Shown here: piece by piece, positions 1-64,000 of the stretch
Layout: every line of letters begins with the position of its first letter
Numbering within the stretch: position 1 is the stretch's first letter
Origin: Nocardiopsis sp. YSL2
Lineage (GTDB): Bacteria; Actinomycetota; Actinomycetes; Streptosporangiales; Streptosporangiaceae
Direction: 5' to 3'
DNA: 64,000 bases
Assembly: GCF_030555055.1 (NCBI RefSeq)
Contig: NZ_JAMOAO010000001.1
Span: forward strand, 248,001-312,000
Translations under genes and position numbers: made by a program
The notes under the pieces: generated by a model
Databases searched by the model: none
What the model was told of the DNA's origin: nothing
Seen by the model: only the letters and a program-made list of their open reading frames with translations

Positions 1-157
1 CGTGTTCGCTCCGCCTTGTGGACAGGGCCCCTGCCTGAGCGGGAGCACCGTGTCGGGCCCCCTGTGTTCGCCGAGCCGGGCGTGAAAGGATTCCGTACGC
101 AGAGGGTGCGCGGTCCGCGCACCGGCGTACGCACAACGGAAACGGTGAACGATTCAC

Positions 158-445
158 ATGGCTAAGAAGGACGGCGGTGAACTCGGTCCCGCACTTCTCG
201 GCTTCGCGGCGGGGTTCGCGGCGGAGTTCGTGGCGCGCAAGGCCCTGACCTTCGCCTGGACGCGCGCCACCGGGGAGGAGCCCCCGACGGACCTGGAGTC
301 CCCCGAGGTGAGTCTCGGTCGCGCTCTGAGCTGGGCCGTGATGGCGGGCGTGGGCGTGGAGGTGGCGCGGGTGCTGGCCGTACGCGCCACCCGGAAGAAG
401 GTGCACGGCTCGACCGGCCTGGAGCCGGAGCTCGTATCCGACTGA
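158..445 (+). CDS. DUF4235 family small membrane protein
   Basis: A 95-residue protein with two hydrophobic helices, at about residues 9-32 and 54-74, and a short charged C-terminal tail. It matches the DUF4235 family of small actinobacterial integral membrane proteins, whose function is unknown. The start is the ATG at 158. The upstream sequence has only a weak ribosome-binding site. It is a single gene that ends before a strong hairpin at 473-509 and converges on the next gene, which lies on the minus strand. The family assignment comes from overall sequence character and length; no catalytic residues are visible. Confidence 0.8.
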   Translation: MAKKDGGELGPALLGFAAGFAAEFVARKALTFAWTRATGEEPPTDLESPEVSLGRALSWAVMAGVGVEVARVLAVRATRKKVHGSTGLEPELVSD

Positions 446-472
446 GGGGCCCGGCCGCGCGCGGAGTGCCCT

Positions 473-509
473 CCCGGCGGGGGACGGCGAGTGCCGCTCC
501 CCCGCCGGG
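473..509. terminator. Bidirectional hairpin terminator between convergent genes
   Basis: A perfect 12-bp inverted repeat (CCCGGCGGGGGA at 473-484 with its complement at 498-509) lies between two convergent stop codons. It has no T-tract, as is common in actinobacteria. Confidence 0.6.
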
Positions 510-521
510 GCCGGCCCCCGG

Positions 522-1367
522 TCAGGACTCCAGTTCCCCCGACGCCCCGCCCCGGGTGATGCTCTGGGCCCGTAGGTCGGCCCGGACCTTGGCGGCCAGC
601 GCGCCGGTGGCCATGCGGTTGACGACGCCGCCTGCCACGGCGCCGGTGAGGTAGGGGCCCAGGGTCGTGAGGTTGCGCCCCAGCAGCCGCAGCAGCCGGT
701 CGCGCAGTGCGGTCTTGGCGGCCGCGCCCACGGCCAGCAGGAGGGTCTCCTCGGGCTTGGTGGGGTCCATGCCGCGGCGGTGGACCCACGCCCCCAGGTA
801 GCCCGCGTTGCGGCGCAGGGAGCCGTCGGCTTCGACCGGGGCGTCGTGGAGTTCGTGCAGCTCACCGATGAGCTTGACCTCGACGGCGGCGACCAGCAGG
901 GTCTCCGCCGCCAGACGCGCGGGTGCTCCGAGCAGGAGTGGGGGTGCGGCCCACTGCACGGCCGAGAGGGCGCCTCCGGCCATGCCCACGGCGGTGGTGG
1001 TGCGGACCGCGGTGCGCTGGAGGGCGTCGGCGAGCTCCTCGCCGTCCAGGCCGCCGTGGTGGCGCACGAGTGTGGCGTGGTCGCGGATGGGGACGCGGGG
1101 GGCGATCTCCTCGGCGAACGTCTCACTCAGCCACCGCCCGGCGGCGACGCCGCGCAGTCCGGCGGACCGGGCGCTGGTTCCCAGAGCGGTGACGAGGTCG
1201 CGCAGCCTGCGGCGGCGCTCGGCCGCGCCCTCTCCGTCGGCGGCGTCCTCGTCCATGGTCGCCAGGTCCTCGGAGAGGATGCGTCCCACGAGAACGCCCA
1301 CCTCACGGCGTTCGACGTCGCCGCCGGTGCCCTCACGGGAGTCCTCGGGGTGCTGGTCGTCGTCCAC
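522..1367 (-). CDS. Hypothetical membrane-associated protein
   Basis: I do not recognise the family. The reading frame is open to 1454, but the GTG at 1367 is the likely start because GAGGGAGGGG sits just upstream, giving 281 residues. The N-terminal third is charged and acidic. The centre (about residues 120-165) has two hydrophobic stretches rich in Ala, Leu and Gly, and a second glycine-rich hydrophobic stretch follows near residues 200-260. The general look (hydrophobic helices around a Val-Glu-Val-Lys-Leu-Ile segment) recalls EcsC-like proteins, but I would not assign it. Its upstream neighbour on the same strand is the DUF4193 gene, about 160 bp away. Confidence 0.65.
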   Translation of the reverse strand: MDDDQHPEDSREGTGGDVERREVGVLVGRILSEDLATMDEDAADGEGAAERRRRLRDLVTALGTSARSAGLRGVAAGRWLSETFAEEIAPRVPIRDHATLVRHHGGLDGEELADALQRTAVRTTTAVGMAGGALSAVQWAAPPLLLGAPARLAAETLLVAAVEVKLIGELHELHDAPVEADGSLRRNAGYLGAWVHRRGMDPTKPEETLLLAVGAAAKTALRDRLLRLLGRNLTTLGPYLTGAVAGGVVNRMATGALAAKVRADLRAQSITRGGASGELES

Positions 1368-1529
1368 GGGCCCCTCCCTCGTGTCCTTGCGCGTCGTGGG
1401 TACCCCGCAGGGTACCCCCGGCACACGCGCGATGCGCCCCCGGAGGGGACGCATCGGGTCATGGCGCGTTCGGTCGGCGCGTCGGGGAACGGCTCTCGGA
1501 ACGGGACGGCGGGTGTCCGCCCCGTCCTG

Positions 1530-1826
1530 TCAGGCGCACTCCTTGCAGACCAGCTGGCCGGCGCGCTGTTCGGCGAGCTGACTGCGGTGGTGCACCAGGA
1601 AGCAGCGCGAGCAGGTGAACTCGTCGGCCTGACGCGGGAGCACGCGGACCGCGAGCTCCTCGCCGGACAGGTCCGCTCCGGGCAGTTCGAGCCCTTCGTT
1701 GGCCTCGTCGGGGTCGACGTCGATCGTGCCGGTGCCCTTGTCCACGCGCCGCGCCTGCAGCTCCTGGAGGCTGTCCTCGTTGATGTCCTCGTCAGTCTTG
1801 CGCGGGCTGTCGTAGTCGGTGGCCAT
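1530..1826 (-). CDS. DUF4193 domain zinc-ribbon protein
   Basis: A 98-residue acidic protein with the typical DUF4193 opening MATDYDSPRKTDED. The C-terminal zinc-ribbon cysteines are CSRC (preceding a Phe-Leu-Val-His-His segment) and CKEC, and the protein ends one residue later. The family is widespread in actinobacteria and its role is unknown. The zinc-ribbon resembles those of small RNA polymerase-binding proteins, but that is only a suggestion. I chose the ATG at 1826, which matches the conserved N-terminus. An alternative ATG five codons upstream (1841) has GAGGGGG directly against it, too close for normal initiation. Confidence 0.85.
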   Translation of the reverse strand: MATDYDSPRKTDEDINEDSLQELQARRVDKGTGTIDVDPDEANEGLELPGADLSGEELAVRVLPRQADEFTCSRCFLVHHRSQLAEQRAGQLVCKECA

Positions 1827-1841
1827 CTCTGCTAACTCCAT

Positions 1842-2290
1842 CCCCCTCGTTTAGTGCCTCGTCGCGCGGGTGTAACGCTTGAGAGACCTCTGTTGTGCCC
1901 GGATCGGTCGATGAGTTTTCCCGACATCGGTGAACCGTGCCCCCTCCCGGGCCACCGCTCACAGGTCAGCGGTACTTTTCGGCACCGTGACCGGAGACGG
2001 CCACGCGTCGGCGGCCGCACCCCGATCGGTTCCTCTCGTACTACCCAACGTCGGGTGTCCCGTAGACCTCGAAAACCCGTTTCCGCCCACTCCGGACAAG
2101 CGTGGAAGAAACCCCCGGCCATGGGCGAAAACAAAGACATGCCCACGTCAGGAGGCATTCCCTCCGTGTCCACGCCCGGGGAAGCATACCCACCCGGGGT
2201 CGACGCTCGTGACGCGGGTGGGCGTGTCTTCGGACACGTATAGATACCACGAAGCAGGCCCGAGTGCGATTCGATGGGCCGCGGCCCGAT
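1842..2290. other. Intergenic region, no gene seen
   Basis: About 450 bp between the DUF4193 start and the histidine kinase stop. Frames open here lack coding character. A hairpin (CCCACCCG at 2189-2196 with CGGGTGGG at 2215-2222) could terminate the two-component operon, and GGGCCGCGGCCC at 2276-2287 is a short palindrome. The rest probably carries the DUF4193 promoter. Confidence 0.5.
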
Positions 2291-3541
2291 TCACCGGCGC
2301 TCGGGGACCTCGGGCGGGGCCAGCGGCAGGCAGACGGTGATGACCAGTCCGCCGCCCGCGCGGGGCCACGCCGTGACCACGCCCTCGTGGGCGCGCACCA
2401 CCGAGCGCACGATCGACAGGCCGAGTCCGGCGCTGCGGCCCGAGCCCACCCTGTCGCCCGATCCGCGCCGGAAGGGCTCGAAGAGGCCCTCGATCTCGTA
2501 GGCGGGGATGACCTTGCCCGAGTTCTCCACCTGGATCGCCGGCACGCCCTCGTACATGCCGCTGCGAACGGTGATCTCCCCGTCCTCGACGTTGTACTTG
2601 AGCGCGTTCTCCACCAGGTTGGCGGCCAGCCGCTCCAGGAGGACCGGGTCGCCGACCACCGCGCCGGGGCGCAGGTCCCGGCGCAGCCGCAGCCCCGACT
2701 CCTCGATGTCCCCCGAGAGCTGGCTCAAGACCGTCTCCGCGACCTCGCCGAGGTCGACCCGGGTCCGCGACTCCAGTTCCCGGTCGCTCTTGGCCAGGAA
2801 GAGCAGGCCGTCGATGAGGCGCTCGTGCCGGGCGTTGGTCTCCAGCAGGGTCCGGCCGACGCTCTTGAGGTCCGGAGAGACCTCGGGGGCGCTGAGGGCG
2901 ACCTCCAGCAGGGTGCGGTTGATCGCCAGGGGCGTGCGCAGCTCGTGCGAGGCGTTGGCGACGAACCGGCGCTGCCCGTCGAAGGCCCGGTCCAGGCGCT
3001 CCAGCATGCCGTCGAAGGTGTCGGCGAGCTCGCGGATCTCGTCGTCGGGCCCGGACAGGGCGATGCGCTCGTGCAGGGAGCGCTCCGACAGGCGGCGGGC
3101 GATGCGCGTGATCTTCTGCAGCGGCGACAGGGCGCGGCCGGCCACCGCGTAGCCCAGGGCGACCGCCAGCAGGCCGACCAGGAACAGGGCGAGCAGGGAG
3201 AACCGGGTGACGTGGGTGAGCACCTCCTCGATGAGGTGGCGCTGGGCCAGCAGTTCGGCGGCGCCCTCCTCCGCCAGCAGGGCGTTGAGCAGGACCGCGA
3301 CGATGAGGTAGTTGACCAGGACCAGCACGGATCCGGCCGCGAAGAACAACATCCCGTAGATGAGCGTGAGCCGTGCCCGCAGGCTGAGGTTGTCGGTGAA
3401 GCGGTACACCCGCTCCGCGGCCGCGGACCGCTCGGCGCCCTCACGGTCGGGCGAGGCGGTGTGCAGGCGGCGCCAGGTCCCGGTGTCCCCGGGGCGGGTG
3501 GGTTCGACCTGGTCCGGCTCGGCGCGCTCGCCCGGTCTCAC
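2291..3541 (-). CDS. Two-component sensor histidine kinase
   Basis: A 416-residue membrane histidine kinase. It has two transmembrane segments (about residues 58-85 and 113-135), with only a short region of about 28 residues outside the membrane, then a HAMP linker. The H-box FVANASHELRTPLA carries the phosphorylated histidine at about position 199. The ATPase domain has the N-box LVENALKYNV (about 310) and the G-box AGLGLSIVRS. It phosphorylates the response regulator encoded just upstream. Its GTG start overlaps the regulator stop in the four bases GTGA at 3538-3541, so the two are translationally coupled. The tiny extracytoplasmic loop suggests it senses something at or in the membrane. 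Confidence 0.93.
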   Translation of the reverse strand: MRPGERAEPDQVEPTRPGDTGTWRRLHTASPDREGAERSAAAERVYRFTDNLSLRARLTLIYGMLFFAAGSVLVLVNYLIVAVLLNALLAEEGAAELLAQRHLIEEVLTHVTRFSLLALFLVGLLAVALGYAVAGRALSPLQKITRIARRLSERSLHERIALSGPDDEIRELADTFDGMLERLDRAFDGQRRFVANASHELRTPLAINRTLLEVALSAPEVSPDLKSVGRTLLETNARHERLIDGLLFLAKSDRELESRTRVDLGEVAETVLSQLSGDIEESGLRLRRDLRPGAVVGDPVLLERLAANLVENALKYNVEDGEITVRSGMYEGVPAIQVENSGKVIPAYEIEGLFEPFRRGSGDRVGSGRSAGLGLSIVRSVVRAHEGVVTAWPRAGGGLVITVCLPLAPPEVPERR

Positions 3542-4191
3542 AGGCGGTACCCGGCGCCGGGGACGGTCTGGATGACCGGCGGGTCGCCGATCTTCTTGCG
3601 CAGGGTCATGACGGTGACCCGCACGACGTTGGTGAAGGGGTCGGCGTTCTCGTCCCAGGCCTTCTCCAGCAGTCCCTCGGCGCTGACCACGGTCCCCTGG
3701 GCGCGCATGAGCACCTGCAGGACCGCGAACTCCTTGGGTGTGAGGGCGATCTCGCGGCCGTCGCGGTGCACGCGGTGGTTGGCCGGGTCGAGCGTGATGC
3801 CGTGCCGCTCCAGCACGGGCGGCAGCGGTGGCGCCGACCTGCGGCCCAGTGCGTGCACGCGGGCGATGAGCTCGGCGAAGGCGAAGGGCTTGGCAAGGTA
3901 GTCGTCGGCGCCGATGGTCAGGCCCTCGACCTTGTCCTGGACCCCGCTGGAGGCGGTGAGCATCAGGATGCGGCCGGTGTAGCTCTCCTCGACCAGGGTG
4001 CGCGCGACGTCGTCACCGTGGGTTCCGGGCAGGTCGCGGTCGAGCACGATCACATCGTAGTCGTTGACCGCGGTGTGCTCCAGGGCCGTGTCGCCGTCAT
4101 AGACGACGTCCACCGCCATCGCCTCGCGGCGCAGTCCCAGGGCCACGGCGTCGGCCAGAACCCGTTCGTCTTCGACCACGAGTACGCGCAC
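3538..4191 (-). CDS. OmpR-family response regulator
   Basis: A 217-residue response regulator. The receiver domain has the acidic pair at Glu7-Asp8, the phospho-acceptor Asp51, Thr79 and Lys101. The C-terminal half is an OmpR/PhoB winged helix (NVVRVTVMTLRKKIG, ending in the family's Pro-Gly-Ala-Gly-Tyr-Arg). Translation starts at the GTG at 4191, preceded by GAAGGA with a 4-nt spacer. Promoter placement is odd: a strong intrinsic terminator on the same strand ends only about 30 nt upstream of the start codon. Transcription therefore probably begins further upstream and reads through it, which suggests attenuation. The target genes are not evident. Confidence 0.93.
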   Translation of the reverse strand: MRVLVVEDERVLADAVALGLRREAMAVDVVYDGDTALEHTAVNDYDVIVLDRDLPGTHGDDVARTLVEESYTGRILMLTASSGVQDKVEGLTIGADDYLAKPFAFAELIARVHALGRRSAPPLPPVLERHGITLDPANHRVHRDGREIALTPKEFAVLQVLMRAQGTVVSAEGLLEKAWDENADPFTNVVRVTVMTLRKKIGDPPVIQTVPGAGYRL

Positions 4192-4220
4192 GTTGTCCTT
4201 CTCGAGCGTTGGTGCCTGGG

Positions 4221-4268
4221 AAAAAAGGGGGCCGCTGCCGGCGCATCCCCCAACACACCGGCAGCGGC
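4221..4268 (-). terminator. Intrinsic terminator in the response-regulator leader (attenuator candidate)
   Basis: Read on the minus strand, GCCGCTGCCGG (4268-4258), a 16-nt loop, the exact complement (4241-4231) and then CCCCTTTTTT form a textbook Rho-independent terminator. No recognisable minus-strand gene precedes it, and the response-regulator start codon follows about 30 nt after the T-tract. It is either an attenuator or the end of a small RNA. Confidence 0.7.
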
Positions 4269-4847
4269 GTTCTTGGTCCCGGCCGCGTCAACCGTTGTCT
4301 CACATCCGGGGTAAGGAGACGGTAAACCACCGTACTCCTCCCCTGTCCGCAGACCGGGCGTCGGCCGGGAGCTTCACAGCTCCCTTCATGCACGGGGAGC
4401 CGCCACCGACGCATCCCCCAACCGTCGGCAGCGACGTATCCCCGCACATCTCAAAACTGACACATCAAGAATAAGAAACAAGTAAGCGCAGGGCGCAACC
4501 ACGGAATGTGCGATGGGACACCATCGACCCTCCCTTGGCACGCGCGACCGCGGCCCGCCGCCGTCGATCGGCCGGACCCCCGTGACAGGGGCCTTTCCAG
4601 ACTACGGAACCGTGCGTGCGCGAACGGGTGATCACGGAAGGATCACGCACGGGGGGCGGTGGTTTGACCTGAGTCACAGTGCGGTACAGGTAGGGGACGC
4701 ACGCGTGGACCCGGCCGACCGGTCGGGACGCGACGGGCACGCGCACAGGGACGTGGCGGCCGCGGTCGCTCGCACGCGCTTGCGTACACACACGGATGCA
4801 CACCGGTGCGGCGAGCCGTACCGGTGCCTACCCCTGGAAGAGGTGTC
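4269..4847. other. Intergenic region upstream of the two-component operon
   Basis: Roughly 580 bp with no convincing gene on either strand, apart from the leader hairpins listed separately. GTGATC and GATCAC at 4628-4646 form an inverted repeat with a 7-base spacer. TTGACC (4664) and TACAGG (4685) are a weak promoter-like pair facing the small gene at 4848. Open frames here lack the codon bias of real genes. Confidence 0.5.
4401..4433 (-). promoter_or_regulatory. Second leader hairpin with the same loop as the terminator
   Basis: On the minus strand, CGCTGCCGAC and GTCGGTGGCG pair over 10 bp (two G-T wobbles) around a loop containing GTTGGGGGATGC. The downstream terminator loop has the same 12 bases. 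On the plus strand this is a direct repeat, GCATCCCCCAAC followed by CGGCAGCG after 3-4 bases, at 4243-4267 and 4411-4433. Confidence 0.45.
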
Positions 4848-5012
4848 ATGGGCGAGTTCCTCGCGGAGATCAAGGTCCGCATCAACGAGACCTACCGTTC
4901 GCTCCAGTCGGCCCAGGCCGCCGGAGACGACCACCTCGCCGACACGCACGCCGCGGAACTGGAGGACCTGTACGGGATCGCGGCTCGCAACGGCGTCGAC
5001 ACCCACTGCTGA
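4848..5012 (+). CDS. Small conserved hypothetical protein (54 aa)
   Basis: A 54-residue, mostly helical, charged protein beginning MGEFLAEIKVRINETYRSL. I recognise this type as a small actinobacterial orphan of unknown function but cannot name it. The ATG at 4848 was chosen because GAAGAGG lies 5 nt upstream; an in-frame upstream extension to 4806 has no such site. It is a single-gene transcript that ends in a very strong terminator at 5059-5096. Confidence 0.7.
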   Translation: MGEFLAEIKVRINETYRSLQSAQAAGDDHLADTHAAELEDLYGIAARNGVDTHC

Positions 5013-5058
5013 CATCCCTCCGTCGGCACCGCCCGGATCCTGAGGGACCGGGACGGGT

Positions 5059-5105
5059 GAGGGGCGGGGAGCGGCTTTCGCCGTTCCCCGCCCCTCTCTT
5101 CGTTC
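5059..5105 (+). terminator. Strong intrinsic terminator after the 54-aa gene
   Basis: A 17-bp stem (5059-5075 with 5080-5096, one G-T wobble) closes a TTTC loop and is followed by TCTTCGTTC. It probably also serves the converging phosphatase gene. Confidence 0.8.
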
Positions 5106-5133
5106 CCGCCGTTCCTGCCTCGGGCCGGCGGCC

Positions 5134-5946
5134 TCAGCCGTCGGTGTCGGCCCCCAGCGGTGCCAGGAGCTCCGACAGTTCCTCGTAGAGCCCGGGCCGG
5201 GCGGCGATCACCAGGTCCTCACTGGGCGGCCCTCCTCGCAGCCCGCCCAGCCGCAGGCCCGCCTCCGTGGCGACCAGGCCGGGCGCCGACCAGTCCCAGG
5301 CGTGCAGGCCGCGCTCGTAGAAGGCGTTGTAGCGGCCCGTGGCCAGGCCGGTGAGGTCGACCGCGGCCGACCCGCCCCGGCGGATGTCACGGATGTGCGG
5401 GATGACCTCCAGCAGCACCCGTGCCTGCTGGACGCGCCGCTCGGGGAAGTAGCCGAAGCCCGTGGCGACCAGCGCCCGGTCCAGGGGCACGGTGTCGGGG
5501 GCGCGCAGCGGCTCGCCGTCGCGCCGGGCGCCGCCGCCCAGGACCGCCTCGAACATCTCCCCGCGCGAGGGGATGTGCACGGCGGCGGCGACCACGACCC
5601 CGTCCACCTCGGCGGCGATCGCCACACCCCAGTCGGGGCTGCCGTAGAGGTAGTTGACGGTCCCGTCGATCGGGTCGACGACCCACCGGACCCGGCTGGT
5701 TCCGGCCTCGTCACCGCCCTCCTCGCCCAGGACGGCGTCGTCGGGGCGCTCCGCCAGGAGCCGTGCCCGGATGAGGTCCTCGGTGGCGCGGTCCATCTTG
5801 GTGACCACGTCGGTGGGGCTGGACTTGGTGTCGAGCACGGTGATGCCCGCCTGCCCCTCGGCCGCGAGTGCTCCCGCCTCCGCGGCCACGGTCACGGCGA
5901 GGTCGCGCAGGGCCTCGGGGTCTGGTGCTGACCGGGTGGTGCTCAC
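5134..5946 (-). CDS. Inositol monophosphatase family protein
   Basis: A 270-residue magnesium-dependent sugar or inositol phosphatase of the IMPase/SuhB fold. The metal-binding motifs are present: GEEGG, then WVVDPIDGTVNY, then the C-terminal WDWSAPGLVATEAG. The substrate could be inositol-1-phosphate, histidinol phosphate or a related sugar phosphate, and sequence alone does not decide. The start is the GTG at 5946, without a strong ribosome-binding site. About 300 bp of empty sequence separate it from the S9 peptidase gene. Confidence 0.9.
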   Translation of the reverse strand: MSTTRSAPDPEALRDLAVTVAAEAGALAAEGQAGITVLDTKSSPTDVVTKMDRATEDLIRARLLAERPDDAVLGEEGGDEAGTSRVRWVVDPIDGTVNYLYGSPDWGVAIAAEVDGVVVAAAVHIPSRGEMFEAVLGGGARRDGEPLRAPDTVPLDRALVATGFGYFPERRVQQARVLLEVIPHIRDIRRGGSAAVDLTGLATGRYNAFYERGLHAWDWSAPGLVATEAGLRLGGLRGGPPSEDLVIAARPGLYEELSELLAPLGADTDG

Positions 5947-6244
5947 GTGTTCGTTGGGCGTGGGTGCCCCGGCCGTCAGGCCGGAGCGGGAACGCCCGTC
6001 TCCTTCCCAGTGGTGTAGGCGTCACCGTCCGCTCGGTGGAGCGGGCCGACGTGCCTGTGGCTGATCGCGGCCCGACCACCGTAGGCGGTGGCGATGTCGG
6101 AACGGCCCCCGGCCCCGGCCCGCACGCCGGCCGACCGCGTGGTTCGGGCCCGTGGCGGCCGGGGGGAGCCGTGCCCGTCCGGGGTGGTACGGGCCTCGGA
6201 TCCGCGCCCGGCACGCCCGGCGGCCAGGGCCACGAGCCGTGGGA

Positions 6245-8281
6245 TCACAGCAGTTCCGGCCTGGCCCACTCCTTGCCGTGGACGTGGTGGTCCAGGAAGG
6301 CGAAGATCGTCTCGTACCAGATCCGGGCGTTGCCGGGGCTGAGGATCCAGTGGTTCTCGTCGGGGAAGTACAGGAACTTGGCGTCGACCTCGTGCAGGAG
6401 GAGGTCGCGCCACAGGCGCAGCCCCTCGGAGATCGGCACCCGGTAGTCCTTGTCCCCGTGGATGACGAGCATGGGCGTGCGGATGCGGTCGGCGCTCAGG
6501 TGCGGCGAGTTGCGCTCGTAGCGCTCGGGCCGGGCCAGCGGCGTGCCGAACTCGCGCTCCCACACCGGCGGGTGGTCGGTGACGGCGCTGAACCCGTGCA
6601 GGGCCCACAGGGAGGCGTGGGAGACGATCGCCTTGAAGCGGTCGGTGTGTCCGGCGATCCAGTTGGCCATGTAGCCGCCGAACGAGCCGCCCATCATGGC
6701 GGTGCGCTCGGAGTCGATGTCGTCGCGGGCCTCGGCCGCGTCGGTGATCGCCATGACGTCGGCGTGGGTACGCGGCCCCCACTGCCCCCAGGCCCGGCGG
6801 AGCATGTCCTGGCCGTAGCCGGTGGACAGGGCCGGGTCGGGCAGCAGGACGGCGTAGCCCCGCGCCGCCAGCAGCCACGGGTTCCAGCGCCAGGACCAGC
6901 CGTTGAAGCTCATGTAGGGGCCGCCGTGCACCCAGAGCACGAGCGGGGCCGGTGCGTCGGCCGAGGCCTCCTCGGGCAGGACCAGCCAGGAGCGGACCCG
7001 GGTGCCGTCGTCGGCGGTGGCCTCGATCTCGGTGAGCGTGCCCGGCATGGTCGGCTCGGAGCCGGGGGTGCGCAGGCGGACGGGCTCGCCGTCGGCGGTG
7101 TCCGCGTCCAGCCGCACGGGGGCGGGGGGCGCGTCCCAGGCGTCGCGCAGGGCGAAGACGTGGCGCCCGTCCGGCGAGGGGTTGAGCGCGCTGTAGGCGC
7201 CGTGGTCGCCGGTGATCCGGGTGAGCTCCCCGTCGGCGAGGCCGATCCGGAAGACGGGGCGGCGCCCGTTCTGGTCGGCCACGATGAACACGGCGGAGGA
7301 GTCGGCCGCGAACGCGTAGTCGCGCGGCCAGAGCTCGTGGTCGGCGAGCAGGTCGCGGCCCCGCCCGGTGGCCAGGTCCACCAGCCAGAGGGTGTGGTCG
7401 CGGGGCTCGCCGTCGTAGTCGCCCGGGAACGCGCGACCGACCAGGACCGATCGCCCGTCCGGGGAGACCAGGGGGCCGTCGAAGTCGTACCCCGGGTCGC
7501 TGACCAGGGTCCTGCGGTCGCCGGTGGCCGTGTCGATGGCGACGATGTCGTGGCGGGTCGCGCCGCGGCCGGTGGGAACCCTCCATGCGGTGACGAGGGT
7601 GGCGCCGTCGGGGGTCAGGGCCGGTCCCGAGTCCAGCAGCGCCAGGCCGGCGCCGGGGGTCAGGTCGCGGGGCTCGCCCAGGCGGGCGTCGTCGTCGGCG
7701 GGCGGGGCGGCGACGAAGTGGCGGGGGTGGTCGGGGCCGACGTCGCTGTCCCAGGAGCGGACCGGGAGCGCCTCGTGGAGGATGGCGGTGACCCCGGCCT
7801 CCTCGCGGGCCTTGCGGGCCGAGGCGTCGGAGTCGGCGTCCTCGCTGTCGGGCAGGACGTCGGAGGTGAAGGCGACCAGGCCGGAGTCGCGGGCCACGGC
7901 GAAGGCGCCGACGCCGCCGGGCCGGGAGGCCACCTGCCGGGCCTCGCCGCCCTCGGCGGGCAGCAGCCACAGGGCGGGCCCGGGCTTGTCCTGGGGCTCG
8001 GCCTCGGGGTCCTGGCGGCCGGTCGTGAACAGGACCGATCCGTCGGGAAGGAAGTCGGCGGCGGACTCGCCCCTGGCGGAGCGGGTCAGACGGCGCGGCG
8101 CCCGCCCGCCCTCGGACTCCGGTTCGACGTCGATCTCCCACAGGGCGCTGCGGAAGGTCTTGGCGTCGGGGGCGAGGCCGCTGACGGGCGCCACCAGACG
8201 GGTTCCGTCCGGTGAGAGGCGCAGTCCGTTGACGCGGCGCAGTGTGAGGTATTCCGGTAGTTCATACCAGGAACGAACCAA
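6245..8281 (-). CDS. S9 family prolyl oligopeptidase-type peptidase
   Basis: A 678-residue serine peptidase. The N-terminal part is a beta-propeller-like series of repeats (residues 1-400 with recurrent SPDG motifs). The C-terminal alpha/beta hydrolase domain carries the nucleophile in GGSFGGY (Ser533), the acid in HGDKDYRVP (about Asp612) and the histidine in DENHWIL (His644). It resembles acylaminoacyl-peptidases and dipeptidyl peptidases and is probably cytoplasmic, as no signal peptide is visible. The start codon is a TTG at 8281, supported by AGGAG 7 nt upstream; no ATG or GTG is better placed. The 195-bp gap upstream separates it from ferrochelatase on the same strand. Confidence 0.93.
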   Translation of the reverse strand: MVRSWYELPEYLTLRRVNGLRLSPDGTRLVAPVSGLAPDAKTFRSALWEIDVEPESEGGRAPRRLTRSARGESAADFLPDGSVLFTTGRQDPEAEPQDKPGPALWLLPAEGGEARQVASRPGGVGAFAVARDSGLVAFTSDVLPDSEDADSDASARKAREEAGVTAILHEALPVRSWDSDVGPDHPRHFVAAPPADDDARLGEPRDLTPGAGLALLDSGPALTPDGATLVTAWRVPTGRGATRHDIVAIDTATGDRRTLVSDPGYDFDGPLVSPDGRSVLVGRAFPGDYDGEPRDHTLWLVDLATGRGRDLLADHELWPRDYAFAADSSAVFIVADQNGRRPVFRIGLADGELTRITGDHGAYSALNPSPDGRHVFALRDAWDAPPAPVRLDADTADGEPVRLRTPGSEPTMPGTLTEIEATADDGTRVRSWLVLPEEASADAPAPLVLWVHGGPYMSFNGWSWRWNPWLLAARGYAVLLPDPALSTGYGQDMLRRAWGQWGPRTHADVMAITDAAEARDDIDSERTAMMGGSFGGYMANWIAGHTDRFKAIVSHASLWALHGFSAVTDHPPVWEREFGTPLARPERYERNSPHLSADRIRTPMLVIHGDKDYRVPISEGLRLWRDLLLHEVDAKFLYFPDENHWILSPGNARIWYETIFAFLDHHVHGKEWARPELL

Positions 8282-8476
8282 GACGAGTCTCCTGAACCGT
8301 CGACGTGTGTTCTGGGGCGACTCTATAGGGATCCCCTACAGCACTTCCCCCTGGCGGCGGCCGGACACCGGCGCCGGCGGGGCGGCGGTGTCAGCAGCGT
8401 TTACCCACTGTGCCACAGCCGCGTTCCGGACCCTCGGGCGCCGCGGGCCCGGCTCGGCAGCCGGGCCGCGGGGCGT

Positions 8477-9496
8477 TCAGCGGTCGCAGGTGCACTCCGC
8501 GCAGCGGGGCAGGCCGCCCAGGCGGCGGCGTTCGGCCCGTGCGGAGTACTCGCGCACCAGGTCGCTCACCATGGAGACGAACGCGGGGTGGGTTCCCGGG
8601 CTGAGGGCGCGCTGATAGCCCATCCCGAGCTTCTCCGCGGTCTCGCGCGCCTCCACGTCGAGGTCGAACTTGACCTCCATGTGGTCGGAGACGAAGCCGT
8701 GGGGCACGACCACGACCGCGGGCACGCCCTCGGCGGCCAGCTCCTCGATGCGGTCGTTGACGTCCGGCTCCAGCCACGGCTGGCTCGGTGGGCCGCTGCG
8801 GCTCTGGTAGACGAGTTCGTAGGGGTAGTCGCGGTCGAGCCGGTCCACGACCAGGCGGGCCACCTCCGCCAGCTGGTCGCCGTAGGCGCCCTGGGCGCCG
8901 AACCCCTGCTCGGGACCGCCGCTGGCCTCGGCCATGGCCGTGGGGATGGAGTGGGCGGAGAAGAGCAGGCGCACACCCTCGCGCTGGTCCGCGGGCAGGG
9001 CGTCCAGGGCCGCGCGGGTGTGCTCGACGAGGGGTTCGACGAACCCCGGGTGGTCGTAGAAGGGGCGGACCAGGTCGATCTCGGGCGCGTCCTCGCCCAG
9101 GGCCGCGCGGGCCCGGGCGATGTCCTCCACGTAGGCGGTCCGGCTGGACCAGTTGCAGTAGGCGGAGGTGGGTACCGCGAGGACGCGGCGGACACCGTCC
9201 TCTCTCATGCGCGCGAGGGTGTCGGTGAGCATGGGCGCCCAGAACCGGTTGCCCCAGTAGATGGGCAGGTCGATGCCTCCCGCGGCGAAGTCGGCGGTGA
9301 TCGCGGCGATCAGGTCCCTGCACTGCTGGTTGATCGGGCTCACTCCGCCGAAGCGGAAGTAGTGCTCGCCGACCTCAGCCAGTCGCTCGCGGGGGATGTT
9401 GCGCCCGCGGGTGACGTTCTCCAGGAACGGGATGACCTCGTCCTCACCCTCCGGGCCACCGAAGGAGATCAGCAAAAACGCGTCGTAAGGCCTCAT
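8477..9496 (-). CDS. cpfC: Coproporphyrin III / protoporphyrin ferrochelatase
   Basis: A 339-residue chelatase that inserts ferrous iron in the last steps of haem synthesis; actinobacteria use the coproporphyrin-dependent route. It starts MRPYDAFLLISFGGPEG, the usual N-terminus, and contains VSPINQQC, LLFSAHSIP (the catalytic histidine region) and VVPHGFVSDHMEV. The C-terminal CAECTC cluster is consistent with the 2Fe-2S centre known in actinobacterial enzymes. The frame is open to 9682, but the ATG at 9496, with AAGG just upstream, fits the family's length. It is divergent from the oxidase gene at 9648. Confidence 0.93.
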   Translation of the reverse strand: MRPYDAFLLISFGGPEGEDEVIPFLENVTRGRNIPRERLAEVGEHYFRFGGVSPINQQCRDLIAAITADFAAGGIDLPIYWGNRFWAPMLTDTLARMREDGVRRVLAVPTSAYCNWSSRTAYVEDIARARAALGEDAPEIDLVRPFYDHPGFVEPLVEHTRAALDALPADQREGVRLLFSAHSIPTAMAEASGGPEQGFGAQGAYGDQLAEVARLVVDRLDRDYPYELVYQSRSGPPSQPWLEPDVNDRIEELAAEGVPAVVVVPHGFVSDHMEVKFDLDVEARETAEKLGMGYQRALSPGTHPAFVSMVSDLVREYSARAERRRLGGLPRCAECTCDR

Positions 9497-9647
9497 GGAC
9501 CTTATGAAACCAGCTCTTCGCGGCCCGCTCGCGCGACCCCCCGGTCCGGGGCGCCGTGTTCTCGGCCTTCGCGCCAGGCACGGGTCCCGCGGACGGTTCC
9601 CCCTCGCCTCTGGCCGTGGAAGTGACTCGTGGGTAATGTCGCATGGC

Positions 9648-10946
9648 ATGACAGATGTGTTGTGGAACACGTGGGCCGACACCTACCAGGCCCGCCCCCG
9701 GCGGACGGCGGCACCGGGCAGTACCGGCGAGGTGGTCTCGGCGGTCGCCTCCGCCGCCGACGACGACCTGCGGGTCCGCATGGTCGGCTCCGGCCACTCC
9801 TTCACCGACGTGGCCGTCACCGACGGACTGCTCCTCTCCCCCGCCTCCCTGACCAAGCTGCGCTCGGTGGACCCGGACGCCGGAACGGCCACCGTCGAGG
9901 CCGGTCTCCCCCTGTGCGACTTCAACGACGCCCTGGCCGAGCACGGGCTGGCACTGGCCAACATGGGCGACATCGCCGTCCAGACCATGGCCGGCGCGGT
10001 CCAGACGGGCACGCACGGCACGGGCCGCGACGCGGGCGGGCTGGCCTCCCAGGTGGTCGGCCTGGAAATGGTGCTGGCCGACGGATCGGTGGTGGAGTGC
10101 TCCGCCGACCGCGAACCCGACCTGTTCCACTCCGCGCGGGTGGGGCTGGGGGCGTTCGGGGTCGTCACCGCCCTGACCATGGCGGTGCGGCCCGCGTTCC
10201 TGTTGCACGCCCGGGAGGAGCCGATGCCCCTGGACGAGGTCCTGGAGCGCCTGCCCGAGCTGCGCGCCGACAACGACCACTTCGAGTTCTTCTGGTTCCC
10301 GCACACCGGGAGCACCAACACCAAGCGCAACAACGTCAGCAAGGGCCCGGCCCGGCCGCTGGCCCCGTGGCGGGCGTGGCTGGACGACGACTTCCTCTCC
10401 AACACCGTTTTCGACAAGGTCAACCGGCTGTGCCGCCGCTTCCCTGGAGCGGTGCCGGCGGTGAACCAGATCAGTGCCCGGGCGCTGTCGGCGCGCGAGT
10501 ACACCGACGCGTCCCACCGGGTGTTCGCCTCGGTGCGCGACGTGCGCTTCGTGGAGATGGAGTACGCGATCCCCGCCGAGCACGTCGCGGACGTGCTGCG
10601 CGAGGCCCGGTCGATCGTCGACCGGGGCGGCCACCGGGTGAGCTTCCCGGTGGAGGTGCGCTTCGCCCCGGCCGACGACGTGTGGCTGTCCACCGCCTAC
10701 GGGCGGGACACGGCCTACGTGGCGGTGCACATGTACCAGGGGACGCCCTACGACGCGTACTTCGCCGATCTGGAGGCGGTGTTCACCTCCGTGGGCGGGC
10801 GCCCCCACTGGGGGAAGATGCACACCCGCGACCGCGCCTACCTGGAGGGCGTCTACCCGCGCCTGGGCGAGGCCCTGGCCGTGCGCGAGCGCGTGGATCC
10901 GGACCGCCGCTTCGGCAACGCCTACCTGGACCGGGTGTTCGGCTGA
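9648..10946 (+). CDS. D-arabinono-1,4-lactone oxidase (FAD-dependent)
   Basis: A 432-residue FAD-linked sugar-lactone oxidase. The PCMH-type FAD-binding domain has VRMVGSGHSF, whose histidine is the covalent flavin site in the family, and GTHGTGRD. The C-terminal ALO domain has HWGKMHT and ends DPDRRFGNAYLDRVFG, both diagnostic. It oxidises an aldonolactone with oxygen as acceptor; the natural substrate in actinobacteria is uncertain. The start at 9648 (MTDVLWNTW) fits homologues. An ATG four codons upstream (9636) is equally possible, as neither has a strong ribosome-binding site. Confidence 0.9.
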   Translation: MTDVLWNTWADTYQARPRRTAAPGSTGEVVSAVASAADDDLRVRMVGSGHSFTDVAVTDGLLLSPASLTKLRSVDPDAGTATVEAGLPLCDFNDALAEHGLALANMGDIAVQTMAGAVQTGTHGTGRDAGGLASQVVGLEMVLADGSVVECSADREPDLFHSARVGLGAFGVVTALTMAVRPAFLLHAREEPMPLDEVLERLPELRADNDHFEFFWFPHTGSTNTKRNNVSKGPARPLAPWRAWLDDDFLSNTVFDKVNRLCRRFPGAVPAVNQISARALSAREYTDASHRVFASVRDVRFVEMEYAIPAEHVADVLREARSIVDRGGHRVSFPVEVRFAPADDVWLSTAYGRDTAYVAVHMYQGTPYDAYFADLEAVFTSVGGRPHWGKMHTRDRAYLEGVYPRLGEALAVRERVDPDRRFGNAYLDRVFG

Positions 10947-10967
10947 GGGTGCCGGTCCGTCCCGGCG

Positions 10968-11939
10968 TCACTGCGTGGCGGGGGCGTCCTCCGGGACCGT
11001 GAGGGACCCCTGTTCGCCACCGTCCCCGGCACCGTCTCCGCCCTCGGGGACGGGTGCGGGGGCCTCCTCCTCTCCCCCGGTCCCGCCGTCCTCGGGCGGC
11101 GCGGTGGCGCCGGGGTCCGCCTGCTCCTCCTGGCCGTCCTGCCCGGTGCCGCCGTCGGCGGGAGCGTCGCCGGGTTCCGTGCCGTCCTCGGTGGTGTCCT
11201 CGGGGGCCCGGGTCGCGGGCGGGGGCTCACCGGTGGTCCCGGTGTCCTGTTCGGGGGTCCGGCCGGAGTCGGTGGAGCCGGTGTCGTCCTGTTCCTGGGT
11301 GACGTGCGTACCGCCGAGGAGGGAGGGAGCGGTCGGCTCGTCGACGCCGTTGGTCCACGCGGTCAGGGAGCGGCCGGTGAGCAGTTCGAAGGCCAGGATC
11401 ACCAGCATGACCAGGACGAAGACCGCTCCGGCCGGAATGAGGACGCCGCGCCAGCCCACTCTTGCGCGGGCGGCCGGGTCCGGCCCCTCGGCGGCCTGCC
11501 GCCCGTCCGGGCGGTCGGGTCCGTGGGGCCTGTCGGGTCCGTCGGGTCCGTCGGGTCCGTCCGCGATCATGGGCAGGGCCATGGTGCGGGTGGCGTCCAC
11601 ACCGGCCGCCGCGCCCTCCGCGGGCCGGGTCGGGGAAGCGCCCGCCCGCGCCGCGTCTGCGGGCCTGACCCTCCCCGCCAGCTGCCTGGCCTGCTCGCCG
11701 CCGCGGGAGAACCAGTGCTGGAGCAGGGGGCTGGCGACGGTGCTCAGGATGGCGATGACGGCGGCCCCGATGACCGTGCCGTAGACGTTGAGGTAGGAGG
11801 CGGCCGTGGCCGCCGTCAGTGTGGCGGCTCCGGCTCCCGCGACCTGGGACAGGCTCAGGTCGATGCGCTTCCTCGCCTCCCCCGCGCCCTCCCCCGGCTC
11901 GTGATCCTCGTGGTCCCCGTCGTGTCCGGTCCGACCCAT
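10968..11939 (-). CDS. Hypothetical membrane protein with acidic C-terminal tail
   Basis: A 323-residue protein of unrecognised family. After a charged N-terminus there is a hydrophobic segment at about residues 34-65, then a linker with Gly-Pro-Asp triplet repeats coded by a tandem GGTCCGTC-type DNA repeat near 11535-11562. A second transmembrane helix follows (about 165-185). The last 120 residues are low complexity, rich in Thr, Glu, Asp, Gly and Pro, and probably extracytoplasmic. The ATG at 11939 was chosen because GGGAGG lies 8 nt upstream. It converges on the oxidase gene with only 21 bp between the stops. Confidence 0.7.
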   Translation of the reverse strand: MGRTGHDGDHEDHEPGEGAGEARKRIDLSLSQVAGAGAATLTAATAASYLNVYGTVIGAAVIAILSTVASPLLQHWFSRGGEQARQLAGRVRPADAARAGASPTRPAEGAAAGVDATRTMALPMIADGPDGPDGPDRPHGPDRPDGRQAAEGPDPAARARVGWRGVLIPAGAVFVLVMLVILAFELLTGRSLTAWTNGVDEPTAPSLLGGTHVTQEQDDTGSTDSGRTPEQDTGTTGEPPPATRAPEDTTEDGTEPGDAPADGGTGQDGQEEQADPGATAPPEDGGTGGEEEAPAPVPEGGDGAGDGGEQGSLTVPEDAPATQ

Positions 11940-12508
11940 CCGGTCGTCCTCCCTTTGTTTCGCCCGCGCGAGAGCACGGTGGGGGTGTCGGTGAGCGGAC
12001 GCATGGTGGGCCGAATGGCCCGAGTGACCCAATAGCCACATAGCGCCCATAGACGGATAACTCAGACTAAGCCCCGCCGGGTTCCAGTCACGACAGGTCA
12101 CCACAAGCATCACTTTTCGACGTCTCCCGGCGTGTCGAGTTGCTTCGCTTGCGCACGATCATGTAAGCGAGTCGGTCCGAGATCGGTGTTTTTCCCGGGC
12201 CTGGGGCGATTCGGGAGTCGAGCGATACCATCACCGCGGAGCCTTCACGCGGGAACGACGACATTCCCGACGACCGCTCCCCGTCACCGACGGATCCGCG
12301 TGTCAAGATTGGCACCGGAAGCGACCGTGAGCGCTCCGGACGTCCGGGGCGGCTCCCACCGTGGCGAAGGCCGCGGACGGGGAGGCGGGCACACAGTTCG
12401 GACATGCCGGGCGCGGTACTGGCCGAACCGTTGTCGGCCGACCAGACTTGGAGAACGCGGGGGCCCGGTCGTGCGACCGGTCCTCGACGGGACGCGAAAG
12501 GGAGGGCG
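11940..12508. other. Divergent intergenic region upstream of sepH
   Basis: About 570 bp between two divergent genes. It must hold both promoters. Frames running through it are extensions of the flanking genes without coding character. I see no RNA gene or riboswitch. Confidence 0.45.
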
Positions 12509-13843
12509 ATGCACGAGCTTCGCCTCGTGGCCGTGAGCGAGGACGGCACCTACCTGGTGCTCGCCAGCACCGGCCGTGGAACCCGTTTCATGCTGCCCGT
12601 CGACGACCGCCTCCGCGCCGCTGTACGCGGCCAGTTCTCCCGGCTCGGCCAGTACGAGATCGAAGTGGAGAATCCGTTGCGCCCCAAGGAAATCCAGGCC
12701 CGCATCCGCTCCGGCGAGACCGCGGAGGCCATCTCCGAGATCTCCGGCATACCGATCGAACGGGTCCGCTGGTTCGAGGGGCCCGTCCTGCAGGAGCGCG
12801 AGTACATCGCCCAGCAGGCCCAGCGGGCGACCGTGCGCTCGCACGGCGACGCCGCGCCCGGCCCCTCCCTGGAGGAACTCGTCACCAAGCGGATCGGTGC
12901 CCACCAGCTGGAGACCGGGGACGCCGAGTGGGACTCGTGGAAGCGCGAGGACCGCACCTGGCAGCTCAAGCTCGTCTACCTGCACGGAGGGACCGAGCGC
13001 GTCGCGCACTGGCTGTACGAGCCCAGACACAACAGCGTCTCCCCCGCCGACGAGGAGGCCGCCCGGTTCTCCTCCGCCGACCCCCTGGACCCGGTTCCCG
13101 CGCCCGGCGCCAACGTCACACCGTTCCTGCCGCGCCGCGGGGAGATCCCCGAACCGGCGCGCACGGACACCCCGCCCACCGCCGACCGTCGCCTGGACGC
13201 CGCGTCCCGCCCCTTCACCCGGGACACCCCGCTGGACGACCCGCTGCGGGCGGCCGCCGACCCCGCCGCCGAACGGGAGCGCGAGACCGAGCGCCCCGGG
13301 CACGGCAACGAGCGGCCGCGTGAGGCGGACCGTCCCAGGCACAGGCCACTGGACCCGCCGCACGAGGAGGCCCCCGGCCTCCGCGCCGCCGAGCACCGGC
13401 AGGCCGACCGGTACGAGCACCGCGCCGAACCGGCCGCGGAGCCCGTCCGGCCCTCACCCGCCGAGCCGCGCCGCGACGACCGCGACCGGGCCCCTGGCCC
13501 CGCGGCCCCGGCCGCCCGGTCCGAACCGCCGGTCCCACAGCGGCCGCGCCGCCGAGCCGCGCCGGACTGGCCCCAGGACGGCCCGCCCGCACGCCAGGAG
13601 GACTCCGCGCCGCCCGCGGCCGAGCCGCCCGCCCAGGCCCGCCCGGCGCGCCGGCGACGGGCCACCATCGATCTGAACGACACCGGTGCCGCGCCCCGGC
13701 GCGCGGCTCCCGAGCCGCCGCCGGTCGCCGCCCCGGCCAGCGGAGCCGCCGAGCCGGCCCCGCCCAAGCGCAAGGGACGCGGCCGGCGCGCCTCGGTTCC
13801 CTCCTGGGACGAGATCATGTTCGGTTCCAAGAAGGGCGAGTAG
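12509..13843 (+). CDS. sepH: SepH septation protein (DUF3071)
   Basis: A 444-residue actinobacterial cell-division regulator. In Streptomyces SepH binds FtsZ and promotes its assembly. The N-terminal 170 residues form the conserved DUF3071 domain: MHELRLVAVSEDGTYLVL, the helix-turn-helix region IRSGETAEAISEISGIPIER, then YEPRHNSVSP. The remaining 270 residues are a disordered Pro/Arg/Glu-rich linker, ending with the conserved short C-terminal segment SVPSWDEIMFG. The start at 12509 is preceded by AAGGGAGG. The C-terminal motif is the part that contacts FtsZ in studied homologues. Confidence 0.92.
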   Translation: MHELRLVAVSEDGTYLVLASTGRGTRFMLPVDDRLRAAVRGQFSRLGQYEIEVENPLRPKEIQARIRSGETAEAISEISGIPIERVRWFEGPVLQEREYIAQQAQRATVRSHGDAAPGPSLEELVTKRIGAHQLETGDAEWDSWKREDRTWQLKLVYLHGGTERVAHWLYEPRHNSVSPADEEAARFSSADPLDPVPAPGANVTPFLPRRGEIPEPARTDTPPTADRRLDAASRPFTRDTPLDDPLRAAADPAAERERETERPGHGNERPREADRPRHRPLDPPHEEAPGLRAAEHRQADRYEHRAEPAAEPVRPSPAEPRRDDRDRAPGPAAPAARSEPPVPQRPRRRAAPDWPQDGPPARQEDSAPPAAEPPAQARPARRRRATIDLNDTGAAPRRAAPEPPPVAAPASGAAEPAPPKRKGRGRRASVPSWDEIMFGSKKGE

Positions 13844-13873
13844 CCACGGGGCCAGGCCCCACCGCGAGGAGAC

Positions 13874-13909
13874 GAGGGGTGACCGCGGCACGGCCGCCGG
13901 TCACCCCTC
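13874..13909. terminator. Hairpin between sepH and the PH-domain operon
   Basis: GAGGGGTGACCG and its exact complement (13874-13885 and 13898-13909) form a 12-bp stem between convergent genes. The minus-strand stop codon at 13901 lies inside the right arm. Confidence 0.6.
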
Positions 13910-15856
13910 CGCCGTGTCTCCGGTCCCGGCGCCCTCGGCCCGCGGCCGCACGAGGAACGGACGCACGATCTCCGGGGTGACGCCGGCGGCGAAGGCCACC
14001 GAGCGGCGCTGAGAGGCGTCCATGGCCGTGTAGCCGCCGTCGCCCGCGCCCACGGTCACCTGGAGATCGGCCAGGCCGGCGCGCCGCTGCAGGAGGGTTT
14101 GCGTCCAGATCCACCCGATCACGGCCGAACGCTCGACGGTGGCCTGGCGGCGGCGCAGCGACCCTGTGCGCACGCTCACCATGGTCCCGTCGTAGCCGTG
14201 GCCCAGGGAACGGTACCGGTCCAGGCCCAGGACCACGCCCAGCGGCGCGAGCACGGCCCCGGTGACCGCCAGCCACGGCCATTGCACGACCAGGCCGAGT
14301 CCGGCCAGGACCGCGAACGGACCCACCGCGCGGATCCAGCGCCGGTACAGCGCCGCGCGCGGATGGGGTGTGAGCGATCCCCGGAAGGGGGTGAGCGCCC
14401 GGGCCAGCACCGCGTCGACCGTGGCGCGGGGCCCGATCGGCAACAGGACCGCGCGGTTGGCGGTGTCGCCGAGCCCGGTGACGATGGCCCGCAACCGCAC
14501 CGCCCTGCGCGTGCGCTCCAACGGGTTGTCCAGCAGCTCGTGGCCGCGGATCCTGCGCTTCTCCAGGGTCACGCTGCGCCGCGTGAACAGACCGCGTTCG
14601 GCGACCAGCGACCCGTCGCGCTCACGCAGCGAGAAACCCCAGTGGGTGAACGCGTAGGAGACCACCGCGAACACCGGCATCAGCAGCACCAGCACACCCG
14701 CGGCCACCGCCGACAGCGCGGTCAGCAGGCCGCGGTCGGTCGTGGTCACCAAGTCCAGCACGTAGTCGGCGGCCCGGTCGCCCGCCGACTGCTGGACCAC
14801 GCCGAACAGCGTCGCCAGCAGGGCGAACGGGGTGAGCAGGTAGGCGAGGCTCAGCGCCCCGTACAGGTACCACGACGGCCGCATCGAGAAGTGCGTCACC
14901 GCGGCGTCGGCCCCGGCCCCGGAGTCCGTTCCGGCCTCGGAGTCCCGGGGGGCCGCCCCCTCCGCGCGGGCCCCGGTGTCCGGGGCGGGCCCGGACGCGC
15001 CGTGGGCCAGGACCGCCCGGCGGTCCAGCAGCACCCGGCGCAGCCGCTCGGCCTCGGCGGCGGCCACGGCGTCGAGCTTGCCGTCCTCGCTGCCGCCCGC
15101 CCCGGCGGCGGCCTCGATCCGCACCACCGCCACCCCGAGCAGCCGGTGCAGCAGGGTGCTGGTGACGTCCACGCCCCGGACCCGCTCCAGGGGGATGGTG
15201 CGGCGCGAGCGCCGGACGAGTCCACTGCGGATCTCCAGACGCTCCTCGCCCACCTGGTAGGAGACGGTCCGCCAGGTCACCAGCCCGCCCGCGAGCAGGG
15301 CGACCACGGCGGCGGCGCTGGCACCGATCACCCACGGGTTGAATCCGCCGACGAACAGGCCGACGGCGATCGGCACCACCAGGTTCCGGAGCTGGTTGAT
15401 CGGGCCGACGACCATACTGCGCGGACTGAGTCGGCGGGCGGGCTCGGCCGCGGCGAAGCCGTCGCCCCCGCCCCACCAGTCCCGCGCGGGGGTCTCGTGG
15501 CCCGTGGAGCCGGACGTGTCCGCACCGCCGTCGCCACCACCGTCCCGGTCCGCGGGTCCCGCAGGCCCGCCGCCGTCCCGGTCCGCCTCCGGGGTCGCAC
15601 CGCGTGGCGTGCGCGCGGCTCCGGGCGTGAGCGCGCCACGGGCCGTGAGCGCGCCGTCGTCCGCCTCCGCGCGGGGCACGCCGCTCCCGGGCCCCTCTCC
15701 CGTGCCCTCGTCCGGCACGGGACCCCGCGCAGGGTCCTGCGAGGGGGCCTGGTCGGCTTCGCGGCGGGCGTCCCGGCTGGGCGTGCTGCCGGGGACGGCC
15801 CAGCCGTCGGTGTCCTGGTCCCGGGGCTCCCGGGGCCGTCCGCCGTCGTCGTCCAT
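13901..15856 (-). CDS. PH domain-containing membrane protein (YdbT-like)
   Basis: A 651-residue membrane protein with repeated bacterial PH (bPH2) domains. The first 135 residues are disordered and acidic. Pairs of transmembrane helices then alternate with bPH2 domains, each recognisable by a Leu-Glu-Arg-Val-Arg-Gly-type motif (IPLERVRGVDVT, TLEKRRIRGHEL). This is the layout of YdbT/YdbS proteins, whose role is unknown. It is coupled to the upstream smaller PH-domain gene through the overlap TGATG at 15854-15858, so the two probably form a membrane complex. Confidence 0.87.
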   Translation of the reverse strand: MDDDGGRPREPRDQDTDGWAVPGSTPSRDARREADQAPSQDPARGPVPDEGTGEGPGSGVPRAEADDGALTARGALTPGAARTPRGATPEADRDGGGPAGPADRDGGGDGGADTSGSTGHETPARDWWGGGDGFAAAEPARRLSPRSMVVGPINQLRNLVVPIAVGLFVGGFNPWVIGASAAAVVALLAGGLVTWRTVSYQVGEERLEIRSGLVRRSRRTIPLERVRGVDVTSTLLHRLLGVAVVRIEAAAGAGGSEDGKLDAVAAAEAERLRRVLLDRRAVLAHGASGPAPDTGARAEGAAPRDSEAGTDSGAGADAAVTHFSMRPSWYLYGALSLAYLLTPFALLATLFGVVQQSAGDRAADYVLDLVTTTDRGLLTALSAVAAGVLVLLMPVFAVVSYAFTHWGFSLRERDGSLVAERGLFTRRSVTLEKRRIRGHELLDNPLERTRRAVRLRAIVTGLGDTANRAVLLPIGPRATVDAVLARALTPFRGSLTPHPRAALYRRWIRAVGPFAVLAGLGLVVQWPWLAVTGAVLAPLGVVLGLDRYRSLGHGYDGTMVSVRTGSLRRRQATVERSAVIGWIWTQTLLQRRAGLADLQVTVGAGDGGYTAMDASQRRSVAFAAGVTPEIVRPFLVRPRAEGAGTGDTAEG

Positions 15857-16443
15857 CAGGTGGCGTCCCCCCGCAGCGCTCCGGCGCGCACGGCCAGCCG
15901 CTCGCTCAACGCGCGTGCCTCCTCCTCGTCGAGCCCCTCGATGCCGGAGGACCCGGCGAAGGAGGCGGTCTGCACCTTCAGCGTCGCCACACCGAAGAGC
16001 CGCTCCAGCCAGCCCTGGGTGTGGTCGACGGTCTGCAGCCGGTTGACCGGGACGAGCTGCCAGGTCCGGCTGATCCACCCCTCCCGGGTGTAGATCACGT
16101 CGTCGGTCACCTCCCAGCGGTGCACGCGGTACCGCCAGGAGGGCACGATCGCGATCTGCAGCAGCGCGTACAGGGCGTAGACCAGCGGCGCCTTCCAGGC
16201 GTGCTCGCGCGCCCAGTCCGGCACCCACCCCCATCCCAGCGCCGAGACGGCCCAGGCGGCCGCGGAGAGCAGGACGAGGTTGAACAACGAGCCCATGAGC
16301 AGCCGCAGCGTCCACACACCCACCGCCCTGGGACTGACCCGGCGCAGCGGGGGACGCAGTTCGGCCGCGTCCTCGCCCTCGGCTCCGGGGTCCGGCGCGG
16401 GTTCACCGGGAGGAGGGGCGGGGTCGTGCGGCGGCGTGTTCAT
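15856..16443 (-). CDS. PH domain-containing membrane protein (YdbS-like)
   Basis: A 195-residue protein with a proline-rich acidic N-terminus, two transmembrane helices (about 55-80 and 90-115) and one bPH2 domain with the signature LVPVNRLQTVDHTQGWLERLFG. It matches the small partner (YdbS type) of YdbT-like proteins and precedes it in the operon with overlapping stop and start codons. The ATG at 16443 is preferred; the frame extends to 16494 but no better signal is found there. Confidence 0.87.
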   Translation of the reverse strand: MNTPPHDPAPPPGEPAPDPGAEGEDAAELRPPLRRVSPRAVGVWTLRLLMGSLFNLVLLSAAAWAVSALGWGWVPDWAREHAWKAPLVYALYALLQIAIVPSWRYRVHRWEVTDDVIYTREGWISRTWQLVPVNRLQTVDHTQGWLERLFGVATLKVQTASFAGSSGIEGLDEEEARALSERLAVRAGALRGDAT

Positions 16444-16586
16444 CACGTGGCCGATTCTAGGGCCGCTCTCCCGGCGCCTGGCGGCTCCGGACACACACGT
16501 GCCCGCATCCGGGCGCTCACGCCCGTGTCAGTGATTTGTCAGACCTTCTCGGCACACTTGGGACAGACATTCACGATGGAGGATTG

Positions 16587-17561
16587 ATGACTGACGCCAT
16601 CCGCGCGGAAGGCCTGGTCAAGCAGTTCAAGGGCAAGCGAGCCCTGGACGGCGTCGACCTGACGGCCACAACGGGGGCCGTGCTGGGCGTACTGGGTCCC
16701 AACGGCTCCGGCAAGACGACGACCGTGCGCATCCTGTCGACGCTCCTGCGGCCCGACGAGGGACGTGCCGAGGTCGGCGGGTTCGACGTGGTCCGCCAAC
16801 CGCACGAGGTCCGTCGCCTGATCGGGCTGACAGGGCAGTACGCCGCGGTCGACGCCGAGCTGAGCGGTACGGAGAACCTCGTCCTGATCGCCCGCCTGCT
16901 CGGCTTCAACCGGTCCCAGGCCCGCGCGCGCTCCGCGGAACTGCTGGAGCGCTTCGAGCTCTCCGACGCCGCCGGGCGCCCGGCCAAGACCTACTCCGGC
17001 GGCATGCGGCGCCGACTGGACCTGGCGGCCAGCCTGGTCGGCCGGCCCGCCCTGCTCTACCTGGACGAGCCCACCACCGGGCTGGACCCGCACAGCCGCA
17101 ACGGCCTGTGGGACGTGGTGCGCGGGCTGGTGGACGACGGCGTGACCGTCCTGCTCACCACCCAGTACCTGGAGGAGGCCGACCAACTGGCGGACGACAT
17201 CATGGTGCTCGACCACGGCCGGGTGATCACCGAGGGCACCCCCGAGCAGCTGAAGAACCACGCCGGCAACCAGATGCTGGAGCTGCAGACCGTCGAACCC
17301 GCCCAGCTGCCCCTGGCGACGAAGATCATCGAGGCCGTCACCAGCAGCCCGGTGACCTCCGACTCCGTGCGCGCCCGCGTTCCGGTGACCGACGCCGCCG
17401 TACTCCCCGAGGTCGTGCGCCGCCTCGACGAGCAGGGCGTGGCCGTCGCCGAGCTGTCGCTGCGCAAACCGAGCCTGGACGAGGTCTTCCTCGCCCTGAC
17501 CGGCCACACCGCCGAAGACGAGACCGCGGGAGCCACCGCGGACGAAGGGAACCGAGCATGA
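16587..17561 (+). CDS. ABC transporter ATP-binding protein (DrrA-like)
   Basis: A 324-residue ATPase of the DrrA (daunorubicin-resistance) subfamily. It has Walker A GPNGSGKTTT (Lys43), the signature YSGGMRRRLDLA and Walker B LLYLDEPTTGLD, plus the C-terminal extension ending SLRKPSLDEVFLALTG that is typical of DrrA. The start is set by GGAGG, 4 nt before the ATG at 16587. It is coupled by ATGA to the permease. Together they should form an exporter for a hydrophobic compound; the substrate is unknown. Confidence 0.93.
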   Translation: MTDAIRAEGLVKQFKGKRALDGVDLTATTGAVLGVLGPNGSGKTTTVRILSTLLRPDEGRAEVGGFDVVRQPHEVRRLIGLTGQYAAVDAELSGTENLVLIARLLGFNRSQARARSAELLERFELSDAAGRPAKTYSGGMRRRLDLAASLVGRPALLYLDEPTTGLDPHSRNGLWDVVRGLVDDGVTVLLTTQYLEEADQLADDIMVLDHGRVITEGTPEQLKNHAGNQMLELQTVEPAQLPLATKIIEAVTSSPVTSDSVRARVPVTDAAVLPEVVRRLDEQGVAVAELSLRKPSLDEVFLALTGHTAEDETAGATADEGNRA

Positions 17562-18388
17562 GCGCGGTGACGAGCGCGTCACGGTCCGACCTGCCCACCG
17601 GAGCGCCGGCGGCGCCCGGCAACATCACGCCGGTCAGCACCGTGCAGAACGGCCTCCAGCTGGCCTGGCGCAGCGTGCTGAAGATCAAGGCCAACCCCGA
17701 GGAGGTCCTCGGGCTCACGTTCATGCCGATCATGTTCGTGACACTCTTCGTCTTCGTCTTCGGACAGGCGATGATGGGCGACTGGCAGACCTACCGCGAC
17801 TTCCTGATGCCCGGCATCATCGCCCAGTCGGTCGTGTTCGCCACCCTGGGCACCGGCTTCGCCCTGTGCCAGGACGTGGAGAAGGGCATCTTCGACCGGT
17901 TCCGGTCGCTGCCCATCGCACGGTCGGCGCCGCTGATCGGGGCCATCCTGGGCGACCTGGTCCGGTACTCCATCACCGTGGTGATGGTGCTGGTGGTCGG
18001 CCTGGCCATCGGATTCCGCCCCGAGGGCGGGGTTCTCGGAGTGCTGGGCGCCGCCGCGGTCGTGCTGCTGTTCGCGTTCGCGCTGTGCTGGATGTCGGCG
18101 TTCGTCGGCATGATGGTGCGCACCCCGATGGCCGTGCAGAGCTTCGGGATGATCCTGATGTTCCCGCTGACCTTCGGCAGCTCGGCGTTCGTGGACCCGC
18201 AGACCATGCCCAGCTGGATGCGGGTCGTGGCGGAGAACAACCCCGTCACGCACCTGGTGGACGCCATGCGCGGCCTGATGCTGGGCGGCGACGTCGCGGG
18301 GCCGGTGGCCTGGACGCTGCTGTGGTCGGCCGTCTTCGTCGGGGTGTTCTTCCCGCTGGCGGTGTGGGCCTACCGGCGCCGCACCTGA
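17558..18388 (+). CDS. ABC-2 type transporter permease (DrrB-like)
   Basis: A 276-residue permease with six predicted membrane helices and the ABC-2 consensus region, including ENNPVTHLVDAMRGLMLGG near the C-terminus. It starts at the ATG overlapping the ATPase stop (ATGA at 17558-17561). It forms the membrane channel of the exporter energised by the preceding gene. Confidence 0.93.
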   Translation: MSAVTSASRSDLPTGAPAAPGNITPVSTVQNGLQLAWRSVLKIKANPEEVLGLTFMPIMFVTLFVFVFGQAMMGDWQTYRDFLMPGIIAQSVVFATLGTGFALCQDVEKGIFDRFRSLPIARSAPLIGAILGDLVRYSITVVMVLVVGLAIGFRPEGGVLGVLGAAAVVLLFAFALCWMSAFVGMMVRTPMAVQSFGMILMFPLTFGSSAFVDPQTMPSWMRVVAENNPVTHLVDAMRGLMLGGDVAGPVAWTLLWSAVFVGVFFPLAVWAYRRRT

Positions 18389-18432
18389 GCGTGCGGGTCC
18401 CCGCGCGGTGACGGCGAGGGCGTAGTACTCCC

Positions 18433-18468
18433 GGGGCGGCGTCGCACGGAACGGTGCGGCGCCGCCCC
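18433..18468. terminator. Bidirectional hairpin after the ABC operon
   Basis: A GC-rich stem (GGGGCGGCG with CGCCGCCCC, extended by CGCAC and GTGCG) lies between the convergent permease and SARP genes. Confidence 0.55.
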
Positions 18469-18488
18469 CGTGTCGGCGCACACCGGCC

Positions 18489-21400
18489 TCAGTCCCGCCC
18501 GGGTCCGCCCTCGGGCACCGTGTCCGGCAGCAGGCGCGCCAGCCACGCGCCCACCTGAGTCCGCACGGCCTTGGCGTCCGACCGCCCCGCCTGTTCCAGC
18601 AGGCGCTCGAACTCGGCGTCCCCCAGCGCCCGCCGGCACTCCTCCCGTGCCCGGACGACCCTCGGTGTGGCCGTGTCGGGCACTCCGCGCAGGACCGTGG
18701 ACGAGCCCAGCAGTGCGACCGCGCGCCCCGGCTCGTCGGCGGCCAGCATCACGGCGAACATGTCCAGGACCTCGGCACCGACCGGACCCACCCCGCGTGT
18801 GCTCGCCCACCACGCGGCGGCCGTCTCGCGCCAGGCCCGGTCCGCGTCGCCCCCCGTCCAGGCGATCAGCGCCGACATGCTCCGCACGACCGGCTCGACG
18901 TACAGGGGAGCGAAGCCTCCCAGGCCCGCGACGAGTGGCTCCGCCGTCTCCAGCACACCGCGGGCACGCTCGGTTTCGCCCTTGGCGCACAGCCAGGCCG
19001 CCTCGGCCATGCGCAACGGGACCACGTGCTCGTCCTCGATGGCGGTGTCCACGTCGACGAGTGCGTCCAGGTCCTCGCGGGCGCCCTCGAGATCGCCGAG
19101 TTCGGTACGGACCTGGGCGCGGCGGAGCAGGAAGACCGCCACGTTGCCGGACAGGCCGGCGCTCCCCGCCATGTCCAGGCCCTCGTCCAGGAGCGCGAGG
19201 CAGCGGTCGAGGTCCTGGTACCGCACGGCCTCCACCATCTGCAGCACCGCCTGGCACTGCCCCCACAGGTCGGCGCAGGCACGGTATCCCTCCAGGGCGG
19301 CCGTGATCAGGGCCACGGCCCGGTCCACGCGGCCGTGGAGGGAGTCGACCAGGGACAGCAGGAGCCGCACGGTGGCTCCCATCCACGGGTCCGGTTGGTC
19401 GACCGCGCGCTCCAGGCGCTCCACGGCCTCGCCCGTGCCCTCGTCGAACACCGCCTGGTACACGAGCCCGTACACCAGCATGGGGTGGTGCTCGGCCCGT
19501 TCCCCCGCCTCCTCCAAGGTCCTCAGCGCCTGCCGCACGTGCACCGCGACCCCGTCCTGGGACAGGCCCGTGTCCGCCGCCAGGTTGAACCGGGCGCAGG
19601 CGTAGGCGACCGCGCGCCCCTCGGGGGCGCGCTCCCCCAGCAACGCCAGCACCGGACGGGACCAGCGGGACAACTGGCGCCAGGAGCCGTCCAGCATCCA
19701 GTACCACTGCCCGTACTCGACCAGGTCCAGAGCCAGGTCGCCGTCCCGTCGCTCGACCGCCCACCGCATGGCCGGACCGAAGTTGTCGGCTTCCACGCTC
19801 AGCCGTGCCAGCGTCTCCGTCTGGCGGGGTCCGCGCAACAGGGGGTCGGACTCGCGCCACAGGTCCCGCACGTAGCGGGCGTGGTCGTCGCGGACGCGCT
19901 CCTCCTCACCGCTGCGCGCGAGGTGCTCCAGCGCGTAGGCGCGCACGGTCTCCAGCTGGCGGTAGCGGGGCGGGGCGTCGTCCCGGGTGGCGGTGTCCGC
20001 GATGACCAGGGACTTGTCCACGAGCGCGAACAGGACCGTCCAGGTGTCCTGGCCGTGCACGGTGCCCTCGGCCCCGGTGTCGGCGCACACCCGCTCCACC
20101 GCGTCCAGGGTCGCACCGCCCGAGAAGATCGACAGGCGGCGCAGCAGACGGCGCTCGGCGTCGTCGAGCAGCTCCCAGCTCCAGTCCACGACGGCGCGCA
20201 GGGTCCGGTGCCGGGGAAGCACCGAGCGGCTGCCCCCGGTCAGCAGCCGGAAGCGGTCGGACAGGCGCGCGGAGAGCTGGGCGGGCGCCATCGTGCGCAT
20301 CCGGGCCGCGGCCAGTTCCAGTGCGAGCGGCATGCCGTCGAGTTCACGGGTGATGCGCACGACGTGGGCGACGTTGCCGGGGGTGACCGCGAACCCGGGG
20401 CTGACCGCCTGGGCGCGCTCGGTGAACAGCACCACGGCGGGGCTGGCGACGGCTTGGGCGACGTCGGCGTCCGCGGGCGGCAGCGCCAGCGAGGGCACGG
20501 TCAACAGCCGTTCGCCGGGCACCCCCAGGGGTTCGCGGGAGGTGGCCAGCACCCGCAGGCCCGGGCACCGCGCCAGGAGCGGTTCGACCGCCCGGGCGAC
20601 CTCCCGGACCAGGTGTTCGCAGTTGTCGACCACGATCAGGGCCGGGCGGTCGCCGAGGAAGGCCGCGATGCGTTCGGTCGGTGAACTGGGCGTGGTGCTC
20701 GCGCGGGCCCGCATGACGGCGTGCTCGCGCAGGTCCAGGGCGAGGGCGATGGCGTCGAGGACGTCGGCGCCGGAGGTGACGGGCGCGAGCCCGACGAACC
20801 AGCCGCCGCGCGAGAGCAGTGCGGGGGCGCGGGCGGCCAGGGTGGCGGCGGTCTCGATGGCCAGCCGGGTCTTGCCCGCCCCGCCGGGGCCGGTCAGGGT
20901 GACCAGGCGCCCCTGGGCGAGCAGGTCCACGGCCGTGTCGACCTCGGCCTCGCGCGGCACGAAGCTGGTGAGGGTCGAGGGCAGGTGCAGCTGGGGCGGA
21001 TCGGCCCGGGGCTCCTCGGCCCGCGGACCGGGCCGCGCCGATCGGGCGGTCTCCGCGGGCTCGGCGATCACGGGCTCGGCGGCCGACAGCTCGCCCCGCA
21101 GCAGACGCAGGTGCGCGTCCTGCAGCCGGGCCGACGGATCCAGGCCCAGGTCGTCGGCCAGCCGGGCGCGGAAGGAGTCGTAGGCGGCCACCGCGTCGGC
21201 GGTGCGCCCGGTTCCGGCCAGGGCGCGCATCAGTAGCTCGACGGGGCGTTCGCGGCGCGGCTCGGCCCTGGTCAGCGCCTCGGCCTCGGGCAGGGCCTCG
21301 GTGTGGCGGCCCAGAGCGACCAGGGCCGCCAGGTACTCCTCGCGCACCATGCGGTGGGTCTCGTTCAGCCGCAGCGCGGTGTCCTCGGCGATGCCGCGCG

Positions 21401-21821
21401 CGGTCAGGTCGCTCAGGGCGGGGCCGCGCCACAGCGCCAGGGCCTCGCCCAGACAGGTGATCGCGTCCGCGGGGCGGCCCGCCGCGAGGTGTGCGCGGCC
21501 CCGCCGGGTCAGCGCCTCGAACTCCGTCAGGTCCACCTGCCCGGGACCGACCTCCAACCGGTAACCGGAGGCGTCGCCGTGGATCTCGGCCTCCCCGCCC
21601 AGGACCCTGCGCAGGCGCGACACCAGGGCCTGGAGGGCGTTGCCGGTGGCGGCCGGGGCGGACCCGCCCCAGATGGCGTCCACGAGCGTGTCGGTGGCCA
21701 CGCGCTGTCCCGGGCGCAGGAGGAGCAGGACCAGCAGGGTACGCAGACGGGCGCCGCCGATGGATACCGGACGGCCGGAACCGTCATGGACGTGGAGGGG
21801 ACCGAGAATGGAGAACCGCAC
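18489..21821 (-). CDS. SARP/AfsR-type transcriptional regulator (BTAD, NB-ARC, TPR)
   Basis: A 1110-residue large regulator. Residues 1-95 form the OmpR-like winged helix (VRFSILGPLHV at the start, then the NALQALVSRLRRVLG helix). About 100-245 is the bacterial transcriptional activation domain. About 290-600 is a STAND-type ATPase with Walker A TGPGGAGKTRLA and Walker B LIVVDNCEHL. The rest is TPR-like repeats. Such proteins activate secondary-metabolite or stress genes. The real start is probably the GTG at 21821; the frame is open another 1 kb without coding character. No biosynthetic cluster is adjacent, but the DrrAB-type exporter converges on it. Confidence 0.9.
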   Translation of the reverse strand: MRFSILGPLHVHDGSGRPVSIGGARLRTLLVLLLLRPGQRVATDTLVDAIWGGSAPAATGNALQALVSRLRRVLGGEAEIHGDASGYRLEVGPGQVDLTEFEALTRRGRAHLAAGRPADAITCLGEALALWRGPALSDLTARGIAEDTALRLNETHRMVREEYLAALVALGRHTEALPEAEALTRAEPRRERPVELLMRALAGTGRTADAVAAYDSFRARLADDLGLDPSARLQDAHLRLLRGELSAAEPVIAEPAETARSARPGPRAEEPRADPPQLHLPSTLTSFVPREAEVDTAVDLLAQGRLVTLTGPGGAGKTRLAIETAATLAARAPALLSRGGWFVGLAPVTSGADVLDAIALALDLREHAVMRARASTTPSSPTERIAAFLGDRPALIVVDNCEHLVREVARAVEPLLARCPGLRVLATSREPLGVPGERLLTVPSLALPPADADVAQAVASPAVVLFTERAQAVSPGFAVTPGNVAHVVRITRELDGMPLALELAAARMRTMAPAQLSARLSDRFRLLTGGSRSVLPRHRTLRAVVDWSWELLDDAERRLLRRLSIFSGGATLDAVERVCADTGAEGTVHGQDTWTVLFALVDKSLVIADTATRDDAPPRYRQLETVRAYALEHLARSGEEERVRDDHARYVRDLWRESDPLLRGPRQTETLARLSVEADNFGPAMRWAVERRDGDLALDLVEYGQWYWMLDGSWRQLSRWSRPVLALLGERAPEGRAVAYACARFNLAADTGLSQDGVAVHVRQALRTLEEAGERAEHHPMLVYGLVYQAVFDEGTGEAVERLERAVDQPDPWMGATVRLLLSLVDSLHGRVDRAVALITAALEGYRACADLWGQCQAVLQMVEAVRYQDLDRCLALLDEGLDMAGSAGLSGNVAVFLLRRAQVRTELGDLEGAREDLDALVDVDTAIEDEHVVPLRMAEAAWLCAKGETERARGVLETAEPLVAGLGGFAPLYVEPVVRSMSALIAWTGGDADRAWRETAAAWWASTRGVGPVGAEVLDMFAVMLAADEPGRAVALLGSSTVLRGVPDTATPRVVRAREECRRALGDAEFERLLEQAGRSDAKAVRTQVGAWLARLLPDTVPEGGPGRD

Positions 21822-22157
21822 CGCCCCATGATGACCGATGCCGACGACCGGCGCCCGCTCGGCGCACAGGGCTGGGGACGCGGTCACGGCCGTGGCGGCC
21901 GGCGCCGTGCGGGGCGCGTGCGGAGTACCGCCGGGGACGGGGGACGCGCGTGTACTCGGGCGTCGTGGCGCGCGGGGGCGGTGGTCACAGCCGCAGTGCG
22001 CGCCCGACCGCAGTAGGGTTCGCTCAGGAACGTGCGCCGGTGCCCGTCGAGGTGCGGCACGCGCGCTCCCCCATACGCGGCGCGGGAACGACCCGACACC
22101 GCGGCAGGTGCACAGCGAGTTTGGCCACGTCGGCCCGAAAGCCCAGCAGGAGTCCCA
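21822..22157. other. Divergent intergenic region
   Basis: 336 bp separating the SARP gene and the PEBP lipoprotein gene. It should hold both promoters. No gene or clear operator is seen. Confidence 0.45.
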
Positions 22158-22871
22158 TTGTTCCCGGCCCTCCCTCTGACCCGGACCACCGGTGCGCGGC
22201 CCGCGCCCCGCTCCCTCCCCGGCACGCGCGCGGGCGCACTGGCGGCGGGGGCCGCAGTCGCGCTGACCACGGGGTGCGGTCTGTTCACGCCGGGCGGGGA
22301 GGTCACCAGCGACATCAACGTCACCAGCCCCCTGGTCCAGGAGGGCCGGGCGCTGCCGGCGGCCTACACCTGCGCCGCGGACACCGACGCGCCCGCCGAC
22401 GAGGACGGCGAGGGCCTGACCGGGGAAGAGGACACCGGGGAAGAGGACACCGGCGAGGAGTCCGACGAGGGCGCGGCCGGGGAGGAGGCCGAGGAGACGG
22501 TCGAGGGGACCTCTCCCCCGCTGAACTGGTCGGGACTGCCCGACCCGGACTCCGTGGGCTCGATCGCGGTCGTGGTCGACGACCCGCAGGCGGCCGAGGT
22601 CTTCTGGGTGCTCTTCGACGTGGACCCGCAGTTGGGCGGGATCCGGCAGGGCACCGTGCCTCCCGACGCTCGCCAGGCACAGAACAGCGCGGGCGGGACC
22701 GGCTACCTGCCGCCGTGCCCGGAGGAGGGGGACCCGCACGAGTACCGCTTCACGGTGTACGCGCTCAGCGGCACCCTGGACCTGCCCGACGGATCCGAGC
22801 TGAGCCGGACCCTGGAGGCCATCGCCGACAGCGCGATCGCCAGGGGCACTCTGACCACCACCAGTGAGTGA
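22158..22871 (+). CDS. PEBP-like (YbhB/YbcL) lipoprotein
   Basis: A 237-residue predicted lipoprotein. The TTG at 22158 is the best start: AGGAG lies 5 nt upstream, and it yields a signal peptide ending in a lipobox-like LTTGC. Upstream in-frame starts have no such site. The mature protein begins with an acidic insert containing repeated Thr-Gly-Glu-Glu-Asp (about residues 85-115). A phosphatidylethanolamine-binding-protein fold follows (LNWSGLPDPDSVGSIAVVV, VDDPQAAEVFWVLF, ending YRFTVYALSGTLDLP). The family is related to Raf-kinase inhibitor protein; the ligand in bacteria is unknown. The acidic insert interrupts the domain after its first strands. Confidence 0.8.
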   Translation: MFPALPLTRTTGARPAPRSLPGTRAGALAAGAAVALTTGCGLFTPGGEVTSDINVTSPLVQEGRALPAAYTCAADTDAPADEDGEGLTGEEDTGEEDTGEESDEGAAGEEAEETVEGTSPPLNWSGLPDPDSVGSIAVVVDDPQAAEVFWVLFDVDPQLGGIRQGTVPPDARQAQNSAGGTGYLPPCPEEGDPHEYRFTVYALSGTLDLPDGSELSRTLEAIADSAIARGTLTTTSE

Positions 22872-22901
22872 CATGGCCCACTCGTGAGGTGAACGAGGGG
22901 C

Positions 22902-22927
22902 ATCGCGCGGGTGAACCCGCGATGCGT
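22902..22927 (+). terminator. Hairpin after the PEBP gene
   Basis: CATCGCG-CGGG and CCCGCGATG form an imperfect stem about 30 bp after the stop codon. Confidence 0.4.
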
Positions 22928-23216
22928 CCGGGCCCGGAGGGATTCACGCAAGGAAGCCCCCATCGCCCTCTGCACACAGGGCGCGACAAGGCATACAGTG
23001 GCCTGGTGCCCCTCACCCATTTTCAGCTGACCGAATCCCGTCCGACCGCCGCACGCCTCCGCGCGGCGCGGTCACACCGGATTCGCCACGGCCGGCTCGC
23101 CGGCCGCACCGGGCCCGCGGGCCCGGCGGCCACCGATCCCCCTCGGCCGGTCCTCGCCAAGCCGACCCCACGCGTGTGGTGGGTGCGGCCGACCTCTCCA
23201 AGGTAGTGCGTACAAC
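22928..23216 (+). other. Intergenic region upstream of the repeat-protein gene
   Basis: With the terminator, the gap after the PEBP gene is 345 bp. No gene is seen. It presumably holds the promoter of the long membrane-anchored repeat protein. Confidence 0.4.
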
Positions 23217-25739
23217 ATGACCGTCACCGTCATCATCATCATCGCCGTCATCGTCGTGCTCGCCGTCCTGGTGCTTCTGCTGCTGGGCATGCGCGCGCTG
23301 AGCCTCGGCTCGCGCGACGACGACTACGAGGACGACTACGACCACGACGAGGGCGAGGCGCCCGACCAGGGCCGGGACGACGAGGAACGCGCGCCGCGCG
23401 GGCGCGCGCGGCGATCACGCGGTGACGGCGGCGGGGGCGGGCGGCGCCCCAGGGGACGGCGCCAGCGCGGCGTGGACTGGGATGACGACGACTCCGCGCT
23501 GTCCGACAACGGCTTCTGGTCCAGCCTCGGCGACGGCGAGGAGGAGCCGGACCGGGACGGGCGCGGCGGCATGGAACCGACCGTCACCCAGTACGAGTAC
23601 GAGGACGACGAGTACGAGGAGTACGAGGAGGAGGACGACGCTCCCGCGCCCGCAGGCGGTGGAGCGCACGCTCCCACCCGCGCGGTCGACGCCGCGCCCG
23701 TCGCGGACGCGCTCCCCTCGACACCCGCCGGCGCCGACCCCACGAACGACCTCGCCATGCTCGCCAGCCTGGGCCACGGAGGATCGAATCCGCCCGCCGC
23801 GGCGAGCGACGACGACGCGCCGGAGGCGGGCCGCGGCCCGGGAACGGGATCGTGGCCGACCGGCGGCGCAGAGACCTCCTCACCGGTCACGCCGGACCCG
23901 TTGGGAGCCCCGACGGCCCGGGCGGTGGACCCGCTGGATCCGCTCGGCACGAGCGGGAGCAGCGGTCTGAGCGGGCACGGCGGCCCGAGCGGGAGCGCCG
24001 GCATCGGCGACAGCGGCGGCGCCGGTATCGGCTCCGCGGGCTCGACCGGCACCGGAGCGGGTTTCGGCACGCACGGCCCGGGCTCGGGCGGCGCCCCGGA
24101 GGCGGGCGATCCACTGTCGGACCCGCTCGGCTACAGCGGGACGAGCGGCCGCACCGACCACGCCGGGTACGGCTCCACGGGCTCGGGTTGGAGCGGCGGA
24201 ACGGAGCGGTCGGGGACGACCGACCCGCTCGCGCCGGACTTCAGACCGCCCCTGCCCTCACAGGAGCCGAGCGGGGGTTCGCCGATCTGGTCCAGCATGG
24301 ACACCGGAGGACACCGGCGCTCGAACCTGCCGGGGGCGAGCGGCTCCGCGCTGCCGGGCGGAACGGGGCCGGCCGGCGGACCCGGGCTGCCGAACGGCTT
24401 GGGCGGCTCCGGACTACCGGGCGGAACGGACGGCGGCACCGGCGGGCGTCCGTCCTACGGCGGTCCAGCGGCGCCCGACCCATTGACCGGAGGCTACGCG
24501 TCGACGCGGCGCCAGGACCCCTCCTTCGGGCCGGATTCCCAGGGCACGGACCCCCTGGGCCGACCCGAGTACGACACCGGTAGCCACACCCGCTCCGCCT
24601 ACGACACCGGCGACCCCACACGTCCCGGGTTCGACACGGGACGCCACGCCCCGCCCGCCTACGACAGCGGCGCGTACGCCCGGACCGAGTTCGACACGGG
24701 CACGCGCCCCGCCTTCGACTCCGGCACGCACACGCGCCCCGAGTTCGACACCGGCAACCACACCCGGCCCGCCTACGACAGCGGCACCCACCTGCGCGCC
24801 GACTTCGGCGCATCCCCCAGAGCCGAGTTCGACACCGGCGACCACACCCGGCCCGCCTACGGCACCGATCCCTACGGGCGCCCCGAGTTCGACACCGGCC
24901 ACTACACGCGCCCCGCGCACGAGAGCGGCGCGTACGCCCGGACCGAGTTCGACACGGGCACGCGCCCCGCCTTCGACTCCGGCACGCACACGCGCCCCGA
25001 GTTCGACACCGGCAATCACACCCGGCCCGCCTACGGCACCGATCCCTACGGGCGCCCCGAGTTCGACACCGGCGACCACACGCGCTCCGCCTACGACACG
25101 GGTCACCACACGCGCCCCGACCAGGCGGGCAACGCACCACTGTGGGGCGGCCGACCCGGCGGTGACCACACAGGCGGCGCCCCGACCCCGTCCGGCGGCT
25201 TTCCCGGGCCCGTGGCGCCCGGACCGGGGGCGCCCGTCCACGGGCACTCGGCCTACGACAGCGGGCGGACCGCACCGCCCTCGTATTCGGAGCCGGCCTT
25301 CCCCAACAGCGGGCCGACCGCACCCCCCTCCTACTCCGAGCCGACCTTCCCCGGCAGTGGAACGGGCGCCCCGGCCGACCATCAGGGCTACGCCGCCGGA
25401 AGCGGACCCTCGGGCGGCTACCCCGCCGACCCCTCCTACTCCGACGTGCTGCCCGGCTACGGCGGCTTCCCGCCTCCGACCGACCCCTACGGGCACCCCG
25501 TCGCGCCCCCCGCGCCGCCCGGCGGCGGCCACCCCGACGTGCTGAGCGGCGGCTACCCGGCTCCGCAGCCCGACTACGGCGACTACGCGCCCGTGGACGG
25601 ATGGAGCCCCGAGGCGGGGCACCCGCACGCCCCCGGGCCACAGCCGCAGGGCTACTACCCGACCGAGCCGACCGGTGATCCGCGCCGCTACCCCCAGGAG
25701 TACTACGAAGGCGGCTACGAGGACGGCCGGTTCCGCTGA
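23217..25739 (+). CDS. Membrane-anchored low-complexity repeat protein (840 aa)
   Basis: Unrecognised. Residues 3-24 form one strongly hydrophobic helix of Ile, Val and Leu. A highly charged stretch follows (Asp/Glu-rich, then Arg/Gly-rich), then blocks of Asp, Tyr and Glu. From about residue 450 to 640 the protein is built of units of roughly 11 residues with the core [Tyr/Phe]-Asp-[Thr/Ser]-Gly followed by His-Thr-Arg-Pro. The rest is Gly, Pro, Tyr and Ser rich. A 112-bp DNA block is duplicated nearly perfectly 258 bp apart (24666 and 24924). With no signal cleavage site, it is probably anchored by the N-terminal helix with the disordered tail in the cytoplasm or the wall. Confidence 0.72.
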   Translation: MTVTVIIIIAVIVVLAVLVLLLLGMRALSLGSRDDDYEDDYDHDEGEAPDQGRDDEERAPRGRARRSRGDGGGGGRRPRGRRQRGVDWDDDDSALSDNGFWSSLGDGEEEPDRDGRGGMEPTVTQYEYEDDEYEEYEEEDDAPAPAGGGAHAPTRAVDAAPVADALPSTPAGADPTNDLAMLASLGHGGSNPPAAASDDDAPEAGRGPGTGSWPTGGAETSSPVTPDPLGAPTARAVDPLDPLGTSGSSGLSGHGGPSGSAGIGDSGGAGIGSAGSTGTGAGFGTHGPGSGGAPEAGDPLSDPLGYSGTSGRTDHAGYGSTGSGWSGGTERSGTTDPLAPDFRPPLPSQEPSGGSPIWSSMDTGGHRRSNLPGASGSALPGGTGPAGGPGLPNGLGGSGLPGGTDGGTGGRPSYGGPAAPDPLTGGYASTRRQDPSFGPDSQGTDPLGRPEYDTGSHTRSAYDTGDPTRPGFDTGRHAPPAYDSGAYARTEFDTGTRPAFDSGTHTRPEFDTGNHTRPAYDSGTHLRADFGASPRAEFDTGDHTRPAYGTDPYGRPEFDTGHYTRPAHESGAYARTEFDTGTRPAFDSGTHTRPEFDTGNHTRPAYGTDPYGRPEFDTGDHTRSAYDTGHHTRPDQAGNAPLWGGRPGGDHTGGAPTPSGGFPGPVAPGPGAPVHGHSAYDSGRTAPPSYSEPAFPNSGPTAPPSYSEPTFPGSGTGAPADHQGYAAGSGPSGGYPADPSYSDVLPGYGGFPPPTDPYGHPVAPPAPPGGGHPDVLSGGYPAPQPDYGDYAPVDGWSPEAGHPHAPGPQPQGYYPTEPTGDPRRYPQEYYEGGYEDGRFR
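24666..25035 (+). repeat. Duplicated 112-bp block inside the repeat protein
   Basis: Bases 24666-24777 recur at 24924-25035 with a single mismatch. Shorter copies of the TACGGGCGCCCCGAGTTCGA segment flank them. The array grew by in-frame duplication. Confidence 0.8.
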
Positions 25740-25802
25740 TCCGCGACGGCTGACCACCGCGCGTGACCGGGCCGGTCCCACGGCCGCGTCACTCCTTCAC
25801 AC

Positions 25803-25846
25803 CACCGAGGTGGCGGGGAACTCCCCTGCCACCTCGGTGTTCTTGT
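25803..25846 (+). terminator. Intrinsic terminator
   Basis: A perfect 12-bp stem CACCGAGGTGGC (25803-25814) with its complement at 25828-25839, followed by TTCTTGT. Confidence 0.8.
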
Positions 25847-26065
25847 GTCCCGGTCTGTCCCCACCGGATGTGAACACGAGGCAACAGTGAGCGAAAGGCC
25901 CACAGTGAGTCACACTGCGTCACGAAGATTGGCTACAATTAGTTACTGTCGTGGCACACTTCGCAGTTCTCGCGTCGATTCGAGCCGCGCGCATCCCCCC
26001 TCCGGACACCGACGTCCCCGAGCGCCCATGCCCGCCTTGCCTGGTCCAACCCGAACGGAGCCACC
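25847..26065 (+). other. Promoter region of the SulP-carbonic anhydrase gene
   Basis: With the preceding terminator, a 326-bp gap. TACAAT at about 25933 is a good -10 candidate. GTGAGTCAC and a nearby GTCAC form imperfect symmetry just upstream and might bind a regulator. No gene is seen. Confidence 0.4.
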
Positions 26066-28435
26066 ATGCGCAACGACGCCCAGGGAGCACACCCCGCACC
26101 TCCGCCGAAGCCCGCGGAGTCCACCGGGAGCCACGCCGACCGCAAAGGGATCGCCGCCGACGTCGGCGCCTCCTTCGTGGTCTTCCTGGTCGCCGTCCCC
26201 ATGTCCCTGGGGATCGCCGTCGCCTCCGGCGCCCCACTCATGGCCGGCCTCGTGGCCGCCGCCGTCGGCGGCATCGTCGCCGGCCTCGTCGGCGGTTCGA
26301 TGGTGCAGGTCAGCGGCCCGGCGGCCGGGCAGACCATCATCATCGCCGACCTCCTGCTGACCTACGGGTGGCGGGTGACCTGCCTGATCACGGTGCTCGC
26401 CGGCCTGGTCCAACTCGCCCTCGGCGCCTTCCGGATCGCCCGCGCCGCCCTGGCCGTCTCCCCCGCCGTGATGCACGGCCTGCTCGCCGGTGTCGGCATC
26501 ACCATCGCGCTCGCCCAGCTGCACGTGGTGCTTGGCGGCGCCCCGCAGAGCTCGGCCCTGGCCAACCTGATCGATCTGCCCGACCAGATCGCCCACAACC
26601 ACACCGCCGCCGTCGCGGTCGGAGTCATCACGATCGCCATCATGTTCGGGTGGAACCGGCTGCCGTCCCTGGGCCGCCTCCGGCCGTCGATGATCCCCGC
26701 GGCCCTGGTCGCCGTGGGAACGGCGACCACCATCGCCGCCCTGGGCGACTGGCGGGTCGAGACCGTCGCCCTTCCCGACTCCCTGGCCGACGCCTGGAGC
26801 CTGCCGCAGCTGCCCCAGGCCGGGCAGTGGGACGGCATCGCCCTGGCCGTGGCCGCCGTCGCGATGGTCGCCAGCGTCGAGTCCCTGGTCTCCGCGATCG
26901 CCATCGACCGCCGCCACAACGGGCGCCGCGTGATGCTCAACCGCGAACTCATGGGCCAGGGCGCGGCCAACACCGTCAGCGGGGCCCTGGGCGGCCTGCC
27001 CGTGGCCGGCGCGATCGTGCGCAGCACCGCCAACGTCCGCGCGGGCGGGCACAGCCCCCTCTCCACGATCCTGCACGGGGTGTGGATCCTGCTGTTCGTC
27101 GCCCTGTTCGCCCACGTGGTCGAACTGATCCCGATGGCCGCACTGGCGGCTCTGCTCGTCTTCATCGGCGTGCAGATGGTCTCCGTGGCCCACCTGCGGG
27201 ACCTGCGACGGCACCACGAGGCCAGCGTCTACCTCGTCACCATGGGCGGCGTGGTGTTCCTCGGCCTGCTCGAAGGGGTCTTCCTCGGCTTCGCCCTGGC
27301 GATGGTGGTGTCCCTGCGGCGCCTGACCAAGCTCACCGTCACCACGGAGGAGTCCGGTGACCGCGTCCACGTCACCGTGCACGGGTCGCTCACCTTCCTG
27401 GGGGTGCCCAGGCTCGCCCACGTGCTGCGCACCGTTCCATCGGGGTGCCGTGTCGACCTCGACCTGCACGTCGACTTCATGGACCACGCCGCCTTCGAGG
27501 CCATCCACGCCTGGCGGGTCGACCACGAGCGCACCGGCGGCAGCGTCGACATCGACGAGGTCCACGAACAGTGGTACGCGCGCAGTTCGGCCCGCTCGGC
27601 CCCGGCCGCCAAGACCGCGCCCGGAGGCATGGCGCGCAGCTGGGCGCCCTGGGACATGCGCGGAGACGCCGACCGGGAGGTGGATCCTCTCGCCCTGCTG
27701 GCCGCCGGCGCCCGCGAGTACCACGCCAGCACCGCCGACCGGATGCGGTCGGTCATGGGCCGTCTGGCGCACGGCCAGCACCCCACGGCGCTGTTCATCA
27801 CCTGCGCCGACTCACGTGTGGTGCCCAACCTCATCACCGCGAGCGGCCCGGGAGACCTTTTCACCGTCCGCAACATGGGCAACCTGGTCCCGGCGCCGGA
27901 CGCCACCGGTGACGGATCGGTGGGCGCCGCCATCGAGTACGCCGTGAACGTGCTGCGGGTGCCCTCCATCGTCGTGTGCGGCCACTCCCACTGCGGCGCG
28001 ATGCAGGCCCTGCTCGACCGGGCCCACCTGGAGCAGGGAGACGCCGCCACCGCGTACATGCGCCGATGGCTGTCGACCGGAGAGGCGAGCCTGGCCCACG
28101 TCGGCGCCTACTCCGGCGCACTGGCCGGACTGCCCACGGCCGAAGCACTGCGCCGTCTGGCCCAGGCGAACGTGGAGCAGCAGATCGGCCACCTGCTCGA
28201 GTACCCGGTGGTACGCGAGCGGGTGGAATCGGGAACGCTGGAGCTGACGGGGATGTACTACGACCTGGAGTCCGCCCGGGTACACCTGCTGGACACCGGG
28301 ACGGGGCGGTTCACGCCCGTCCTCGGCGTCCAGGACGTCGCGGCTCCCGTGCCGCACCCGCGCGCGAGCGCGGCCGAAGGCGATCAGCCGGCGGACGAGT
28401 CGTCGTCGGGCGCGTCGTCACGCCCGTCCTGTTGA
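26066..28435 (+). CDS. SulP anion transporter fused to beta-carbonic anhydrase
   Basis: A 789-residue fusion. Residues about 30-415 are a SulP/SLC26 transporter with ten or more membrane helices (GGSMVQVSGPAAGQTIIIADLL is characteristic). About 425-500 is a STAS-like domain. About 545-765 is a beta-class carbonic anhydrase with zinc ligands in CADSR and CGHSHCG and the GAAIEYAV helix. The logical job is bicarbonate uptake coupled to interconversion with carbon dioxide, at the cytoplasmic membrane. The start is the ATG at 26066, preceded by CGGAG. Both halves look intact. Confidence 0.93.
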   Translation: MRNDAQGAHPAPPPKPAESTGSHADRKGIAADVGASFVVFLVAVPMSLGIAVASGAPLMAGLVAAAVGGIVAGLVGGSMVQVSGPAAGQTIIIADLLLTYGWRVTCLITVLAGLVQLALGAFRIARAALAVSPAVMHGLLAGVGITIALAQLHVVLGGAPQSSALANLIDLPDQIAHNHTAAVAVGVITIAIMFGWNRLPSLGRLRPSMIPAALVAVGTATTIAALGDWRVETVALPDSLADAWSLPQLPQAGQWDGIALAVAAVAMVASVESLVSAIAIDRRHNGRRVMLNRELMGQGAANTVSGALGGLPVAGAIVRSTANVRAGGHSPLSTILHGVWILLFVALFAHVVELIPMAALAALLVFIGVQMVSVAHLRDLRRHHEASVYLVTMGGVVFLGLLEGVFLGFALAMVVSLRRLTKLTVTTEESGDRVHVTVHGSLTFLGVPRLAHVLRTVPSGCRVDLDLHVDFMDHAAFEAIHAWRVDHERTGGSVDIDEVHEQWYARSSARSAPAAKTAPGGMARSWAPWDMRGDADREVDPLALLAAGAREYHASTADRMRSVMGRLAHGQHPTALFITCADSRVVPNLITASGPGDLFTVRNMGNLVPAPDATGDGSVGAAIEYAVNVLRVPSIVVCGHSHCGAMQALLDRAHLEQGDAATAYMRRWLSTGEASLAHVGAYSGALAGLPTAEALRRLAQANVEQQIGHLLEYPVVRERVESGTLELTGMYYDLESARVHLLDTGTGRFTPVLGVQDVAAPVPHPRASAAEGDQPADESSSGASSRPSC

Positions 28436-28533
28436 ACACCTGAGGCCTGGTAGGCGGCGAGCGCGACGATCACCCCGATCGCCGCCAACGGCAGGCCGAA
28501 CAGGACCACCCAGAACACGGTGGAGTCGAACAA
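28384..28533 (-). CDS. Possible 49-aa membrane protein, antisense-overlapping
   Basis: A short frame from a TTG at 28533 encodes 49 residues: one clear transmembrane helix (about residues 6-28, VFWVVLFGLPLAAIGVIVAL), then an Asp-rich tail. It overlaps the 3' end of the SulP gene by 52 bp on the opposite strand. The ribosome-binding site is weak (GGGTGA). The well-formed helix and third-position GC bias favour a gene, but the case is not strong. Confidence 0.4.
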   Translation of the reverse strand: MFDSTVFWVVLFGLPLAAIGVIVALAAYQASGVQQDGRDDAPDDDSSAG

Positions 28534-28795
28534 GAGTCACCCATTCCCGTAACCGCGGATGCCCGCCAGGCCGTCGACCCCCGACGCCGGCCCACGGACG
28601 GACGCGCCCCGGGACTCTCCGGGGGTACGGAGCGCAGGGCCAATCTACCGGTGAGTGCGGGACGCGGGCCATCACCACGGCGCTGTAGCGCCGTACCCGA
28701 TCGCGAACCGCACCCGACCTGCTGTACGTTGCGTGCTGCCGGGGGAGGGCCGTTCCCTCGCCCCGGCGGCCATGCCGGCGACAGAGGGGACACCG

Positions 28796-29104
28796 ATGAC
28801 CAGCACCACCAGAGCCGACTGGACGACCCGCACCCTGCCCACCGGGCGGCAGTACACGAGCACGCGCCTGGGCAGTGTCACCGTCGGCGGCACCACCGCC
28901 GACGTGGTCGTCTACCTCGACCCGGGGTGGTTCGCCAGGGGCCGTTCCAGGGGGCGCGCGGAGGAGGTCCTGCGCGGCGCGAACCTGACCACGGGGCCGG
29001 GGTTCACGGAGATCGGGTACCGCGTCGAAGACCAGGACATCGACCCCGACGCCTTTCTGGCCCAGGCCCCCGGCGACCTGGCCCGCCTGCGCCCGGCAAC
29101 CTAG
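28796..29104 (+). CDS. Hypothetical protein (102 aa)
   Basis: Unrecognised. A 102-residue soluble protein beginning MTSTTRADWTTRTLPTGRQY. It has beta-rich segments (TRLGSVTVGGTTADVVVYLDPGW), a helix (about residues 43-60) and an acidic C-terminus. The start at 28796 has GAGGGG 7 nt upstream; the frame is open earlier but without coding character. Its stop overlaps the stop of the convergent gene by 4 bp. Confidence 0.6.
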   Translation: MTSTTRADWTTRTLPTGRQYTSTRLGSVTVGGTTADVVVYLDPGWFARGRSRGRAEEVLRGANLTTGPGFTEIGYRVEDQDIDPDAFLAQAPGDLARLRPAT

Positions 29105-29928
29105 GACTCGGGCGGTCCCCCTCGGCGGGCGGGCGGCCAGGCGTCCTCCGGCTGGACGGCCACACGCCCCTCGTCTCGGAGGAGCAGCTTCACGGCCTCC
29201 CGCACCCCCGGATCCCTGACACGGTCCACGAACTCCTCGGGCGTGGTTCCGCAGAGACCGCGGAGCGCGGCCGACTCCGCCAGCAGGGCCCGGATCAGGG
29301 CCGCCTGGCCGGTCAGCCTCCTCGGCCGACCCCCATCGTCGACCAGGCAGCCGTGCCTGCCCACGTAGACGAAGCACGACGGGAGCCGCACGCCGGAGGC
29401 GAGCGTGACGGGATGCCGGGCCACGGACAGGGGCCGTCGCCGGTAGTTGGGCTCGGTGGCGTCCAGCACCTCCAGCTCCGTCGGGTCCGGCCACAGGACC
29501 AACAGGCGGCTCCGGCCAGGGGCCACGACGGGAGCCGCCGGCACGTAGCCCGGACGGCTCACGTGCGCGGAGACGCCCGGCGCGATGCCGTCCACGCGGG
29601 CCACGGCCATCGGGACGGCAGAGTCCGGGGACCGGGAGCGGAGCTTGCGCCGCAACTGGGCGGGCGCGGCGTTGGACCCCACCGCCAGGACCGGGCGCCG
29701 GTCCGCCATGGGGGCCCGGCCCAGCCGTGCCAGCACACCGGCCAACGCCGTCCGCTCCCCCGCGCACTCCACGGCCCAGTCGGCCACGGGCTCGTCGGCC
29801 TCGGGCCGCAGCGCAAGGTAGGCATCGCCCAGGAGGACACCCGAGGCGCCGGGGACCGTGCCCGGATACGTCAGGGGCCGTGCCACGGGGTCGTCCCTGA
29901 ACAGTTCGCCCGCCTCACTACCGCTCAC
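29101..29928 (-). CDS. Hypothetical protein with AVGSNAAPAQL motif
   Basis: A 275-residue protein from the GTG at 29928, chosen because GGGAGG lies just upstream. The segment VLAVGSNAAPAQLRRKL is reminiscent of the Gly-Ser-Asn loop of gamma-glutamylcyclotransferase-like folds, and homologues in actinobacteria are annotated only as hypothetical. It is the last chromosomal gene before the integrated elements; its start is about 135 bp from att1. Confidence 0.65.
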   Translation of the reverse strand: MSGSEAGELFRDDPVARPLTYPGTVPGASGVLLGDAYLALRPEADEPVADWAVECAGERTALAGVLARLGRAPMADRRPVLAVGSNAAPAQLRRKLRSRSPDSAVPMAVARVDGIAPGVSAHVSRPGYVPAAPVVAPGRSRLLVLWPDPTELEVLDATEPNYRRRPLSVARHPVTLASGVRLPSCFVYVGRHGCLVDDGGRPRRLTGQAALIRALLAESAALRGLCGTTPEEFVDRVRDPGVREAVKLLLRDEGRVAVQPEDAWPPARRGGPPES

Positions 29929-30063
29929 CGCTCCACCTCCCGAGGGTGTGCCGCCCACCCGACCAGATCCGGGCGACCACGCACACCGCACGGGCGTGAT
30001 GGTCCGCACCTCGGTCCTGGCCTGCCACCGGCTCCACGAGAACGGCCGGAGCAAACGAGGAGC

Positions 30064-30138
30064 GAACACGGCCGACTCTCGCTCGCTGCGCCGCAGGTCA
30101 CAGGGGTGTGAGGGAGGGAGTCGGCCGGTAAGCCGGAT
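30064..30138. repeat. att1: left outer attachment site (copy of rnpB 3' end)
   Basis: 75 bp matching att3 (53882-53956) at 73 positions; the last 26 bases equal the 3' end of rnpB. It marks the left boundary of the integrated region. Identity stops exactly at CCGGAT, after which this copy reads AATG and the rnpB copy TCTG. Confidence 0.88.
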
Positions 30139-30246
30139 AATGACGGTACACCCTCCCCCACCTGCGCAGATACCAATCGCATAGCGGTTGACCTGCGCTT
30201 TCGTATTCCCGCTTAGACCCGGCTTGACCGGGCAAGTCTGGGGTTC

Positions 30247-30267
30247 ATCCGGGATGGTTCCGGGACG
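30247..30267 (+). repeat. Integrase arm-site pair, left end of element A
   Basis: ATCCGGGATG and, 11 bp later, TTCCGGGAC. They match the pair ATCCGGGATA / ATCCGGGATA at 43256-43276 at the other end of the element. Confidence 0.55.
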
Positions 30268-30340
30268 GGCGTGACGGCCGACCGCCCCTCTCGGAAGGCG
30301 CGCGGCCGATGCCCGAGCACTCCCCTACTCCTGACACAGA

Positions 30341-30380
30341 ACGGCCCCGGTTCGGTGGTGCGTCCACCGGCCGGGGCCGT
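30341..30380 (-). terminator. Hairpin after the truncated HTH gene
   Basis: ACGGCCCCGG (30341) pairs with CCGGGGCCGT (30371); an inner stem CGGTGG/CCACCG continues it. It lies just past the minus-strand stop at 30393. Confidence 0.6.
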
Positions 30381-30392
30381 CGTGCTCTCTGG

Positions 30393-30586
30393 CTACTTGA
30401 GGTCGGTCCGGGCACCGCGGCCTGGCCGCTCGAAGTTGATGATCGTCTCGGGCTTCCATGCCGGCGACCGACCGAAGGTCTTGTCGGGCGCGGGGATCTC
30501 CCCCCGCTTGCGCGAACGGTAGCTGTGGATGGTCTGCGGGCTGACGCCCCAATGTTCGGCAACGTCGGCGACGTCCCAGATGGACC
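30393..30586 (-). pseudogene. 5'-truncated HTH (MerR/excisionase-like) gene
   Basis: The last 63 or so codons of a helix-turn-helix protein (IWDVADVAEHWGVSPQTIHS, then a Trp-Lys-Pro-Glu-Thr-Ile segment), ending at the TAG at 30393. The family is a common small DNA-binding protein of actinomycete elements. No start codon exists: the frame runs back into the opposite-strand Tra gene at about 30584, so the first few codons and the promoter are gone. The join to the Tra fragment looks like a deletion end point. Confidence 0.6.
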
Positions 30587-31347
30587 GGCGGTACGGGCTC
30601 CTGCGCAAGCTCGGGGTCCCGAAGGTCACCGAGGACATCGCGGAACGGCACGACCTCCACCCGATCGTCGTGCACATCGACGAGGTCCAGTACTGGTCTG
30701 CGGGCGGGGACAAGAAGTCGAACGAGAAGTTCATGGTGATGCTCGCGGACATCGTCGGCCGGGGCCGCGCGGCCGGGATCATCACGGGGGTGATCACTCA
30801 GCGGCCCGCGGCGGAGGTGGTGCCGACCCGGCTGCGGGACATCCTGTCGATCCGGTGGGCGCTGCGGTGCACGACCCCGGCGGCATCGGACACAATCCTC
30901 GGTTCGGGCTGGTCGGGCCACGGCTACTCCGCTGCGCTGTTCGAGCCGGACCAGCGGGGCGCCGGCTACCTGCTCGCGGAGGGTTCGACGCCTGCGCAGA
31001 CGCGGGCGGCGTTCATCGACCCGGACCGGGGCGAGTTGCAGGCGTTGGCGGACCGGCCGTATGAGCTGCGCAGGGAGGCGGGGACGCTTCCGGCGACAGC
31101 GGACCGGCCCGAGGTGCGGTTGTTGACGGCGATCCTGGAAGCGATGGTGCATCCGAAGGGCGTCCACACCGCGGACCTGTTGGGGCGTCTGGCCGCGATC
31201 TCCGACGAGTACATCGGGTGGGATGCGGCGAAGCTCGCGGCGACCGTGAAGCCGTTGGGGTTGATCCCCGGGCAGGTCGACCTCGACGGCCGGAACAGGA
31301 ACGGGTACCGGCGTGACCGTGTGCAGGAGACCCTCGACCGGGTGTGA
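30580..31347 (+). pseudogene. N-terminally truncated FtsK/SpoIIIE-type transfer protein
   Basis: A 255-codon remnant of an AICE transfer ATPase. It keeps the Walker B region IVVHIDEVQYW, the post-ATPase helices (VITQRPAAEVVPTRLRDIL) and the C-terminal winged-helix part (VHPKGVHTADLLGRLAAI). The Walker A half, normally some 300-400 residues, is missing. The first available ATG (30580) falls in the junction with the truncated HTH gene, so it could at most make an inactive fragment. An intact protein would pump double-stranded DNA between mycelia. Confidence 0.72.
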
Positions 31348-31372
31348 TCGGGGGTCTACGGCGTTGTCTGGC

Positions 31373-31415
31373 GGGGGTCTAGTTCTAGGGTCTGAGGGCC
31401 TAGAACTAGACCCCC
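31373..31415. promoter_or_regulatory. Perfect 17-bp palindrome beside tra (clt- or terminator-like)
   Basis: GGGGGTCTAGTTCTAGG (31373-31389) is followed after 9 bases by its exact complement (31399-31415). Seven CTAG tetramers occur between 31379 and 31462. The site lies 26 bp downstream of the tra remnant, where transfer loci (clt) of actinomycete elements are usually found. It could also be a strong terminator. Confidence 0.6.
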
Positions 31416-31503
31416 TGTCTAGGTCCCCAGACCCTCTGTGAGCTGCGATCTAGAGCGGCTAGACCGATTAGAGACACCACCGGAGCACAGCATGTACTGG
31501 CGG

Positions 31504-32226
31504 CTACGTCTCCTCAGGCTCATCCCCCTCGGGAACTTCCGGTTCCGGTTGGTCCTCCACAATCCCGCCGTTGGCGAGGTACTGATAGTCCTCCGGTTTG
31601 AGGCCCAGTGCGATGCCCAGCTTCACATGGTGAGGAAGGTTTTCCAGACCTCCGTTGCTGAGGAGGTCCTGAGTGACTGCATCCTCAATCTTCCGACGGC
31701 TCTTTCCCTCACCTAGTTGCCTGACCGCACCAAGAACCGTGGGGAGCAAGACTGTGAACGCTTGGAGTACCGCAGGGAGGGCATCGATCCACGTCTCGAT
31801 GGGGTTTGAGTATGTGACGCGCTTCACGACGGGTGCGAATGACATTGTCCGTGCCACGCGCTCTTCCACCATCCCGCTCAGTGCCTGAGACACGGAATAT
31901 TGGGCTCCAAGGACCGACATCGACGGATACCCGATGTGCCGGAAGCTCTTCAACGCGTCGACATCAAAACCAAAACTCTCCGCTGCCCAATGAAGTTCGC
32001 TTACGAGGCCTCGATCCGCATCAGCGACCATACGCAACAGCCGATGGGTCACCTCGCTCCGGACTTGTTCCTCAGCAACTTCCTGAGCTAGCTCAAGCAG
32101 GGCATCAAGGGAACCGAGATGGCGGATGATGTCGTCGAGGCCAACTTCCGCTCCCAAATTTGCGCGCCACTGGAGAGTCACGGGTCCGTCGGCTGGCCAC
32201 ACTCGGATGCCGCGTTCTGGGTTCAT
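31504..32226 (-). CDS. Hypothetical protein of element A (240 aa)
   Basis: Unrecognised. It has 240 residues and lower GC than the chromosome. The N-terminus is amphipathic (MNPERGIRVWPADGPVTLQW) and a helical middle follows. There is a hydrophobic stretch at about residues 150-170 (WIDALPAVLQAFTVLLPTVL) and a strongly acidic Pro/Glu tail. No catalytic motif is seen. The start at 32226 lacks a good ribosome-binding site. One membrane-associated helix and an isolated position inside an element make it a cargo candidate. Confidence 0.6.
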   Translation of the reverse strand: MNPERGIRVWPADGPVTLQWRANLGAEVGLDDIIRHLGSLDALLELAQEVAEEQVRSEVTHRLLRMVADADRGLVSELHWAAESFGFDVDALKSFRHIGYPSMSVLGAQYSVSQALSGMVEERVARTMSFAPVVKRVTYSNPIETWIDALPAVLQAFTVLLPTVLGAVRQLGEGKSRRKIEDAVTQDLLSNGGLENLPHHVKLGIALGLKPEDYQYLANGGIVEDQPEPEVPEGDEPEET

Positions 32227-32285
32227 ACCGGCGGACTACCCACCTGCGAGCGATGCGGTAGCTGTCGGCGACCAGTCTTGACCTC

Positions 32286-32452
32286 ATGTCCGACGAAGCC
32301 TTGCCGCACATAGACGATCTTGCGGCGCGAGCAGGTCGAGGGATTACCCCTGCCACTGTGGCGAGACCCGGCTTCGGTTGGATCTTCTCATGCCGCGCCA
32401 CCGTCGGGCGTGCCAAGATCGGGGAAACCCCACCCCCAAGGAGTCTCAATGA
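32286..32452 (+). pseudogene. Short frame interrupted by the IS110-type element (tentative)
   Basis: A frame from the ATG at 32286 (MSDEALPHIDDLAARAGRG) runs into the transposon and stops there. A second start, an ATG at 32449 with AAGGAG 5 nt upstream, is cut by the insertion after one codon. Either may be the 5' end of a gene broken by the IS. Weak evidence. Confidence 0.25.
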
Positions 32453-33854
32453 AGTTGTCAAGCCGCCAGCGGGACCGGTGGGACGGGGGTGAACACCCGC
32501 CCGTCCCGCAACAAAGCCCACAGCACGCTCACCCTGCGCCGGGCCAGAGCGATCACCGCCTGGACGTGCTTGAGCCCCTCGCCCCGCTTCTTCTGATAGA
32601 ACTCCCGGCTGGGCCCCTCGACCTTGAGCGCCGAGAGCGCGGACATGAAGAACACCCTGCGCAAAGCCCGGTTGTAGCGTTTGGGCCGGTGCAGATTACC
32701 GGTCCGTCTCCCGGAGTCCCGGGCCACCGGCACCAACCCGGCAGCCGAAGCCAGGTGCCCGGCGTCCCGGTAGGCGGTCAGGTCACCGGCGGCGGCGATG
32801 AACTCCGCCCCCAGGACGGGACCGAACCCGGGCACCGACTCGATGATCTTCGCGGCGTCCAGTTCGCGGAAGACCTCGCGAATCTGCTTCTCGGTGTCCT
32901 TGAGCCGGTCGTCCAGGTCCAAGACCTGGCGGGCCAAGTCCGCCACGATCGACGCGGTCACGGCCTCGCCGGGCACCTGCGTGCGCTGGGAAGCGGCCGC
33001 TTCCATCGCCTTGTCAGCGATCGACTCGGCGCTGCGCACACCCCGCTTGCGCAGCCAGGTCCCCAACCGTGCCCGGCCGATCTTGCGCAGAGCGCGAGGG
33101 GTCTGGAATCCGGTGAGCAGCACCAGCGGCCCCTTGGCGCCGGAGTAGTCGAAGGCGCGCTCCAAAGCGGGGAAGATCGAGCACAAAGCGTCGCGCAGCC
33201 GGTTGACGGCCCGCACCCGGTCGGCTGTCAGGTCGTTGCGGTAGCCGGTCAGCACGGCCAGGGACCGCACGGTCTCGGCGGGCACGTCGATGGGCGCGAA
33301 GTCGCAGCGGTGGCGCACCGTTTCGGCGATGACATAGGCGTCGCGGGCGTCGGTCTTGGCCTCGCCCCGGTAGGCGCCGGCCATCCGGTTGACGGTGCGT
33401 CCGGGCACGTACAGGGGTTGTTGGCCGTGCGCGGCCAGCAGCGCGAGCAGCAGAGCCGAGGCGGTGCCGCAGATGTCGATGCCCCACACGGCCTCGTCGG
33501 CCAGGGCCAGGATCTCGACGAGGGCGTCCAGGATCGAGTTCTCGTCGTTGGCGATCTTGCTCGACCACAGGGTGGTGCCGGTGTCGTCGACCACGGTGGC
33601 CCAGTGGTGGGCCTTGCCCGCGTCGATGCCGACCCAGACTCGTTGACGCGAGGGTTCCATCCGCTCCTCCAGGCGTTCGACGTCATGCCGTCGGCCCGTG
33701 GAACACCCCGTCGTCATCTCCGTAAACAGCGACTCGTGCGCAGATCTCAATCAGCGATCGGAGCGCCCCGGAGGGACGGGCGGCCACTCCTGGCAAGCCA
33801 CTGAAGGCAAGCCCCCATCAGCCACACCCGGCCCTCCCGGGCCACTTAACAACT
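32453..33854. mobile_element. IS110-family insertion sequence
   Basis: About 1.4 kb delimited by AGTTGTCAAG (32453) and CTTAACAACT (33845), a 9/10 inverted match. It contains one transposase gene on the minus strand and about 190 bp of non-coding DNA upstream of it. In the IS110 family such a non-coding end encodes the bridge RNA that selects target and donor. The limits are inferred from the short inverted repeat, not from a target duplication. Confidence 0.6.
32458..33660 (-). CDS. IS110 family transposase
   Basis: A 400-residue recombinase. The N-terminal DEDD (RuvC-like) domain has VGIDAGKAHHWATVV at its start. The C-terminal Transposase_20 domain has SVPGFGPVLGAEFIAAAGD and LASAAGLVPVARDSG, the region with the catalytic serine. 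It excises and inserts its element guided by a bridge RNA. The ATG at 33660 (MEPSRQRVWVGID) fits the family's usual N-terminus. The gene appears complete. Confidence 0.92.
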   Translation of the reverse strand: MEPSRQRVWVGIDAGKAHHWATVVDDTGTTLWSSKIANDENSILDALVEILALADEAVWGIDICGTASALLLALLAAHGQQPLYVPGRTVNRMAGAYRGEAKTDARDAYVIAETVRHRCDFAPIDVPAETVRSLAVLTGYRNDLTADRVRAVNRLRDALCSIFPALERAFDYSGAKGPLVLLTGFQTPRALRKIGRARLGTWLRKRGVRSAESIADKAMEAAASQRTQVPGEAVTASIVADLARQVLDLDDRLKDTEKQIREVFRELDAAKIIESVPGFGPVLGAEFIAAAGDLTAYRDAGHLASAAGLVPVARDSGRRTGNLHRPKRYNRALRRVFFMSALSALKVEGPSREFYQKKRGEGLKHVQAVIALARRRVSVLWALLRDGRVFTPVPPVPLAA

Positions 33855-33866
33855 TACGGAGCCCCC

Positions 33867-34454
33867 ATGACCCCCGAATGGCTCGCCGCGATCGGCAGTG
33901 TCGGAACGCTGGTCGTCGCGCTCGTCCTTATCATCAAGCAGTACGGGGCTTTGTCCGCCACCGTCAGGCTCTCCAAGAAGCAGGACGAAGCTCTCGTGGC
34001 CACCACGAAGGCGCTCAACGACGAGATGGCGTGGCGGCGCAACGAGGCTGATCGTCAACGACAGCAGCAAGCTCGCTCGGTCCGCCTCAGGCTGTTCCGT
34101 GGATGGCGACCCGGCGATGACGACGAGCCCCTCATCCTCGCGTTCCTCAAAGGCTCTGGACTTCACCCCAGCGGACTCACTACCAGGATGGTCGTCGCGA
34201 ACAACAGCGACGGACCGATTCGCGACATCACCGCGACCTCGGGTGACGCACCGATCCGATGCGGCATCGTGCAAGGAGAGCGGCGTATGTCCGCGCCGCC
34301 GCTGAATGCCGTCACCGCTGGTGGTTTCGCCCGGCTGTACTGGCTGAAGGAAGTCGATGAGCAAGACATCTCTGTGTACTTCACCGATGAGTCCGGTGTG
34401 CGCTGGCGGTTGCATCACCGCGACGGACTGTCCGAGGTACCCGGGGACAAGTGA
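33867..34454 (+). CDS. Hypothetical membrane protein of element A (195 aa)
   Basis: One transmembrane helix at residues 5-23 (WLAAIGSVGTLVVALVLII), then a coiled-coil-like segment rich in Lys, Glu and Gln, then a soluble beta-rich C-terminal domain of about 110 residues. It starts at the ATG at 33867 with GGAG 6 nt upstream. The family is not recognised. It is the first gene after the IS element, so its original upstream context is lost. The architecture (membrane anchor plus coiled coil) resembles small proteins often carried as cargo. Confidence 0.65.
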   Translation: MTPEWLAAIGSVGTLVVALVLIIKQYGALSATVRLSKKQDEALVATTKALNDEMAWRRNEADRQRQQQARSVRLRLFRGWRPGDDDEPLILAFLKGSGLHPSGLTTRMVVANNSDGPIRDITATSGDAPIRCGIVQGERRMSAPPLNAVTAGGFARLYWLKEVDEQDISVYFTDESGVRWRLHHRDGLSEVPGDK

Positions 34455-34530
34455 CTGAGTATCCGCTTCCGGCCGCGGGCCTGGGATAGTCCTTGTCCTG
34501 CGTTGACCTACCGAGTTCTACGGTGGCGGC

Positions 34531-34725
34531 ATGAGCGAAAGCATGAAACCGGTGAAGGACGAGATCATGGACGGCCTCCATGACCACGTGCTCCACACGG
34601 ATCAGTCCATCTCGAATGAGGACAGAGAGGTCGTCAACGAGGGCGTCCAGAAGCCTGTGGCCGAACAGGTGGACCCGGTTCGGAATGCGATGTCGGAAGT
34701 TGCCCAGGACCCGCCTGCGGACTGA
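34531..34725 (+). CDS. Small acidic protein (64 aa)
   Basis: A 64-residue acidic protein (MSESMKPVKDEIMDGLHDHV), helical, without cysteines or membrane segments. It ends just before a compact terminator at 34731, which supports a real transcription unit. Function unknown. Confidence 0.5.
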   Translation: MSESMKPVKDEIMDGLHDHVLHTDQSISNEDREVVNEGVQKPVAEQVDPVRNAMSEVAQDPPAD

Positions 34726-34730
34726 ACGTT

Positions 34731-34754
34731 GGCCCCTCTTCGGAGGGGCCTTCT
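34731..34754 (+). terminator. Intrinsic terminator
   Basis: GGCCCCTC-TTCG-GAGGGGCC followed by TTCT: an 8-bp stem with a stable tetraloop. Confidence 0.75.
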
Positions 34755-34890
34755 GCGTGTTCGGGGACCTTCCGCCCATACCGACCTCGCCCCCTCGGTT
34801 TCTCGTCCGCATGTGGCTATCCTGCGCCCCTCGCTGACACCCCGGCGTTGCGTGCCATCAACTGGGGAAGTGCGATGGATCATCAGCCAC

Positions 34891-35154
34891 ATGGAGAAGA
34901 AAGAACAGGTCCTCGTGGCCATCTACCACATCGAGCAGTCTCGGGCCCATGCCCCGTTCCCCATTACGCCAGCTGAGGTCGTCACCAAGACGTCTCTGTC
35001 CGAGTACCGCATCAAGTCAGCGTTTCTGTGGCTCAAGGAGAAGGGGTGGCTGCGTGGGGTGAAGCCCGGCGCGTTCGGTCCGGTCCACTTCTTTGATGGT
35101 TTGACGCCGGAAGGTCGCGCGGAGGCAGAGCGCCTGATCGCCGAGCTCGGTTGA
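34891..35154 (+). CDS. Small winged-helix-like protein (87 aa)
   Basis: An 87-residue protein (MEKKEQVLVAIYHIEQSRAH). Its helix-turn-helix and wing pattern (TPAEVVTKTSLSEYRIKSAFLWL, then GWLRGVKPGAFGPVHFFDG) looks like a winged-helix DNA-binding or adaptor domain. The start at 34891 is a judgement call, as no strong ribosome-binding site is seen. Confidence 0.55.
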   Translation: MEKKEQVLVAIYHIEQSRAHAPFPITPAEVVTKTSLSEYRIKSAFLWLKEKGWLRGVKPGAFGPVHFFDGLTPEGRAEAERLIAELG

Positions 35155-35272
35155 TGGTTCGCCGTGCGCCCGTGCGGGTCGGGCGCCCAGTCACAACACG
35201 GCCGCTCCCCTGACACGGCGAGGGCCCCGCCATACGCTGATGGTGCGACCCGATCAGCAAGGCGGAGCCCTC

Positions 35273-36460
35273 ATGCCAAAGCCTACCCCCGCAGTGCCGG
35301 CGTCCTTCGGTGAAACCGTCCGTGCCCACCTCGCCGAACAGCGCGTGTCCGTGCGTGAACTCGCCCGCCGTACCCGGTTCGACCACGCATACCTATCCCG
35401 TGTGCTGGCAGGGAAGCAGCGTCCCTCACCCGCGCTCGCTGACGCCGTCGACCAGGAGCTCAACGCCGGCGGGAACCTCGTCGCCCTGGTCGACGCACCA
35501 CCTCCGTCCGACGACCTGGCAGAGACCGGCGAGGTCTTGGAGTTCATGCGGCGCGCGGAAACCTCAGAGCTCGGGGCAGGCACCCTCGACGTCCTCGGGA
35601 GCGCCGTAGATCAACTCTGCCGCGACTACCCGACCGCCCCGGGGCCGGTCCTGCGGGACCGCTCCAAGAAGCTCATGGGACACGCCCTGGGGCTGTTGGA
35701 GCGCCGCACCACCCTCGCTGAACACCGGGAGCTCCTCGTCCACGTGGGATGGCTGTCCGCGCTCCTTGGGTGCGTGCACTTTGACGTTGGCGACCGGCTC
35801 GCCGCGGAGACCGCCCGCAAGATGGCGCACCAGTTGGGCGAGCAGGCCGGGCACGGCCAGATCGTCGCGTGGGCGTATGAGATCACCGCGTGGTTCGCGC
35901 TGTCCGAGGGCCGGTACCAGGCGGTGGTGACCGCGGCTGAGGCCGGCCGCGCACACGCCGGGGTGTCCAGCGGTGGTGTGCAACTCCTCGTTCAGCAGGC
36001 CAAGGCGTCAGCGAAGTTGGGTGACGACCACGCGCACCGGCTGCTCGGTGAGGCCGGGAAGATGCTCGCCCAGTTGCCTGCCACGGACCAACCCGAACAC
36101 CACTTCGTGTTCGACCCTGACAAGCTCACCAGCCATGAAGCGACGGCGTACACCTGGTTGGGGTGGGACGAGGCCGCTGGCGAGTACGCGTCGGAGATGG
36201 CGGACCGGTACCAGCGCGAGTACCGGCCCATGAGGTTGGCTACGGCCCGTCTGAATCTGGGCATCCTCGCGGCGCGTCGGGGCGCGTTGGACGAGGCTGT
36301 GTCCTTGGGGGAAGCGGCGTTCGAGTCCGAGCGCCGGTCTGGTGCGCTGACGTCCTGGGCGCGCGGCCTGCTCTCGGAGTTGGAGAACCGCTACCGGGGT
36401 GAGCGCCTGGTGGTGGACTACCGGGAGCGGCTGGCGTTGGAGGCGGGCGGGGGCCGGTGA
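35273..36460 (+). CDS. XRE-family regulator with TPR-like domain
   Basis: A 395-residue protein. Residues 10-70 are a lambda-repressor-type helix-turn-helix (VRELARRTRFDHAYLSRVLAG), followed by about 300 residues of helical TPR-like repeats. Such proteins are common in actinomycetes and often respond to a peptide or small molecule. The ATG at 35273 has GGAG 5 nt upstream. A small gene follows on the same strand. Confidence 0.82.
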   Translation: MPKPTPAVPASFGETVRAHLAEQRVSVRELARRTRFDHAYLSRVLAGKQRPSPALADAVDQELNAGGNLVALVDAPPPSDDLAETGEVLEFMRRAETSELGAGTLDVLGSAVDQLCRDYPTAPGPVLRDRSKKLMGHALGLLERRTTLAEHRELLVHVGWLSALLGCVHFDVGDRLAAETARKMAHQLGEQAGHGQIVAWAYEITAWFALSEGRYQAVVTAAEAGRAHAGVSSGGVQLLVQQAKASAKLGDDHAHRLLGEAGKMLAQLPATDQPEHHFVFDPDKLTSHEATAYTWLGWDEAAGEYASEMADRYQREYRPMRLATARLNLGILAARRGALDEAVSLGEAAFESERRSGALTSWARGLLSELENRYRGERLVVDYRERLALEAGGGR

Positions 36461-36533
36461 CTGTGGTGACGGATCGGGTTGTCACCACTGGTCGTACTCG
36501 TGTCACCGGCCGCGGGCGCCGATGCTCGACGCC

Positions 36534-36767
36534 ATGGACACCACCACGAAGCAGGATCAACAGGAGCTTGAACGGCTCCGGTCGGAGTTCGGAGACGAGT
36601 ATGCGCTGTGGCGGTCGGTTGAGGGCCGGTACTGGATCGCAACGGCCCGAGACAAACGGGTCTGCTCTGAGCCGACGTTGATGGAGGAGAGCGCCGCGGC
36701 GTTGGAGGAGAAGCTGCGTGCGCCGGGGGATCGTGTGGCGGTCCCGTTCCAGCGGGAGGCGCTGTGA
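36534..36767 (+). CDS. Small hypothetical protein (77 aa)
   Basis: Seventy-seven charged residues (MDTTTKQDQQELERLRSEF), with an aromatic core YALWRSVEGRYWIATARD. A slightly earlier ATG (36522) is possible. It ends with GTGA, overlapping the next frame at 36764, so the two are probably co-translated. Confidence 0.55.
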   Translation: MDTTTKQDQQELERLRSEFGDEYALWRSVEGRYWIATARDKRVCSEPTLMEESAAALEEKLRAPGDRVAVPFQREAL

Positions 36768-37035
36768 CCCTCGAAGAGCTCACACGGCTGACTGCGCCTC
36801 GACGAGCCGAGCGTCCCGTGCGCTTGGTCGAAGGCGGGCGGTTGCCTCGACGTAGGCCGGATGCACCGAGGTGTACGACGAGTTGTCCGAGGTGCTGCGG
36901 ATGCGGCCCCGGCACGCAGGGGAGGCCTACGAAGCATTGCGGGATGCGGACCGGCTACTGAGTGAGCTCGATCGACTCTTGCGCGGAGGTGAGAAGCTTC
37001 CGGAGCCGTGGCGCAGTGCGGGCCGTTCGGTATGA
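36764..37035 (+). pseudogene. Small gene, apparently split by a frameshift
   Basis: The GTG at 36764 opens a frame (VTLEELTRLTAPRRAERPV) that loses coding character after about 35 codons. A second frame from the GTG at 36871 then reads sensibly (VYDELSEVLRMRPRHAGEAY) through to the stop at 37035. Both halves look like one helical protein of about 88 residues broken by a one- or two-base indel near 36865. Alternatively they are two overlapping tiny genes. Confidence 0.4.
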
Positions 37036-37174
37036 CCCTCTCGTGAGACGTTCATTGGCATTTCCGCAGGTCAGAAGGTAGACCAATCCAGGCGTTCGGA
37101 GTGGTCTACCTTCGCCGCGTGCTATGTACGGTTATCGACCGTTTCTGACCTCCGGTAAACGCGCTTATCGGAGG

Positions 37175-37357
37175 TCAGGTTTTATCGGGAGCGTCCGGCT
37201 CCTCGCGCGGCCCGAGCAAGTCGACCGCGAACATGTCCACCTCTCGGCAGTTCCGCGGCTTGGCACGGCCGGCACGAACCTTGCGCTCGTGCTCCGCGCG
37301 CCGGAACTTCCGCGCCCACTCCAAGAGCTCCGCACGGGTGCGGTCACTGGTTGGCAT
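37175..37357 (-). CDS. Small basic protein (60 aa)
   Basis: A 60-residue basic protein (MPTSDRTRAELLEWARKFRR), helical at the N-terminus. Its start overlaps the end of the XRE gene by 14 bp, which suggests translational coupling. No function assigned. Confidence 0.5.
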   Translation of the reverse strand: MPTSDRTRAELLEWARKFRRAEHERKVRAGRAKPRNCREVDMFAVDLLGPREEPDAPDKT

Positions 37358-38036
37358 AGTCGATGCTCGATTCGGCGTAGCGGATTCGTTGAAGGTCGAG
37401 CGGGTGTTCGGCTTCCCGCAGCCACGAGCGCGCCGCCTTGGCGCCGTGTTCGAGCCGGTCCGCCAGGGCGTTGGCCCGGTCCATCCGCACGATGGCAGCG
37501 TCCATCGCTTCGGCGTCGTTGACGAACGATGCGGTGACCTCGGGCCAAGAGGAGGTAATCACTCCCAACCACGCAGAGGACATCGCCGCAGCGGCGCGGT
37601 AGACCCGGGCACGTCGGAGTTCAGCGGCCCTGAGCGCGTTACGTAGGCGCCTGGCGTGGCGACGGCGCCCCGCTGGGGTGTCGGGGCGTAGCGAGGCTCC
37701 CGCAGCCTCTCTGAGGACCGCACACAGCGGCTCAGGGGCCTTGTGATCCAACCCGTAGGCGATCGCCTCCAACACGACCGGACGGGGCCTGCGCTCCCCC
37801 GACTCCAACCGCCTGACGGTCGACCGGGCGAGCGCGGACCGTTCGGCCAGGGACCGGGTAGACAGGCCGCGGTCGGCGCGCATGTCCCGCAGAGCCTTAC
37901 CAAGTGTGGACGCCAGGTGCTCGCGCTCGTCGTCGCTGGGGACAGCCTCAGCGAAGTTCGCCCGGTCGTTCACAACATGGGCGCCTAACGCGCGCACGTG
38001 CGCGGGAGTGCTGGTGTGTTCTCGCGCGAGAACCAT
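37344..38036 (-). CDS. XRE-family regulator (230 aa)
   Basis: A helix-turn-helix at about residues 45-100 (STLGKALRDMRADRGLSTRS, then SALARSTVRRLESGERRPRP), followed by an Arg/Ala-rich helical C-terminal domain of unknown role. Probably a repressor of element A. The start at 38036 has GGGGGC upstream. Confidence 0.72.
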   Translation of the reverse strand: MVLAREHTSTPAHVRALGAHVVNDRANFAEAVPSDDEREHLASTLGKALRDMRADRGLSTRSLAERSALARSTVRRLESGERRPRPVVLEAIAYGLDHKAPEPLCAVLREAAGASLRPDTPAGRRRHARRLRNALRAAELRRARVYRAAAAMSSAWLGVITSSWPEVTASFVNDAEAMDAAIVRMDRANALADRLEHGAKAARSWLREAEHPLDLQRIRYAESSIDYANQ

Positions 38037-38098
38037 CGTCTGCCCCCTGGGTGTTCGGTGGGCCGCCCCGGGTCTCGGGGCGGCCCGTGGTGGTGGTT

Positions 38099-38839
38099 CT
38101 ATGCGGCGGCGTCGTCGGGGCCTTCGATGGCATCGACGGTCAGGCCGGCCAGCTGGTCAGCCATGCGGACGGCGAGGGCGCCGCCCAGGCTCCCCCTGTG
38201 CTGCTCGACGGTCGAGCGCATGGCCTTGAAGGACTCCCGTGCCCCGGGGTCGAGGGCGTCGGCTTCCAGGCGCGCCCGCAGGAGCGTCCGGGCGTCCCCG
38301 CTGACGTGCTCGACTAGCTTCTCGTCGAGGCTGCGCATGAGCGGGGAGAAGTCGGACGCCTCCCCTCCCAGGGTCTGCCGCGTCGGCCCGTTCTGGGCGC
38401 TGATCCAGGCGGACAGCTCCGCACGCAGGGCGTGGACGGTGTCGGCGTCGGGAGCGTTCCTGATGACGCTGGCGACGTTGTGCCCGGATTCGAGGAGTCG
38501 CCGGCTGCGCTCCCAGGCGTGGCCCTGGCGCTGGTCCGCCAGGAGGGCACTGGTGGGGTCGTCCGACGGGGCCAGGGCGCCACGGGCGTAGGCGCGGACC
38601 GTGTCCAGCGCCAGAGTGAACTCAGCCTCCAACTGGTCCATGCGGGCATCGGCACGGGCGCGGGCCGCGGCGCGCTGTTCCTTGCGGCGGGTGTCGTGCC
38701 CTTCCTGGGTGAGGTGGTGGGCGTCGGGGATGGACTGGTCCGCGGCCTCGAAGTAGTCCCTGCGGACCGCGGGCAGCTCCTCGTTGCGGATCTTGCGGAG
38801 GCGGCTGAGGGCGGAGTGTGCGCCGTAGACGTTGAACAT
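38099..38839 (-). CDS. Hypothetical helical protein of element A (246 aa)
   Basis: Almost all-helical, charged, with probable coiled coil around residues 50-90 (many Arg, Ala, Glu and Asp). It starts at the ATG at 38839 with AGGAG 6 nt upstream, 9 bp after the preceding small gene, so the two form an operon. No family is recognised. A scaffold-like role is possible from composition only. Confidence 0.62.
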   Translation of the reverse strand: MFNVYGAHSALSRLRKIRNEELPAVRRDYFEAADQSIPDAHHLTQEGHDTRRKEQRAAARARADARMDQLEAEFTLALDTVRAYARGALAPSDDPTSALLADQRQGHAWERSRRLLESGHNVASVIRNAPDADTVHALRAELSAWISAQNGPTRQTLGGEASDFSPLMRSLDEKLVEHVSGDARTLLRARLEADALDPGARESFKAMRSTVEQHRGSLGGALAVRMADQLAGLTVDAIEGPDDAAA

Positions 38840-38848
38840 GCTGTGCTC

Positions 38849-39142
38849 CTAGAGGTTGCGGTAGCTGGTGTATCGGCGGTTGGGTTCCATGGCGTCCTGG
38901 GAGTCGCCGGCGCCGTGCACGGTGGTCTCGCCCGCCATGGCGGCCGCGCGGTCGGTGTAGTCGCTCGGGGGGGGCGTGGCGTCGTCGTCGATGGCGTAGC
39001 CCTTGCGAGCGAAGTAGGTCAGCAGCGGCGAGTCGTCAGCGACATAGGCGACGCCGTCCACGAACCACGTGTGCGGCTCGTCGCCGAACGGGTTGAACGC
39101 GCCGTGGGCAGCGGCCCCGGCGGGTGCGGTGATCCTCTTCAT
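38849..39142 (-). CDS. Hypothetical protein of element A (97 aa)
   Basis: Ninety-seven residues (MKRITAPAGAAAHGAFNPFG), with an aromatic segment HTWFVDGVAYVADDSPLLTYF and an acidic C-terminal half. The ribosome-binding site AGAGGA lies 8 nt before the ATG. First gene of a two-gene operon facing away from the iteron array. Confidence 0.6.
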   Translation of the reverse strand: MKRITAPAGAAAHGAFNPFGDEPHTWFVDGVAYVADDSPLLTYFARKGYAIDDDATPPPSDYTDRAAAMAGETTVHGAGDSQDAMEPNRRYTSYRNL

Positions 39143-39329
39143 CAGTGGGTCCTCTCGTATGCGGATGGCTGGTGGTCAGGGTTGGAAGGAGGTGCGCGGG
39201 TGGTTCGCGGTAGGTCCTGTTCCTCGACGACCGGGCGGACTTGACGGCGCGGGTTGTCGCTCATCCGGTCCCCCTAATCACAAGAGATTGAAAGTATTGG
39301 TATTTATGTGTCTGACCTGCGGTTTCTTC

Positions 39330-39454
39330 TGACACTTATGGGTGACAGCTATGACACGGATGGCAGCTATGGCGGGTGCATAGGTGTCGCCATAGGAGTC
39401 ACGTGACAGCTATGCATCAGTGCAGGTCGGGGTCCATAAGCGTCATAGCTGTCA
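39330..39454. repeat. Iteron array, probable replication origin of element A
   Basis: About nine copies of a TGACAGCTATG-like unit in 125 bp. Direct copies lie at 39330, 39343, 39352, 39361 and 39404. Inverted copies end near 39388, 39402, 39445 and 39454. The stretch just upstream (39270-39315) is AT-rich for this genome. Next to the RepA-like gene this is the expected layout of an iteron origin. Confidence 0.65.
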
Positions 39455-39473
39455 GGGTGTGATGGGAGAGCGC

Positions 39474-40742
39474 TCATGAGGTCTCCTGGGGGAACGCATC
39501 CGGCAGGTACCAGGTCGCCACGCGTTCTTTGCCGAAGCCCGACGTCTTGCTACGGATGCGGAGCTTCTTCCGGGCGCGTTCCACAGCCGACTCACTCAGG
39601 CCGGCCACCTTCGCGGCCCTCTTGATCTCCGGTCGGGTCTCCGCACCCCCGACGTCGGCGAGGTACCCGGCGAGCCACTCCGCGGCCTCGCTGGTCGCGT
39701 CGCGTTCCTCGTCGGGGCGTGCGCCGTTGAGCATCTGCTCTTTGACGGTTGTGCTGGCCTCGGGCCCGAGTACGAACTTGGACAGATACGCGGGTTCGTC
39801 GCCCGGGATGTCCACGGTCACGGGCTGAATCGTGTACTCATACGAGGGCAGATCGAGGCGCCCGAGGTTGTTTTTCTCCAAGCTCATGACGAACCCGGGG
39901 CCGTCTCCCTCGGGGTCCTCGACACGTGAGAACACGATGGCGGAGCGGATGAGCTGGCCGAAGGCACCGGACCCAGCAATGCGGTTGAGCGGGTCCGCGT
40001 CGCCGGCCTTCGTGAAGTGCGCGAGTCCGAGGATGGTGAACGCGTGCTTGTCCGCGGTCGCCACGAGCGGTTCGAGGGCCTGGCGGACCTCTGCGGCCTT
40101 GTAGTCGTTGATGCGGCGGTCGATGAGGGACAGCAGCGGGTCTGCGATGAGCAGACCGACCCCGTACTCCTCCGCGGCCTTGCCCAGTCGCTGAATGTCT
40201 ACGGGCAAGGTGAGGCGGGTGTGTGCTTCCTGGTCGTCGGCGACGTCGACCCGGAACACGAGTTCGAGGTCAGCACCAGCCGCGACCAGTCGGGGCGCGA
40301 TGGTGAACGACCAGGAGTCCTCGCTGGCGGCGTAGATGACGCTGCGGGGCTTGCCGTACAGCTCCCCGGGCATCGTGCCGGTCGTGATTCGAGCGGCCAT
40401 CCAGACCGCGAACTGCGACTTTCCAACCCCCGGGCCGCCCGCGGCGATGCACAGGGAGTGCATGGGAACGCGCCCGTGTGAGGTGGGCGGAGCGTCCTCG
40501 GGCGTGGTGTCCCAGAGCCAACGGACTTTGCGCATCCGGATCTCGGATGCGGGAGTGAGGATCAGGCGCCGCTCATCTTCTTGCGCAGCGGCGCCTCCCC
40601 TGGCCGTCTCCGCGCCGGGGAAGGGTACGAGCGCACCGCCGCCTGCCCGGGGCGTGAACGCGTGCCCCTGGGACCCGTCTTGGTGGGCGCGTTCCATGTT
40701 TCCGCACTGCTCACAGAACGCGCCCGGGTTGAGTTCGGTCAC
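39474..40742 (-). CDS. RepA-like AAA ATPase / helicase
   Basis: A 422-residue RecA-fold ATPase. An N-terminal zinc-finger-like CEQC is followed by Walker A GGPGVGKSQF (Lys108) and Walker B GLLIADPLLSL (Asp201). A LGLAHFTKAGDADPLNRIAG segment is typical of RepA/RSF1010-like helicases, and the C-terminal domain looks winged-helix. The GTG at 40742 overlaps the stop of the preceding gene (GTGA). It probably unwinds the element's origin at the iterons that lie immediately past its stop codon. Confidence 0.8.
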   Translation of the reverse strand: MTELNPGAFCEQCGNMERAHQDGSQGHAFTPRAGGGALVPFPGAETARGGAAAQEDERRLILTPASEIRMRKVRWLWDTTPEDAPPTSHGRVPMHSLCIAAGGPGVGKSQFAVWMAARITTGTMPGELYGKPRSVIYAASEDSWSFTIAPRLVAAGADLELVFRVDVADDQEAHTRLTLPVDIQRLGKAAEEYGVGLLIADPLLSLIDRRINDYKAAEVRQALEPLVATADKHAFTILGLAHFTKAGDADPLNRIAGSGAFGQLIRSAIVFSRVEDPEGDGPGFVMSLEKNNLGRLDLPSYEYTIQPVTVDIPGDEPAYLSKFVLGPEASTTVKEQMLNGARPDEERDATSEAAEWLAGYLADVGGAETRPEIKRAAKVAGLSESAVERARKKLRIRSKTSGFGKERVATWYLPDAFPQETS

Positions 40743-41152
40743 GCTGCGGCATCCTCGTCTCGGGCAGTTTCGGTGGGCAGGTCCGCCCGCCACAGCGCAT
40801 CGCGGTATGCCTCTTCTGCAGCCTCTTCGAGGGCAGTGTCGAGGGCCGCCTGGATGCGGCGCACGCCTTCGGGGTCGCGGCCGTGGATCGTGACTGCGTC
40901 CGCGTGGACGAGGGCCTGAGCGGTGATGTGGGCGTCGAAGGAGTCCATGCGCACGGCGTCGCCGACGAGGAGGACGACGTGGCCGGTGACGCGCGGCATG
41001 GACCCGCTGGTGTGGGCCCCTGGGATGGTGGGCACGCCTGCGGCCGTGAACGGCTGCCTGCCGTAGCTGGGGCAGTGGAGCTCAACAACCGTGCGCGTGG
41101 CGGGTCGGCGGGGTGCCGTGGGCGCCTGGCGCTGACTCGGTACGATGGGCAT
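40739..41152 (-). CDS. Hypothetical protein upstream of RepA-like gene (137 aa)
   Basis: A 137-residue protein from the ATG at 41152 (MPIVPSQRQAPTAPRRPAT), chosen because AGGGAG lies 5 nt upstream. The C-terminal half is helical (GRDPEGVRRIQAALDTALEEAA). A conserved-looking middle (TGHVVLLVGDAVRMDSFDAH) is not recognised. A longer reading from 41266, coupled to the upstream gene, would include a hairpin and is less likely. Confidence 0.62.
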   Translation of the reverse strand: MPIVPSQRQAPTAPRRPATRTVVELHCPSYGRQPFTAAGVPTIPGAHTSGSMPRVTGHVVLLVGDAVRMDSFDAHITAQALVHADAVTIHGRDPEGVRRIQAALDTALEEAAEEAYRDALWRADLPTETARDEDAAA

Positions 41153-41211
41153 GAAGTCTCCCTGATCCCAAGTGGCGGCTTTCTGGTCCCGGCCTGCCAG
41201 CCGTGGACTTC

Positions 41212-41246
41212 CGGCCCGGTTTGGTGTTGGCGCACCAACCGGGCCG
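41212..41246 (-). terminator. Hairpin between the HTH gene and the rep operon
   Basis: CGGCCCGGTT(T)GGTG and CACCAACCGGGCCG pair with one bulge. It may attenuate read-through from the HTH gene. Confidence 0.5.
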
Positions 41247-41262
41247 CTGTTGTGTGTGCGAG

Positions 41263-41463
41263 TCATGCGGCAGCTCCGCTCTGCTCGCGCTCCTTCATCC
41301 ACGCGAGGACGGTTGCCAGCTCGTAGCGGATGCGGCCGGAACGACCGGGGGAAGTCTTGATGTACTTCGGTCCGCGCCCCTCGTACCGCCACATGCTGAG
41401 GGTCTTGACCGTGTAGCCCGTCATCTCGGCTACCTGCGTCGGAGTCAGATACCTGGCGTTCAT
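41263..41463 (-). CDS. Excisionase-like helix-turn-helix protein
   Basis: A 66-residue DNA-binding protein (MNARYLTPTQVAEMTGYTVK; then SMWRYEGRGPKYIKTS), HTH_17 type, the class used as Xis. It starts at the ATG at 41463 with GGAGG 7 nt upstream. It is divergent from the XRE regulator, with a TGCACT palindrome between them. Confidence 0.75.
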   Translation of the reverse strand: MNARYLTPTQVAEMTGYTVKTLSMWRYEGRGPKYIKTSPGRSGRIRYELATVLAWMKEREQSGAAA

Positions 41464-41480
41464 CTCCCACCCTCCAAGAT

Positions 41481-41518
41481 TGCACTGTTTAAGTGCAGTT
41501 CTACTTGACATGAGTGCA
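41481..41518. promoter_or_regulatory. Operator palindrome TGCACT-N5-AGTGCA plus third half-site
   Basis: TGCACT (41481) and AGTGCA (41492) form a palindrome; another AGTGCA at 41513 is 21 bp away, two helical turns. The site lies between divergent HTH genes and probably binds the XRE repressor. Confidence 0.5.
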
Positions 41519-41579
41519 CGTATGAACGAAGCTAGCACATATCCACAGACGCTGCCAGACAGCAAAGGAGGTCACCGGA

Positions 41580-42161
41580 TTGCTCGTTACAGTGGCTCCC
41601 ATGGCGACTCGAAAGACTAAATTCCATGGCGGAAGCACTAAGACCGTGGCGCGGAACGTCCGCCGATTCAGGGAAGCTCAGGGGCTTTCGGCCGCCAAGC
41701 TCTCGGCTCGCACGGCTGAGCTGGGCTACGAGATCCCCCGGGAAGGGGTTCAGAAGATCGAGGCTGCGGCCGATGGCCGCCCCGGAGCTCGGCACATCAA
41801 CGCAGACGAACTTGTAGTCCTGGCCCTCGCCTTGAACACCACACCAGTCGCTCTACTGCTGGGAACCTCGGACCGCGCGAACGACACCGTTGAGATCACC
41901 GGCGTCGGCGAGACCACGGCTGACCAGGCATGGGCATGGGCGACCGGAGACGCCCCGGCGCTCCCACGCGACCCGCAGGAAGCGCCTGGCGAGCAGCACA
42001 CCAGGCACACCCTGTACCAGGCCTACGGGCGGCCCTGGTGGCTGCCAGAGCGCCGTCACGAGGACCGTCTTCGCCGCGCAATCGAGAAGCATTACAAGGA
42101 CCGCGGACAGTTCGACGAGTTCGCCGATGAGGAGATGCCCCCTGATGGCCCGAGTACGTGA
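41580..42161 (+). CDS. XRE-family regulator of element A (193 aa)
   Basis: A helix-turn-helix covers about residues 20-75 (RRFREAQGLSAAKLSARTAE), followed by a C-terminal region rich in His, Arg and Trp. A TTG at 41580 is the best start, because AAAGGAGG lies 8 nt upstream. The internal ATG at 41601 has no ribosome-binding site. It overlaps the integrase start by 17 bp, so it probably controls integrase expression. Confidence 0.75.
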   Translation: MLVTVAPMATRKTKFHGGSTKTVARNVRRFREAQGLSAAKLSARTAELGYEIPREGVQKIEAAADGRPGARHINADELVVLALALNTTPVALLLGTSDRANDTVEITGVGETTADQAWAWATGDAPALPRDPQEAPGEQHTRHTLYQAYGRPWWLPERRHEDRLRRAIEKHYKDRGQFDEFADEEMPPDGPST

Positions 42162-43248
42162 CATGTGGAAGAACAAGGACGGGTCGAAGTCCAGCAGGCA
42201 CGGCACCGGTAAGCGCTGGTGTGTGATCTGGTACGACCCGTCCGGCAACGAGAAGAACCAGTCCTTCGACCGCAAGCCTCCTGCTGAGCAGTGGGCCGCC
42301 AAGGTCGAGGCTGACATGATGCGCGGGGCCTACGTGGACCCGTCGCGCGGCAAGATGACGCTCACCGAGTACGTCGACACGAAGTGGAAAACGGCCCAAC
42401 ACCACCTGGTCGACAACACGGTCGAGACCTATGACCGGCACTGGCGCAACCGGATTCAGCCCCGGTTCGGCGACCGGCCGGTTGGGAGCCTCACCCGCGG
42501 CGACATGAAGACGTTCGTCTCGGAGGTCAAGGGCACTGTGAGCGCGTCGACCCTGCACACCGCGTTCGCGACGCTACGCATCATCATGCAGGCCGCGGTA
42601 GACGACGAGATCATCGTGGCGAACCCGTGCACGCGGGTGAAGCTCCCGCAGATCGAGGACCGCGAACTGGTCATGTTCTCGGCCGACCAGGTGCTCGCGC
42701 TCGCGGACGCGATTCAGCCCCGCTACCGGATCGCCGTGGTGTTGGCGGCCGGTGCGGGGCTGCGACAGGGCGAGTGTCTGGGGCTGGTCGAGAAGCGGGT
42801 CGAGTTCTTGAAGCGGCGCCTGGTCGTGCGTCAGCAGATGCAGAACGGCGAACTCGTGGACGTGAAGACGAAGGCCGGCCGCCGGGTGGTACCGCTGGAT
42901 GACGGGATCCTCGCGGCCCTCACGGGGCACGTCCGGGACTACCCGCCGCGGACCGACGGCGTGCTCATCACCAACGCTGACCGGTCAGCGGTTCGACGAA
43001 ACCGGTTCGGGGACGTGTGGCGGGCAGCAGTGAAGAAGGCCGGCATGCCGAAGGGCACTCGCTTCCACGATTTGAGGCACTTCTACGCGTCAGCCCAGAT
43101 CGCGGCGCAGGTGAACCCGAAGGCGATTCAGGTCCGGATGGGGCACGCCTCGATCACAGAGACGTTCGACACCTACGGGCACCTGTTGCCGGACCATGAG
43201 GACCTCGGTCGCGGCGCGATGGACAAGGCCCTGAACTTCGCCGCATAG
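42145..43248 (+). CDS. int: Tyrosine site-specific integrase (element A)
   Basis: A 367-residue phage-type integrase that recombines the element with the rnpB 3' end. The catalytic set is visible: Arg207 (AGLRQGE), His308 and Arg311 (HDLRH), His334 and Tyr344 (FDTYGHL). An N-terminal AP2-like arm-binding domain and a core SAM-like domain precede it. It is closely similar to the second integrase at 52726 (same N-terminus MARVRD and same DLRHFYASA block), suggesting the two recognise the same site. The gene ends 62 bp before att2. Confidence 0.92.
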   Translation: MARVRDMWKNKDGSKSSRHGTGKRWCVIWYDPSGNEKNQSFDRKPPAEQWAAKVEADMMRGAYVDPSRGKMTLTEYVDTKWKTAQHHLVDNTVETYDRHWRNRIQPRFGDRPVGSLTRGDMKTFVSEVKGTVSASTLHTAFATLRIIMQAAVDDEIIVANPCTRVKLPQIEDRELVMFSADQVLALADAIQPRYRIAVVLAAGAGLRQGECLGLVEKRVEFLKRRLVVRQQMQNGELVDVKTKAGRRVVPLDDGILAALTGHVRDYPPRTDGVLITNADRSAVRRNRFGDVWRAAVKKAGMPKGTRFHDLRHFYASAQIAAQVNPKAIQVRMGHASITETFDTYGHLLPDHEDLGRGAMDKALNFAA

Positions 43249-43255
43249 AAAACCC

Positions 43256-43276
43256 ATCCGGGATAGATCCGGGATA
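43256..43276 (+). repeat. Integrase arm-site pair, right end of element A
   Basis: Two exact copies of ATCCGGGATA, 11 bp apart, between the integrase stop and att2. Confidence 0.6.
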
Positions 43277-43310
43277 TGGGCCTCTCACAGCTGCATATGC
43301 GCAGGTGAGG

Positions 43311-43338
43311 GGAGGGAGTCGGCCGGTAAGCCGGATTC
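43311..43338. repeat. att2: junction of elements A and B
   Basis: 28 bp identical to the rnpB 3' end in att3 (GGAGGGAGTCGGCCGGTAAG and on to CCGGATTC). Outside this core it shows no match to att1 or att3. Confidence 0.88.
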
Positions 43339-43376
43339 AATCATGTCCCCTCGATCGACCTGGGGCGACACCCACA

Positions 43377-43414
43377 GAAGCCGCGTCACCTGTGATGACA
43401 GGTCTCGCGGCTTC
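43377..43414. terminator. Hairpin near the left end of element B
   Basis: GAAGCCGCG and CGCGGCTTC flank a 20-base loop that itself has ACCTG/CAGGT pairing. Confidence 0.45.
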
Positions 43415-43444
43415 TCGCTGCTCCTCGGTGCTCCCCGACCCGCT

Positions 43445-43463
43445 CCGGAACACAGCCGGAACA
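43445..43463 (+). repeat. Integrase arm-site pair, left end of element B
   Basis: CCGGAACA at 43445 and 43456, spacing 11 bp, matching the pair at 53868 and 53879 at the other end. Confidence 0.6.
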
Positions 43464-43594
43464 GATGATCAGCCAGACAGTATCGAAGCAGGCACCCGGA
43501 CATACAAATATTTTTTGCCAAACCCAAGGCAACAAAAAAACCAAAATGGTCTAAGGTTGCCATATCTCGCACCTGCGAAAGGAGTGTGGTCCAA

Positions 43595-44059
43595 ATGACA
43601 CTAATTGGAGCGATTATAGCAGCCTTAATCGGTGCGATTGCTGCGATATCTGTTTTCGTGGCCGACATACTCATCAGAAAACACTCAGATAGAAGGAATC
43701 TACTTCTAAAAATTCATGAAGAAATGACCGAGATCGAAAATCAGAGGGGTCGAAGGATCTTAATTAAGTTGCTAGAGGAAAATAAGCACACAAGGAGGCT
43801 CGAAGAAAAAGATCGTGAAATGGTTAATAAATCACTCTCGCTTATCGATATAATGGGATACTATTGCAGAAAAGGCTACATAGAAGAGTCCGAGGTACTG
43901 ACCCTTTGGGGGGCTTCATTTCAGCGAATCTTGCCGAAAGCAGAAGAGTTTGCACGTCAGATGGATGCCGAAAAAGGTGAGGTCACCTGGCGGTACGGTC
44001 GCGATCTCTTGAACAAAGCGAACGGCATGAAGTTTTCAGCAGAAATCAGAAAAGAATAA
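43595..44059 (+). CDS. Low-GC DUF4760-like membrane protein (cargo)
   Basis: A 154-residue protein with one N-terminal transmembrane helix (LIGAIIAALIGAIAAISVFV), then helices rich in Lys, Glu and Ile. The arrangement resembles DUF4760 proteins. The codon use is strikingly AT-rich (many AAA, ATA and TTA-type codons) compared with all neighbours, and the surrounding 43500-44130 is AT-rich too, a sign of recent transfer from a lower-GC source. AGGAG lies 10 nt before the ATG at 43595; a GTG three codons upstream is too close to it. Function unknown. Confidence 0.65.
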   Translation: MTLIGAIIAALIGAIAAISVFVADILIRKHSDRRNLLLKIHEEMTEIENQRGRRILIKLLEENKHTRRLEEKDREMVNKSLSLIDIMGYYCRKGYIEESEVLTLWGASFQRILPKAEEFARQMDAEKGEVTWRYGRDLLNKANGMKFSAEIRKE

Positions 44060-44781
44060 TAATCTCAGATAAGTTGACACTACTCCTGGCGACGCTCAGT
44101 GTAGTAAATTAAGTATTTTATCTCCAAAGTTTATGCTCAATCCGATTCCCTTCTCTGCCTTCTTGAGGCCCCGCCTTCCGCGTGCAGCCTGGCTCTCCGA
44201 TGGCTGTCCCCAACCTGGTTGTCTGGAATCCGCCGCCTGCCTGGCCTGTGTGCTCTGTCGGTTCACCACACCCCTTGGTATCCCTGGACTGGTGCTGCCC
44301 TTGGTTCGCTCACCTGCGACGAACGCCGTGCCCGAACTCCTTGGGCACGGCGGGGCGCGCGAGGACGCGCCGCGCGGGACGCTGGCGAGCGCGGACGCGG
44401 CGCGCCGACCGCCGGACATCCGTCAGGGTGTCCAGCAACCGCGCTCTGCGCACTCTGGTTGCTCGGTACATCAACACGCTCGCACTGATTTGCCCGTGGA
44501 GAACGCTCCCCGGTGAACTGTGCCCGCGACATCCGCACCCGCTCGCCCCTGCCGTGCCCTCGATCCCCGAACACCCCAGCCGACCCCGCATCCAATTCGA
44601 GCGCTTCGCTCCCGCACACCCGGCCCGGCCTGCCTCATCTACTTCGCGCTTCGACCCGGGCGGGTCGAATCAGCAAAGGAACCAGGCCCCACCCCCATAC
44701 GCCCCCTTCCCCCATCCCCGCCCCTTCCCACGGCTTCCCCTGGGTCCGAAGGTGGTGGGCAGACTTTGGGCGGTGTCCTGT

Positions 44782-44909
44782 CCGGGGCGGGCTGAACCAC
44801 CGCCAGGGGGCCATTACGCTTGCTCCGCCAATGGGGAGGGGGCTTGCCCCCTCACCGCGTCTTCACCCCTCCGGCCCCCTGGTGGTGGTTCAGGAGGGAC
44901 CCGCCCCGG
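44782..44909. repeat. Long imperfect inverted repeat (possible clt, sti or origin)
   Basis: The 31-nt left arm (44782-44812) matches the complement of the 37-nt right arm (44873-44909) at 30 positions, with a 6-nt insertion in the right arm. The 60-base loop contains a further GGGGGC-TT-GCCCCC hairpin. Confidence 0.65.
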
Positions 44910-45016
44910 AGAGGTGCCTAAAGTCTGAGCACCACCGACCCCACCAGGGCCTCCCCGCACCGCAGGTGCGGGCTTGAAGACGTAAGGAAACTTCTCATCA
45001 CCCCGACTCCGGGCAT

Positions 45017-45049
45017 GAAGAAACCCGGAAGACTTGCAGGTCCTCCGGG
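45017..45049 (-). terminator. Terminator after the Nudix gene
   Basis: On the minus strand CCCGGAGGA and TCTTCCGGG pair with one mismatch, followed by TTTCTTC, just past the Nudix stop. Confidence 0.6.
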
Positions 45050-45060
45050 CTTCCCTTGGC

Positions 45061-45501
45061 TCACACCAGGTTCGTACCGTCATGGCATCGGATGAATGGT
45101 CCGTCATCCCGCAGAGCGTCCAAGACACGAATCAGCCTCGCTTGCGGCATTCGATGCTGGGCTTCTTCAACGCTGATCCAGCGCGCAACCTTGGCCTCTT
45201 CCGAGGCCGTGGGTTCTCCGCTCTCGACCTCGCACAGGATCGCCATGCTCACCACACCGAGTGGCATGTTCTTGTAGACCCCGATGAGGCGCCCCGGCTT
45301 CACTTGTACCCCGGTCTCCTCGAAGACCTCACGAACGACACCATCCCTCGGGTCCTCATGGAGCTCCAGCACTCCGCCGGGTGGAACCCAACGGTCGTCA
45401 TCCTGGCGCTGGATCGCCAGAACGTGGCCGTCTTCGTTGAAGACGATTCCGGTCACGCTGACAGAGTGACGGCTTGAGATGGCCTGGCCCTCTTTCTCCA
45501 T
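45061..45501 (-). CDS. Nudix hydrolase of the AICE
   Basis: A 146-residue Nudix hydrolase with the box GGVLELHEDPRDGVVREVFEETGV intact (shown by its GX5EX7REUXEEXGU spacing). It hydrolyses a nucleoside diphosphate derivative. pSAM2 has a homologous gene next to its korSA, so this is element backbone. Its ATG overlaps the repressor stop (TGATG), so the two are co-translated. Confidence 0.9.
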   Translation of the reverse strand: MEKEGQAISSRHSVSVTGIVFNEDGHVLAIQRQDDDRWVPPGGVLELHEDPRDGVVREVFEETGVQVKPGRLIGVYKNMPLGVVSMAILCEVESGEPTASEEAKVARWISVEEAQHRMPQARLIRVLDALRDDGPFIRCHDGTNLV

Positions 45502-46259
45502 CAGGTGACGGGAAGCCGGTAGGTCAACTCGTATCGGTCCCCCGGGAAGATGATGTCGCAGGTCTCAACGGGTTGATCTCCCACGTAGTGGGTCCGTTCG
45601 ATGACCAGGACATAGGCACTGTGCGCGGGAAGTTCCAACCTCTGCGCCTCCTCGGGGAGGGCCGCCCTCGCTGTCACCTTCTCCGTGACCGAGTCGACAT
45701 GCTGACCGATGAGGTCCATGCGTGCCACAACTCCCGTGGCGGCTCCGTCTTCGGGAAGCTCGACAGACGTCCCCCCGGTCAGCGCAAGCGGTTCCCAGGA
45801 ATCAGAGACCTGGATCGGCTGGGACTCGGAGAAGAACCGGTAGGCCGTACGCATAACCGGGTCATTCGCAGCGATACCGAGTCGCTTGGCGATCGTCTGG
45901 CTAGCACGCTCACGAGAGCTGACATGTTCCCAGTCGGCCGTCTTCCCTGTCTTCGCGGCATCTCGCTTGAACGGTGATGTGCTACCGGCCTTCCGACGCG
46001 AGTACCTGTTGCTGCTATCCCGGGTGATCTTCTCAATCTTCTTGACGAAGCTGCCCTTGCCCGGGTGGCTGACCACGAGCCCCTCGTTGCGCAGGACATC
46101 GACGGCCCTCCGTGCCACCACCCTTGAAACCTCGAACTCGCTCATGAGCTCGGCCTCGGACGGCAGCTTGTCTTCCGGCTCCAGCTCACCTTGAACGATC
46201 CGCTTCCGGTACTCCTGCGCGATCGTGAGGTACATGGGGGTGCCGCTCCACTTGGTCAC
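45501..46259 (-). CDS. GntR/UTRA transcriptional repressor (KorSA-like)
   Basis: A 252-residue GntR-family protein. The winged helix is at about residues 10-75 (YRKRIVQGELEPEDKLPSEA, then EFEVSRVVARRAVDVLRNEG), and a HutC-type UTRA ligand domain follows (about 100-245). By analogy to pSAM2 KorSA it represses the transfer and replication genes and itself. The GTG start at 46259 has AGGAGG 7 nt upstream. Two TTGT-type operators lie in the divergent promoter region just upstream. Confidence 0.88.
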   Translation of the reverse strand: MTKWSGTPMYLTIAQEYRKRIVQGELEPEDKLPSEAELMSEFEVSRVVARRAVDVLRNEGLVVSHPGKGSFVKKIEKITRDSSNRYSRRKAGSTSPFKRDAAKTGKTADWEHVSSRERASQTIAKRLGIAANDPVMRTAYRFFSESQPIQVSDSWEPLALTGGTSVELPEDGAATGVVARMDLIGQHVDSVTEKVTARAALPEEAQRLELPAHSAYVLVIERTHYVGDQPVETCDIIFPGDRYELTYRLPVT

Positions 46260-46275
46260 GCGATCACCTCCTCGA

Positions 46276-46364
46276 CTTGTTGTACCTAGTTCACCAGACG
46301 GGACAGGTTCTTGCCCAGGCGGGTTGCCTTCGCCGCTCGAACCTGTTGTAATAGGTATAACAAG
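46276..46364. promoter_or_regulatory. Two probable KorSA-type operators in a divergent promoter
   Basis: CTTGTTGTACCTAGTT (46276-46291) and the complement of TTGTAATAGGTATAACAAG (46346-46364, reading CTTGTTATACCTATTACAA) share 13 of 16 bases. The second is itself nearly palindromic. They flank the divergent starts of the GntR gene and the gene at 46386. Confidence 0.6.
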
Positions 46365-46385
46365 CAACCACGAGAGGTGATTCCA

Positions 46386-46718
46386 GTGCGCAACATCCCC
46401 GTTGACACCGCCCAGATGACGTTCATCGCTGCCGGTTCCCCCCGCCCGAAGGTCAAAGACCGCCAGACGGGCGAGATCAAGTACAACGCGGACGGCTCCC
46501 CGATGTGGCAGCTCAAGGTGCTGGCGCAGGTGGAGGACAACGACGCCGAGACGCTGCTGGTCAGCTTCCCCGCGACGCACGCCATCACCGCCCGTCTGGG
46601 CACCCCGCTGACGGTGGAGAGCCTGACGGCCATCCCGTGGGAGACCAACGGTCGCCACGGCGTGGCCTTCGCCGCCGCCACGGTCGCGCCCCTGGACATG
46701 CGCCGGACCGCCGAGTAA
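46386..46718 (+). CDS. SCO3933-family regulatory protein
   Basis: A 110-residue protein (VRNIPVDTAQMTFIAAGSP, then KVKDRQTGEIKYNADG), typical of the SCO3933 family found in actinomycete elements next to the transfer operon. It is predicted to be a regulatory or plasmid-maintenance factor. The GTG at 46386 has GAGGTGA upstream. It leads the plus-strand transfer operon and is coupled (TAATG) to the first tiny zinc-ribbon gene. Confidence 0.78.
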   Translation: MRNIPVDTAQMTFIAAGSPRPKVKDRQTGEIKYNADGSPMWQLKVLAQVEDNDAETLLVSFPATHAITARLGTPLTVESLTAIPWETNGRHGVAFAAATVAPLDMRRTAE

Positions 46719-46822
46719 TGCCCCGCTGCTCCGTCTGCGTCGGCATCGGAGAGGTCCGGCACATGCCCGGATACCAGCTCACCTTGTGCCCGACCTGCAA
46801 CGGCAAGGGCGAAACCCCCTGA
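46718..46822 (+). CDS. Zinc-ribbon microprotein 1 (34 aa)
   Basis: MPRCSVCVGIGEVRHM, then LCPTCNGKGETP: two CxxC pairs, the second in a DnaJ-like CxxCxGKG motif. It overlaps the upstream stop (TAATG). Confidence 0.7.
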   Translation: MPRCSVCVGIGEVRHMPGYQLTLCPTCNGKGETP

Positions 46823-46835
46823 AAGGAGAGTGTCC

Positions 46836-48173
46836 ATGTTCCCCGAGATCCTGTGGGCCGTTCCCGCCGCTGGTCTCACACTGCCCGTCTCGGCCGCTGC
46901 CTGGCACCACTGGTCACCCAACACCTGGTCCTACGGGCCCGGCCTGGTCGGCTCCGCGCTGCGAGTGCACCTGACGTGGGATCACGTGTCCCAGGGGTGC
47001 GGGTTGTCGGTGACCCGCCGCAAGACCCAGGTCAAGGGCGGTGTCAGGCGGGTGAGCGTGGAGAAGAAGCCCAAGCTTCGTCGCTTCCGGCCGACCCCGT
47101 ACGGGTTCCGGGTCCGCGCCCGGTTGCACGACGGCCAGACCCCCGATGACTACCAGGAGGCGTTGACCCGCCTCGCGCACGCCTGGCGCGTGGACTCGGT
47201 GCGCATCCGCACCTCCGGCCCCGGGTGGGTGGAGCTGGTGGCCTCCCGTCGTGACCCGCTGGGCACCGTCACCAACGCCGCCCCCGTGGCGCGTGACTGG
47301 GAACTCCTCAAGGTCCGCATGGGCACCTTGGAGACCGGTGACCCTTGGGTGATCGACTTCCGCGCGGTGCCGCACTGGCTGATCATGGGCGCGACCCAGT
47401 CGGGCAAGTCCACCGACATCAACGCCCTCGTGTACCAGCTCGCGCCCCAACCGGTGGCGCTGGCCGGGCTCGATCTCAAGGGCGGGGTGGAGCTCACCCC
47501 ATATGCCAAGCGCATGTCGAAGCTGGCGACCACGCGGGCCGAGTGCACGGTGCTGCTCGATGACCTGATGACGATTCTCAACGACCGGATGACCCAGTGC
47601 CGTGAGGCGGGGGTGCGCAACATCTGGCAGCTCCCGGACGACGTCCGGCCAATGCCGGTGGTGGTCGTGGTCGATGAGGTCGCTGAGCTGTACCTGATGA
47701 CGGACAAGTCCGAGAAGGACGAGATCGCGCGCACCTCGACGCTGCTGCTGCGCAACGCCCAGCTCGGGCGGGCGTTCGGCCTGCACCTGGTGGTCGCCGG
47801 ACAGCGGGTCGGCTCGGACCTCGGACCGGGCGTAACGGCTCTGCGCTCGCAGATCACCGGGCGAATCTGCCACCGGGTCAACGACGGCGAGACGGCCAAG
47901 ATGGCGCTGGGTGACCTGGCTCCGGACTCGCTGTCGGCCGCGATGAAGATCCCCGCCGAGATGCCCGGGGTCGCCGTGACCGTGGGTGCTGACGGACGCT
48001 GGTACCGGGTTCGCTCGGACCTGACCACCGAAGAGATGGCCGAAGAGGCTTCGGCCGAGTTCGCTTACCTGGCCCCGGACTGGGACGCCCTGGTCTCGGG
48101 CCGCACCACAGAGAAGGAAACCGTTCCGGCCGACGCCGTCGACTGGGACCGACTGGAAGAGGAGTTGTCCTGA
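46836..48173 (+). CDS. FtsK/SpoIIIE-like conjugal transfer ATPase (TraSA-like)
   Basis: A 445-residue DNA translocase. The N-terminal membrane region is short and weakly hydrophobic (residues 1-60). The motor domain has Walker A GATQSGKST (Lys191) and Walker B VVVVVDEVAEL (Asp280). The C-terminal 60 residues are acidic. AICE elements use this single protein to move double-stranded DNA between hyphae. AGGAG lies 7 nt before the ATG at 46836. It is coupled (TGATG) to the next zinc-ribbon gene. Confidence 0.9.
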   Translation: MFPEILWAVPAAGLTLPVSAAAWHHWSPNTWSYGPGLVGSALRVHLTWDHVSQGCGLSVTRRKTQVKGGVRRVSVEKKPKLRRFRPTPYGFRVRARLHDGQTPDDYQEALTRLAHAWRVDSVRIRTSGPGWVELVASRRDPLGTVTNAAPVARDWELLKVRMGTLETGDPWVIDFRAVPHWLIMGATQSGKSTDINALVYQLAPQPVALAGLDLKGGVELTPYAKRMSKLATTRAECTVLLDDLMTILNDRMTQCREAGVRNIWQLPDDVRPMPVVVVVDEVAELYLMTDKSEKDEIARTSTLLLRNAQLGRAFGLHLVVAGQRVGSDLGPGVTALRSQITGRICHRVNDGETAKMALGDLAPDSLSAAMKIPAEMPGVAVTVGADGRWYRVRSDLTTEEMAEEASAEFAYLAPDWDALVSGRTTEKETVPADAVDWDRLEEELS

Positions 48174-48313
48174 TGACCTGCGAGTTCTGCTCCAAGAAGG
48201 CGACCATCAACGCTTTCTCCGGCAAGGAGTCGTCCTGGGTGTGCAACGAGCACTACTCCGACATGGAAGCCAACTTCGCCGGGGACCTGCGCGGCCTGCG
48301 GCGCTGGAAGTGA
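48173..48313 (+). CDS. Zinc-ribbon microprotein 2 (46 aa)
   Basis: MTCEFCSKKATINAFSGKES; the second ligand pair is a Cys-x-x-His (CNEH). It overlaps the transfer gene stop and the next GTG start. Confidence 0.65.
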   Translation: MTCEFCSKKATINAFSGKESSWVCNEHYSDMEANFAGDLRGLRRWK

Positions 48314-48423
48314 TCACCGTGTACTGGTGCTCGCGCTGCTGCAAGGACGCCTACACCAAGACCCTGACCACCAACGAGTGGGTGTGTGAGGACCACTACG
48401 CCGAGCTGGGGTGGACGCCGTGA
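48310..48423 (+). CDS. Zinc-ribbon microprotein 3 (37 aa)
   Basis: MITVYWCSRCCKDAYTK, then CEDH: a CxxC and a Cys-x-x-His pair. The GTG start overlaps the preceding stop (GTGA). Confidence 0.65.
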   Translation: MITVYWCSRCCKDAYTKTLTTNEWVCEDHYAELGWTP

Positions 48424-48536
48424 TCTGCGAGCTGTGCGGCAAGGGCGGCGCCCGGTGGGTGCACAACCGCACCGGAGGGGCCTACCTCGCCTGCCCTGCC
48501 TGTGAGTGGCAGTACTTCGACTACGAGTGGAGCTGA
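48420..48536 (+). CDS. Zinc-ribbon microprotein 4 (38 aa)
   Basis: MICELCGKGGARWVHN, then CPAC: two CxxC pairs. GTGA overlap with the preceding gene. Confidence 0.65.
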   Translation: MICELCGKGGARWVHNRTGGAYLACPACEWQYFDYEWS

Positions 48537-48539
48537 ACC

Positions 48540-49229
48540 ATGAGACGCGTCCTGGCGGTCGCTGTGGACTGGGGTCCAATCCTCATCCTGGCCGCAATCG
48601 CCGCTGCTGGCTCCTTCACCCACATCCGGGACCTGGCCGAACAGTCGGGACAGCACGGATGGATGGCGTGGGCCATTGCGGTCTCCATCGACCTGACATG
48701 TGTGATGGCCGCTCGGGAGCGCCAGCGAGACACAACGGACCGCATGTGGCCGACCGTGGTCCTGGTCGGGGCGGTGGTATTGACCCTGGCGGCGAACCTG
48801 GCCACGGCTCAGCCCACGGTGTGGGGCTGGATCATGGCGGCCGTTCCGGCTGCTGCGTTCCTGGTCGCGATGTCGATGCTGGAGCGCCGCGCCGGCCACC
48901 GGCCCCCACCCGAACCGGCTGAGGCTGATCCCGCGTCCGGAGTCCAGGACCGGGAGGAAGTGCGGGTCACGGAGGTGCACTGGCACCGGCAGGAGACGCA
49001 GCCTGCGGCCGATTCCGTCCCGCAACCGGCGCCCGCCCCCGTGGCACCTACGCACGACGTGGCCCCGGCCGCCGTGGAACAGGGTCACCCGCTGGCGTCC
49101 TACGCCGCCCAGGTCGCCCAGGACTACCGCGTCACCCACGGACGCGAGATCACCGTGACCGCTCTGCGCTCCCGGCTCGGGGTGTCCGAACAGATCGCGG
49201 CGACCCTGCGAGACCAGGTCACCGCCTGA
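48540..49229 (+). CDS. DUF2637/Spd-type spread membrane protein
   Basis: A 229-residue protein with four transmembrane helices (about residues 9-25, 42-60, 70-88 and 95-112) and a cytoplasmic Pro/Ala linker. A C-terminal helix-turn-helix-like segment (ITVTALRSRLGVSEQIAATLR) follows. DUF2637 proteins sit next to tra in AICE and in plasmids, where they assist intramycelial spread. GGAG lies 7 nt before the ATG. Confidence 0.82.
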   Translation: MRRVLAVAVDWGPILILAAIAAAGSFTHIRDLAEQSGQHGWMAWAIAVSIDLTCVMAARERQRDTTDRMWPTVVLVGAVVLTLAANLATAQPTVWGWIMAAVPAAAFLVAMSMLERRAGHRPPPEPAEADPASGVQDREEVRVTEVHWHRQETQPAADSVPQPAPAPVAPTHDVAPAAVEQGHPLASYAAQVAQDYRVTHGREITVTALRSRLGVSEQIAATLRDQVTA

Positions 49230-49245
49230 GGAGAAAGGTGGAGAG

Positions 49246-49383
49246 ATGAAGGACTGGATGTGCCTGGACTGTGCTGGCACCGGCCGGGTCCGGGACCGGG
49301 AGTGGGGCGGGTGGAGCCTGCTGGTCCGTAAGTACACCGCCTGCGGCACCTGCGAGGGGACCGGAACGGAGAAGAAGCGATGA
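49246..49383 (+). CDS. Zinc-ribbon microprotein 5 (45 aa)
   Basis: MKDWMCLDCAGTGRVR, then CGTCEGTGTEKKR: two CxxCxGTG motifs. GGAG precedes the ATG closely. ATGA overlap with the next gene. Confidence 0.68.
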   Translation: MKDWMCLDCAGTGRVRDREWGGWSLLVRKYTACGTCEGTGTEKKR

Positions 49384-49520
49384 CCACCAAGGACTGCCCC
49401 AACTGCCAGGGGACCGGATACGTCACCGAAGAGGTGCCCATGCGCCGCGTCCTGCGCGGACAGCAGAGCTGGTGCCTGAACTGCCTGGGCACCGGCAAGA
49501 CCCCCGCTGACGAGAACTGA
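49380..49520 (+). CDS. Zinc-ribbon microprotein 6 (46 aa)
   Basis: MTTKDCPNCQGTGYVTEE, then CLNCLGTGKTP: two CxxCxGTG motifs. Confidence 0.68.
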   Translation: MTTKDCPNCQGTGYVTEEVPMRRVLRGQQSWCLNCLGTGKTPADEN

Positions 49521-49540
49521 CACGAGGAGAAACGAAGACC

Positions 49541-49690
49541 ATGGAGACCTACATCATCAACTGCGTTCGGTGCAACGGCGCCGGAACCATCATCAGCGAG
49601 AAGCGCGGCCTGCTGCTCACCCGCCGCCAGACGTGCCCCGAGTGCTCCGGCACCGGCACCGGCAAGAAGACCATCACGGTTGACCTCTGA
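49541..49690 (+). CDS. Zinc-ribbon microprotein 7 (49 aa)
   Basis: METYIINCVRCNGAGTI, then CPECSGTGTGKKT: two CxxC motifs of the DnaJ-like type. Stop and next start overlap in TGATG. Confidence 0.68.
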   Translation: METYIINCVRCNGAGTIISEKRGLLLTRRQTCPECSGTGTGKKTITVDL

Positions 49691-49791
49691 TGCCGGACAG
49701 CCACCTGTGCGCCACCTGCTACGGCCTCGGGGTCCTCAGCGAGGGCGTCACCTGTGCCGACTGCTCCGGCTGCGGCCTCACGTCTGTCTGA
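49690..49791 (+). CDS. Zinc-ribbon microprotein 8 (33 aa)
   Basis: MPDSHLCATCYGLGVLS, then CADCSGCGLTSV. Ends at the first hairpin leader. Confidence 0.65.
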   Translation: MPDSHLCATCYGLGVLSEGVTCADCSGCGLTSV

Positions 49792-49795
49792 CCCC

Positions 49796-49839
49796 GTGGG
49801 CTGGCACTGCTTCCACACACCTGCTGCCACCCGCGACGG
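49796..49839 (+). promoter_or_regulatory. Conserved-loop hairpin, copy 1
   Basis: GTGGG(C)TGGCA pairs with TGCCACCCGC around a loop carrying CTGCTTCCAC. It is followed by CACCTGACCAACCAACCCAA and then the next small gene. Confidence 0.55.
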
Positions 49840-49894
49840 ATCACCTGACCAACCAACCCAACACGCGAACACCGAACGAGAAGGAGAGTCCCTG

Positions 49895-49969
49895 ATGGGC
49901 TGCTGGGAGAACCCGACCAAGAAGACCGAGGACGCCACCAAGGTGACCGTGGGGAGGCCTACCCGATGA
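49895..49969 (+). CDS. Tiny protein (24 aa), no zinc motif
   Basis: MGCWENPTKKTEDATKVTV; AAGGAG lies upstream and the stop overlaps the next gene (ATGA). It may act only as a coupled leader peptide. Confidence 0.45.
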   Translation: MGCWENPTKKTEDATKVTVGRPTR

Positions 49970-50070
49970 GCTGGCGACTGGAGACCTGCGGCCACTGCGG
50001 TGAGCTGGTCAGCTACAGCGGACCCCTCGATTCCCACCCGGCGCGCTGCTTCAAGTGCCCCAACCGGTAG
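49966..50070 (+). CDS. Zinc-ribbon microprotein 9 (34 aa)
   Basis: MSWRLETCGHCGELVSYSG, then CFKC: two CxxC pairs. Confidence 0.6.
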   Translation: MSWRLETCGHCGELVSYSGPLDSHPARCFKCPNR

Positions 50071-50081
50071 GAGGCTCCGCC

Positions 50082-50183
50082 ATGGCATGCACCGAATGCG
50101 GAGGCGTGCGGTTCGCGCTCTTCTTCGAGAACGGCCGTGAGGGCCGTACCTGCCTGACCTGCTACACGGACCACTACCGCTAG
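50082..50183 (+). CDS. Zinc-ribbon microprotein 10 (33 aa)
   Basis: MACTECGGVRFALFFENG, then CLTC: two CxxC pairs. Ends before the second hairpin leader. Confidence 0.62.
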   Translation: MACTECGGVRFALFFENGREGRTCLTCYTDHYR

Positions 50184-50260
50184 ATCCCGGGCCATCCGGT
50201 TGATGGCCATGCCGCCCCACGGGGCGGTGTGGGGACCAACCGGTCCACTCGATCGAAATC

Positions 50261-50302
50261 CCGGGGTGCGGCGCTGCTTCCACACATGCCACCGCACCCC
50301 GG
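50261..50302 (+). promoter_or_regulatory. Conserved-loop hairpin, copy 2
   Basis: A perfect 11-bp stem CCGGGGTGCGG (50261-50271) with CCGCACCCCGG (50292-50302) around a 20-nt loop with CTGCTTCCACACATG. The tail CACCTACCCAACGAACCCAA matches copy 1. Confidence 0.65.
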
Positions 50303-50362
50303 TTCACCTACCCAACGAACCCAACACGCGAATGCAAGGAACGAAAGGGGCCCGACCAGCCT

Positions 50363-50770
50363 ATGACATCCTCCGCTTTCCCCACGGTGCTCGCCGCGAT
50401 GACGGCCGCACACCACGTCGGTGACTACCTCCTGCAGAACGATCACCAGGCACAGCACAAACCCACCTCGTGGTCGGCCAACCAGGCGCACGTGGCCAGT
50501 TACCACCTCGCCCAGATCACCGCCCTGACGCTGGCTTCCCGCACGCTCGGGCTGCGGCTCTCCCCTGCCCGGCTGGCCGCTGGTGTGGCCGTGTCCTGGG
50601 TGACGCACAGCATCATCGACCGGCGGTGGCCCGTGCGCTGGTGGATGAACCACACCGGCTCCTCCGACTTCTACCGGGCCGGTGGCGCTGCGCACGTCGA
50701 CCAGGCCATGCACCACGCCGCCCTGTTCATGGCCGCGCTCGTGGCCTCCTCCGGCGGTGACCAGTCGTGA
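50363..50770 (+). CDS. DUF3307-like membrane protein
   Basis: A 135-residue protein (AAHHVGDYLLQNDHQAQHKP, then SYHLAQITALTLAS), with two or three hydrophobic segments and several conserved histidines. The His-x-x-x-Asp-Tyr pattern resembles DUF3307 membrane proteins. It is coupled by GTGA to the next zinc-ribbon gene. Function unknown, possibly in element spread. Confidence 0.6.
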   Translation: MTSSAFPTVLAAMTAAHHVGDYLLQNDHQAQHKPTSWSANQAHVASYHLAQITALTLASRTLGLRLSPARLAAGVAVSWVTHSIIDRRWPVRWWMNHTGSSDFYRAGGAAHVDQAMHHAALFMAALVASSGGDQS

Positions 50771-50934
50771 AGTGCCCGAGCTGCAACAGCAGCAACGTCA
50801 CGGAGTACAGCCGCAACGGCACCTCGCTGGGCTCGGAGTGTCGGGACTGCTCCAACTCCTGGGATGAGGACACCAGCTACCAGGCCTACCTCGATGAGCG
50901 CCGCACCCTCAAACAGTCGGGGTGGTGGTCCTGA
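50767..50934 (+). CDS. Zinc-ribbon microprotein 11 (55 aa)
   Basis: MKCPSCNSSNVTEYSRNG, then CRDCSNSWDEDTSY: two CxxC pairs and an acidic tail. The same Thr-Glu-Tyr-Ser motif recurs in the next gene, so the two are duplicates. Confidence 0.66.
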   Translation: MKCPSCNSSNVTEYSRNGTSLGSECRDCSNSWDEDTSYQAYLDERRTLKQSGWWS

Positions 50935-51041
50935 TGTGCCCGAGCTGCCACGGCGACCAGATCACCGAGTACAGCTACGACGGCGGCACGACCGTCATGG
51001 GATATGAGTGCCGCGACTGCGAGACCACCTGGTCCCCCTGA
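50934..51041 (+). CDS. Zinc-ribbon microprotein 12 (35 aa)
   Basis: MCPSCHGDQITEYSYDG, then CRDCETTWSP. TGATG overlap. A clear paralogue of the preceding gene. Confidence 0.65.
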   Translation: MCPSCHGDQITEYSYDGGTTVMGYECRDCETTWSP

Positions 51042-51057
51042 CCTGAACTGATCCCGG

Positions 51058-51104
51058 CCCCGGTGACGGCGCTGCTTCCACCGCTCCATGCCGCCGCACC
51101 GGGG
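51058..51104 (+). promoter_or_regulatory. Conserved-loop hairpin, copy 3
   Basis: A 13-bp stem (CCCCGGTG, bulged A, CGGCG; with GCCGC-GCACCGGGG type complement) around a loop with CTGCTTCCACC. It lies in the leader of the replication initiator gene. Confidence 0.6.
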
Positions 51105-51136
51105 CCTCACCTACCCCTGAAAGGCCCTGCTTCGTC

Positions 51137-52543
51137 ATGCCCGAACCCGAACACCTCGGCGGCCTCATCGGCCCCGCTCTGGCACGCATCACCGCGATGG
51201 ATGAGAACCACCTCGATCGGTGGATCGACCGCGCCCGCTCCCTGCGCGGCTGTGCCTGCCCCGTCCGCCTGACCGGTGAGACCACGCGCGTGAACGCCGC
51301 CACTGGTGAGCTGCTGTCCCACTACTCCACCGCCAACGAACCGGCCAACGAACTCCTCATGCGCTGCAAGAACCGGCGCGCCTCCCGCTGCCCCTCCTGC
51401 TCGGAGGAATACCGGGGCGACACCTACCACCTGGTCAAGGCCGGTGTCGTGGGCGGAGACAAGGGCGTGCCCGCCTCGGTTGGACTCCACCCCCGGGCGT
51501 TCATCACCCTGACGGCTCCCTCCTTCGGCCCTGTCCACCAAGGCCCCGGCAAGGACGGCCGCTCCCGCGTGTGCCACCCCCGCAGGAAGGGCCCGGCCTG
51601 CTTCAAGCGCCACCGCGCCGACGACCCGGCCATCGGGCAGCCGATCGACCACACCGCCTACGACTACGTCGGCCACGTCCTGTGGCACGCACACACCGGT
51701 GAGCTGTGGCGCCGCTTCACCCTCTACCTGCGCAACCACCTGGCCTCCGCCGCCGGCCTTTCCCGGACGGAGTTCTCCAAGCGCGTCCGGATCTCCTACG
51801 CCAAGGTCGCGGAGTTCCAGGCCCGGGGCGCGGTCCACTTCCACGCCGTGATCCGCCTCGACGGCTACACCAAGGACCCCAACGCCTGGCCGCCGCCTCC
51901 AGTGTGGGCCAGCCTCGACATGCTCACCGCGGCTGTGGACTCGGCCGCCCGCGCGGTCTCGGTCACCTCCCCCGAGGTCAACGGACGGACCTGGCCCCTG
52001 GTCTGGGGTGAGCAGGTGGACGTGCGCCCGATCGAAAGCTTCGGCCCCGACCAGGCCCTCACCGACACGGCCGTAGCCGGGTACATCGCCAAGTACGCGA
52101 CCAAGGCCGCTGAGGACACCGGCACCCTGGATCGGCGTATCCACGACATCGACCACGTGGACATGACCGGTGTGCGTCCGCACGCGGCCCGTCTGATCTA
52201 CACGTGCTGGCGGCTGGGCAACCCCCGCCTCTACCCCCAGTTGGAAGACCTCAAGCTCCGCACCTGGGCGCACATGCTCGGGTTCCGGGGGCACTTCTCC
52301 ACCAAGTCACGCCGCTACTCCACCACGCTCGGGGCGCTCCGTCAGGTCCGCGCGGACTACGCGGCCGGTCGCCCCTGGGACTCCGAGACGTTCACCCCGC
52401 CCGTGGTCGAAGACGACTCCTCCACGCTCGTGCTGACGAACTGGCGCTACCTCGGGCAGGGGCTCACTCCCGGAGAGCTGGCGTTGGCCTCCCTGGTCAC
52501 CGATATAGGTCGCTCAACCGAAGACGCGGAGGTGGCCCGGTGA
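51137..52543 (+). CDS. RepSA-type rolling-circle replication initiator
   Basis: A 468-residue initiator. The cysteine cluster CKNRRASRCPSCSEEY, the HUH metal motif AVHFHAVIRLDG (His234, His236) and the tyrosine motif VAGYIAKYATK (Tyr316/Tyr320) are all present, as in pSAM2 RepSA. It nicks the element's double-strand origin during replication of the excised form. It is translationally coupled (GTGA) to xis. The ribosome-binding site is weak and sits behind the third hairpin, so translation may be structure-controlled. Confidence 0.88.
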   Translation: MPEPEHLGGLIGPALARITAMDENHLDRWIDRARSLRGCACPVRLTGETTRVNAATGELLSHYSTANEPANELLMRCKNRRASRCPSCSEEYRGDTYHLVKAGVVGGDKGVPASVGLHPRAFITLTAPSFGPVHQGPGKDGRSRVCHPRRKGPACFKRHRADDPAIGQPIDHTAYDYVGHVLWHAHTGELWRRFTLYLRNHLASAAGLSRTEFSKRVRISYAKVAEFQARGAVHFHAVIRLDGYTKDPNAWPPPPVWASLDMLTAAVDSAARAVSVTSPEVNGRTWPLVWGEQVDVRPIESFGPDQALTDTAVAGYIAKYATKAAEDTGTLDRRIHDIDHVDMTGVRPHAARLIYTCWRLGNPRLYPQLEDLKLRTWAHMLGFRGHFSTKSRRYSTTLGALRQVRADYAAGRPWDSETFTPPVVEDDSSTLVLTNWRYLGQGLTPGELALASLVTDIGRSTEDAEVAR

Positions 52544-52716
52544 AGACCCTCGATCGCCTGTGGACCCTCGAAGAGACGTCCGTCTATCTCGGTGTGCCGG
52601 TCAAGACCCTCTACCAGTGGCGCTACCTGCGCACCGGCCCTCCCTCGCACCGGGTTGGCCGCCATGTCCGCTACGAACCGACCGAGGTCCGCGCCTGGGT
52701 CCTGGAACAGGACTGA
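52540..52716 (+). CDS. xis: Excisionase (Xis), HTH_17 type
   Basis: A 58-residue protein (VYLGVPVKTLYQWRYLRTGP, then SHRVGRHVRYEP). The GTG at 52540 overlaps the RepSA stop (GTGA). Xis directs the integrase toward excision. Confidence 0.88.
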   Translation: MKTLDRLWTLEETSVYLGVPVKTLYQWRYLRTGPPSHRVGRHVRYEPTEVRAWVLEQD

Positions 52717-52725
52717 GGTGCACTG

Positions 52726-53859
52726 ATGGCTCGTGTCCGAGACCTCTGGATGCGTAAGGTCAAGCACCCCGACGGGTCGGTGACCAAGGAAAAGACCACC
52801 CGCTACGGCAAGGGCAAGCGCTACTTGGCAGTGTGGCTCGATCCGAGTGGGGATGAGGCCACCCAAGCGTTCCAGCGCAAGATCGACGCTGAGAACCATG
52901 CGTCCGTCATGGAAGCGGACCGGCTACGCGGAGCCTACGTGGACCCTCGTGCCGGGAAGGTGGGCCTCCAGGAGTACGCGGAGACCCGCTGGCTTCCCCA
53001 ACTCGTCCACGTGGCGGAGGGAACCAAAGAGACCTATGAACGGCACCTACGCCACCGCGTCTACCCCGCGTTCGGCAAACGCGAGATCGGCAGCATCACC
53101 CGGGCAGACGCCAAGTCCTTCGTAGCCCGACTGAACGCCGATCCAGGGTTGGCGAACACTACCGTCCACACGGCGTTCGCCACCTTGCGCATTGTCATGC
53201 AGGCCGCCGTGGACGACGAGATCATCAACGCCAACCCGTGCTCGCGGGTCAAGCTGCCCAGACTCGGTGACAGGGTCATCGACCCTCTTCCGGTCGAAGC
53301 CGTGCGGGACCTGGCCGACGCGATCACGCCTCGCTACCGTGTCGCGGTCTTCCTCGGTGCGGGCGCGGGCCTTCGTCGGGGTGAGGCCCTGGGGCTGACC
53401 ATTCCGCGCATCGCCTTCGACAGGCGCCACGTGGACATCCGGGTCCAAGCCCAGAAGGGGAGGCTGGTAGAGCTCAAGACCAAGTACTCACGGCGCATCG
53501 TGCCCGTGGATGACGTGGTCCTCGAAGAGGTGCGACGGCACATGGAGCTCTACGCACCTGCCCCAGGGAACGTGCTGATCAGCAACACGTGGAAAGCCGT
53601 GGCCAAACCGTCCGCGTTCAACTCGGCATGGTCCCGAGCTGCGGGCAAGGTCGGCTTGCCAGAAGGAACGCGCTTCCACGACCTGAGGCACTTCTACGCC
53701 TCGGCACTCATCGCGGCCGGAGTGAACCCGAAGGCCATTCAGCGCCGGATGGGGCACGCCTCGATCACGGAGACGTTCGACACCTACGGACACCTGTTCC
53801 CAGATCACGAGGAACTCGGACGCGGAGCGATCGACCTGCTGCTTCGCGCTCCCAGCTGA
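52726..53859 (+). CDS. int: Tyrosine site-specific integrase (element B)
   Basis: A 377-residue integrase with catalytic Arg217, His318, Arg321, His344 and Tyr354 (FDTYGHL). It is similar along its whole length to the element A integrase (GAYVDP, FATLRI.MQAAVDDEII, FHDLRHFYASA), so both probably act on the same rnpB core. It starts at the ATG at 52726, 10 bp after xis, and ends just before the arm sites and att3. Confidence 0.93.
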   Translation: MARVRDLWMRKVKHPDGSVTKEKTTRYGKGKRYLAVWLDPSGDEATQAFQRKIDAENHASVMEADRLRGAYVDPRAGKVGLQEYAETRWLPQLVHVAEGTKETYERHLRHRVYPAFGKREIGSITRADAKSFVARLNADPGLANTTVHTAFATLRIVMQAAVDDEIINANPCSRVKLPRLGDRVIDPLPVEAVRDLADAITPRYRVAVFLGAGAGLRRGEALGLTIPRIAFDRRHVDIRVQAQKGRLVELKTKYSRRIVPVDDVVLEEVRRHMELYAPAPGNVLISNTWKAVAKPSAFNSAWSRAAGKVGLPEGTRFHDLRHFYASALIAAGVNPKAIQRRMGHASITETFDTYGHLFPDHEELGRGAIDLLLRAPS

Positions 53860-53867
53860 TCCGTCAT

Positions 53868-53886
53868 CCGGAACAGAACCGGAACA
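53868..53886 (+). repeat. Integrase arm-site pair, right end of element B
   Basis: CCGGAACA at 53868 and 53879, 11 bp apart, matching the pair at 43445 and 43456. Confidence 0.6.
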
Positions 53887-53956
53887 CGGCCGACTCTCGC
53901 TCGCCGCACCGCAGGTCACAGGGGTGTGAGGGAGGGAGTCGGCCGGTAAGCCGGAT
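53882..53956. repeat. att3: right attachment site, inside the rnpB 3' end
   Basis: 75 bp repeated as att1 with two mismatches; the last 26 bases are the 3' end of rnpB. Integration leaves rnpB complete. Confidence 0.9.
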
Positions 53957-54320
53957 TCTGTCGGTCCCTTGCGGGACCGGACGGCCATCCATCTGGGGCC
54001 GCCGTTGCCGACGACCTCGGTGCGGTCTACCCGCGGACTCGGGCGGGCCGCCCTCGAACATCCGCGCGGGAGCCCGGAGGCTCCCTTTTTGACCTTGCTC
54101 CGGGTGGGGTTTACCTAGCCGACCGGATCACTCCGGCCGCTGGTGGTCTCTTACACCACCGTTTCACCCTTACCACCGCGAGCGGTGGCGGTCTGTTTTC
54201 TGTGGCACTGTCCCGCGGGTCGCCCCGGGTCGGTGTTACCGACCACCCTGCCCTGTGGAGTCCGGACTTTCCTCGAATCCGCTCGCACGGATCCGCGACC
54301 GTCTGGCCGACTCCCCCTCG
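53931..54320 (-). ncRNA. rnpB: RNase P RNA (type A)
   Basis: The catalytic RNA that matures the 5' ends of tRNAs. On the minus strand it shows the conserved blocks: P1 GGGAGTCGGCC paired with the 3' GGCCGACTCCC, then GAGGAAAGTCCGGACTCC, ACAGGGCAG, GTAAGGGTGAAACGGTGG, AGGTAAACCCCACCCGGAGC, GGGTAGACCGC and ACAGAATCCGGCTTACCGG near the 3' end. TAGAAT at 54332-54327 is a good -10 box. The 3' terminal 26 nt are the core of the element attachment site. Confidence 0.95.
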
Positions 54321-54349
54321 CCCCGCATTCTATGCCCGTTGACGCGGGC

Positions 54350-54988
54350 TCAGGCCAGGTGCGCGGTGTCGTTGAGGGAACGCACCACCATGGGCCCGTC
54401 GGCGAAGCAGTCCACCTCGTTCAGGCACGCCGTGTCGAGGTGCATCCGGTACAACGCCGACAGCGGCGCGAGCATCGCCTGCTGCAGCACGACCTTGATG
54501 GGGGTCACGTGGCTGACGACCAGCACGGTGCGCCCCCGATGGCGTTCGACCAGGGCCGCACGCGCGGCCCCCACCCGGGCGGCGACCGCGGCGAAGCTCT
54601 CGCCCCCAGGCGGGCCCGTAGCGGTGTCGGCCAGCCACCGGTCGACGTCGTCCGGGGCGAGGTCCCGCGCCTCGGCGAAGGTCATGCCCTCCCAGTCGCC
54701 GAAGTCGGTCTCCACGAACCCCTCGTCGACCTCCACCGGCAGCCCGAGCACCTCGGCGGCGTGCGCGGCGGTGTCCCTGGCGCGTGCCAGCGGCGAGGAC
54801 ACCACCACGTCGATCGGCCACGACGCCAGGCGGTGCGCCACCGCGGCCGCCTGTGCGTGTCCGGCGTCGGTGAGCGGGATGTCGCCCCGGCCGGCGAACC
54901 GCCGTTCCACCGACATCGGGGTCTGACCGTGTCTGAGCAGGACGAGTCGGGTCGGCGCCTCGTCCGGGGCGCCCCACCCCGAACTCAC
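54350..54988 (-). CDS. Histidine phosphatase family protein
   Basis: A 212-residue phosphoglycerate mutase-like phosphatase. It has the phosphohistidine motif LLRHGQTP near the N-terminus, the SSPLARARDTA block, a catalytic Glu in FVETDFGDWEG, and VVSHVTPIK carrying the second His. The substrate is unknown. Related actinobacterial proteins carry an RNase HI domain in front, which is missing here. The GTG start overlaps the upstream stop (GTGA). Confidence 0.88.
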   Translation of the reverse strand: MSSGWGAPDEAPTRLVLLRHGQTPMSVERRFAGRGDIPLTDAGHAQAAAVAHRLASWPIDVVVSSPLARARDTAAHAAEVLGLPVEVDEGFVETDFGDWEGMTFAEARDLAPDDVDRWLADTATGPPGGESFAAVAARVGAARAALVERHRGRTVLVVSHVTPIKVVLQQAMLAPLSALYRMHLDTACLNEVDCFADGPMVVRSLNDTAHLA

Positions 54989-55746
54989 TGGTCGGCCTGG
55001 CCGCCCAGCCCCGACTCCGCTGTGCGCACGAGGATGCGTCGGCAGTCCTCGCACCGCACGACCTCGTCGGCGGGGGTGGCCCGGATCTCGTTCAGTTCCA
55101 CGGTGCTGATGGCGAGCTTGCAGCCGCCGCACCGCCCGTAGCGCAGCGGCGCGGCCGCCACACCGTCGTACTGGGCGCGCAGTTTGTCGTAGAGCGCCAG
55201 AAGGTCGGCGGGGATCTCCGCGGCCACGCGCTCGCGGTCCCGGATGATGGTGTCCCGGTCCATCGCGATGCCCGCCGCGGCGGTGTCGCGGCGAGCGGTC
55301 ACCTCGGTGAACTTCGCGACCGTCTCGTCGCGTTCGGCGGTCAGCCGGCCGACCTGCGCGTTCAGCTCCTCGGCGCGCTCCATGACCTCCAGCACCACCT
55401 CTTCCAGCTCCGCCTGGCGGCGGGCCAGCGAGGCGATCTCCGACTGCAGGTTCTGCAGCTCCTTGGCGTTGGTGATCTGGCCCGACTCCAGTCGCTTGGC
55501 GTCGCGGTCGGCACGCGTGCGGACCTGGTCGACGTCGCGCTCGGCCTTGCGCTGCTCACGTTCGGTGTCGGAGAGCTTCGTCTGCGTGGCCACCAGTTCG
55601 TTGTCGATCTGGTCCACGCGCTCCTTGAGCGCGGCCGCCTTGGCCGTCTCGGGCAGCGTGCGGGCACGGTGGTCCACGCGCTCGAGCCCGGTGTCCAGCT
55701 CCTGGAGGTCGAGCAGTCTGGCCTGTGCGTCGGGTTCGGCTTTCAC
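54985..55746 (-). CDS. C4-type zinc-ribbon coiled-coil protein
   Basis: A 253-residue protein with about 170 residues of antiparallel coiled coil (residues 20-180) and a C-terminal zinc ribbon (CGGCKLAIS, then CEDCRRIL). It belongs to the zf-RING_7/DUF164 group conserved in actinobacteria between a Nif3-like gene and a phosphatase gene, exactly as here. Function unknown; a role in RNA or DNA transactions is only guessed from the zinc ribbon. Confidence 0.88.
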   Translation of the reverse strand: MKAEPDAQARLLDLQELDTGLERVDHRARTLPETAKAAALKERVDQIDNELVATQTKLSDTEREQRKAERDVDQVRTRADRDAKRLESGQITNAKELQNLQSEIASLARRQAELEEVVLEVMERAEELNAQVGRLTAERDETVAKFTEVTARRDTAAAGIAMDRDTIIRDRERVAAEIPADLLALYDKLRAQYDGVAAAPLRYGRCGGCKLAISTVELNEIRATPADEVVRCEDCRRILVRTAESGLGGQADQ

Positions 55747-55836
55747 GTATGGCTCCTGAAGTGGCTGGGGAAGGCGGTGACGCCGCCCGCGCCGGTCGCT
55801 GTGCAGTTGGGGGCCGCCCTGGTCGGGGCGTGGTGG

Positions 55837-56700
55837 TCAGACGTGCGTGAACGCCCGTGACCAGGCATCCGTCACCGTCGTCGACACGCGGGTCTCCACG
55901 TTAGCCCCATTTGGGCCGCCCGTGCGCCCGAGAGCCCCCACCAGGTGGTCCGCCCCGTCCTGGAGCCAGGGCCACTCACTGGCGAAGTGGGGGGTGTCGA
56001 TGAGGGCCGGGGAACCGGGAACCGCCACGAACTCCGTCGCCGGGTGGTGGCGCAGGTCGGAGGTGACGAAGACGTCGGCTCCGGCGGCCCGCGCCGCGTC
56101 GAGCAGGGAGTCGCCGGCTCCACCCGAGACCGCCACGGTGCTCACCTGGCGGTCCAGGTCCCCGGCCGCGCGGATCCCGGCCGGGGTGGCGGGCAGGCCG
56201 CGGGAGACCTGTGCGGCGAAGTCCCCGAGCGCCATGGGCCCGTCCAGCGTGCCCACCCGCCCGATGCCGCGGCGGCCCTCGGGGTCGGTGGTGTCCGGGT
56301 CCAGGGGCCGCAGCGGACCGGTGAGACCGACCGCGCGGGCCAGCGCGTCGGACACCCCCGGTGCGGCGGTGTCGGCGTTGGTGTGCGCGGTGTACAGGGC
56401 CACACCCGCCCGGATGAGGCGGTGCACCACACGGCCCTTCGGCGTGTGGGCGGCCACGCTCGTCACCCCGCGCAGCATGAGCGGGTGGTGCGTGATGATG
56501 AGGTCGGCGCCCCAGTCGAGCGCCTCGTCGACCACCGCTTCGACCGGGTCGACGGCGAACAGCACGCGCCCCACCGCCTGGGCGGGGTCACCGCACACCA
56601 GGCCTACCGCGTCCCAGGAGGCGGCCCACCGCGGCGGGTAGACCTCTTCGAAGGCGGCGGTGACGTCGGACAGGCTGGGGTGCGGGTTCGCGGTGCTCAC
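55837..56700 (-). CDS. Nif3-like dinuclear metal centre protein
   Basis: A 287-residue NIF3/YbgI-family protein. The metal-binding regions are VGLVCGDP near the N-terminus, THHPLMLRG and YTAHTNAD, and the C-terminal VTSDLRHHPATEF. Members bind two metal ions and have been proposed as hydrolases; the reaction is unsettled. The GTG at 56700 was chosen over a longer frame that lacks coding character. First gene of the three-gene group. Confidence 0.9.
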   Translation of the reverse strand: MSTANPHPSLSDVTAAFEEVYPPRWAASWDAVGLVCGDPAQAVGRVLFAVDPVEAVVDEALDWGADLIITHHPLMLRGVTSVAAHTPKGRVVHRLIRAGVALYTAHTNADTAAPGVSDALARAVGLTGPLRPLDPDTTDPEGRRGIGRVGTLDGPMALGDFAAQVSRGLPATPAGIRAAGDLDRQVSTVAVSGGAGDSLLDAARAAGADVFVTSDLRHHPATEFVAVPGSPALIDTPHFASEWPWLQDGADHLVGALGRTGGPNGANVETRVSTTVTDAWSRAFTHV

Positions 56701-56710
56701 GGCCCTGAGA

Positions 56711-57835
56711 CTAGGGCATGCTCCGCGTAGTCCCGCCGCTGACGTTCCCGCCGCCCGAGGCCGACCCGCGGGGCCGCGCGGACCCGCGGGCACCCGCCGC
56801 CCCCGAAGGCCCCACGGCTTCGGGATCGCTCCCCGTCCCCGACCGCCCCACCGCGTGCGGCGGGCCCGCCGTGTCCTCGGCCAGGAACCCGGCCGCGGTG
56901 CGCAGGCGCTCGCGGACCTCGGGCGGCGCGTCCAGGGTGAACCGCGCCCCCAGCGCGGCCACGACCGCCGTGTACTGGCAGACCAGGTCCAGAGAGTCGG
57001 CACTCAGCCGGACGCGGCACACCCCCTCCTCCACGGCCTCGACCACACCCGGGAACGGCCCGTACACGCGCTTGCGCACCTCCTCCGCCGACAGGTCCAC
57101 CTCCAACGACACCGTGTGCAGGTACGTCGCCGCGGCGAAGCGGCGGGTGAGGAACGTCGCGGGGTCGGGCGCGGGCATCTCCCGGGGCACGAAACGGCGC
57201 AGGGTGGCGCGCAGACCGCTGATCCGGTCCGCGCGGAAGCTCCGCCAGTCGTCACGTGCGGTGTCGTACGCGATCAGGTACCAGTGGCCGCCGTGGGCGA
57301 CCAGGTGGTGCGGCTCCACCCGGCGCTCCGCGGCTCCGCCCCGCCGGTCCCGGTAGTCGAAGTCCACCACCACACGGCCCCGGCAGGCGTCCCCCAATGC
57401 GGCCACGTTGCGCGGGTTCACCGTCGAGGCCTCCGGCCCGCGCACCGCCGTGGTCGTCCCCTCCACCGCGGCCAGGCGGGGCCGCAGACGCGCGGGCAGC
57501 GCCCGGCGGAGTTTGGCCAGCGCCCGCAGCGCGCTCTCCTCCACCCCGGCCACGGTCACCAGTCCCAGCCCGATCGCGACCGCCTCCTCGTCGTCGAGCA
57601 GCAGCGGCGGGACGTCGCGGCCCGGAGCGAGCCGGTACCCGCCCGCGACGCCGGTGGTGCCCTCCACCTCGTAATGCAGCGACCGCAGCCGATCGACATC
57701 GCGGCGCAGGGTGCGGGCGCTCACGCCCAGGCGGTCGGCGAGCTCGGCACCGGACCACGCGCGGCCGCCCTGCAGCAGTGACAGCAGCCTCAGGAGCCGC
57801 TGCGGCATGTCCTTGCGGACCGGGTTCGCGTCCAT
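56711..57835 (-). CDS. WYL-domain transcriptional regulator (YafY type)
   Basis: A 374-residue regulator. The HTH_11 winged helix is at residues 10-65 (ELADRLGVSARTLRRDVDRL) and the WYL domain follows (GGHWYLIAYDTARDDWRSF at its core). A C-terminal disordered Gly/Ser/Arg tail ends the protein. WYL domains sense ligands, possibly nucleic acid. It is divergent from an FAD oxidoreductase gene and probably controls it. The start at 57835 is a choice between two methionines. Confidence 0.87.
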   Translation of the reverse strand: MDANPVRKDMPQRLLRLLSLLQGGRAWSGAELADRLGVSARTLRRDVDRLRSLHYEVEGTTGVAGGYRLAPGRDVPPLLLDDEEAVAIGLGLVTVAGVEESALRALAKLRRALPARLRPRLAAVEGTTTAVRGPEASTVNPRNVAALGDACRGRVVVDFDYRDRRGGAAERRVEPHHLVAHGGHWYLIAYDTARDDWRSFRADRISGLRATLRRFVPREMPAPDPATFLTRRFAAATYLHTVSLEVDLSAEEVRKRVYGPFPGVVEAVEEGVCRVRLSADSLDLVCQYTAVVAALGARFTLDAPPEVRERLRTAAGFLAEDTAGPPHAVGRSGTGSDPEAVGPSGAAGARGSARPRGSASGGGNVSGGTTRSMP

Positions 57836-57896
57836 GACCCCAGACTGCCGGACAATGCGGCCAGGATGTGGCCGCAAGGGTCCCTACGGTGACCGC

Positions 57897-59273
57897 ATGA
57901 CGACCACTTCGACACCCTCAGCCCTGGTCCGCGCACTGTCCGACCGGGTGAGCGGACCCGTGACCACACCCTCGTCCGACCACTACGACACCGAGCGCAC
58001 CGGACTCCAGCTGCTCGGCCGCCACCGCCCCGCCGTCGTGGTCGGGGCCACCCGCACCGAGGACGTGCGCGCCGCCGTCAGCGCGGCCGCCGACCACCAT
58101 CTGCCGGTCGCGGTCCAGGCCAGCGGCCACGGCACGGGACTGGCCCTGGACGGGGGCGTCCTGGTCACTACCGGCCGGCTGTCGGGCGTGCGGGTCAACC
58201 CCGCCCGGCGCACCGCGTGGGTCGAGGCCGGAGCCCCTTGGGGAGAGGTGGTCCGGGCCGCCGCCGAGCACGGGCTCGCGCCCCTGTCGGGCAGCGCTCC
58301 CGGCGTGGGCGCGGTGCCCTACACCCTGGGCGGCGGTGTGGGCCTGATGGCCAGGCGGTACGGATTCGCCGCCGACCATGTCCGAAGCCTCGAACTGGTG
58401 ACCGTCGACGGCCGTGTGCGCCGTGTCGACGCCGAGCACGACCCCGAGCTGTTCTGGGCGCTGCGGGGCGGCGGCGGGTCCTTCGGCGTGGTCACCGGGA
58501 TGGAGGTCGGCCTCGTCCCCGTGAGCCGGGTCCACGGGGGGAGCCTGTTCTTCGACGCCGGCCCCGACATCCTGGACGCCTGGCACGAGTGGACCCGGAA
58601 CGCACCCGAGGACCTCACCTGCGGTATGACCGTCCTGGTCCTGCCGGACGTGCCCGGGGTGCCCGAGGCCCTGCGCGGGCGGCACATCGCCCAGGTCGCG
58701 GCGGTCTGGACCGGACCGCTCGACCAGGGTCCGAACGTCGTCGCCCCATTGCGCGAGGCCGCCCCCGTACTGATGGACACCATGCGCGACCTGCCCTACG
58801 CGGAGTCGGGCTCGATCTACGCCGAACCCGACCACCCGCACGGCTACCGTTCGCGCACCATGCTGCTGTCCGACCTCGACCCGGCGTCCGTGGCCGAACT
58901 CGTCGACCGCACCGGGCCGTTCCTGCCGTTCATGTCCGTGGTCGGGCTGCGCCACCTCGGCGGCGCCCTGGCCCGCGAACCCGAGACCGCCAACGCGGTC
59001 GGCCACCGCGACGCCGCGTACCTGATCGCCGTCCTCACGGCGGCCGAGGACTCCGACACCCCCGACAGGGCCGCCCTGCGCGCCGGTGCGGCGGCCCTGT
59101 TCGCCGACCACGTGCTCGGGCGCTCACTCAACTTCAGTTTCGGCCCGCTGGCCCCCGAGGAGGTCCGCGAGGCATTCGCACCCGACGACTTCGCCCGCCT
59201 GGCCCGCGTCAAGGCCGCCGTCGACCCCGGCGACCTCGTCCGCGCCAACCACCCGATCCCGCCCCTGGCCTGA
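57897..59273 (+). CDS. FAD-binding oxidoreductase (BBE family)
   Basis: A 458-residue berberine-bridge-like flavoprotein. It has the PCMH FAD domain (VQASGHGTG, where the His is the flavin attachment position, and TLGGGVGLMARRYGF) and the C-terminal BBE-type end (ARVKAAVDPGDLVRANHPIPP). The second flavin-linking cysteine of bicovalent enzymes is not evident. Substrate unknown, perhaps a plant or secondary metabolite. The first ATG after the divergent promoter (57897) was chosen. Confidence 0.9.
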   Translation: MTTTSTPSALVRALSDRVSGPVTTPSSDHYDTERTGLQLLGRHRPAVVVGATRTEDVRAAVSAAADHHLPVAVQASGHGTGLALDGGVLVTTGRLSGVRVNPARRTAWVEAGAPWGEVVRAAAEHGLAPLSGSAPGVGAVPYTLGGGVGLMARRYGFAADHVRSLELVTVDGRVRRVDAEHDPELFWALRGGGGSFGVVTGMEVGLVPVSRVHGGSLFFDAGPDILDAWHEWTRNAPEDLTCGMTVLVLPDVPGVPEALRGRHIAQVAAVWTGPLDQGPNVVAPLREAAPVLMDTMRDLPYAESGSIYAEPDHPHGYRSRTMLLSDLDPASVAELVDRTGPFLPFMSVVGLRHLGGALAREPETANAVGHRDAAYLIAVLTAAEDSDTPDRAALRAGAAALFADHVLGRSLNFSFGPLAPEEVREAFAPDDFARLARVKAAVDPGDLVRANHPIPPLA

Positions 59274-59282
59274 GCCCCGGGC

Positions 59283-59330
59283 GCCCCGAGCGGCCTGGGC
59301 GGCCTGGGCGGCCTGGGCGTCCTGCTCTGC
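59283..59330 (+). repeat. Short tandem repeat of GGCCTGGGC
   Basis: Three to four copies of GGCCTGGGCG in the 143-bp gap between the oxidoreductase and nfo genes, followed by a GCGCGCG-rich palindromic stretch that may terminate transcription. Confidence 0.5.
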
Positions 59331-59416
59331 TCCGCGGCCGGACCGGACGCGCGGCGCGCGGCGTGCGGCCGGTCGGACGCGCGCCGCGCGTCGCGCCCTC
59401 TAGGCTGGTGCGCGCT

Positions 59417-60280
59417 ATGAACAAGAAGAAGAACGAACGCCCCCGGTCCCCGGTCGGAGCACACGTCCCGGTCGCCGGCGGCATGGCCACCAAGGGTCTG
59501 GCCTACACCGAGGAGATCGGCGCCGAGACGGTCCAGGTCTTCGTGTCCAACCCGCGCGGGTGGGCCACCAAGGAAGGCGACCCCGACCAGGACGCCCGGA
59601 TGCGCGAACGCACGGACCTGCCGCTGTTCGTGCACTCGGCCTACCTCATCAACCTGGGCGCGCCCAACGAGGAGACCGCCGAGAAGTCGCTGAAGTCGCT
59701 GGAGCACGCCCTGGTGCGCGGCGGCGAGATCAACGCGCGAGGCGTGGTCGTGCACACCGGGTCGGCGGTCTCCGGCGGCCGCGACGCCGGGCTGGAGCGC
59801 ATGCGCGACCGGCTGCTGCCCCTGGTGCAGCGGCTGGGCGAGGACGTGCCGCCCGTGCTGCTGGAGCCGATGGCGGGCCAGGGCCAGGTGCTGTGCGCGA
59901 CCGTCGACGACCTGGTGCCCTACCTGGAGGCCCTGGACTGGCACCCGAACGTGGGCGTGTGCCTGGACACCGCGCACCTGTTCGCGGCAGGGCACGACAT
60001 CTCCACCGTCGAAGGGATGCGCGAGACACTGGACCGGTTCGGCGAGAAGGTGGGCGCCGACCGGCTGCGGCTGATCCACGCCAACGACTCCAAGTTCCCG
60101 TGCGACAGCAAGAAGGACCGGCACGAGAACATCGGCAAGGGCCACATCGGCGCCGAACCGTTCGGGGAGCTGTTCCGCCACCCGGTCTCCGCCGGCGTGC
60201 CGATCGTCGTGGAGACGCCGGGTCCGGAGGGTCCGCACGGGGAGGACGTGGCCACCCTCAAGGAGCTGCGCGAGAGCTGA
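59417..60280 (+). CDS. nfo: Deoxyribonuclease IV (AP endonuclease IV)
   Basis: A 287-residue zinc-dependent AP endonuclease that cuts abasic sites in base-excision repair. It has the TIM-barrel metal motifs VVVHTGSAVS, LLEPMAGQG, VCLDTAHLFAAG and HANDSKFPC, and the C-terminal VVETPG. A lysine-rich N-terminus (MNKKKNERPRSP) precedes the barrel. The ATG at 59417 gives the expected family length. Confidence 0.93.
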   Translation: MNKKKNERPRSPVGAHVPVAGGMATKGLAYTEEIGAETVQVFVSNPRGWATKEGDPDQDARMRERTDLPLFVHSAYLINLGAPNEETAEKSLKSLEHALVRGGEINARGVVVHTGSAVSGGRDAGLERMRDRLLPLVQRLGEDVPPVLLEPMAGQGQVLCATVDDLVPYLEALDWHPNVGVCLDTAHLFAAGHDISTVEGMRETLDRFGEKVGADRLRLIHANDSKFPCDSKKDRHENIGKGHIGAEPFGELFRHPVSAGVPIVVETPGPEGPHGEDVATLKELRES

Positions 60281-60391
60281 CCCCTCCGGCCCGCGCGCGT
60301 CCCGCCGCCGGCCCCGCACCAGCCGCCACCGCGCGGGGCCACTGCACGGTCGGGGCGGGACCCCCTGACGGACACCTCCGGGCACGGGCCC

Positions 60392-61105
60392 CTACCGCTC
60401 CGGCTCGCCGCCAGGACCGTCCGCGGCGATGTCGACGGCCTCCCCGTCCTCGGTGGTGTCGCGCGCCCAGGCCCGTGCCTCGTCCAGGTTCGGGAACAGG
60501 GCGGTCTGCAGCTCCACGCTCTCGGTGCCGGGGTGGGTCTCAAGCGTGCGCCCCGTGTACTGGTCCGACATGGCCCGGATCACCTCCATGAGCTCCAGGC
60601 GGAACTCCTCGGCCTCCCGTGGTGTCATCCGCAGATGGCCGACGGAGTCGCCCGCGGCCGGGTCCCACCGCCGGACGGCGGGAGCGTTGGGCCGGGCCTG
60701 AGCGTAGGCGTTCCACACGTCGAAGCGTTCCTTCCGCTCGTGAAAGTGGCGGTGCAGGACCGCCGCCGCGGCCTGACGCGTCTCCGGGTCGCGCAGGAAC
60801 TCGGTACCGGCCACCGACCAGCCGCCGGGGCGCAACCGCCACCAGCGCTCCCGGCCGCCGGTGTGGCCGGGGTCCTCGTCGATGAACCCGTAACGCGAGA
60901 GTTGGCGCAGGTGATAACTGGTCGAACCGCTGCTCTCCCCCAGCCGCCGGCCCAGGAGCGTCGCGGTGGCGGGACCGTTGCGGCCGAGCTCTTCCAGGAG
61001 GCGGCCGCGCAGTGGGTGAGCCAGGCCGCGCAGGGCCAGCGCGTCGACCTCCATGGGCTGCGGCCGCTCGGTCTCGGGGGCGGTATCCCGCGGGTCGTGC
61101 TGCAT
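60392..61105 (-). CDS. ArsR-like winged-helix transcriptional regulator
   Basis: A 237-residue regulator with an HTH_20/ArsR-type winged helix at residues 20-75 (LAHPLRGRLLEELGRNGPAT, then SSGSTSYHLRQLSRYGFI). A C-terminal helical ligand or dimer domain includes EEFRLELMEVIRAMSDQY. It sits downstream of the MFS exporter on the same strand (97 bp apart) and probably represses it through the CTTTG sites at 62550. The start at 61105 was chosen for length. Confidence 0.85.
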   Translation of the reverse strand: MQHDPRDTAPETERPQPMEVDALALRGLAHPLRGRLLEELGRNGPATATLLGRRLGESSGSTSYHLRQLSRYGFIDEDPGHTGGRERWWRLRPGGWSVAGTEFLRDPETRQAAAAVLHRHFHERKERFDVWNAYAQARPNAPAVRRWDPAAGDSVGHLRMTPREAEEFRLELMEVIRAMSDQYTGRTLETHPGTESVELQTALFPNLDEARAWARDTTEDGEAVDIAADGPGGEPER

Positions 61106-61202
61106 GGTCAAACCGTAGTCCTTGTCGATGGGGCCCGGTGTGTGCGCGTACGGACCCCCGGCACCGCGCTCACGCACGTCCTTCCTTCATGTGCCGGGCC
61201 GG

Positions 61203-62510
61203 TCACCGTGGGACCGCATCGGCGGCCAGGTTGGCGGCGGACTCATCCGACCGGCGCGCGAACTCCGTGAGGACACGGCGGAAGACGACCACCGCCACGA
61301 CCATGGTCAGGCCGCCGACGAGGTAGGGCAGGGACAGGTCCACCCGGCCGAGCAGACCGCCGGCAAGCGCACCGACCGGGGCCAGGCCCCAACCAAGCGC
61401 ACGGAAGGCGGCGGATGCGCGGCCCCGCAGATGGTCGGGGACCATGGTCTGGAACAGCAGCGAGCCCGCGATGTTGGTGAGCGCCAGGCACAGCCCCACG
61501 ACCGCCAACACCACCGCACCCAGGTAGGCGTCGGGCAGCAGTGCCATCAGAGCCAGGCCCAGCCCGCCGACCGTGTAGCCGCCCAGCAGGACCGCTCGCC
61601 GACCGAGCCGGGCGATGAGCGGTGCCGCGCACACCGCGCCCAGGACACCGCCCACGGCCAGCGACGACGTGAAGAGCCCGAAATAGGCGGCGCCCACCCC
61701 CCACTCGTGCCGCACGTGGAGGACCAGAACGGCCGTGCCCATCTGCAGGCCGATCATCATCGCCGCGTTGTTGAGCGCGAGCGCACGCATCAGCGGGTTC
61801 CCGAAGACGTGGCCGAAGCCCTCGCGCAACTGTCGGCTGGCACTCACCGCGGCGCCGCGCACCGGCTCGGTCCGCCCGGTGCCGACCCGACCGGACCGAC
61901 GCCGAGACACCACGATCAGGATCGTGAGCACTGCGCACAGGGCGTAGGACAGCGCCGTACCCGCCACCGGCAGCACCGCCGCCACGGCGAAGAGCGCGCC
62001 GCCCAGGGGGCGGGCCACGCAGTCCTGGGCGACCAGGCGCCCGCCCTCCAGCCGGCTGTTGGCCCGGTCCAGCAGCCGACCCGGCACCAGCCGGGTGACG
62101 GCGATCCGGCTCGCGGGGTCGGTCACCGTCTCACAGCACGTGACCGCGAACAGCGCCGCGTACATCACTCCCAGTGTCGCCGTCGAGGTGGCCACGGTGA
62201 TGGTGAGAGCAGCGACGACGACCGCGGCCAGGGCGTTGGCCACCGCCATCGCGCGCATCCGGTCGACCCGGTCGATCAGCACACCGGCGAACGGGGCGAA
62301 GAGCAGCCACGGCAGGAAGCGGACGACCGCCAGGCCGGAGACCGCCAGCGGGTCGTGGGTGAGAGTGGCGGCGATCAGCGGCAACGCGGTGCTCAGGATG
62401 CCGTCGCCCAGGTTGGTCAGGGTTCCGGCGGCCCAGAACCGGTGGAAGTCGGTGCCCAGGCGGGTGGTCGGGGCCCGGTGGGCGTTGGCGGGTACGGGGG
62501 TCGGGTCCAT
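61203..62510 (-). CDS. MFS exporter (12 helices)
   Basis: A 435-residue major-facilitator protein with twelve membrane segments and the loop motif LIDRVDRMRA between helices 2 and 3. It resembles the enterobactin-exporter/macrolide-efflux (MFS_3) group. It probably exports a drug or siderophore. The ATG at 62510 has AGGGAG 5 nt upstream; the longer frame to 62609 runs over the operator. Confidence 0.88.
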   Translation of the reverse strand: MDPTPVPANAHRAPTTRLGTDFHRFWAAGTLTNLGDGILSTALPLIAATLTHDPLAVSGLAVVRFLPWLLFAPFAGVLIDRVDRMRAMAVANALAAVVVAALTITVATSTATLGVMYAALFAVTCCETVTDPASRIAVTRLVPGRLLDRANSRLEGGRLVAQDCVARPLGGALFAVAAVLPVAGTALSYALCAVLTILIVVSRRRSGRVGTGRTEPVRGAAVSASRQLREGFGHVFGNPLMRALALNNAAMMIGLQMGTAVLVLHVRHEWGVGAAYFGLFTSSLAVGGVLGAVCAAPLIARLGRRAVLLGGYTVGGLGLALMALLPDAYLGAVVLAVVGLCLALTNIAGSLLFQTMVPDHLRGRASAAFRALGWGLAPVGALAGGLLGRVDLSLPYLVGGLTMVVAVVVFRRVLTEFARRSDESAANLAADAVPR

Positions 62511-62549
62511 CTCGGCTCCCTGCGTGGTGTGGTTACCGCCACCGTATTC

Positions 62550-62591
62550 CAAAGATCTCTTTGCAAAGTTTCTGATGCAAATGGTTCTTTG
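62550..62591. promoter_or_regulatory. Operator sites upstream of the MFS gene
   Basis: A palindrome CAAAGA-TC-TCTTTG (62550-62563) is followed by CAAAG (62564) and TCTTTG (62586), in an AT-rich patch 40 bp before the MFS start. It is probably the site of the ArsR-like regulator. Confidence 0.55.
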
Positions 62592-62731
62592 GAAATCTCT
62601 CGCGGACACGTTCCGTCACACACGCCGCCCGACACCGGAGGCCGCACCCGATTCCCGTTCACCGGCCCATGCGCGACAATGGAACGAGCCCTCGGCTGGG
62701 CACGTGTGGGGACTAGGAAGGGAGCCACCCG

Positions 62732-63091
62732 ATGGATCCGGTGTCATTGGTGCTCGGCGCGGCCATCGCACTCAGCGGATTCGCCTTCGGCCGCCTCGCG
62801 ACCAGGCGTCAGGCACGCGAGTCCCTCGAACGGCAGCGCCGCCAGGAGCAGGCCCGCGCCCTGAACAACGGGCAGCAGCCGCCCCAGCCCCTGTGCGGCT
62901 GCGGACACCATTTGGTCTTCCACGACAAGGAGACCAAGAAGTGCCAGACCCAGGTGGTCATCCCCGGTCGCTGGACGGGGCAGTCCGGCTCCACCTACCG
63001 CCAGTGCATGTGCCAGGGTTACCGCGGACCCATCCCGCTGGACGAGTACTACGCACCCGACCTGGCCGAGGGCAACAACCCCTCACTGTGA
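62732..63091 (+). CDS. Membrane-anchored cysteine-rich protein (119 aa)
   Basis: An N-terminal helix (VSLVLGAAIALSGFAFGRLA), a basic coiled-coil segment, then a cysteine-rich domain (CGCGHHLVFHDKETKKC, followed by CMCQGYRGP) that could bind zinc. Family not recognised. The ATG at 62732 has GGGAG nearby. A perfect 14-bp hairpin follows at 63115. Confidence 0.7.
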   Translation: MDPVSLVLGAAIALSGFAFGRLATRRQARESLERQRRQEQARALNNGQQPPQPLCGCGHHLVFHDKETKKCQTQVVIPGRWTGQSGSTYRQCMCQGYRGPIPLDEYYAPDLAEGNNPSL

Positions 63092-63114
63092 CCCGGCCGT
63101 GAGCTGCCTGGCTT

Positions 63115-63153
63115 GGAGGGGCTCACCCTGCTGGCTGCCGGGTGAGCCCCTCC
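63115..63153 (+). terminator. Hairpin terminator
   Basis: GGAGGGGCTCACCC (63115-63128) pairs perfectly with 63140-63153; no T-tract. Confidence 0.65.
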
Positions 63154-63683
63154 TCCAGACACCCCTACGGGGCGGCAGGGACGCGTGACTCACGCCCCGC
63201 TGTCCACACACCCACACCCAGGCGGTACAGCTGCGGGAAGCATTCCGGTCCGCGTGCGCAACGACACCACCACAACGTCGCCGTGGGACAGGTGGCGATT
63301 CCTCCCGGAACGCAAGCCCTCGGGTTCCTCGCCGCCACAGGCTGCATCCGGGCGCCGTGCGGCCCGTCATCCGGCCCGCCCTCACTCCCCGTGACGGCGT
63401 TCGCCACGCCCGGGCCCTCGACCGCAAAGACGCGCCCCGCCGGGACCGCCCGCGGCCGCCGTTCTCTGCGCTCCGACCGCGCGAACCGGCCACCCGCGCG
63501 CCCGGTACGCGTTCACGCCCGCGGTGCGGGACCCTGGGACACGGGGACACCGGGGCGCCCGGGTCGTCCCGCCGGACCTGCGACTCCGCGGGACCGGGGA
63601 CACGAGGGCGTCCGGGATGACATTGTCCCCGACCGGCACGAGAATGTCCCCGCACCGAACATCCAGAGAGTGGACGTTAACCA
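63154..63683. other. Intergenic region upstream of tex
   Basis: About 530 bp without a convincing gene. Near the tex start a GTCCCCG motif recurs (ATTGTCCCCGACCGG at about 63623 and AATGTCCCCGCACCG at about 63643), which might be a regulator site. Confidence 0.4.
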
Positions 63684-64000
63684 GTGACGATCCCTGCGAC
63701 ACCCACGATCGACCAGCGCATCGCCGAGGAACTCGGTGTGGGCGCGCACCAGGTCCGCGCCGCCGTCGACCTCCTCGACGGCGGGTCGACCGTGCCCTTC
63801 ATCGCCCGGTACCGCAAGGAGGCGACCGGGACACTCGACGACGCCCAGTTGCGCCGGCTGGAGGAACGCCTTCGCTACCTGCGCGAACTGAACGAGCGGC
63901 GGACCGCGATCCTGGAGTCGATCAGTTCCCAGGGCAAGCTGGACGCCGAACTGGAAGCGCGCATCAACGCCGCCGACTCCAAGGCCCGCCTGGAGGACAT
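63684..64000 (+). CDS. tex: Tex-like RNA-binding transcription accessory protein (partial, 5' end)
   Basis: Only the first 105 codons are present; the gene runs off the right edge. The N-terminus ([20 protein letters not shown], then [19 protein letters not shown] and [20 protein letters not shown]) is the conserved HTH and YqgF-preceding region of Tex, which normally ends in an S1 domain. The GTG at 63684 is taken as start. Confidence 0.88.

Follow-up and report, generated by a model that had tools for sequence, protein, structure and literature searches.

A probable accretion array of integrative elements at the 3' end of the RNase P RNA gene in Nocardiopsis

Introduction

How did the 3' end of the RNase P RNA gene (rnpB) come to be present three times within 24 kb of a Nocardiopsis chromosome, and what lies between the copies? 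The question is raised by the window analysed here, a continuous stretch of 64,000 nt from Nocardiopsis sp. YSL2. Very probably, this stretch contains an accretion array at the rnpB 3' end, consisting of a complete-looking element B, a decayed element A and the outermost repeat, att1, which is most likely the remnant of a third element, C. The repeats and the gene content are observed in the window (Table 1), and near-empty sites as well as homologous elements and scars are observed at the same site in other genomes.

Table 1. Features of the rnpB-associated region and its left flank, in window coordinates
Feature	Position	Strand	Evidence
SulP-carbonic anhydrase fusion gene, left-flank marker	26066..28435	+	PF00916 and PF00484
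corA 3'-end relic (chromosomal gene), start of host flank	29989..30049		61 nt at 80% to corA end in G031
Probable scar of third element C, B-type P' arm	30040..30111	-	nhmmer 46.3 bits, E 3.1e-14, model 2-76
att1 core	30112..30140	-	27/29 to att2/att3
Element A, 13.2 kb, decayed, AICE-like	30112..43310		att spacing 13198; DNA blocks 86-96% to relative A' in G027
FtsK/SpoIIIE C-terminal fragment of A, 255 aa	30580..31347	+	91% to G027
IS110-family transposase inside A	32458..33750	-	PF01548 2.4e-46, PF02371 2.7e-20
HTH/NsdA-family TPR-like regulator	35240..36460	+	PF13560 3.1e-07; NF053720 100 bits, cut-off 75
AAA_25 ATPase of A	39474..40793	-	PF13481 2.2e-20
HTH_17 protein of A	41266..41565	-	PF12728 3.9e-08
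IntA, tyrosine integrase, 367 aa	42145..43248	+	PF00589 5.7e-20
P' arm of A	43249..43309	-	same A end adjoins rnpB in G027 (260 nt, 93%); arm alone in G029 (52 nt, 90%)
att2 core, junction A (left)/B (right)	43310..43338	-	29-nt identity to att3 core
Element B, 10.6 kb, intact-looking pSAM2-type AICE	43310..53930		att spacing 10620; gene content; homologues in G001, G003, G032
GntR/UTRA regulator	45501..46658	-	PF00392 2.8e-18, PF07702 1.6e-17
SCO3933-family regulatory protein	46311..46718	+	NF051478 85 bits, cut-off 80
FtsK/SpoIIIE (TraB-like) DNA translocase	46830..48173	+	PF01580 9.2e-26
DUF2637 protein	48540..49229	+	PF10935 1.5e-13
RepSA-type replication initiator	51137..52543	+	PF20199 533.5 bits (gathering 34)
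HTH_17/excisionase-like protein, probable Xis	52540..52716	+	PF12728 6.8e-10
IntB, tyrosine integrase, 377 aa	52726..53859	+	PF00589 3.9e-21
P' arm of B, integrase stop to core	53860..53929	-	homologous segment adjoining rnpB in further type-B elements and in scars
att3 core, 28 nt of rnpB 3' end + 1 nt	53930..53958	-	29-nt repeat family D4
rnpB, RNase P RNA class A	53931..54314	-	RF00010, 292.5 bits, E 1.3e-94, model 1-367 of 367

Three copies of the rnpB 3' end

rnpB ends at 53931, and this 3' end serves as the attachment site. The sequence-only reading regarded this gene as firmly identified, and this judgement holds, with a match over the full RF00010 model and a fully paired helix P1. The final 28 nt of rnpB are repeated at 43310 and 30112, and a search of the same assembly with rnpB plus the following 49 nt returned these three att places and none else at E <= 0.001. 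A longer repeat is common to att1 and att3 (30064-30147 versus 53882-53965; 94% over 84 nt). It had been described as a 75-bp identity; the long repeat is present, but it is not exact (73/75, with two mismatches).

The proposal that the three copies bracket two elements, each with an integrase just inside its right att site, agrees with the data. The repeats at 30112, 43310 and 53930 delimit an island of low G+C (0.531-0.722, mean 0.66, in 1-kb windows inside 30-54 kb, versus 0.675-0.803, mean 0.735, outside), and the integrase genes end 61 nt (IntA, stop at 43248) and 70 nt (IntB, stop at 53859) before the respective cores. No tRNA or tmRNA gene was found within the 64-kb window.

Element B

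AICEs are recognised by a site-specific integrase with flanking direct repeats, a replication initiator and a single FtsK/SpoIIIE-type translocase for transfer. Element B contains IntB between the 29-nt repeats att2 and att3, a PF20199 initiator and one PF01580 translocase. The replication initiators of AICEs belong to the RepSA, RepAM or prim-pol classes; that of B is of the RepSA type, with an NF041486 score of 507.8 bits, under the equivalog cut-off of 700. The translocase reaches 47.9 bits with the plasmid_TraB model NF041214, far under its cut-off of 800, and the probable Xis lies above the Pfam cut-off for PF12728 and, at 25.4 bits, under the cut-off of 28.8 for TIGR01764. R217, H318, R321, H344 and Y354 of IntB are invariant in the integrase alignment A1, and we take them to be the catalytic residues. 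Judging from their positions, the DUF2637 protein may be Spd-like and the GntR/UTRA regulator KorSA-like. The P' arm contains a tandem repeat, CCGGAAC..CCGGAAC, read from the sequence at 53868-53885.

B shares with pSAM2-type AICEs the tyrosine integrase at one end, the HTH/Xis-like gene, the RepSA initiator, the single FtsK/SpoIIIE protein and the GntR and SCO3933-family regulators. It differs from them in its attachment site, since integration into a tRNA 3' end, a usual but non-obligatory trait of AICEs, is replaced by integration at the rnpB 3' end. By its sequence, B looks like a complete pSAM2-type AICE and may be mobile at present.

Element A

IntA, which shares 56% identity with IntB (alignment A1), is likewise flanked by att repeats (att1/att2), and its P' arm carries a tandem repeat of its own, CCGGGAT..CCGGGAT, read at 43258-43275. 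A relative of element A, A', is present in the closely related G027; A' measures 15.7 kb between its cores and encodes a 730-aa FtsK. Only the C-terminal third of this protein, 255 residues, is retained in A, where 5.7 kb including the N-terminal part are gone. A is termed AICE-like and decayed because an intact FtsK translocase is missing. The 3.8 kb around the IS110 transposase have no DNA match in A'. At the place of the AAA_25 ATPase, A' encodes a D5-like protein (D5_N, 4.6e-33), and no DNA match was detected between these two stretches. No Rep family was found among the Pfam matches of the scanned ORFs of A, the AAA_25 ATPase being the only candidate.

Occupancy of the site in Nocardiopsis

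In 30 of 40 Nocardiopsis genomes, the SulP fusion gene and rnpB are separated by only 0.28-1.6 kb, compared with 25.5 kb in the window. The sequence-only reading had suggested searching relatives for empty sites and for other DNA inserted downstream of rnpB, and the search returned both, the sites being near-empty. A complete integrase lies beside rnpB in 5/40 genomes, and scars are present in 16 more. B-type elements with a second core are found in G001, G003 and G032; the distance between this core and the one at rnpB is 10.8, 9.9 and 11.2 kb, respectively. G027 contains an array that comprises, from rnpB outward, A', a decayed B-type element (4.3 kb) and an att site with an integrase relic; its integrase at rnpB is 98% identical to IntA. 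A profile of the B-type P' arm matches at rnpB in 15 genomes devoid of a complete integrase, and 10 of these matches reach into integrase codons, while none of 106 control stretches scored better than E 4. An A-type arm is present at rnpB in G029. The homologous elements and scars in congeners bear out the idea of two tandem elements at an accretion hot spot.

Origin of the array and alternative explanations

In the proposed history, the tyrosine integrase of an incoming element would recombine the terminal 28 nt of rnpB, as carried in its attP, with their chromosomal counterpart, the crossover presumably taking place inside this segment. The element would thereby restore the rnpB 3' end, and the displaced copy would be left at its far end. 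A usable core would stay beside rnpB after each integration, so that another element can enter. Element A, further out, has lost most of its FtsK gene and acquired the IS110 insertion. Because decay increases outward, outward position probably reflects age; the junctions by themselves would also be compatible with an entry of A later than B.

A third participant is suggested by the extra ~48 bp (L48) that att1 and att3 have in common beyond the 28-nt core. The earlier explanation, that B brought along rnpB-flanking DNA captured from a related host, is probably wrong, because other B-type elements have L48 in the interval from the integrase 3' end to rnpB, where a tandem repeat often accompanies it, and because the arm profile extends into integrase codons in 10 genomes without a complete integrase. 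L48 has the appearance of a B-type P' arm rather than of captured host flank, and att1 would most likely be the scar of an older element beyond A, its right end now fused to the relic of corA. The scar carries the arm repeat GGAGCAAACGAGGAGCGAAC (30048-30067), and the corA relic, identified by comparison with the corA gene of G031 (PF01544, 6.8e-62), overlaps the outer end of the called scar by ~10 nt. Since no integrase codons survive at att1, the argument for C is built here on ~72 nt of P' arm, matched by a profile whose training set included the B end of the window itself, and on the parallel cases of G027 and G031; C was presumably a full element.

It is improbable, yet deserves weighing, that the ~48 nt at rnpB are old host sequence which B captured, with att1 as the plain host side and only two elements ever involved. 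L48 lies directly at rnpB in 19/40 Nocardiopsis, of which 15 have no complete integrase, and five of these 15 retain the arm only, with no integrase codons. At the distal site of G001, L48 occurs without the arm repeat, which also counts against C, and strain-specific letters are common to the copies at either end of an element, a pattern that is clear in G003 and partial in G032. The latter is not predicted by independent arrival; the repeats could have become alike through homologous exchange. A host origin is opposed by the 19/40 Nocardiopsis in which neither L48 nor an A-type arm was found at rnpB, by the arm repeat that often follows L48 together with integrase 3' relics in 10/15 genomes, and by G027, whose outermost L48 copy still keeps an integrase C-terminal relic. 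Integrase-bearing loci of other genera, inspected by eye, often show a TGACC-containing segment plus arm repeat at the same place.

The common att core and the related integrases of A and B would also suit a single composite element that arrived as one unit, att2 being an internal leftover, and PMC9513070 and PMC3218068 describe tandem elements that excise jointly or are mobilised in cis. This is very unlikely, as each element has its own integrase and its own P' arm, B-type elements occur at rnpB without A in G001, G003 and G032, and A' adjoins rnpB in G027 with no B between them, the decayed B type lying outward. The probability that the 24 kb are vertically inherited chromosome, with repeats arising by chance or duplication, is negligible: no point in its favour was found, and it conflicts with the 29-nt repeats at like distance from two integrase genes, with the low G+C of 30-54 kb and with the gap of at most 1.6 kb in three quarters of the genomes.

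rnpB as a target beyond the genus

rnpB lies alongside the integrase in 23 of the best 30 loci of the order and in 6/21 scanned loci from other orders of the class, where loci scored as lacking rnpB may be decayed or relocated copies. No tRNA was present among the 25 loci of other genera within the best 30. In L079-L083, rnpB was placed without Rfam, as in L121 and L130, which derive from the same genomes as L083 and L095. According to the tree, the site is used by more than one integrase lineage. L082, L122 and L130 (duplicates) and L094, L096, L097 and L103 (fragments) were omitted from this tree, and L119-L121 are absent from it; win_A and L123 were counted as rnpB-proximal, lying in arrays at rnpB, and L142 was placed in the far-end group solely by its likeness to L141. 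We name an rnpB-targeting integrase group, in which a P' arm joins the 3' end of int to that of rnpB. IntB has this arrangement at att3, and IntA, at att2, is included via its homologue at rnpB in G027. Relatives of IntB in plasmid and phage collections are distant (28-33% identity; 4 and 9 records, respectively, at E 1e-20). A scan of a genome-contig collection yielded six loci. Three belong to named Nocardiopsis; the other three are distant and come from MAGs, and two of these (L076, L077) include a tRNA.

Two further observations were set aside. One unpaired P1 position occurs in 10/25 rnpB genes beside elements, and rewriting of helix P1 by elements was considered and rejected, as the mismatch is a trait of the genus and not an effect of the element. 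Full P1 pairing is missing in 54/65 members of genus g55 (7/7 with a downstream integrase match versus 47/58 without; Fisher p 0.59) and in 1/54 of genus g39 (0/22 among those with an integrase match), and no unpaired position was seen in the printed P1 duplexes of the 40 Nocardiopsis. The motif [CT]TGA[CG]C[AT]G, sought in the 50 nt that follow P1, proved a weak scar marker and was excluded from the counts. It is present in 10/22 g39 genomes with integrase versus 7/32 without (p 0.08) and in 2/7 versus 2/58 of g55 (p 0.054), is absent from the control windows (0/54 in g39, 0/65 in g55), and misses Nocardiopsis sites found by the profile (e.g., G008) as well as the window's own site. PADLOC, applied to 10 cargo proteins, returned only a weak capH match (19.3 bits, 1/10).

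Relation to known systems and implications

According to Ghinet et al. 2011 (PMC3218068), tRNA 3' ends house the vast majority of tyrosine-integrase AICEs, and 'RNase P' is absent from the main text of that paper. The view that use of rnpB is unusual fits published AICE accounts, as far as their text was available, but not the many loci of this order at rnpB. The array resembles the accretion at a Streptomyces tRNA-Arg gene (PMC9513070, available parts), where one to three elements of different families lie between identical direct repeats, with remnant and decayed members. It differs from that case in its target, rnpB, and in scars with few or no element genes that are recognisable by their P' arm and traceable through the genus. 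As in the tmRNA (ssrA)/tRNA islands of Islander (PMC4383910), a tyrosine integrase interrupts a stable-RNA gene, which is made whole again by sequence from the island; unlike there, the target is RNase P RNA. No title reporting an element at rnpB emerged from a literature search, in which a passing mention may have been missed. Where the available parts of related papers mention rnpB or RNase P, they do so among the references, in inventories of genes, in descriptions of methods or in connection with a promoter.

rnpB is single-copy in the genomes examined: 23 of them have a match above the Rfam cut-off, and each has exactly one. RNase P RNA is also essential, and an element integrated at this gene is therefore linked to a locus that the host cannot afford to lose. 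Tentatively, and with considerable doubt, the rnpB 3' end may be a general integration site in Actinomycetes, the third of the stable-RNA kind after tRNA and tmRNA genes, to which several integrase lineages have come independently; after repeated insertion and decay, the mobile P' arm, often hairpin-capable, would have become the lasting 3' flank of rnpB in many genomes and may act as terminator or 3'-processing signal. If rnpB is a common target, a class of actinomycete elements escapes island-finding tools that consider only tRNA and tmRNA genes. The integrases could become site-specific tools where the tRNA sites of a strain are occupied. From the scars, earlier insertions at a single site can be read off, and they raise the question of whether mobile DNA now supplies the 3' flank of a ribozyme gene.

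The rnpB 3′ end as an integration site

In the window, the RNase P RNA gene rnpB matches the whole Rfam model RF00010 (292.5 bits) and lies on the minus strand, so that its 3′ end points left, to the elements. The tandem arrangement of two elements at this 3′ end, proposed by the sequence-only reading, is real and well supported; all three copies of the rnpB 3′ end (att1, att2 and att3) were found. With rnpB plus 49 nt as query, only these three sites were detected in the strain's own 6.42-Mb assembly (E ≤ 0.001). The 24-kb island has a mean G+C content of 0.66 (1-kb windows 0.531–0.722), compared with 0.735 outside (0.675–0.803).

Features of the rnpB-associated array in the window
Feature	Position	Strand	Description
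corA relic	29989–30049		61 nt of the corA 3′ end, all that remains in the window
att1 core	30112–30140		27/29 match to the 29-nt unit at 53930–53958
Element A	30112–43310		13.2 kb
att2 core	43310–43338		identical to the 29-nt unit at 53930–53958
Element B	43310–53930		10.6 kb
att3 core	53930–53958		29-nt unit spanning the last 28 nt of rnpB
rnpB	53931–54314	minus	RNase P RNA

Element B encodes a GntR/UTRA regulator, an SCO3933-family protein (85 bits, cut-off 80), an FtsK/SpoIIIE translocase, DUF2637 and DUF3307 proteins (Pfam, NCBIfam), a RepSA initiator, a 58-aa HTH_17 protein and a 377-aa tyrosine integrase, IntB. RepSA reaches 533 bits in Pfam; because the NCBIfam scores for RepSA (507.8, equivalog cut-off 700) and TraB (47.9, cut-off 800) stay below the equivalog cut-offs, B is considered a relative of pSAM2 and not pSAM2 itself. 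IntB residues R217, H318, R321, H344 and Y354, which we take to be catalytic, are invariant in alignment A1. Recombination, translocation and replication, the functions by which actinomycete integrative and conjugative elements (AICEs) are recognized by Ghinet et al. (2011; PMC3218068), are all represented in B.

The integrase of element A, IntA (367 aa), shares 56% identity with IntB in the same alignment. The closest relative of A seen, A′ in G027, directly adjoins rnpB there and matches A in blocks of 3999, 2172, 889 and 354 nt at 86–96%. A′ contains a 730-aa FtsK/SpoIIIE ORF and a D5-like protein. The window copy lacks 5.7 kb of A′, including the N-terminal part of FtsK, of which 255 C-terminal residues are left; an AAA_25 ATPase occupies the place of the D5-like protein, and nothing in A′ corresponds to a 3.8-kb stretch that contains an IS110 transposase. 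Element A is a decayed AICE-like element.

Near-empty sites and scars in Nocardiopsis

The sequence-only reading suggested looking for strains with an empty site, and near-empty sites are indeed present among the 40 Nocardiopsis genomes compared, the window's own included. The left-flank marker, a sulfate permease gene fused to a carbonic anhydrase domain (SulP; 26066–28435), is a neighbour of rnpB in most Nocardiopsis. The distance between the two is 0.28–1.6 kb in 30/40, 2.9–3.8 kb in G029, G031 and G037, 10.4–13.5 kb in G001, G003 and G032, 23 kb in G027 and 25.5 kb in the window; SulP was not found in the 2.8 kb and 2.1 kb covered in G016 and G020. Two close relatives, G001 and G031, have corA between the counterpart of window gene 29101–29928 and rnpB, or the element where there is one; it was identified in G031 (PF01544, 6.8e-62), and G001 has the same stretch.

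The long att1/att3 block noted earlier does exist (84 nt, 94%); its claimed 75-bp identity amounts to 73/75 in the first 75 nt. The 48 nt beyond the core had been ascribed to captured host flank. This is probably incorrect, since in many congeners the block adjoins rnpB and is often followed, by eye, by a tandem repeat (TTTGCTCC..TTTGCTCC or TTCCGG..TTCCGG) and then by an integrase 3′ end. It probably belongs to the P′ arm, the segment between integrase stop codon and att core. A DNA profile built from five right ends (G000, G001, G003, G032 and a G028 copy away from rnpB) has matches adjoining rnpB in 15 genomes without a complete integrase (weakest E 6e-6). The match extends into integrase codons in ten (G004, G005, G008, G011, G016, G023, G025, G026, G031 and G037; the G016 integrase part is detached, at a distance of 580 nt) and covers the arm only in five (G012, G019, G028, G034 and G035). 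In 106 controls, taken upstream, far downstream or from reversed sequence, no profile match was better than E 4. G029 has an arm of the A type (52 nt, 90%) and no integrase match. In total, an element, present (G000, G001, G003, G027, G032) or past (16 genomes), is recorded at rnpB in 21/40 Nocardiopsis; neither element nor scar was found there in 19/40.

G037 (L038) has a second 28-nt core at a distance of 2.3 kb from rnpB; integrase relics fill part of the interval, and the locus reads as an element caught in late decay. Locus L072 (G028:C36, ~12320–12750) combines a lone rnpB 3′ core, a B-type P′ arm and ~106 C-terminal integrase residues; G028 rnpB is located on a different contig and is followed by SulP after 438 bp. 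The B-type arm carries, at 53888–53896, a 9-nt inverted copy of part of the rnpB P1 3′ strand (53936–53944), mimicking the P1 5′ strand, and the rnpB transcript could pair there; other B-type arms have similar letters by eye.

A probable third element and the order of arrival

At att1 of the window, a B-type arm with its tandem repeat (46 bits, profile positions 2–76, P′ arm only) is followed by the corA relic. At the outermost att of G027, integrase C-terminus sequence is found outward of a B-type arm (profile match 2–134). Most simply, these sites can be read as traces of a B-type element, C, that was present in an ancestor of the group; the window would retain its right end only. Against this, zero integrase codons are left at att1, the distal site of G001 has the 48 nt without the arm repeat, and the two 48-nt copies within a strain have strain-specific letters in common. 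This is clear in G003 and partial in G032, and recombination between the repeats is perhaps the cause.

The junctions are compatible with insertion of A into the left att of B as well as of B into the right att of A. Decay grows outward both in the window (B is intact, A damaged and C reduced to a scar) and in G027 (A′ intact, the B type decayed, a scar outermost), and for this reason repeated entry beside rnpB is favoured: new elements would enter next to rnpB and push older ones outward.

rnpB as a target in the order and class

A profile from six integrase sequences matched 52/345 genomes of the order at E 1e-60 or better. Among the 30 best-scoring loci, 23 contain rnpB: the five Nocardiopsis and 18/25 from other genera (Rfam, 14/20 and 4/5). 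Two of the seven without it (L093, L097) stop at a contig edge, and at L094 a copy of the core is present together with an arm, with no rnpB in the locus. No tRNA was found in the 25 loci of other genera among these best 30. A P′ arm, often with a tandem repeat, separates rnpB from the integrase stop by eye. In L086–L090, a potential hairpin with loop T[CG]TGACC[AT] and differing stems (in L088, GCTCCGCCCC..GGGGCGGAGC) is seen by eye 5–30 nt past the rnpB 3′ end; it is possibly an integrase site, a terminator or both, and a motif of this type tested alone gave a weak result. The L085 (G299:C13) integrase shares 72% identity with IntA, and an A-like arm region follows its stop codon; no rnpB core was found in this locus and rnpB is on another contig, so that L085 is perhaps a relic or a relocated copy.

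At class level, a profile from 15 integrases matched 132/394 genomes drawn evenly. Rfam analysis of 27 loci detected rnpB in 3/6 from the order of the window (L119, L120, L122, whose genomes are included in the counts above) and in 6/21 from elsewhere (L124, L127, L128, L129, L133, L140; four families), while ARAGORN found no tRNA in 26 class-level loci. A scan without shuffle control found an rnpB 3′ end copy in 9/19 loci lacking rnpB, seven exact and two with two mismatches. These represent a second architecture, with the integrase near a displaced copy (L125, L126, L135, L136, L138, L139, L141, L143, L144). In three of the nine, rnpB and integrase share a contig (G356, 12.6 kb; G525, 14.9 kb; G434, 17.0 kb), and the integrase occupies the element's far end; for the other six, rnpB either was not found or belongs to a different contig. 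Integrase and rnpB are 8.3 kb apart in G306, where the integrase has an internal stop codon, and 5.9 kb apart in G079. The rnpB contigs of G136, G198 and G309 carry further core copies, that of G198 also a second integrase.

Two genera, g39 and g55, were searched in full by tblastn with the integrase set (E 1e-5, ~1.7 kb downstream of P1). Matches occur in 22/54 and 7/65 genomes, respectively, all 29 antisense to rnpB and 28 with the nearer end <250 nt away; reversed controls gave 0/119. Nine of the 29 genomes are matched best by their own integrase, which was part of the query set, leaving 20 independent. A C-A mismatch in helix P1 is common to 50/65 g55 genomes (L161, L173–L201, L231–L265), both with and without integrase matches.

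A tree of 51 integrases was computed by a quick method under LG+G4, with seven rows excluded. The 29 rows in which rnpB is adjacent or linked require six state changes, at least four forced by well-supported branches (shuffled mean 16.3; 0/500 as low). The ten far-end rows require four, at least three forced (shuffled mean 9.3; 0/500 as low), and the 11 rows without rnpB eight (10.1; 29/500 as low). The trait is clustered on the tree, yet more than one integrase lineage appears to use rnpB; their number is weakly indicated by a quick tree with long rows.

Relation to known elements

According to Ghinet et al. (PMC3218068), AICEs with a tyrosine integrase are in their vast majority sited at tRNA 3′ ends, and tandem examples occur at tRNA-Lys and tRNA-Arg; 'RNase P' is absent from the main text of that paper. 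PMC9513070 describes up to three elements and a remnant accreted at tRNA-Arg. No report of an element at rnpB was found among the papers searched, which do not include subscription journals or supplementary tables. The array is real and well supported; AICE accretion as such is a known phenomenon, and what sets this case apart is an attachment site without a report among those papers. Its interest lies in the target gene, the use of this gene by different integrases, and the traceable scars.
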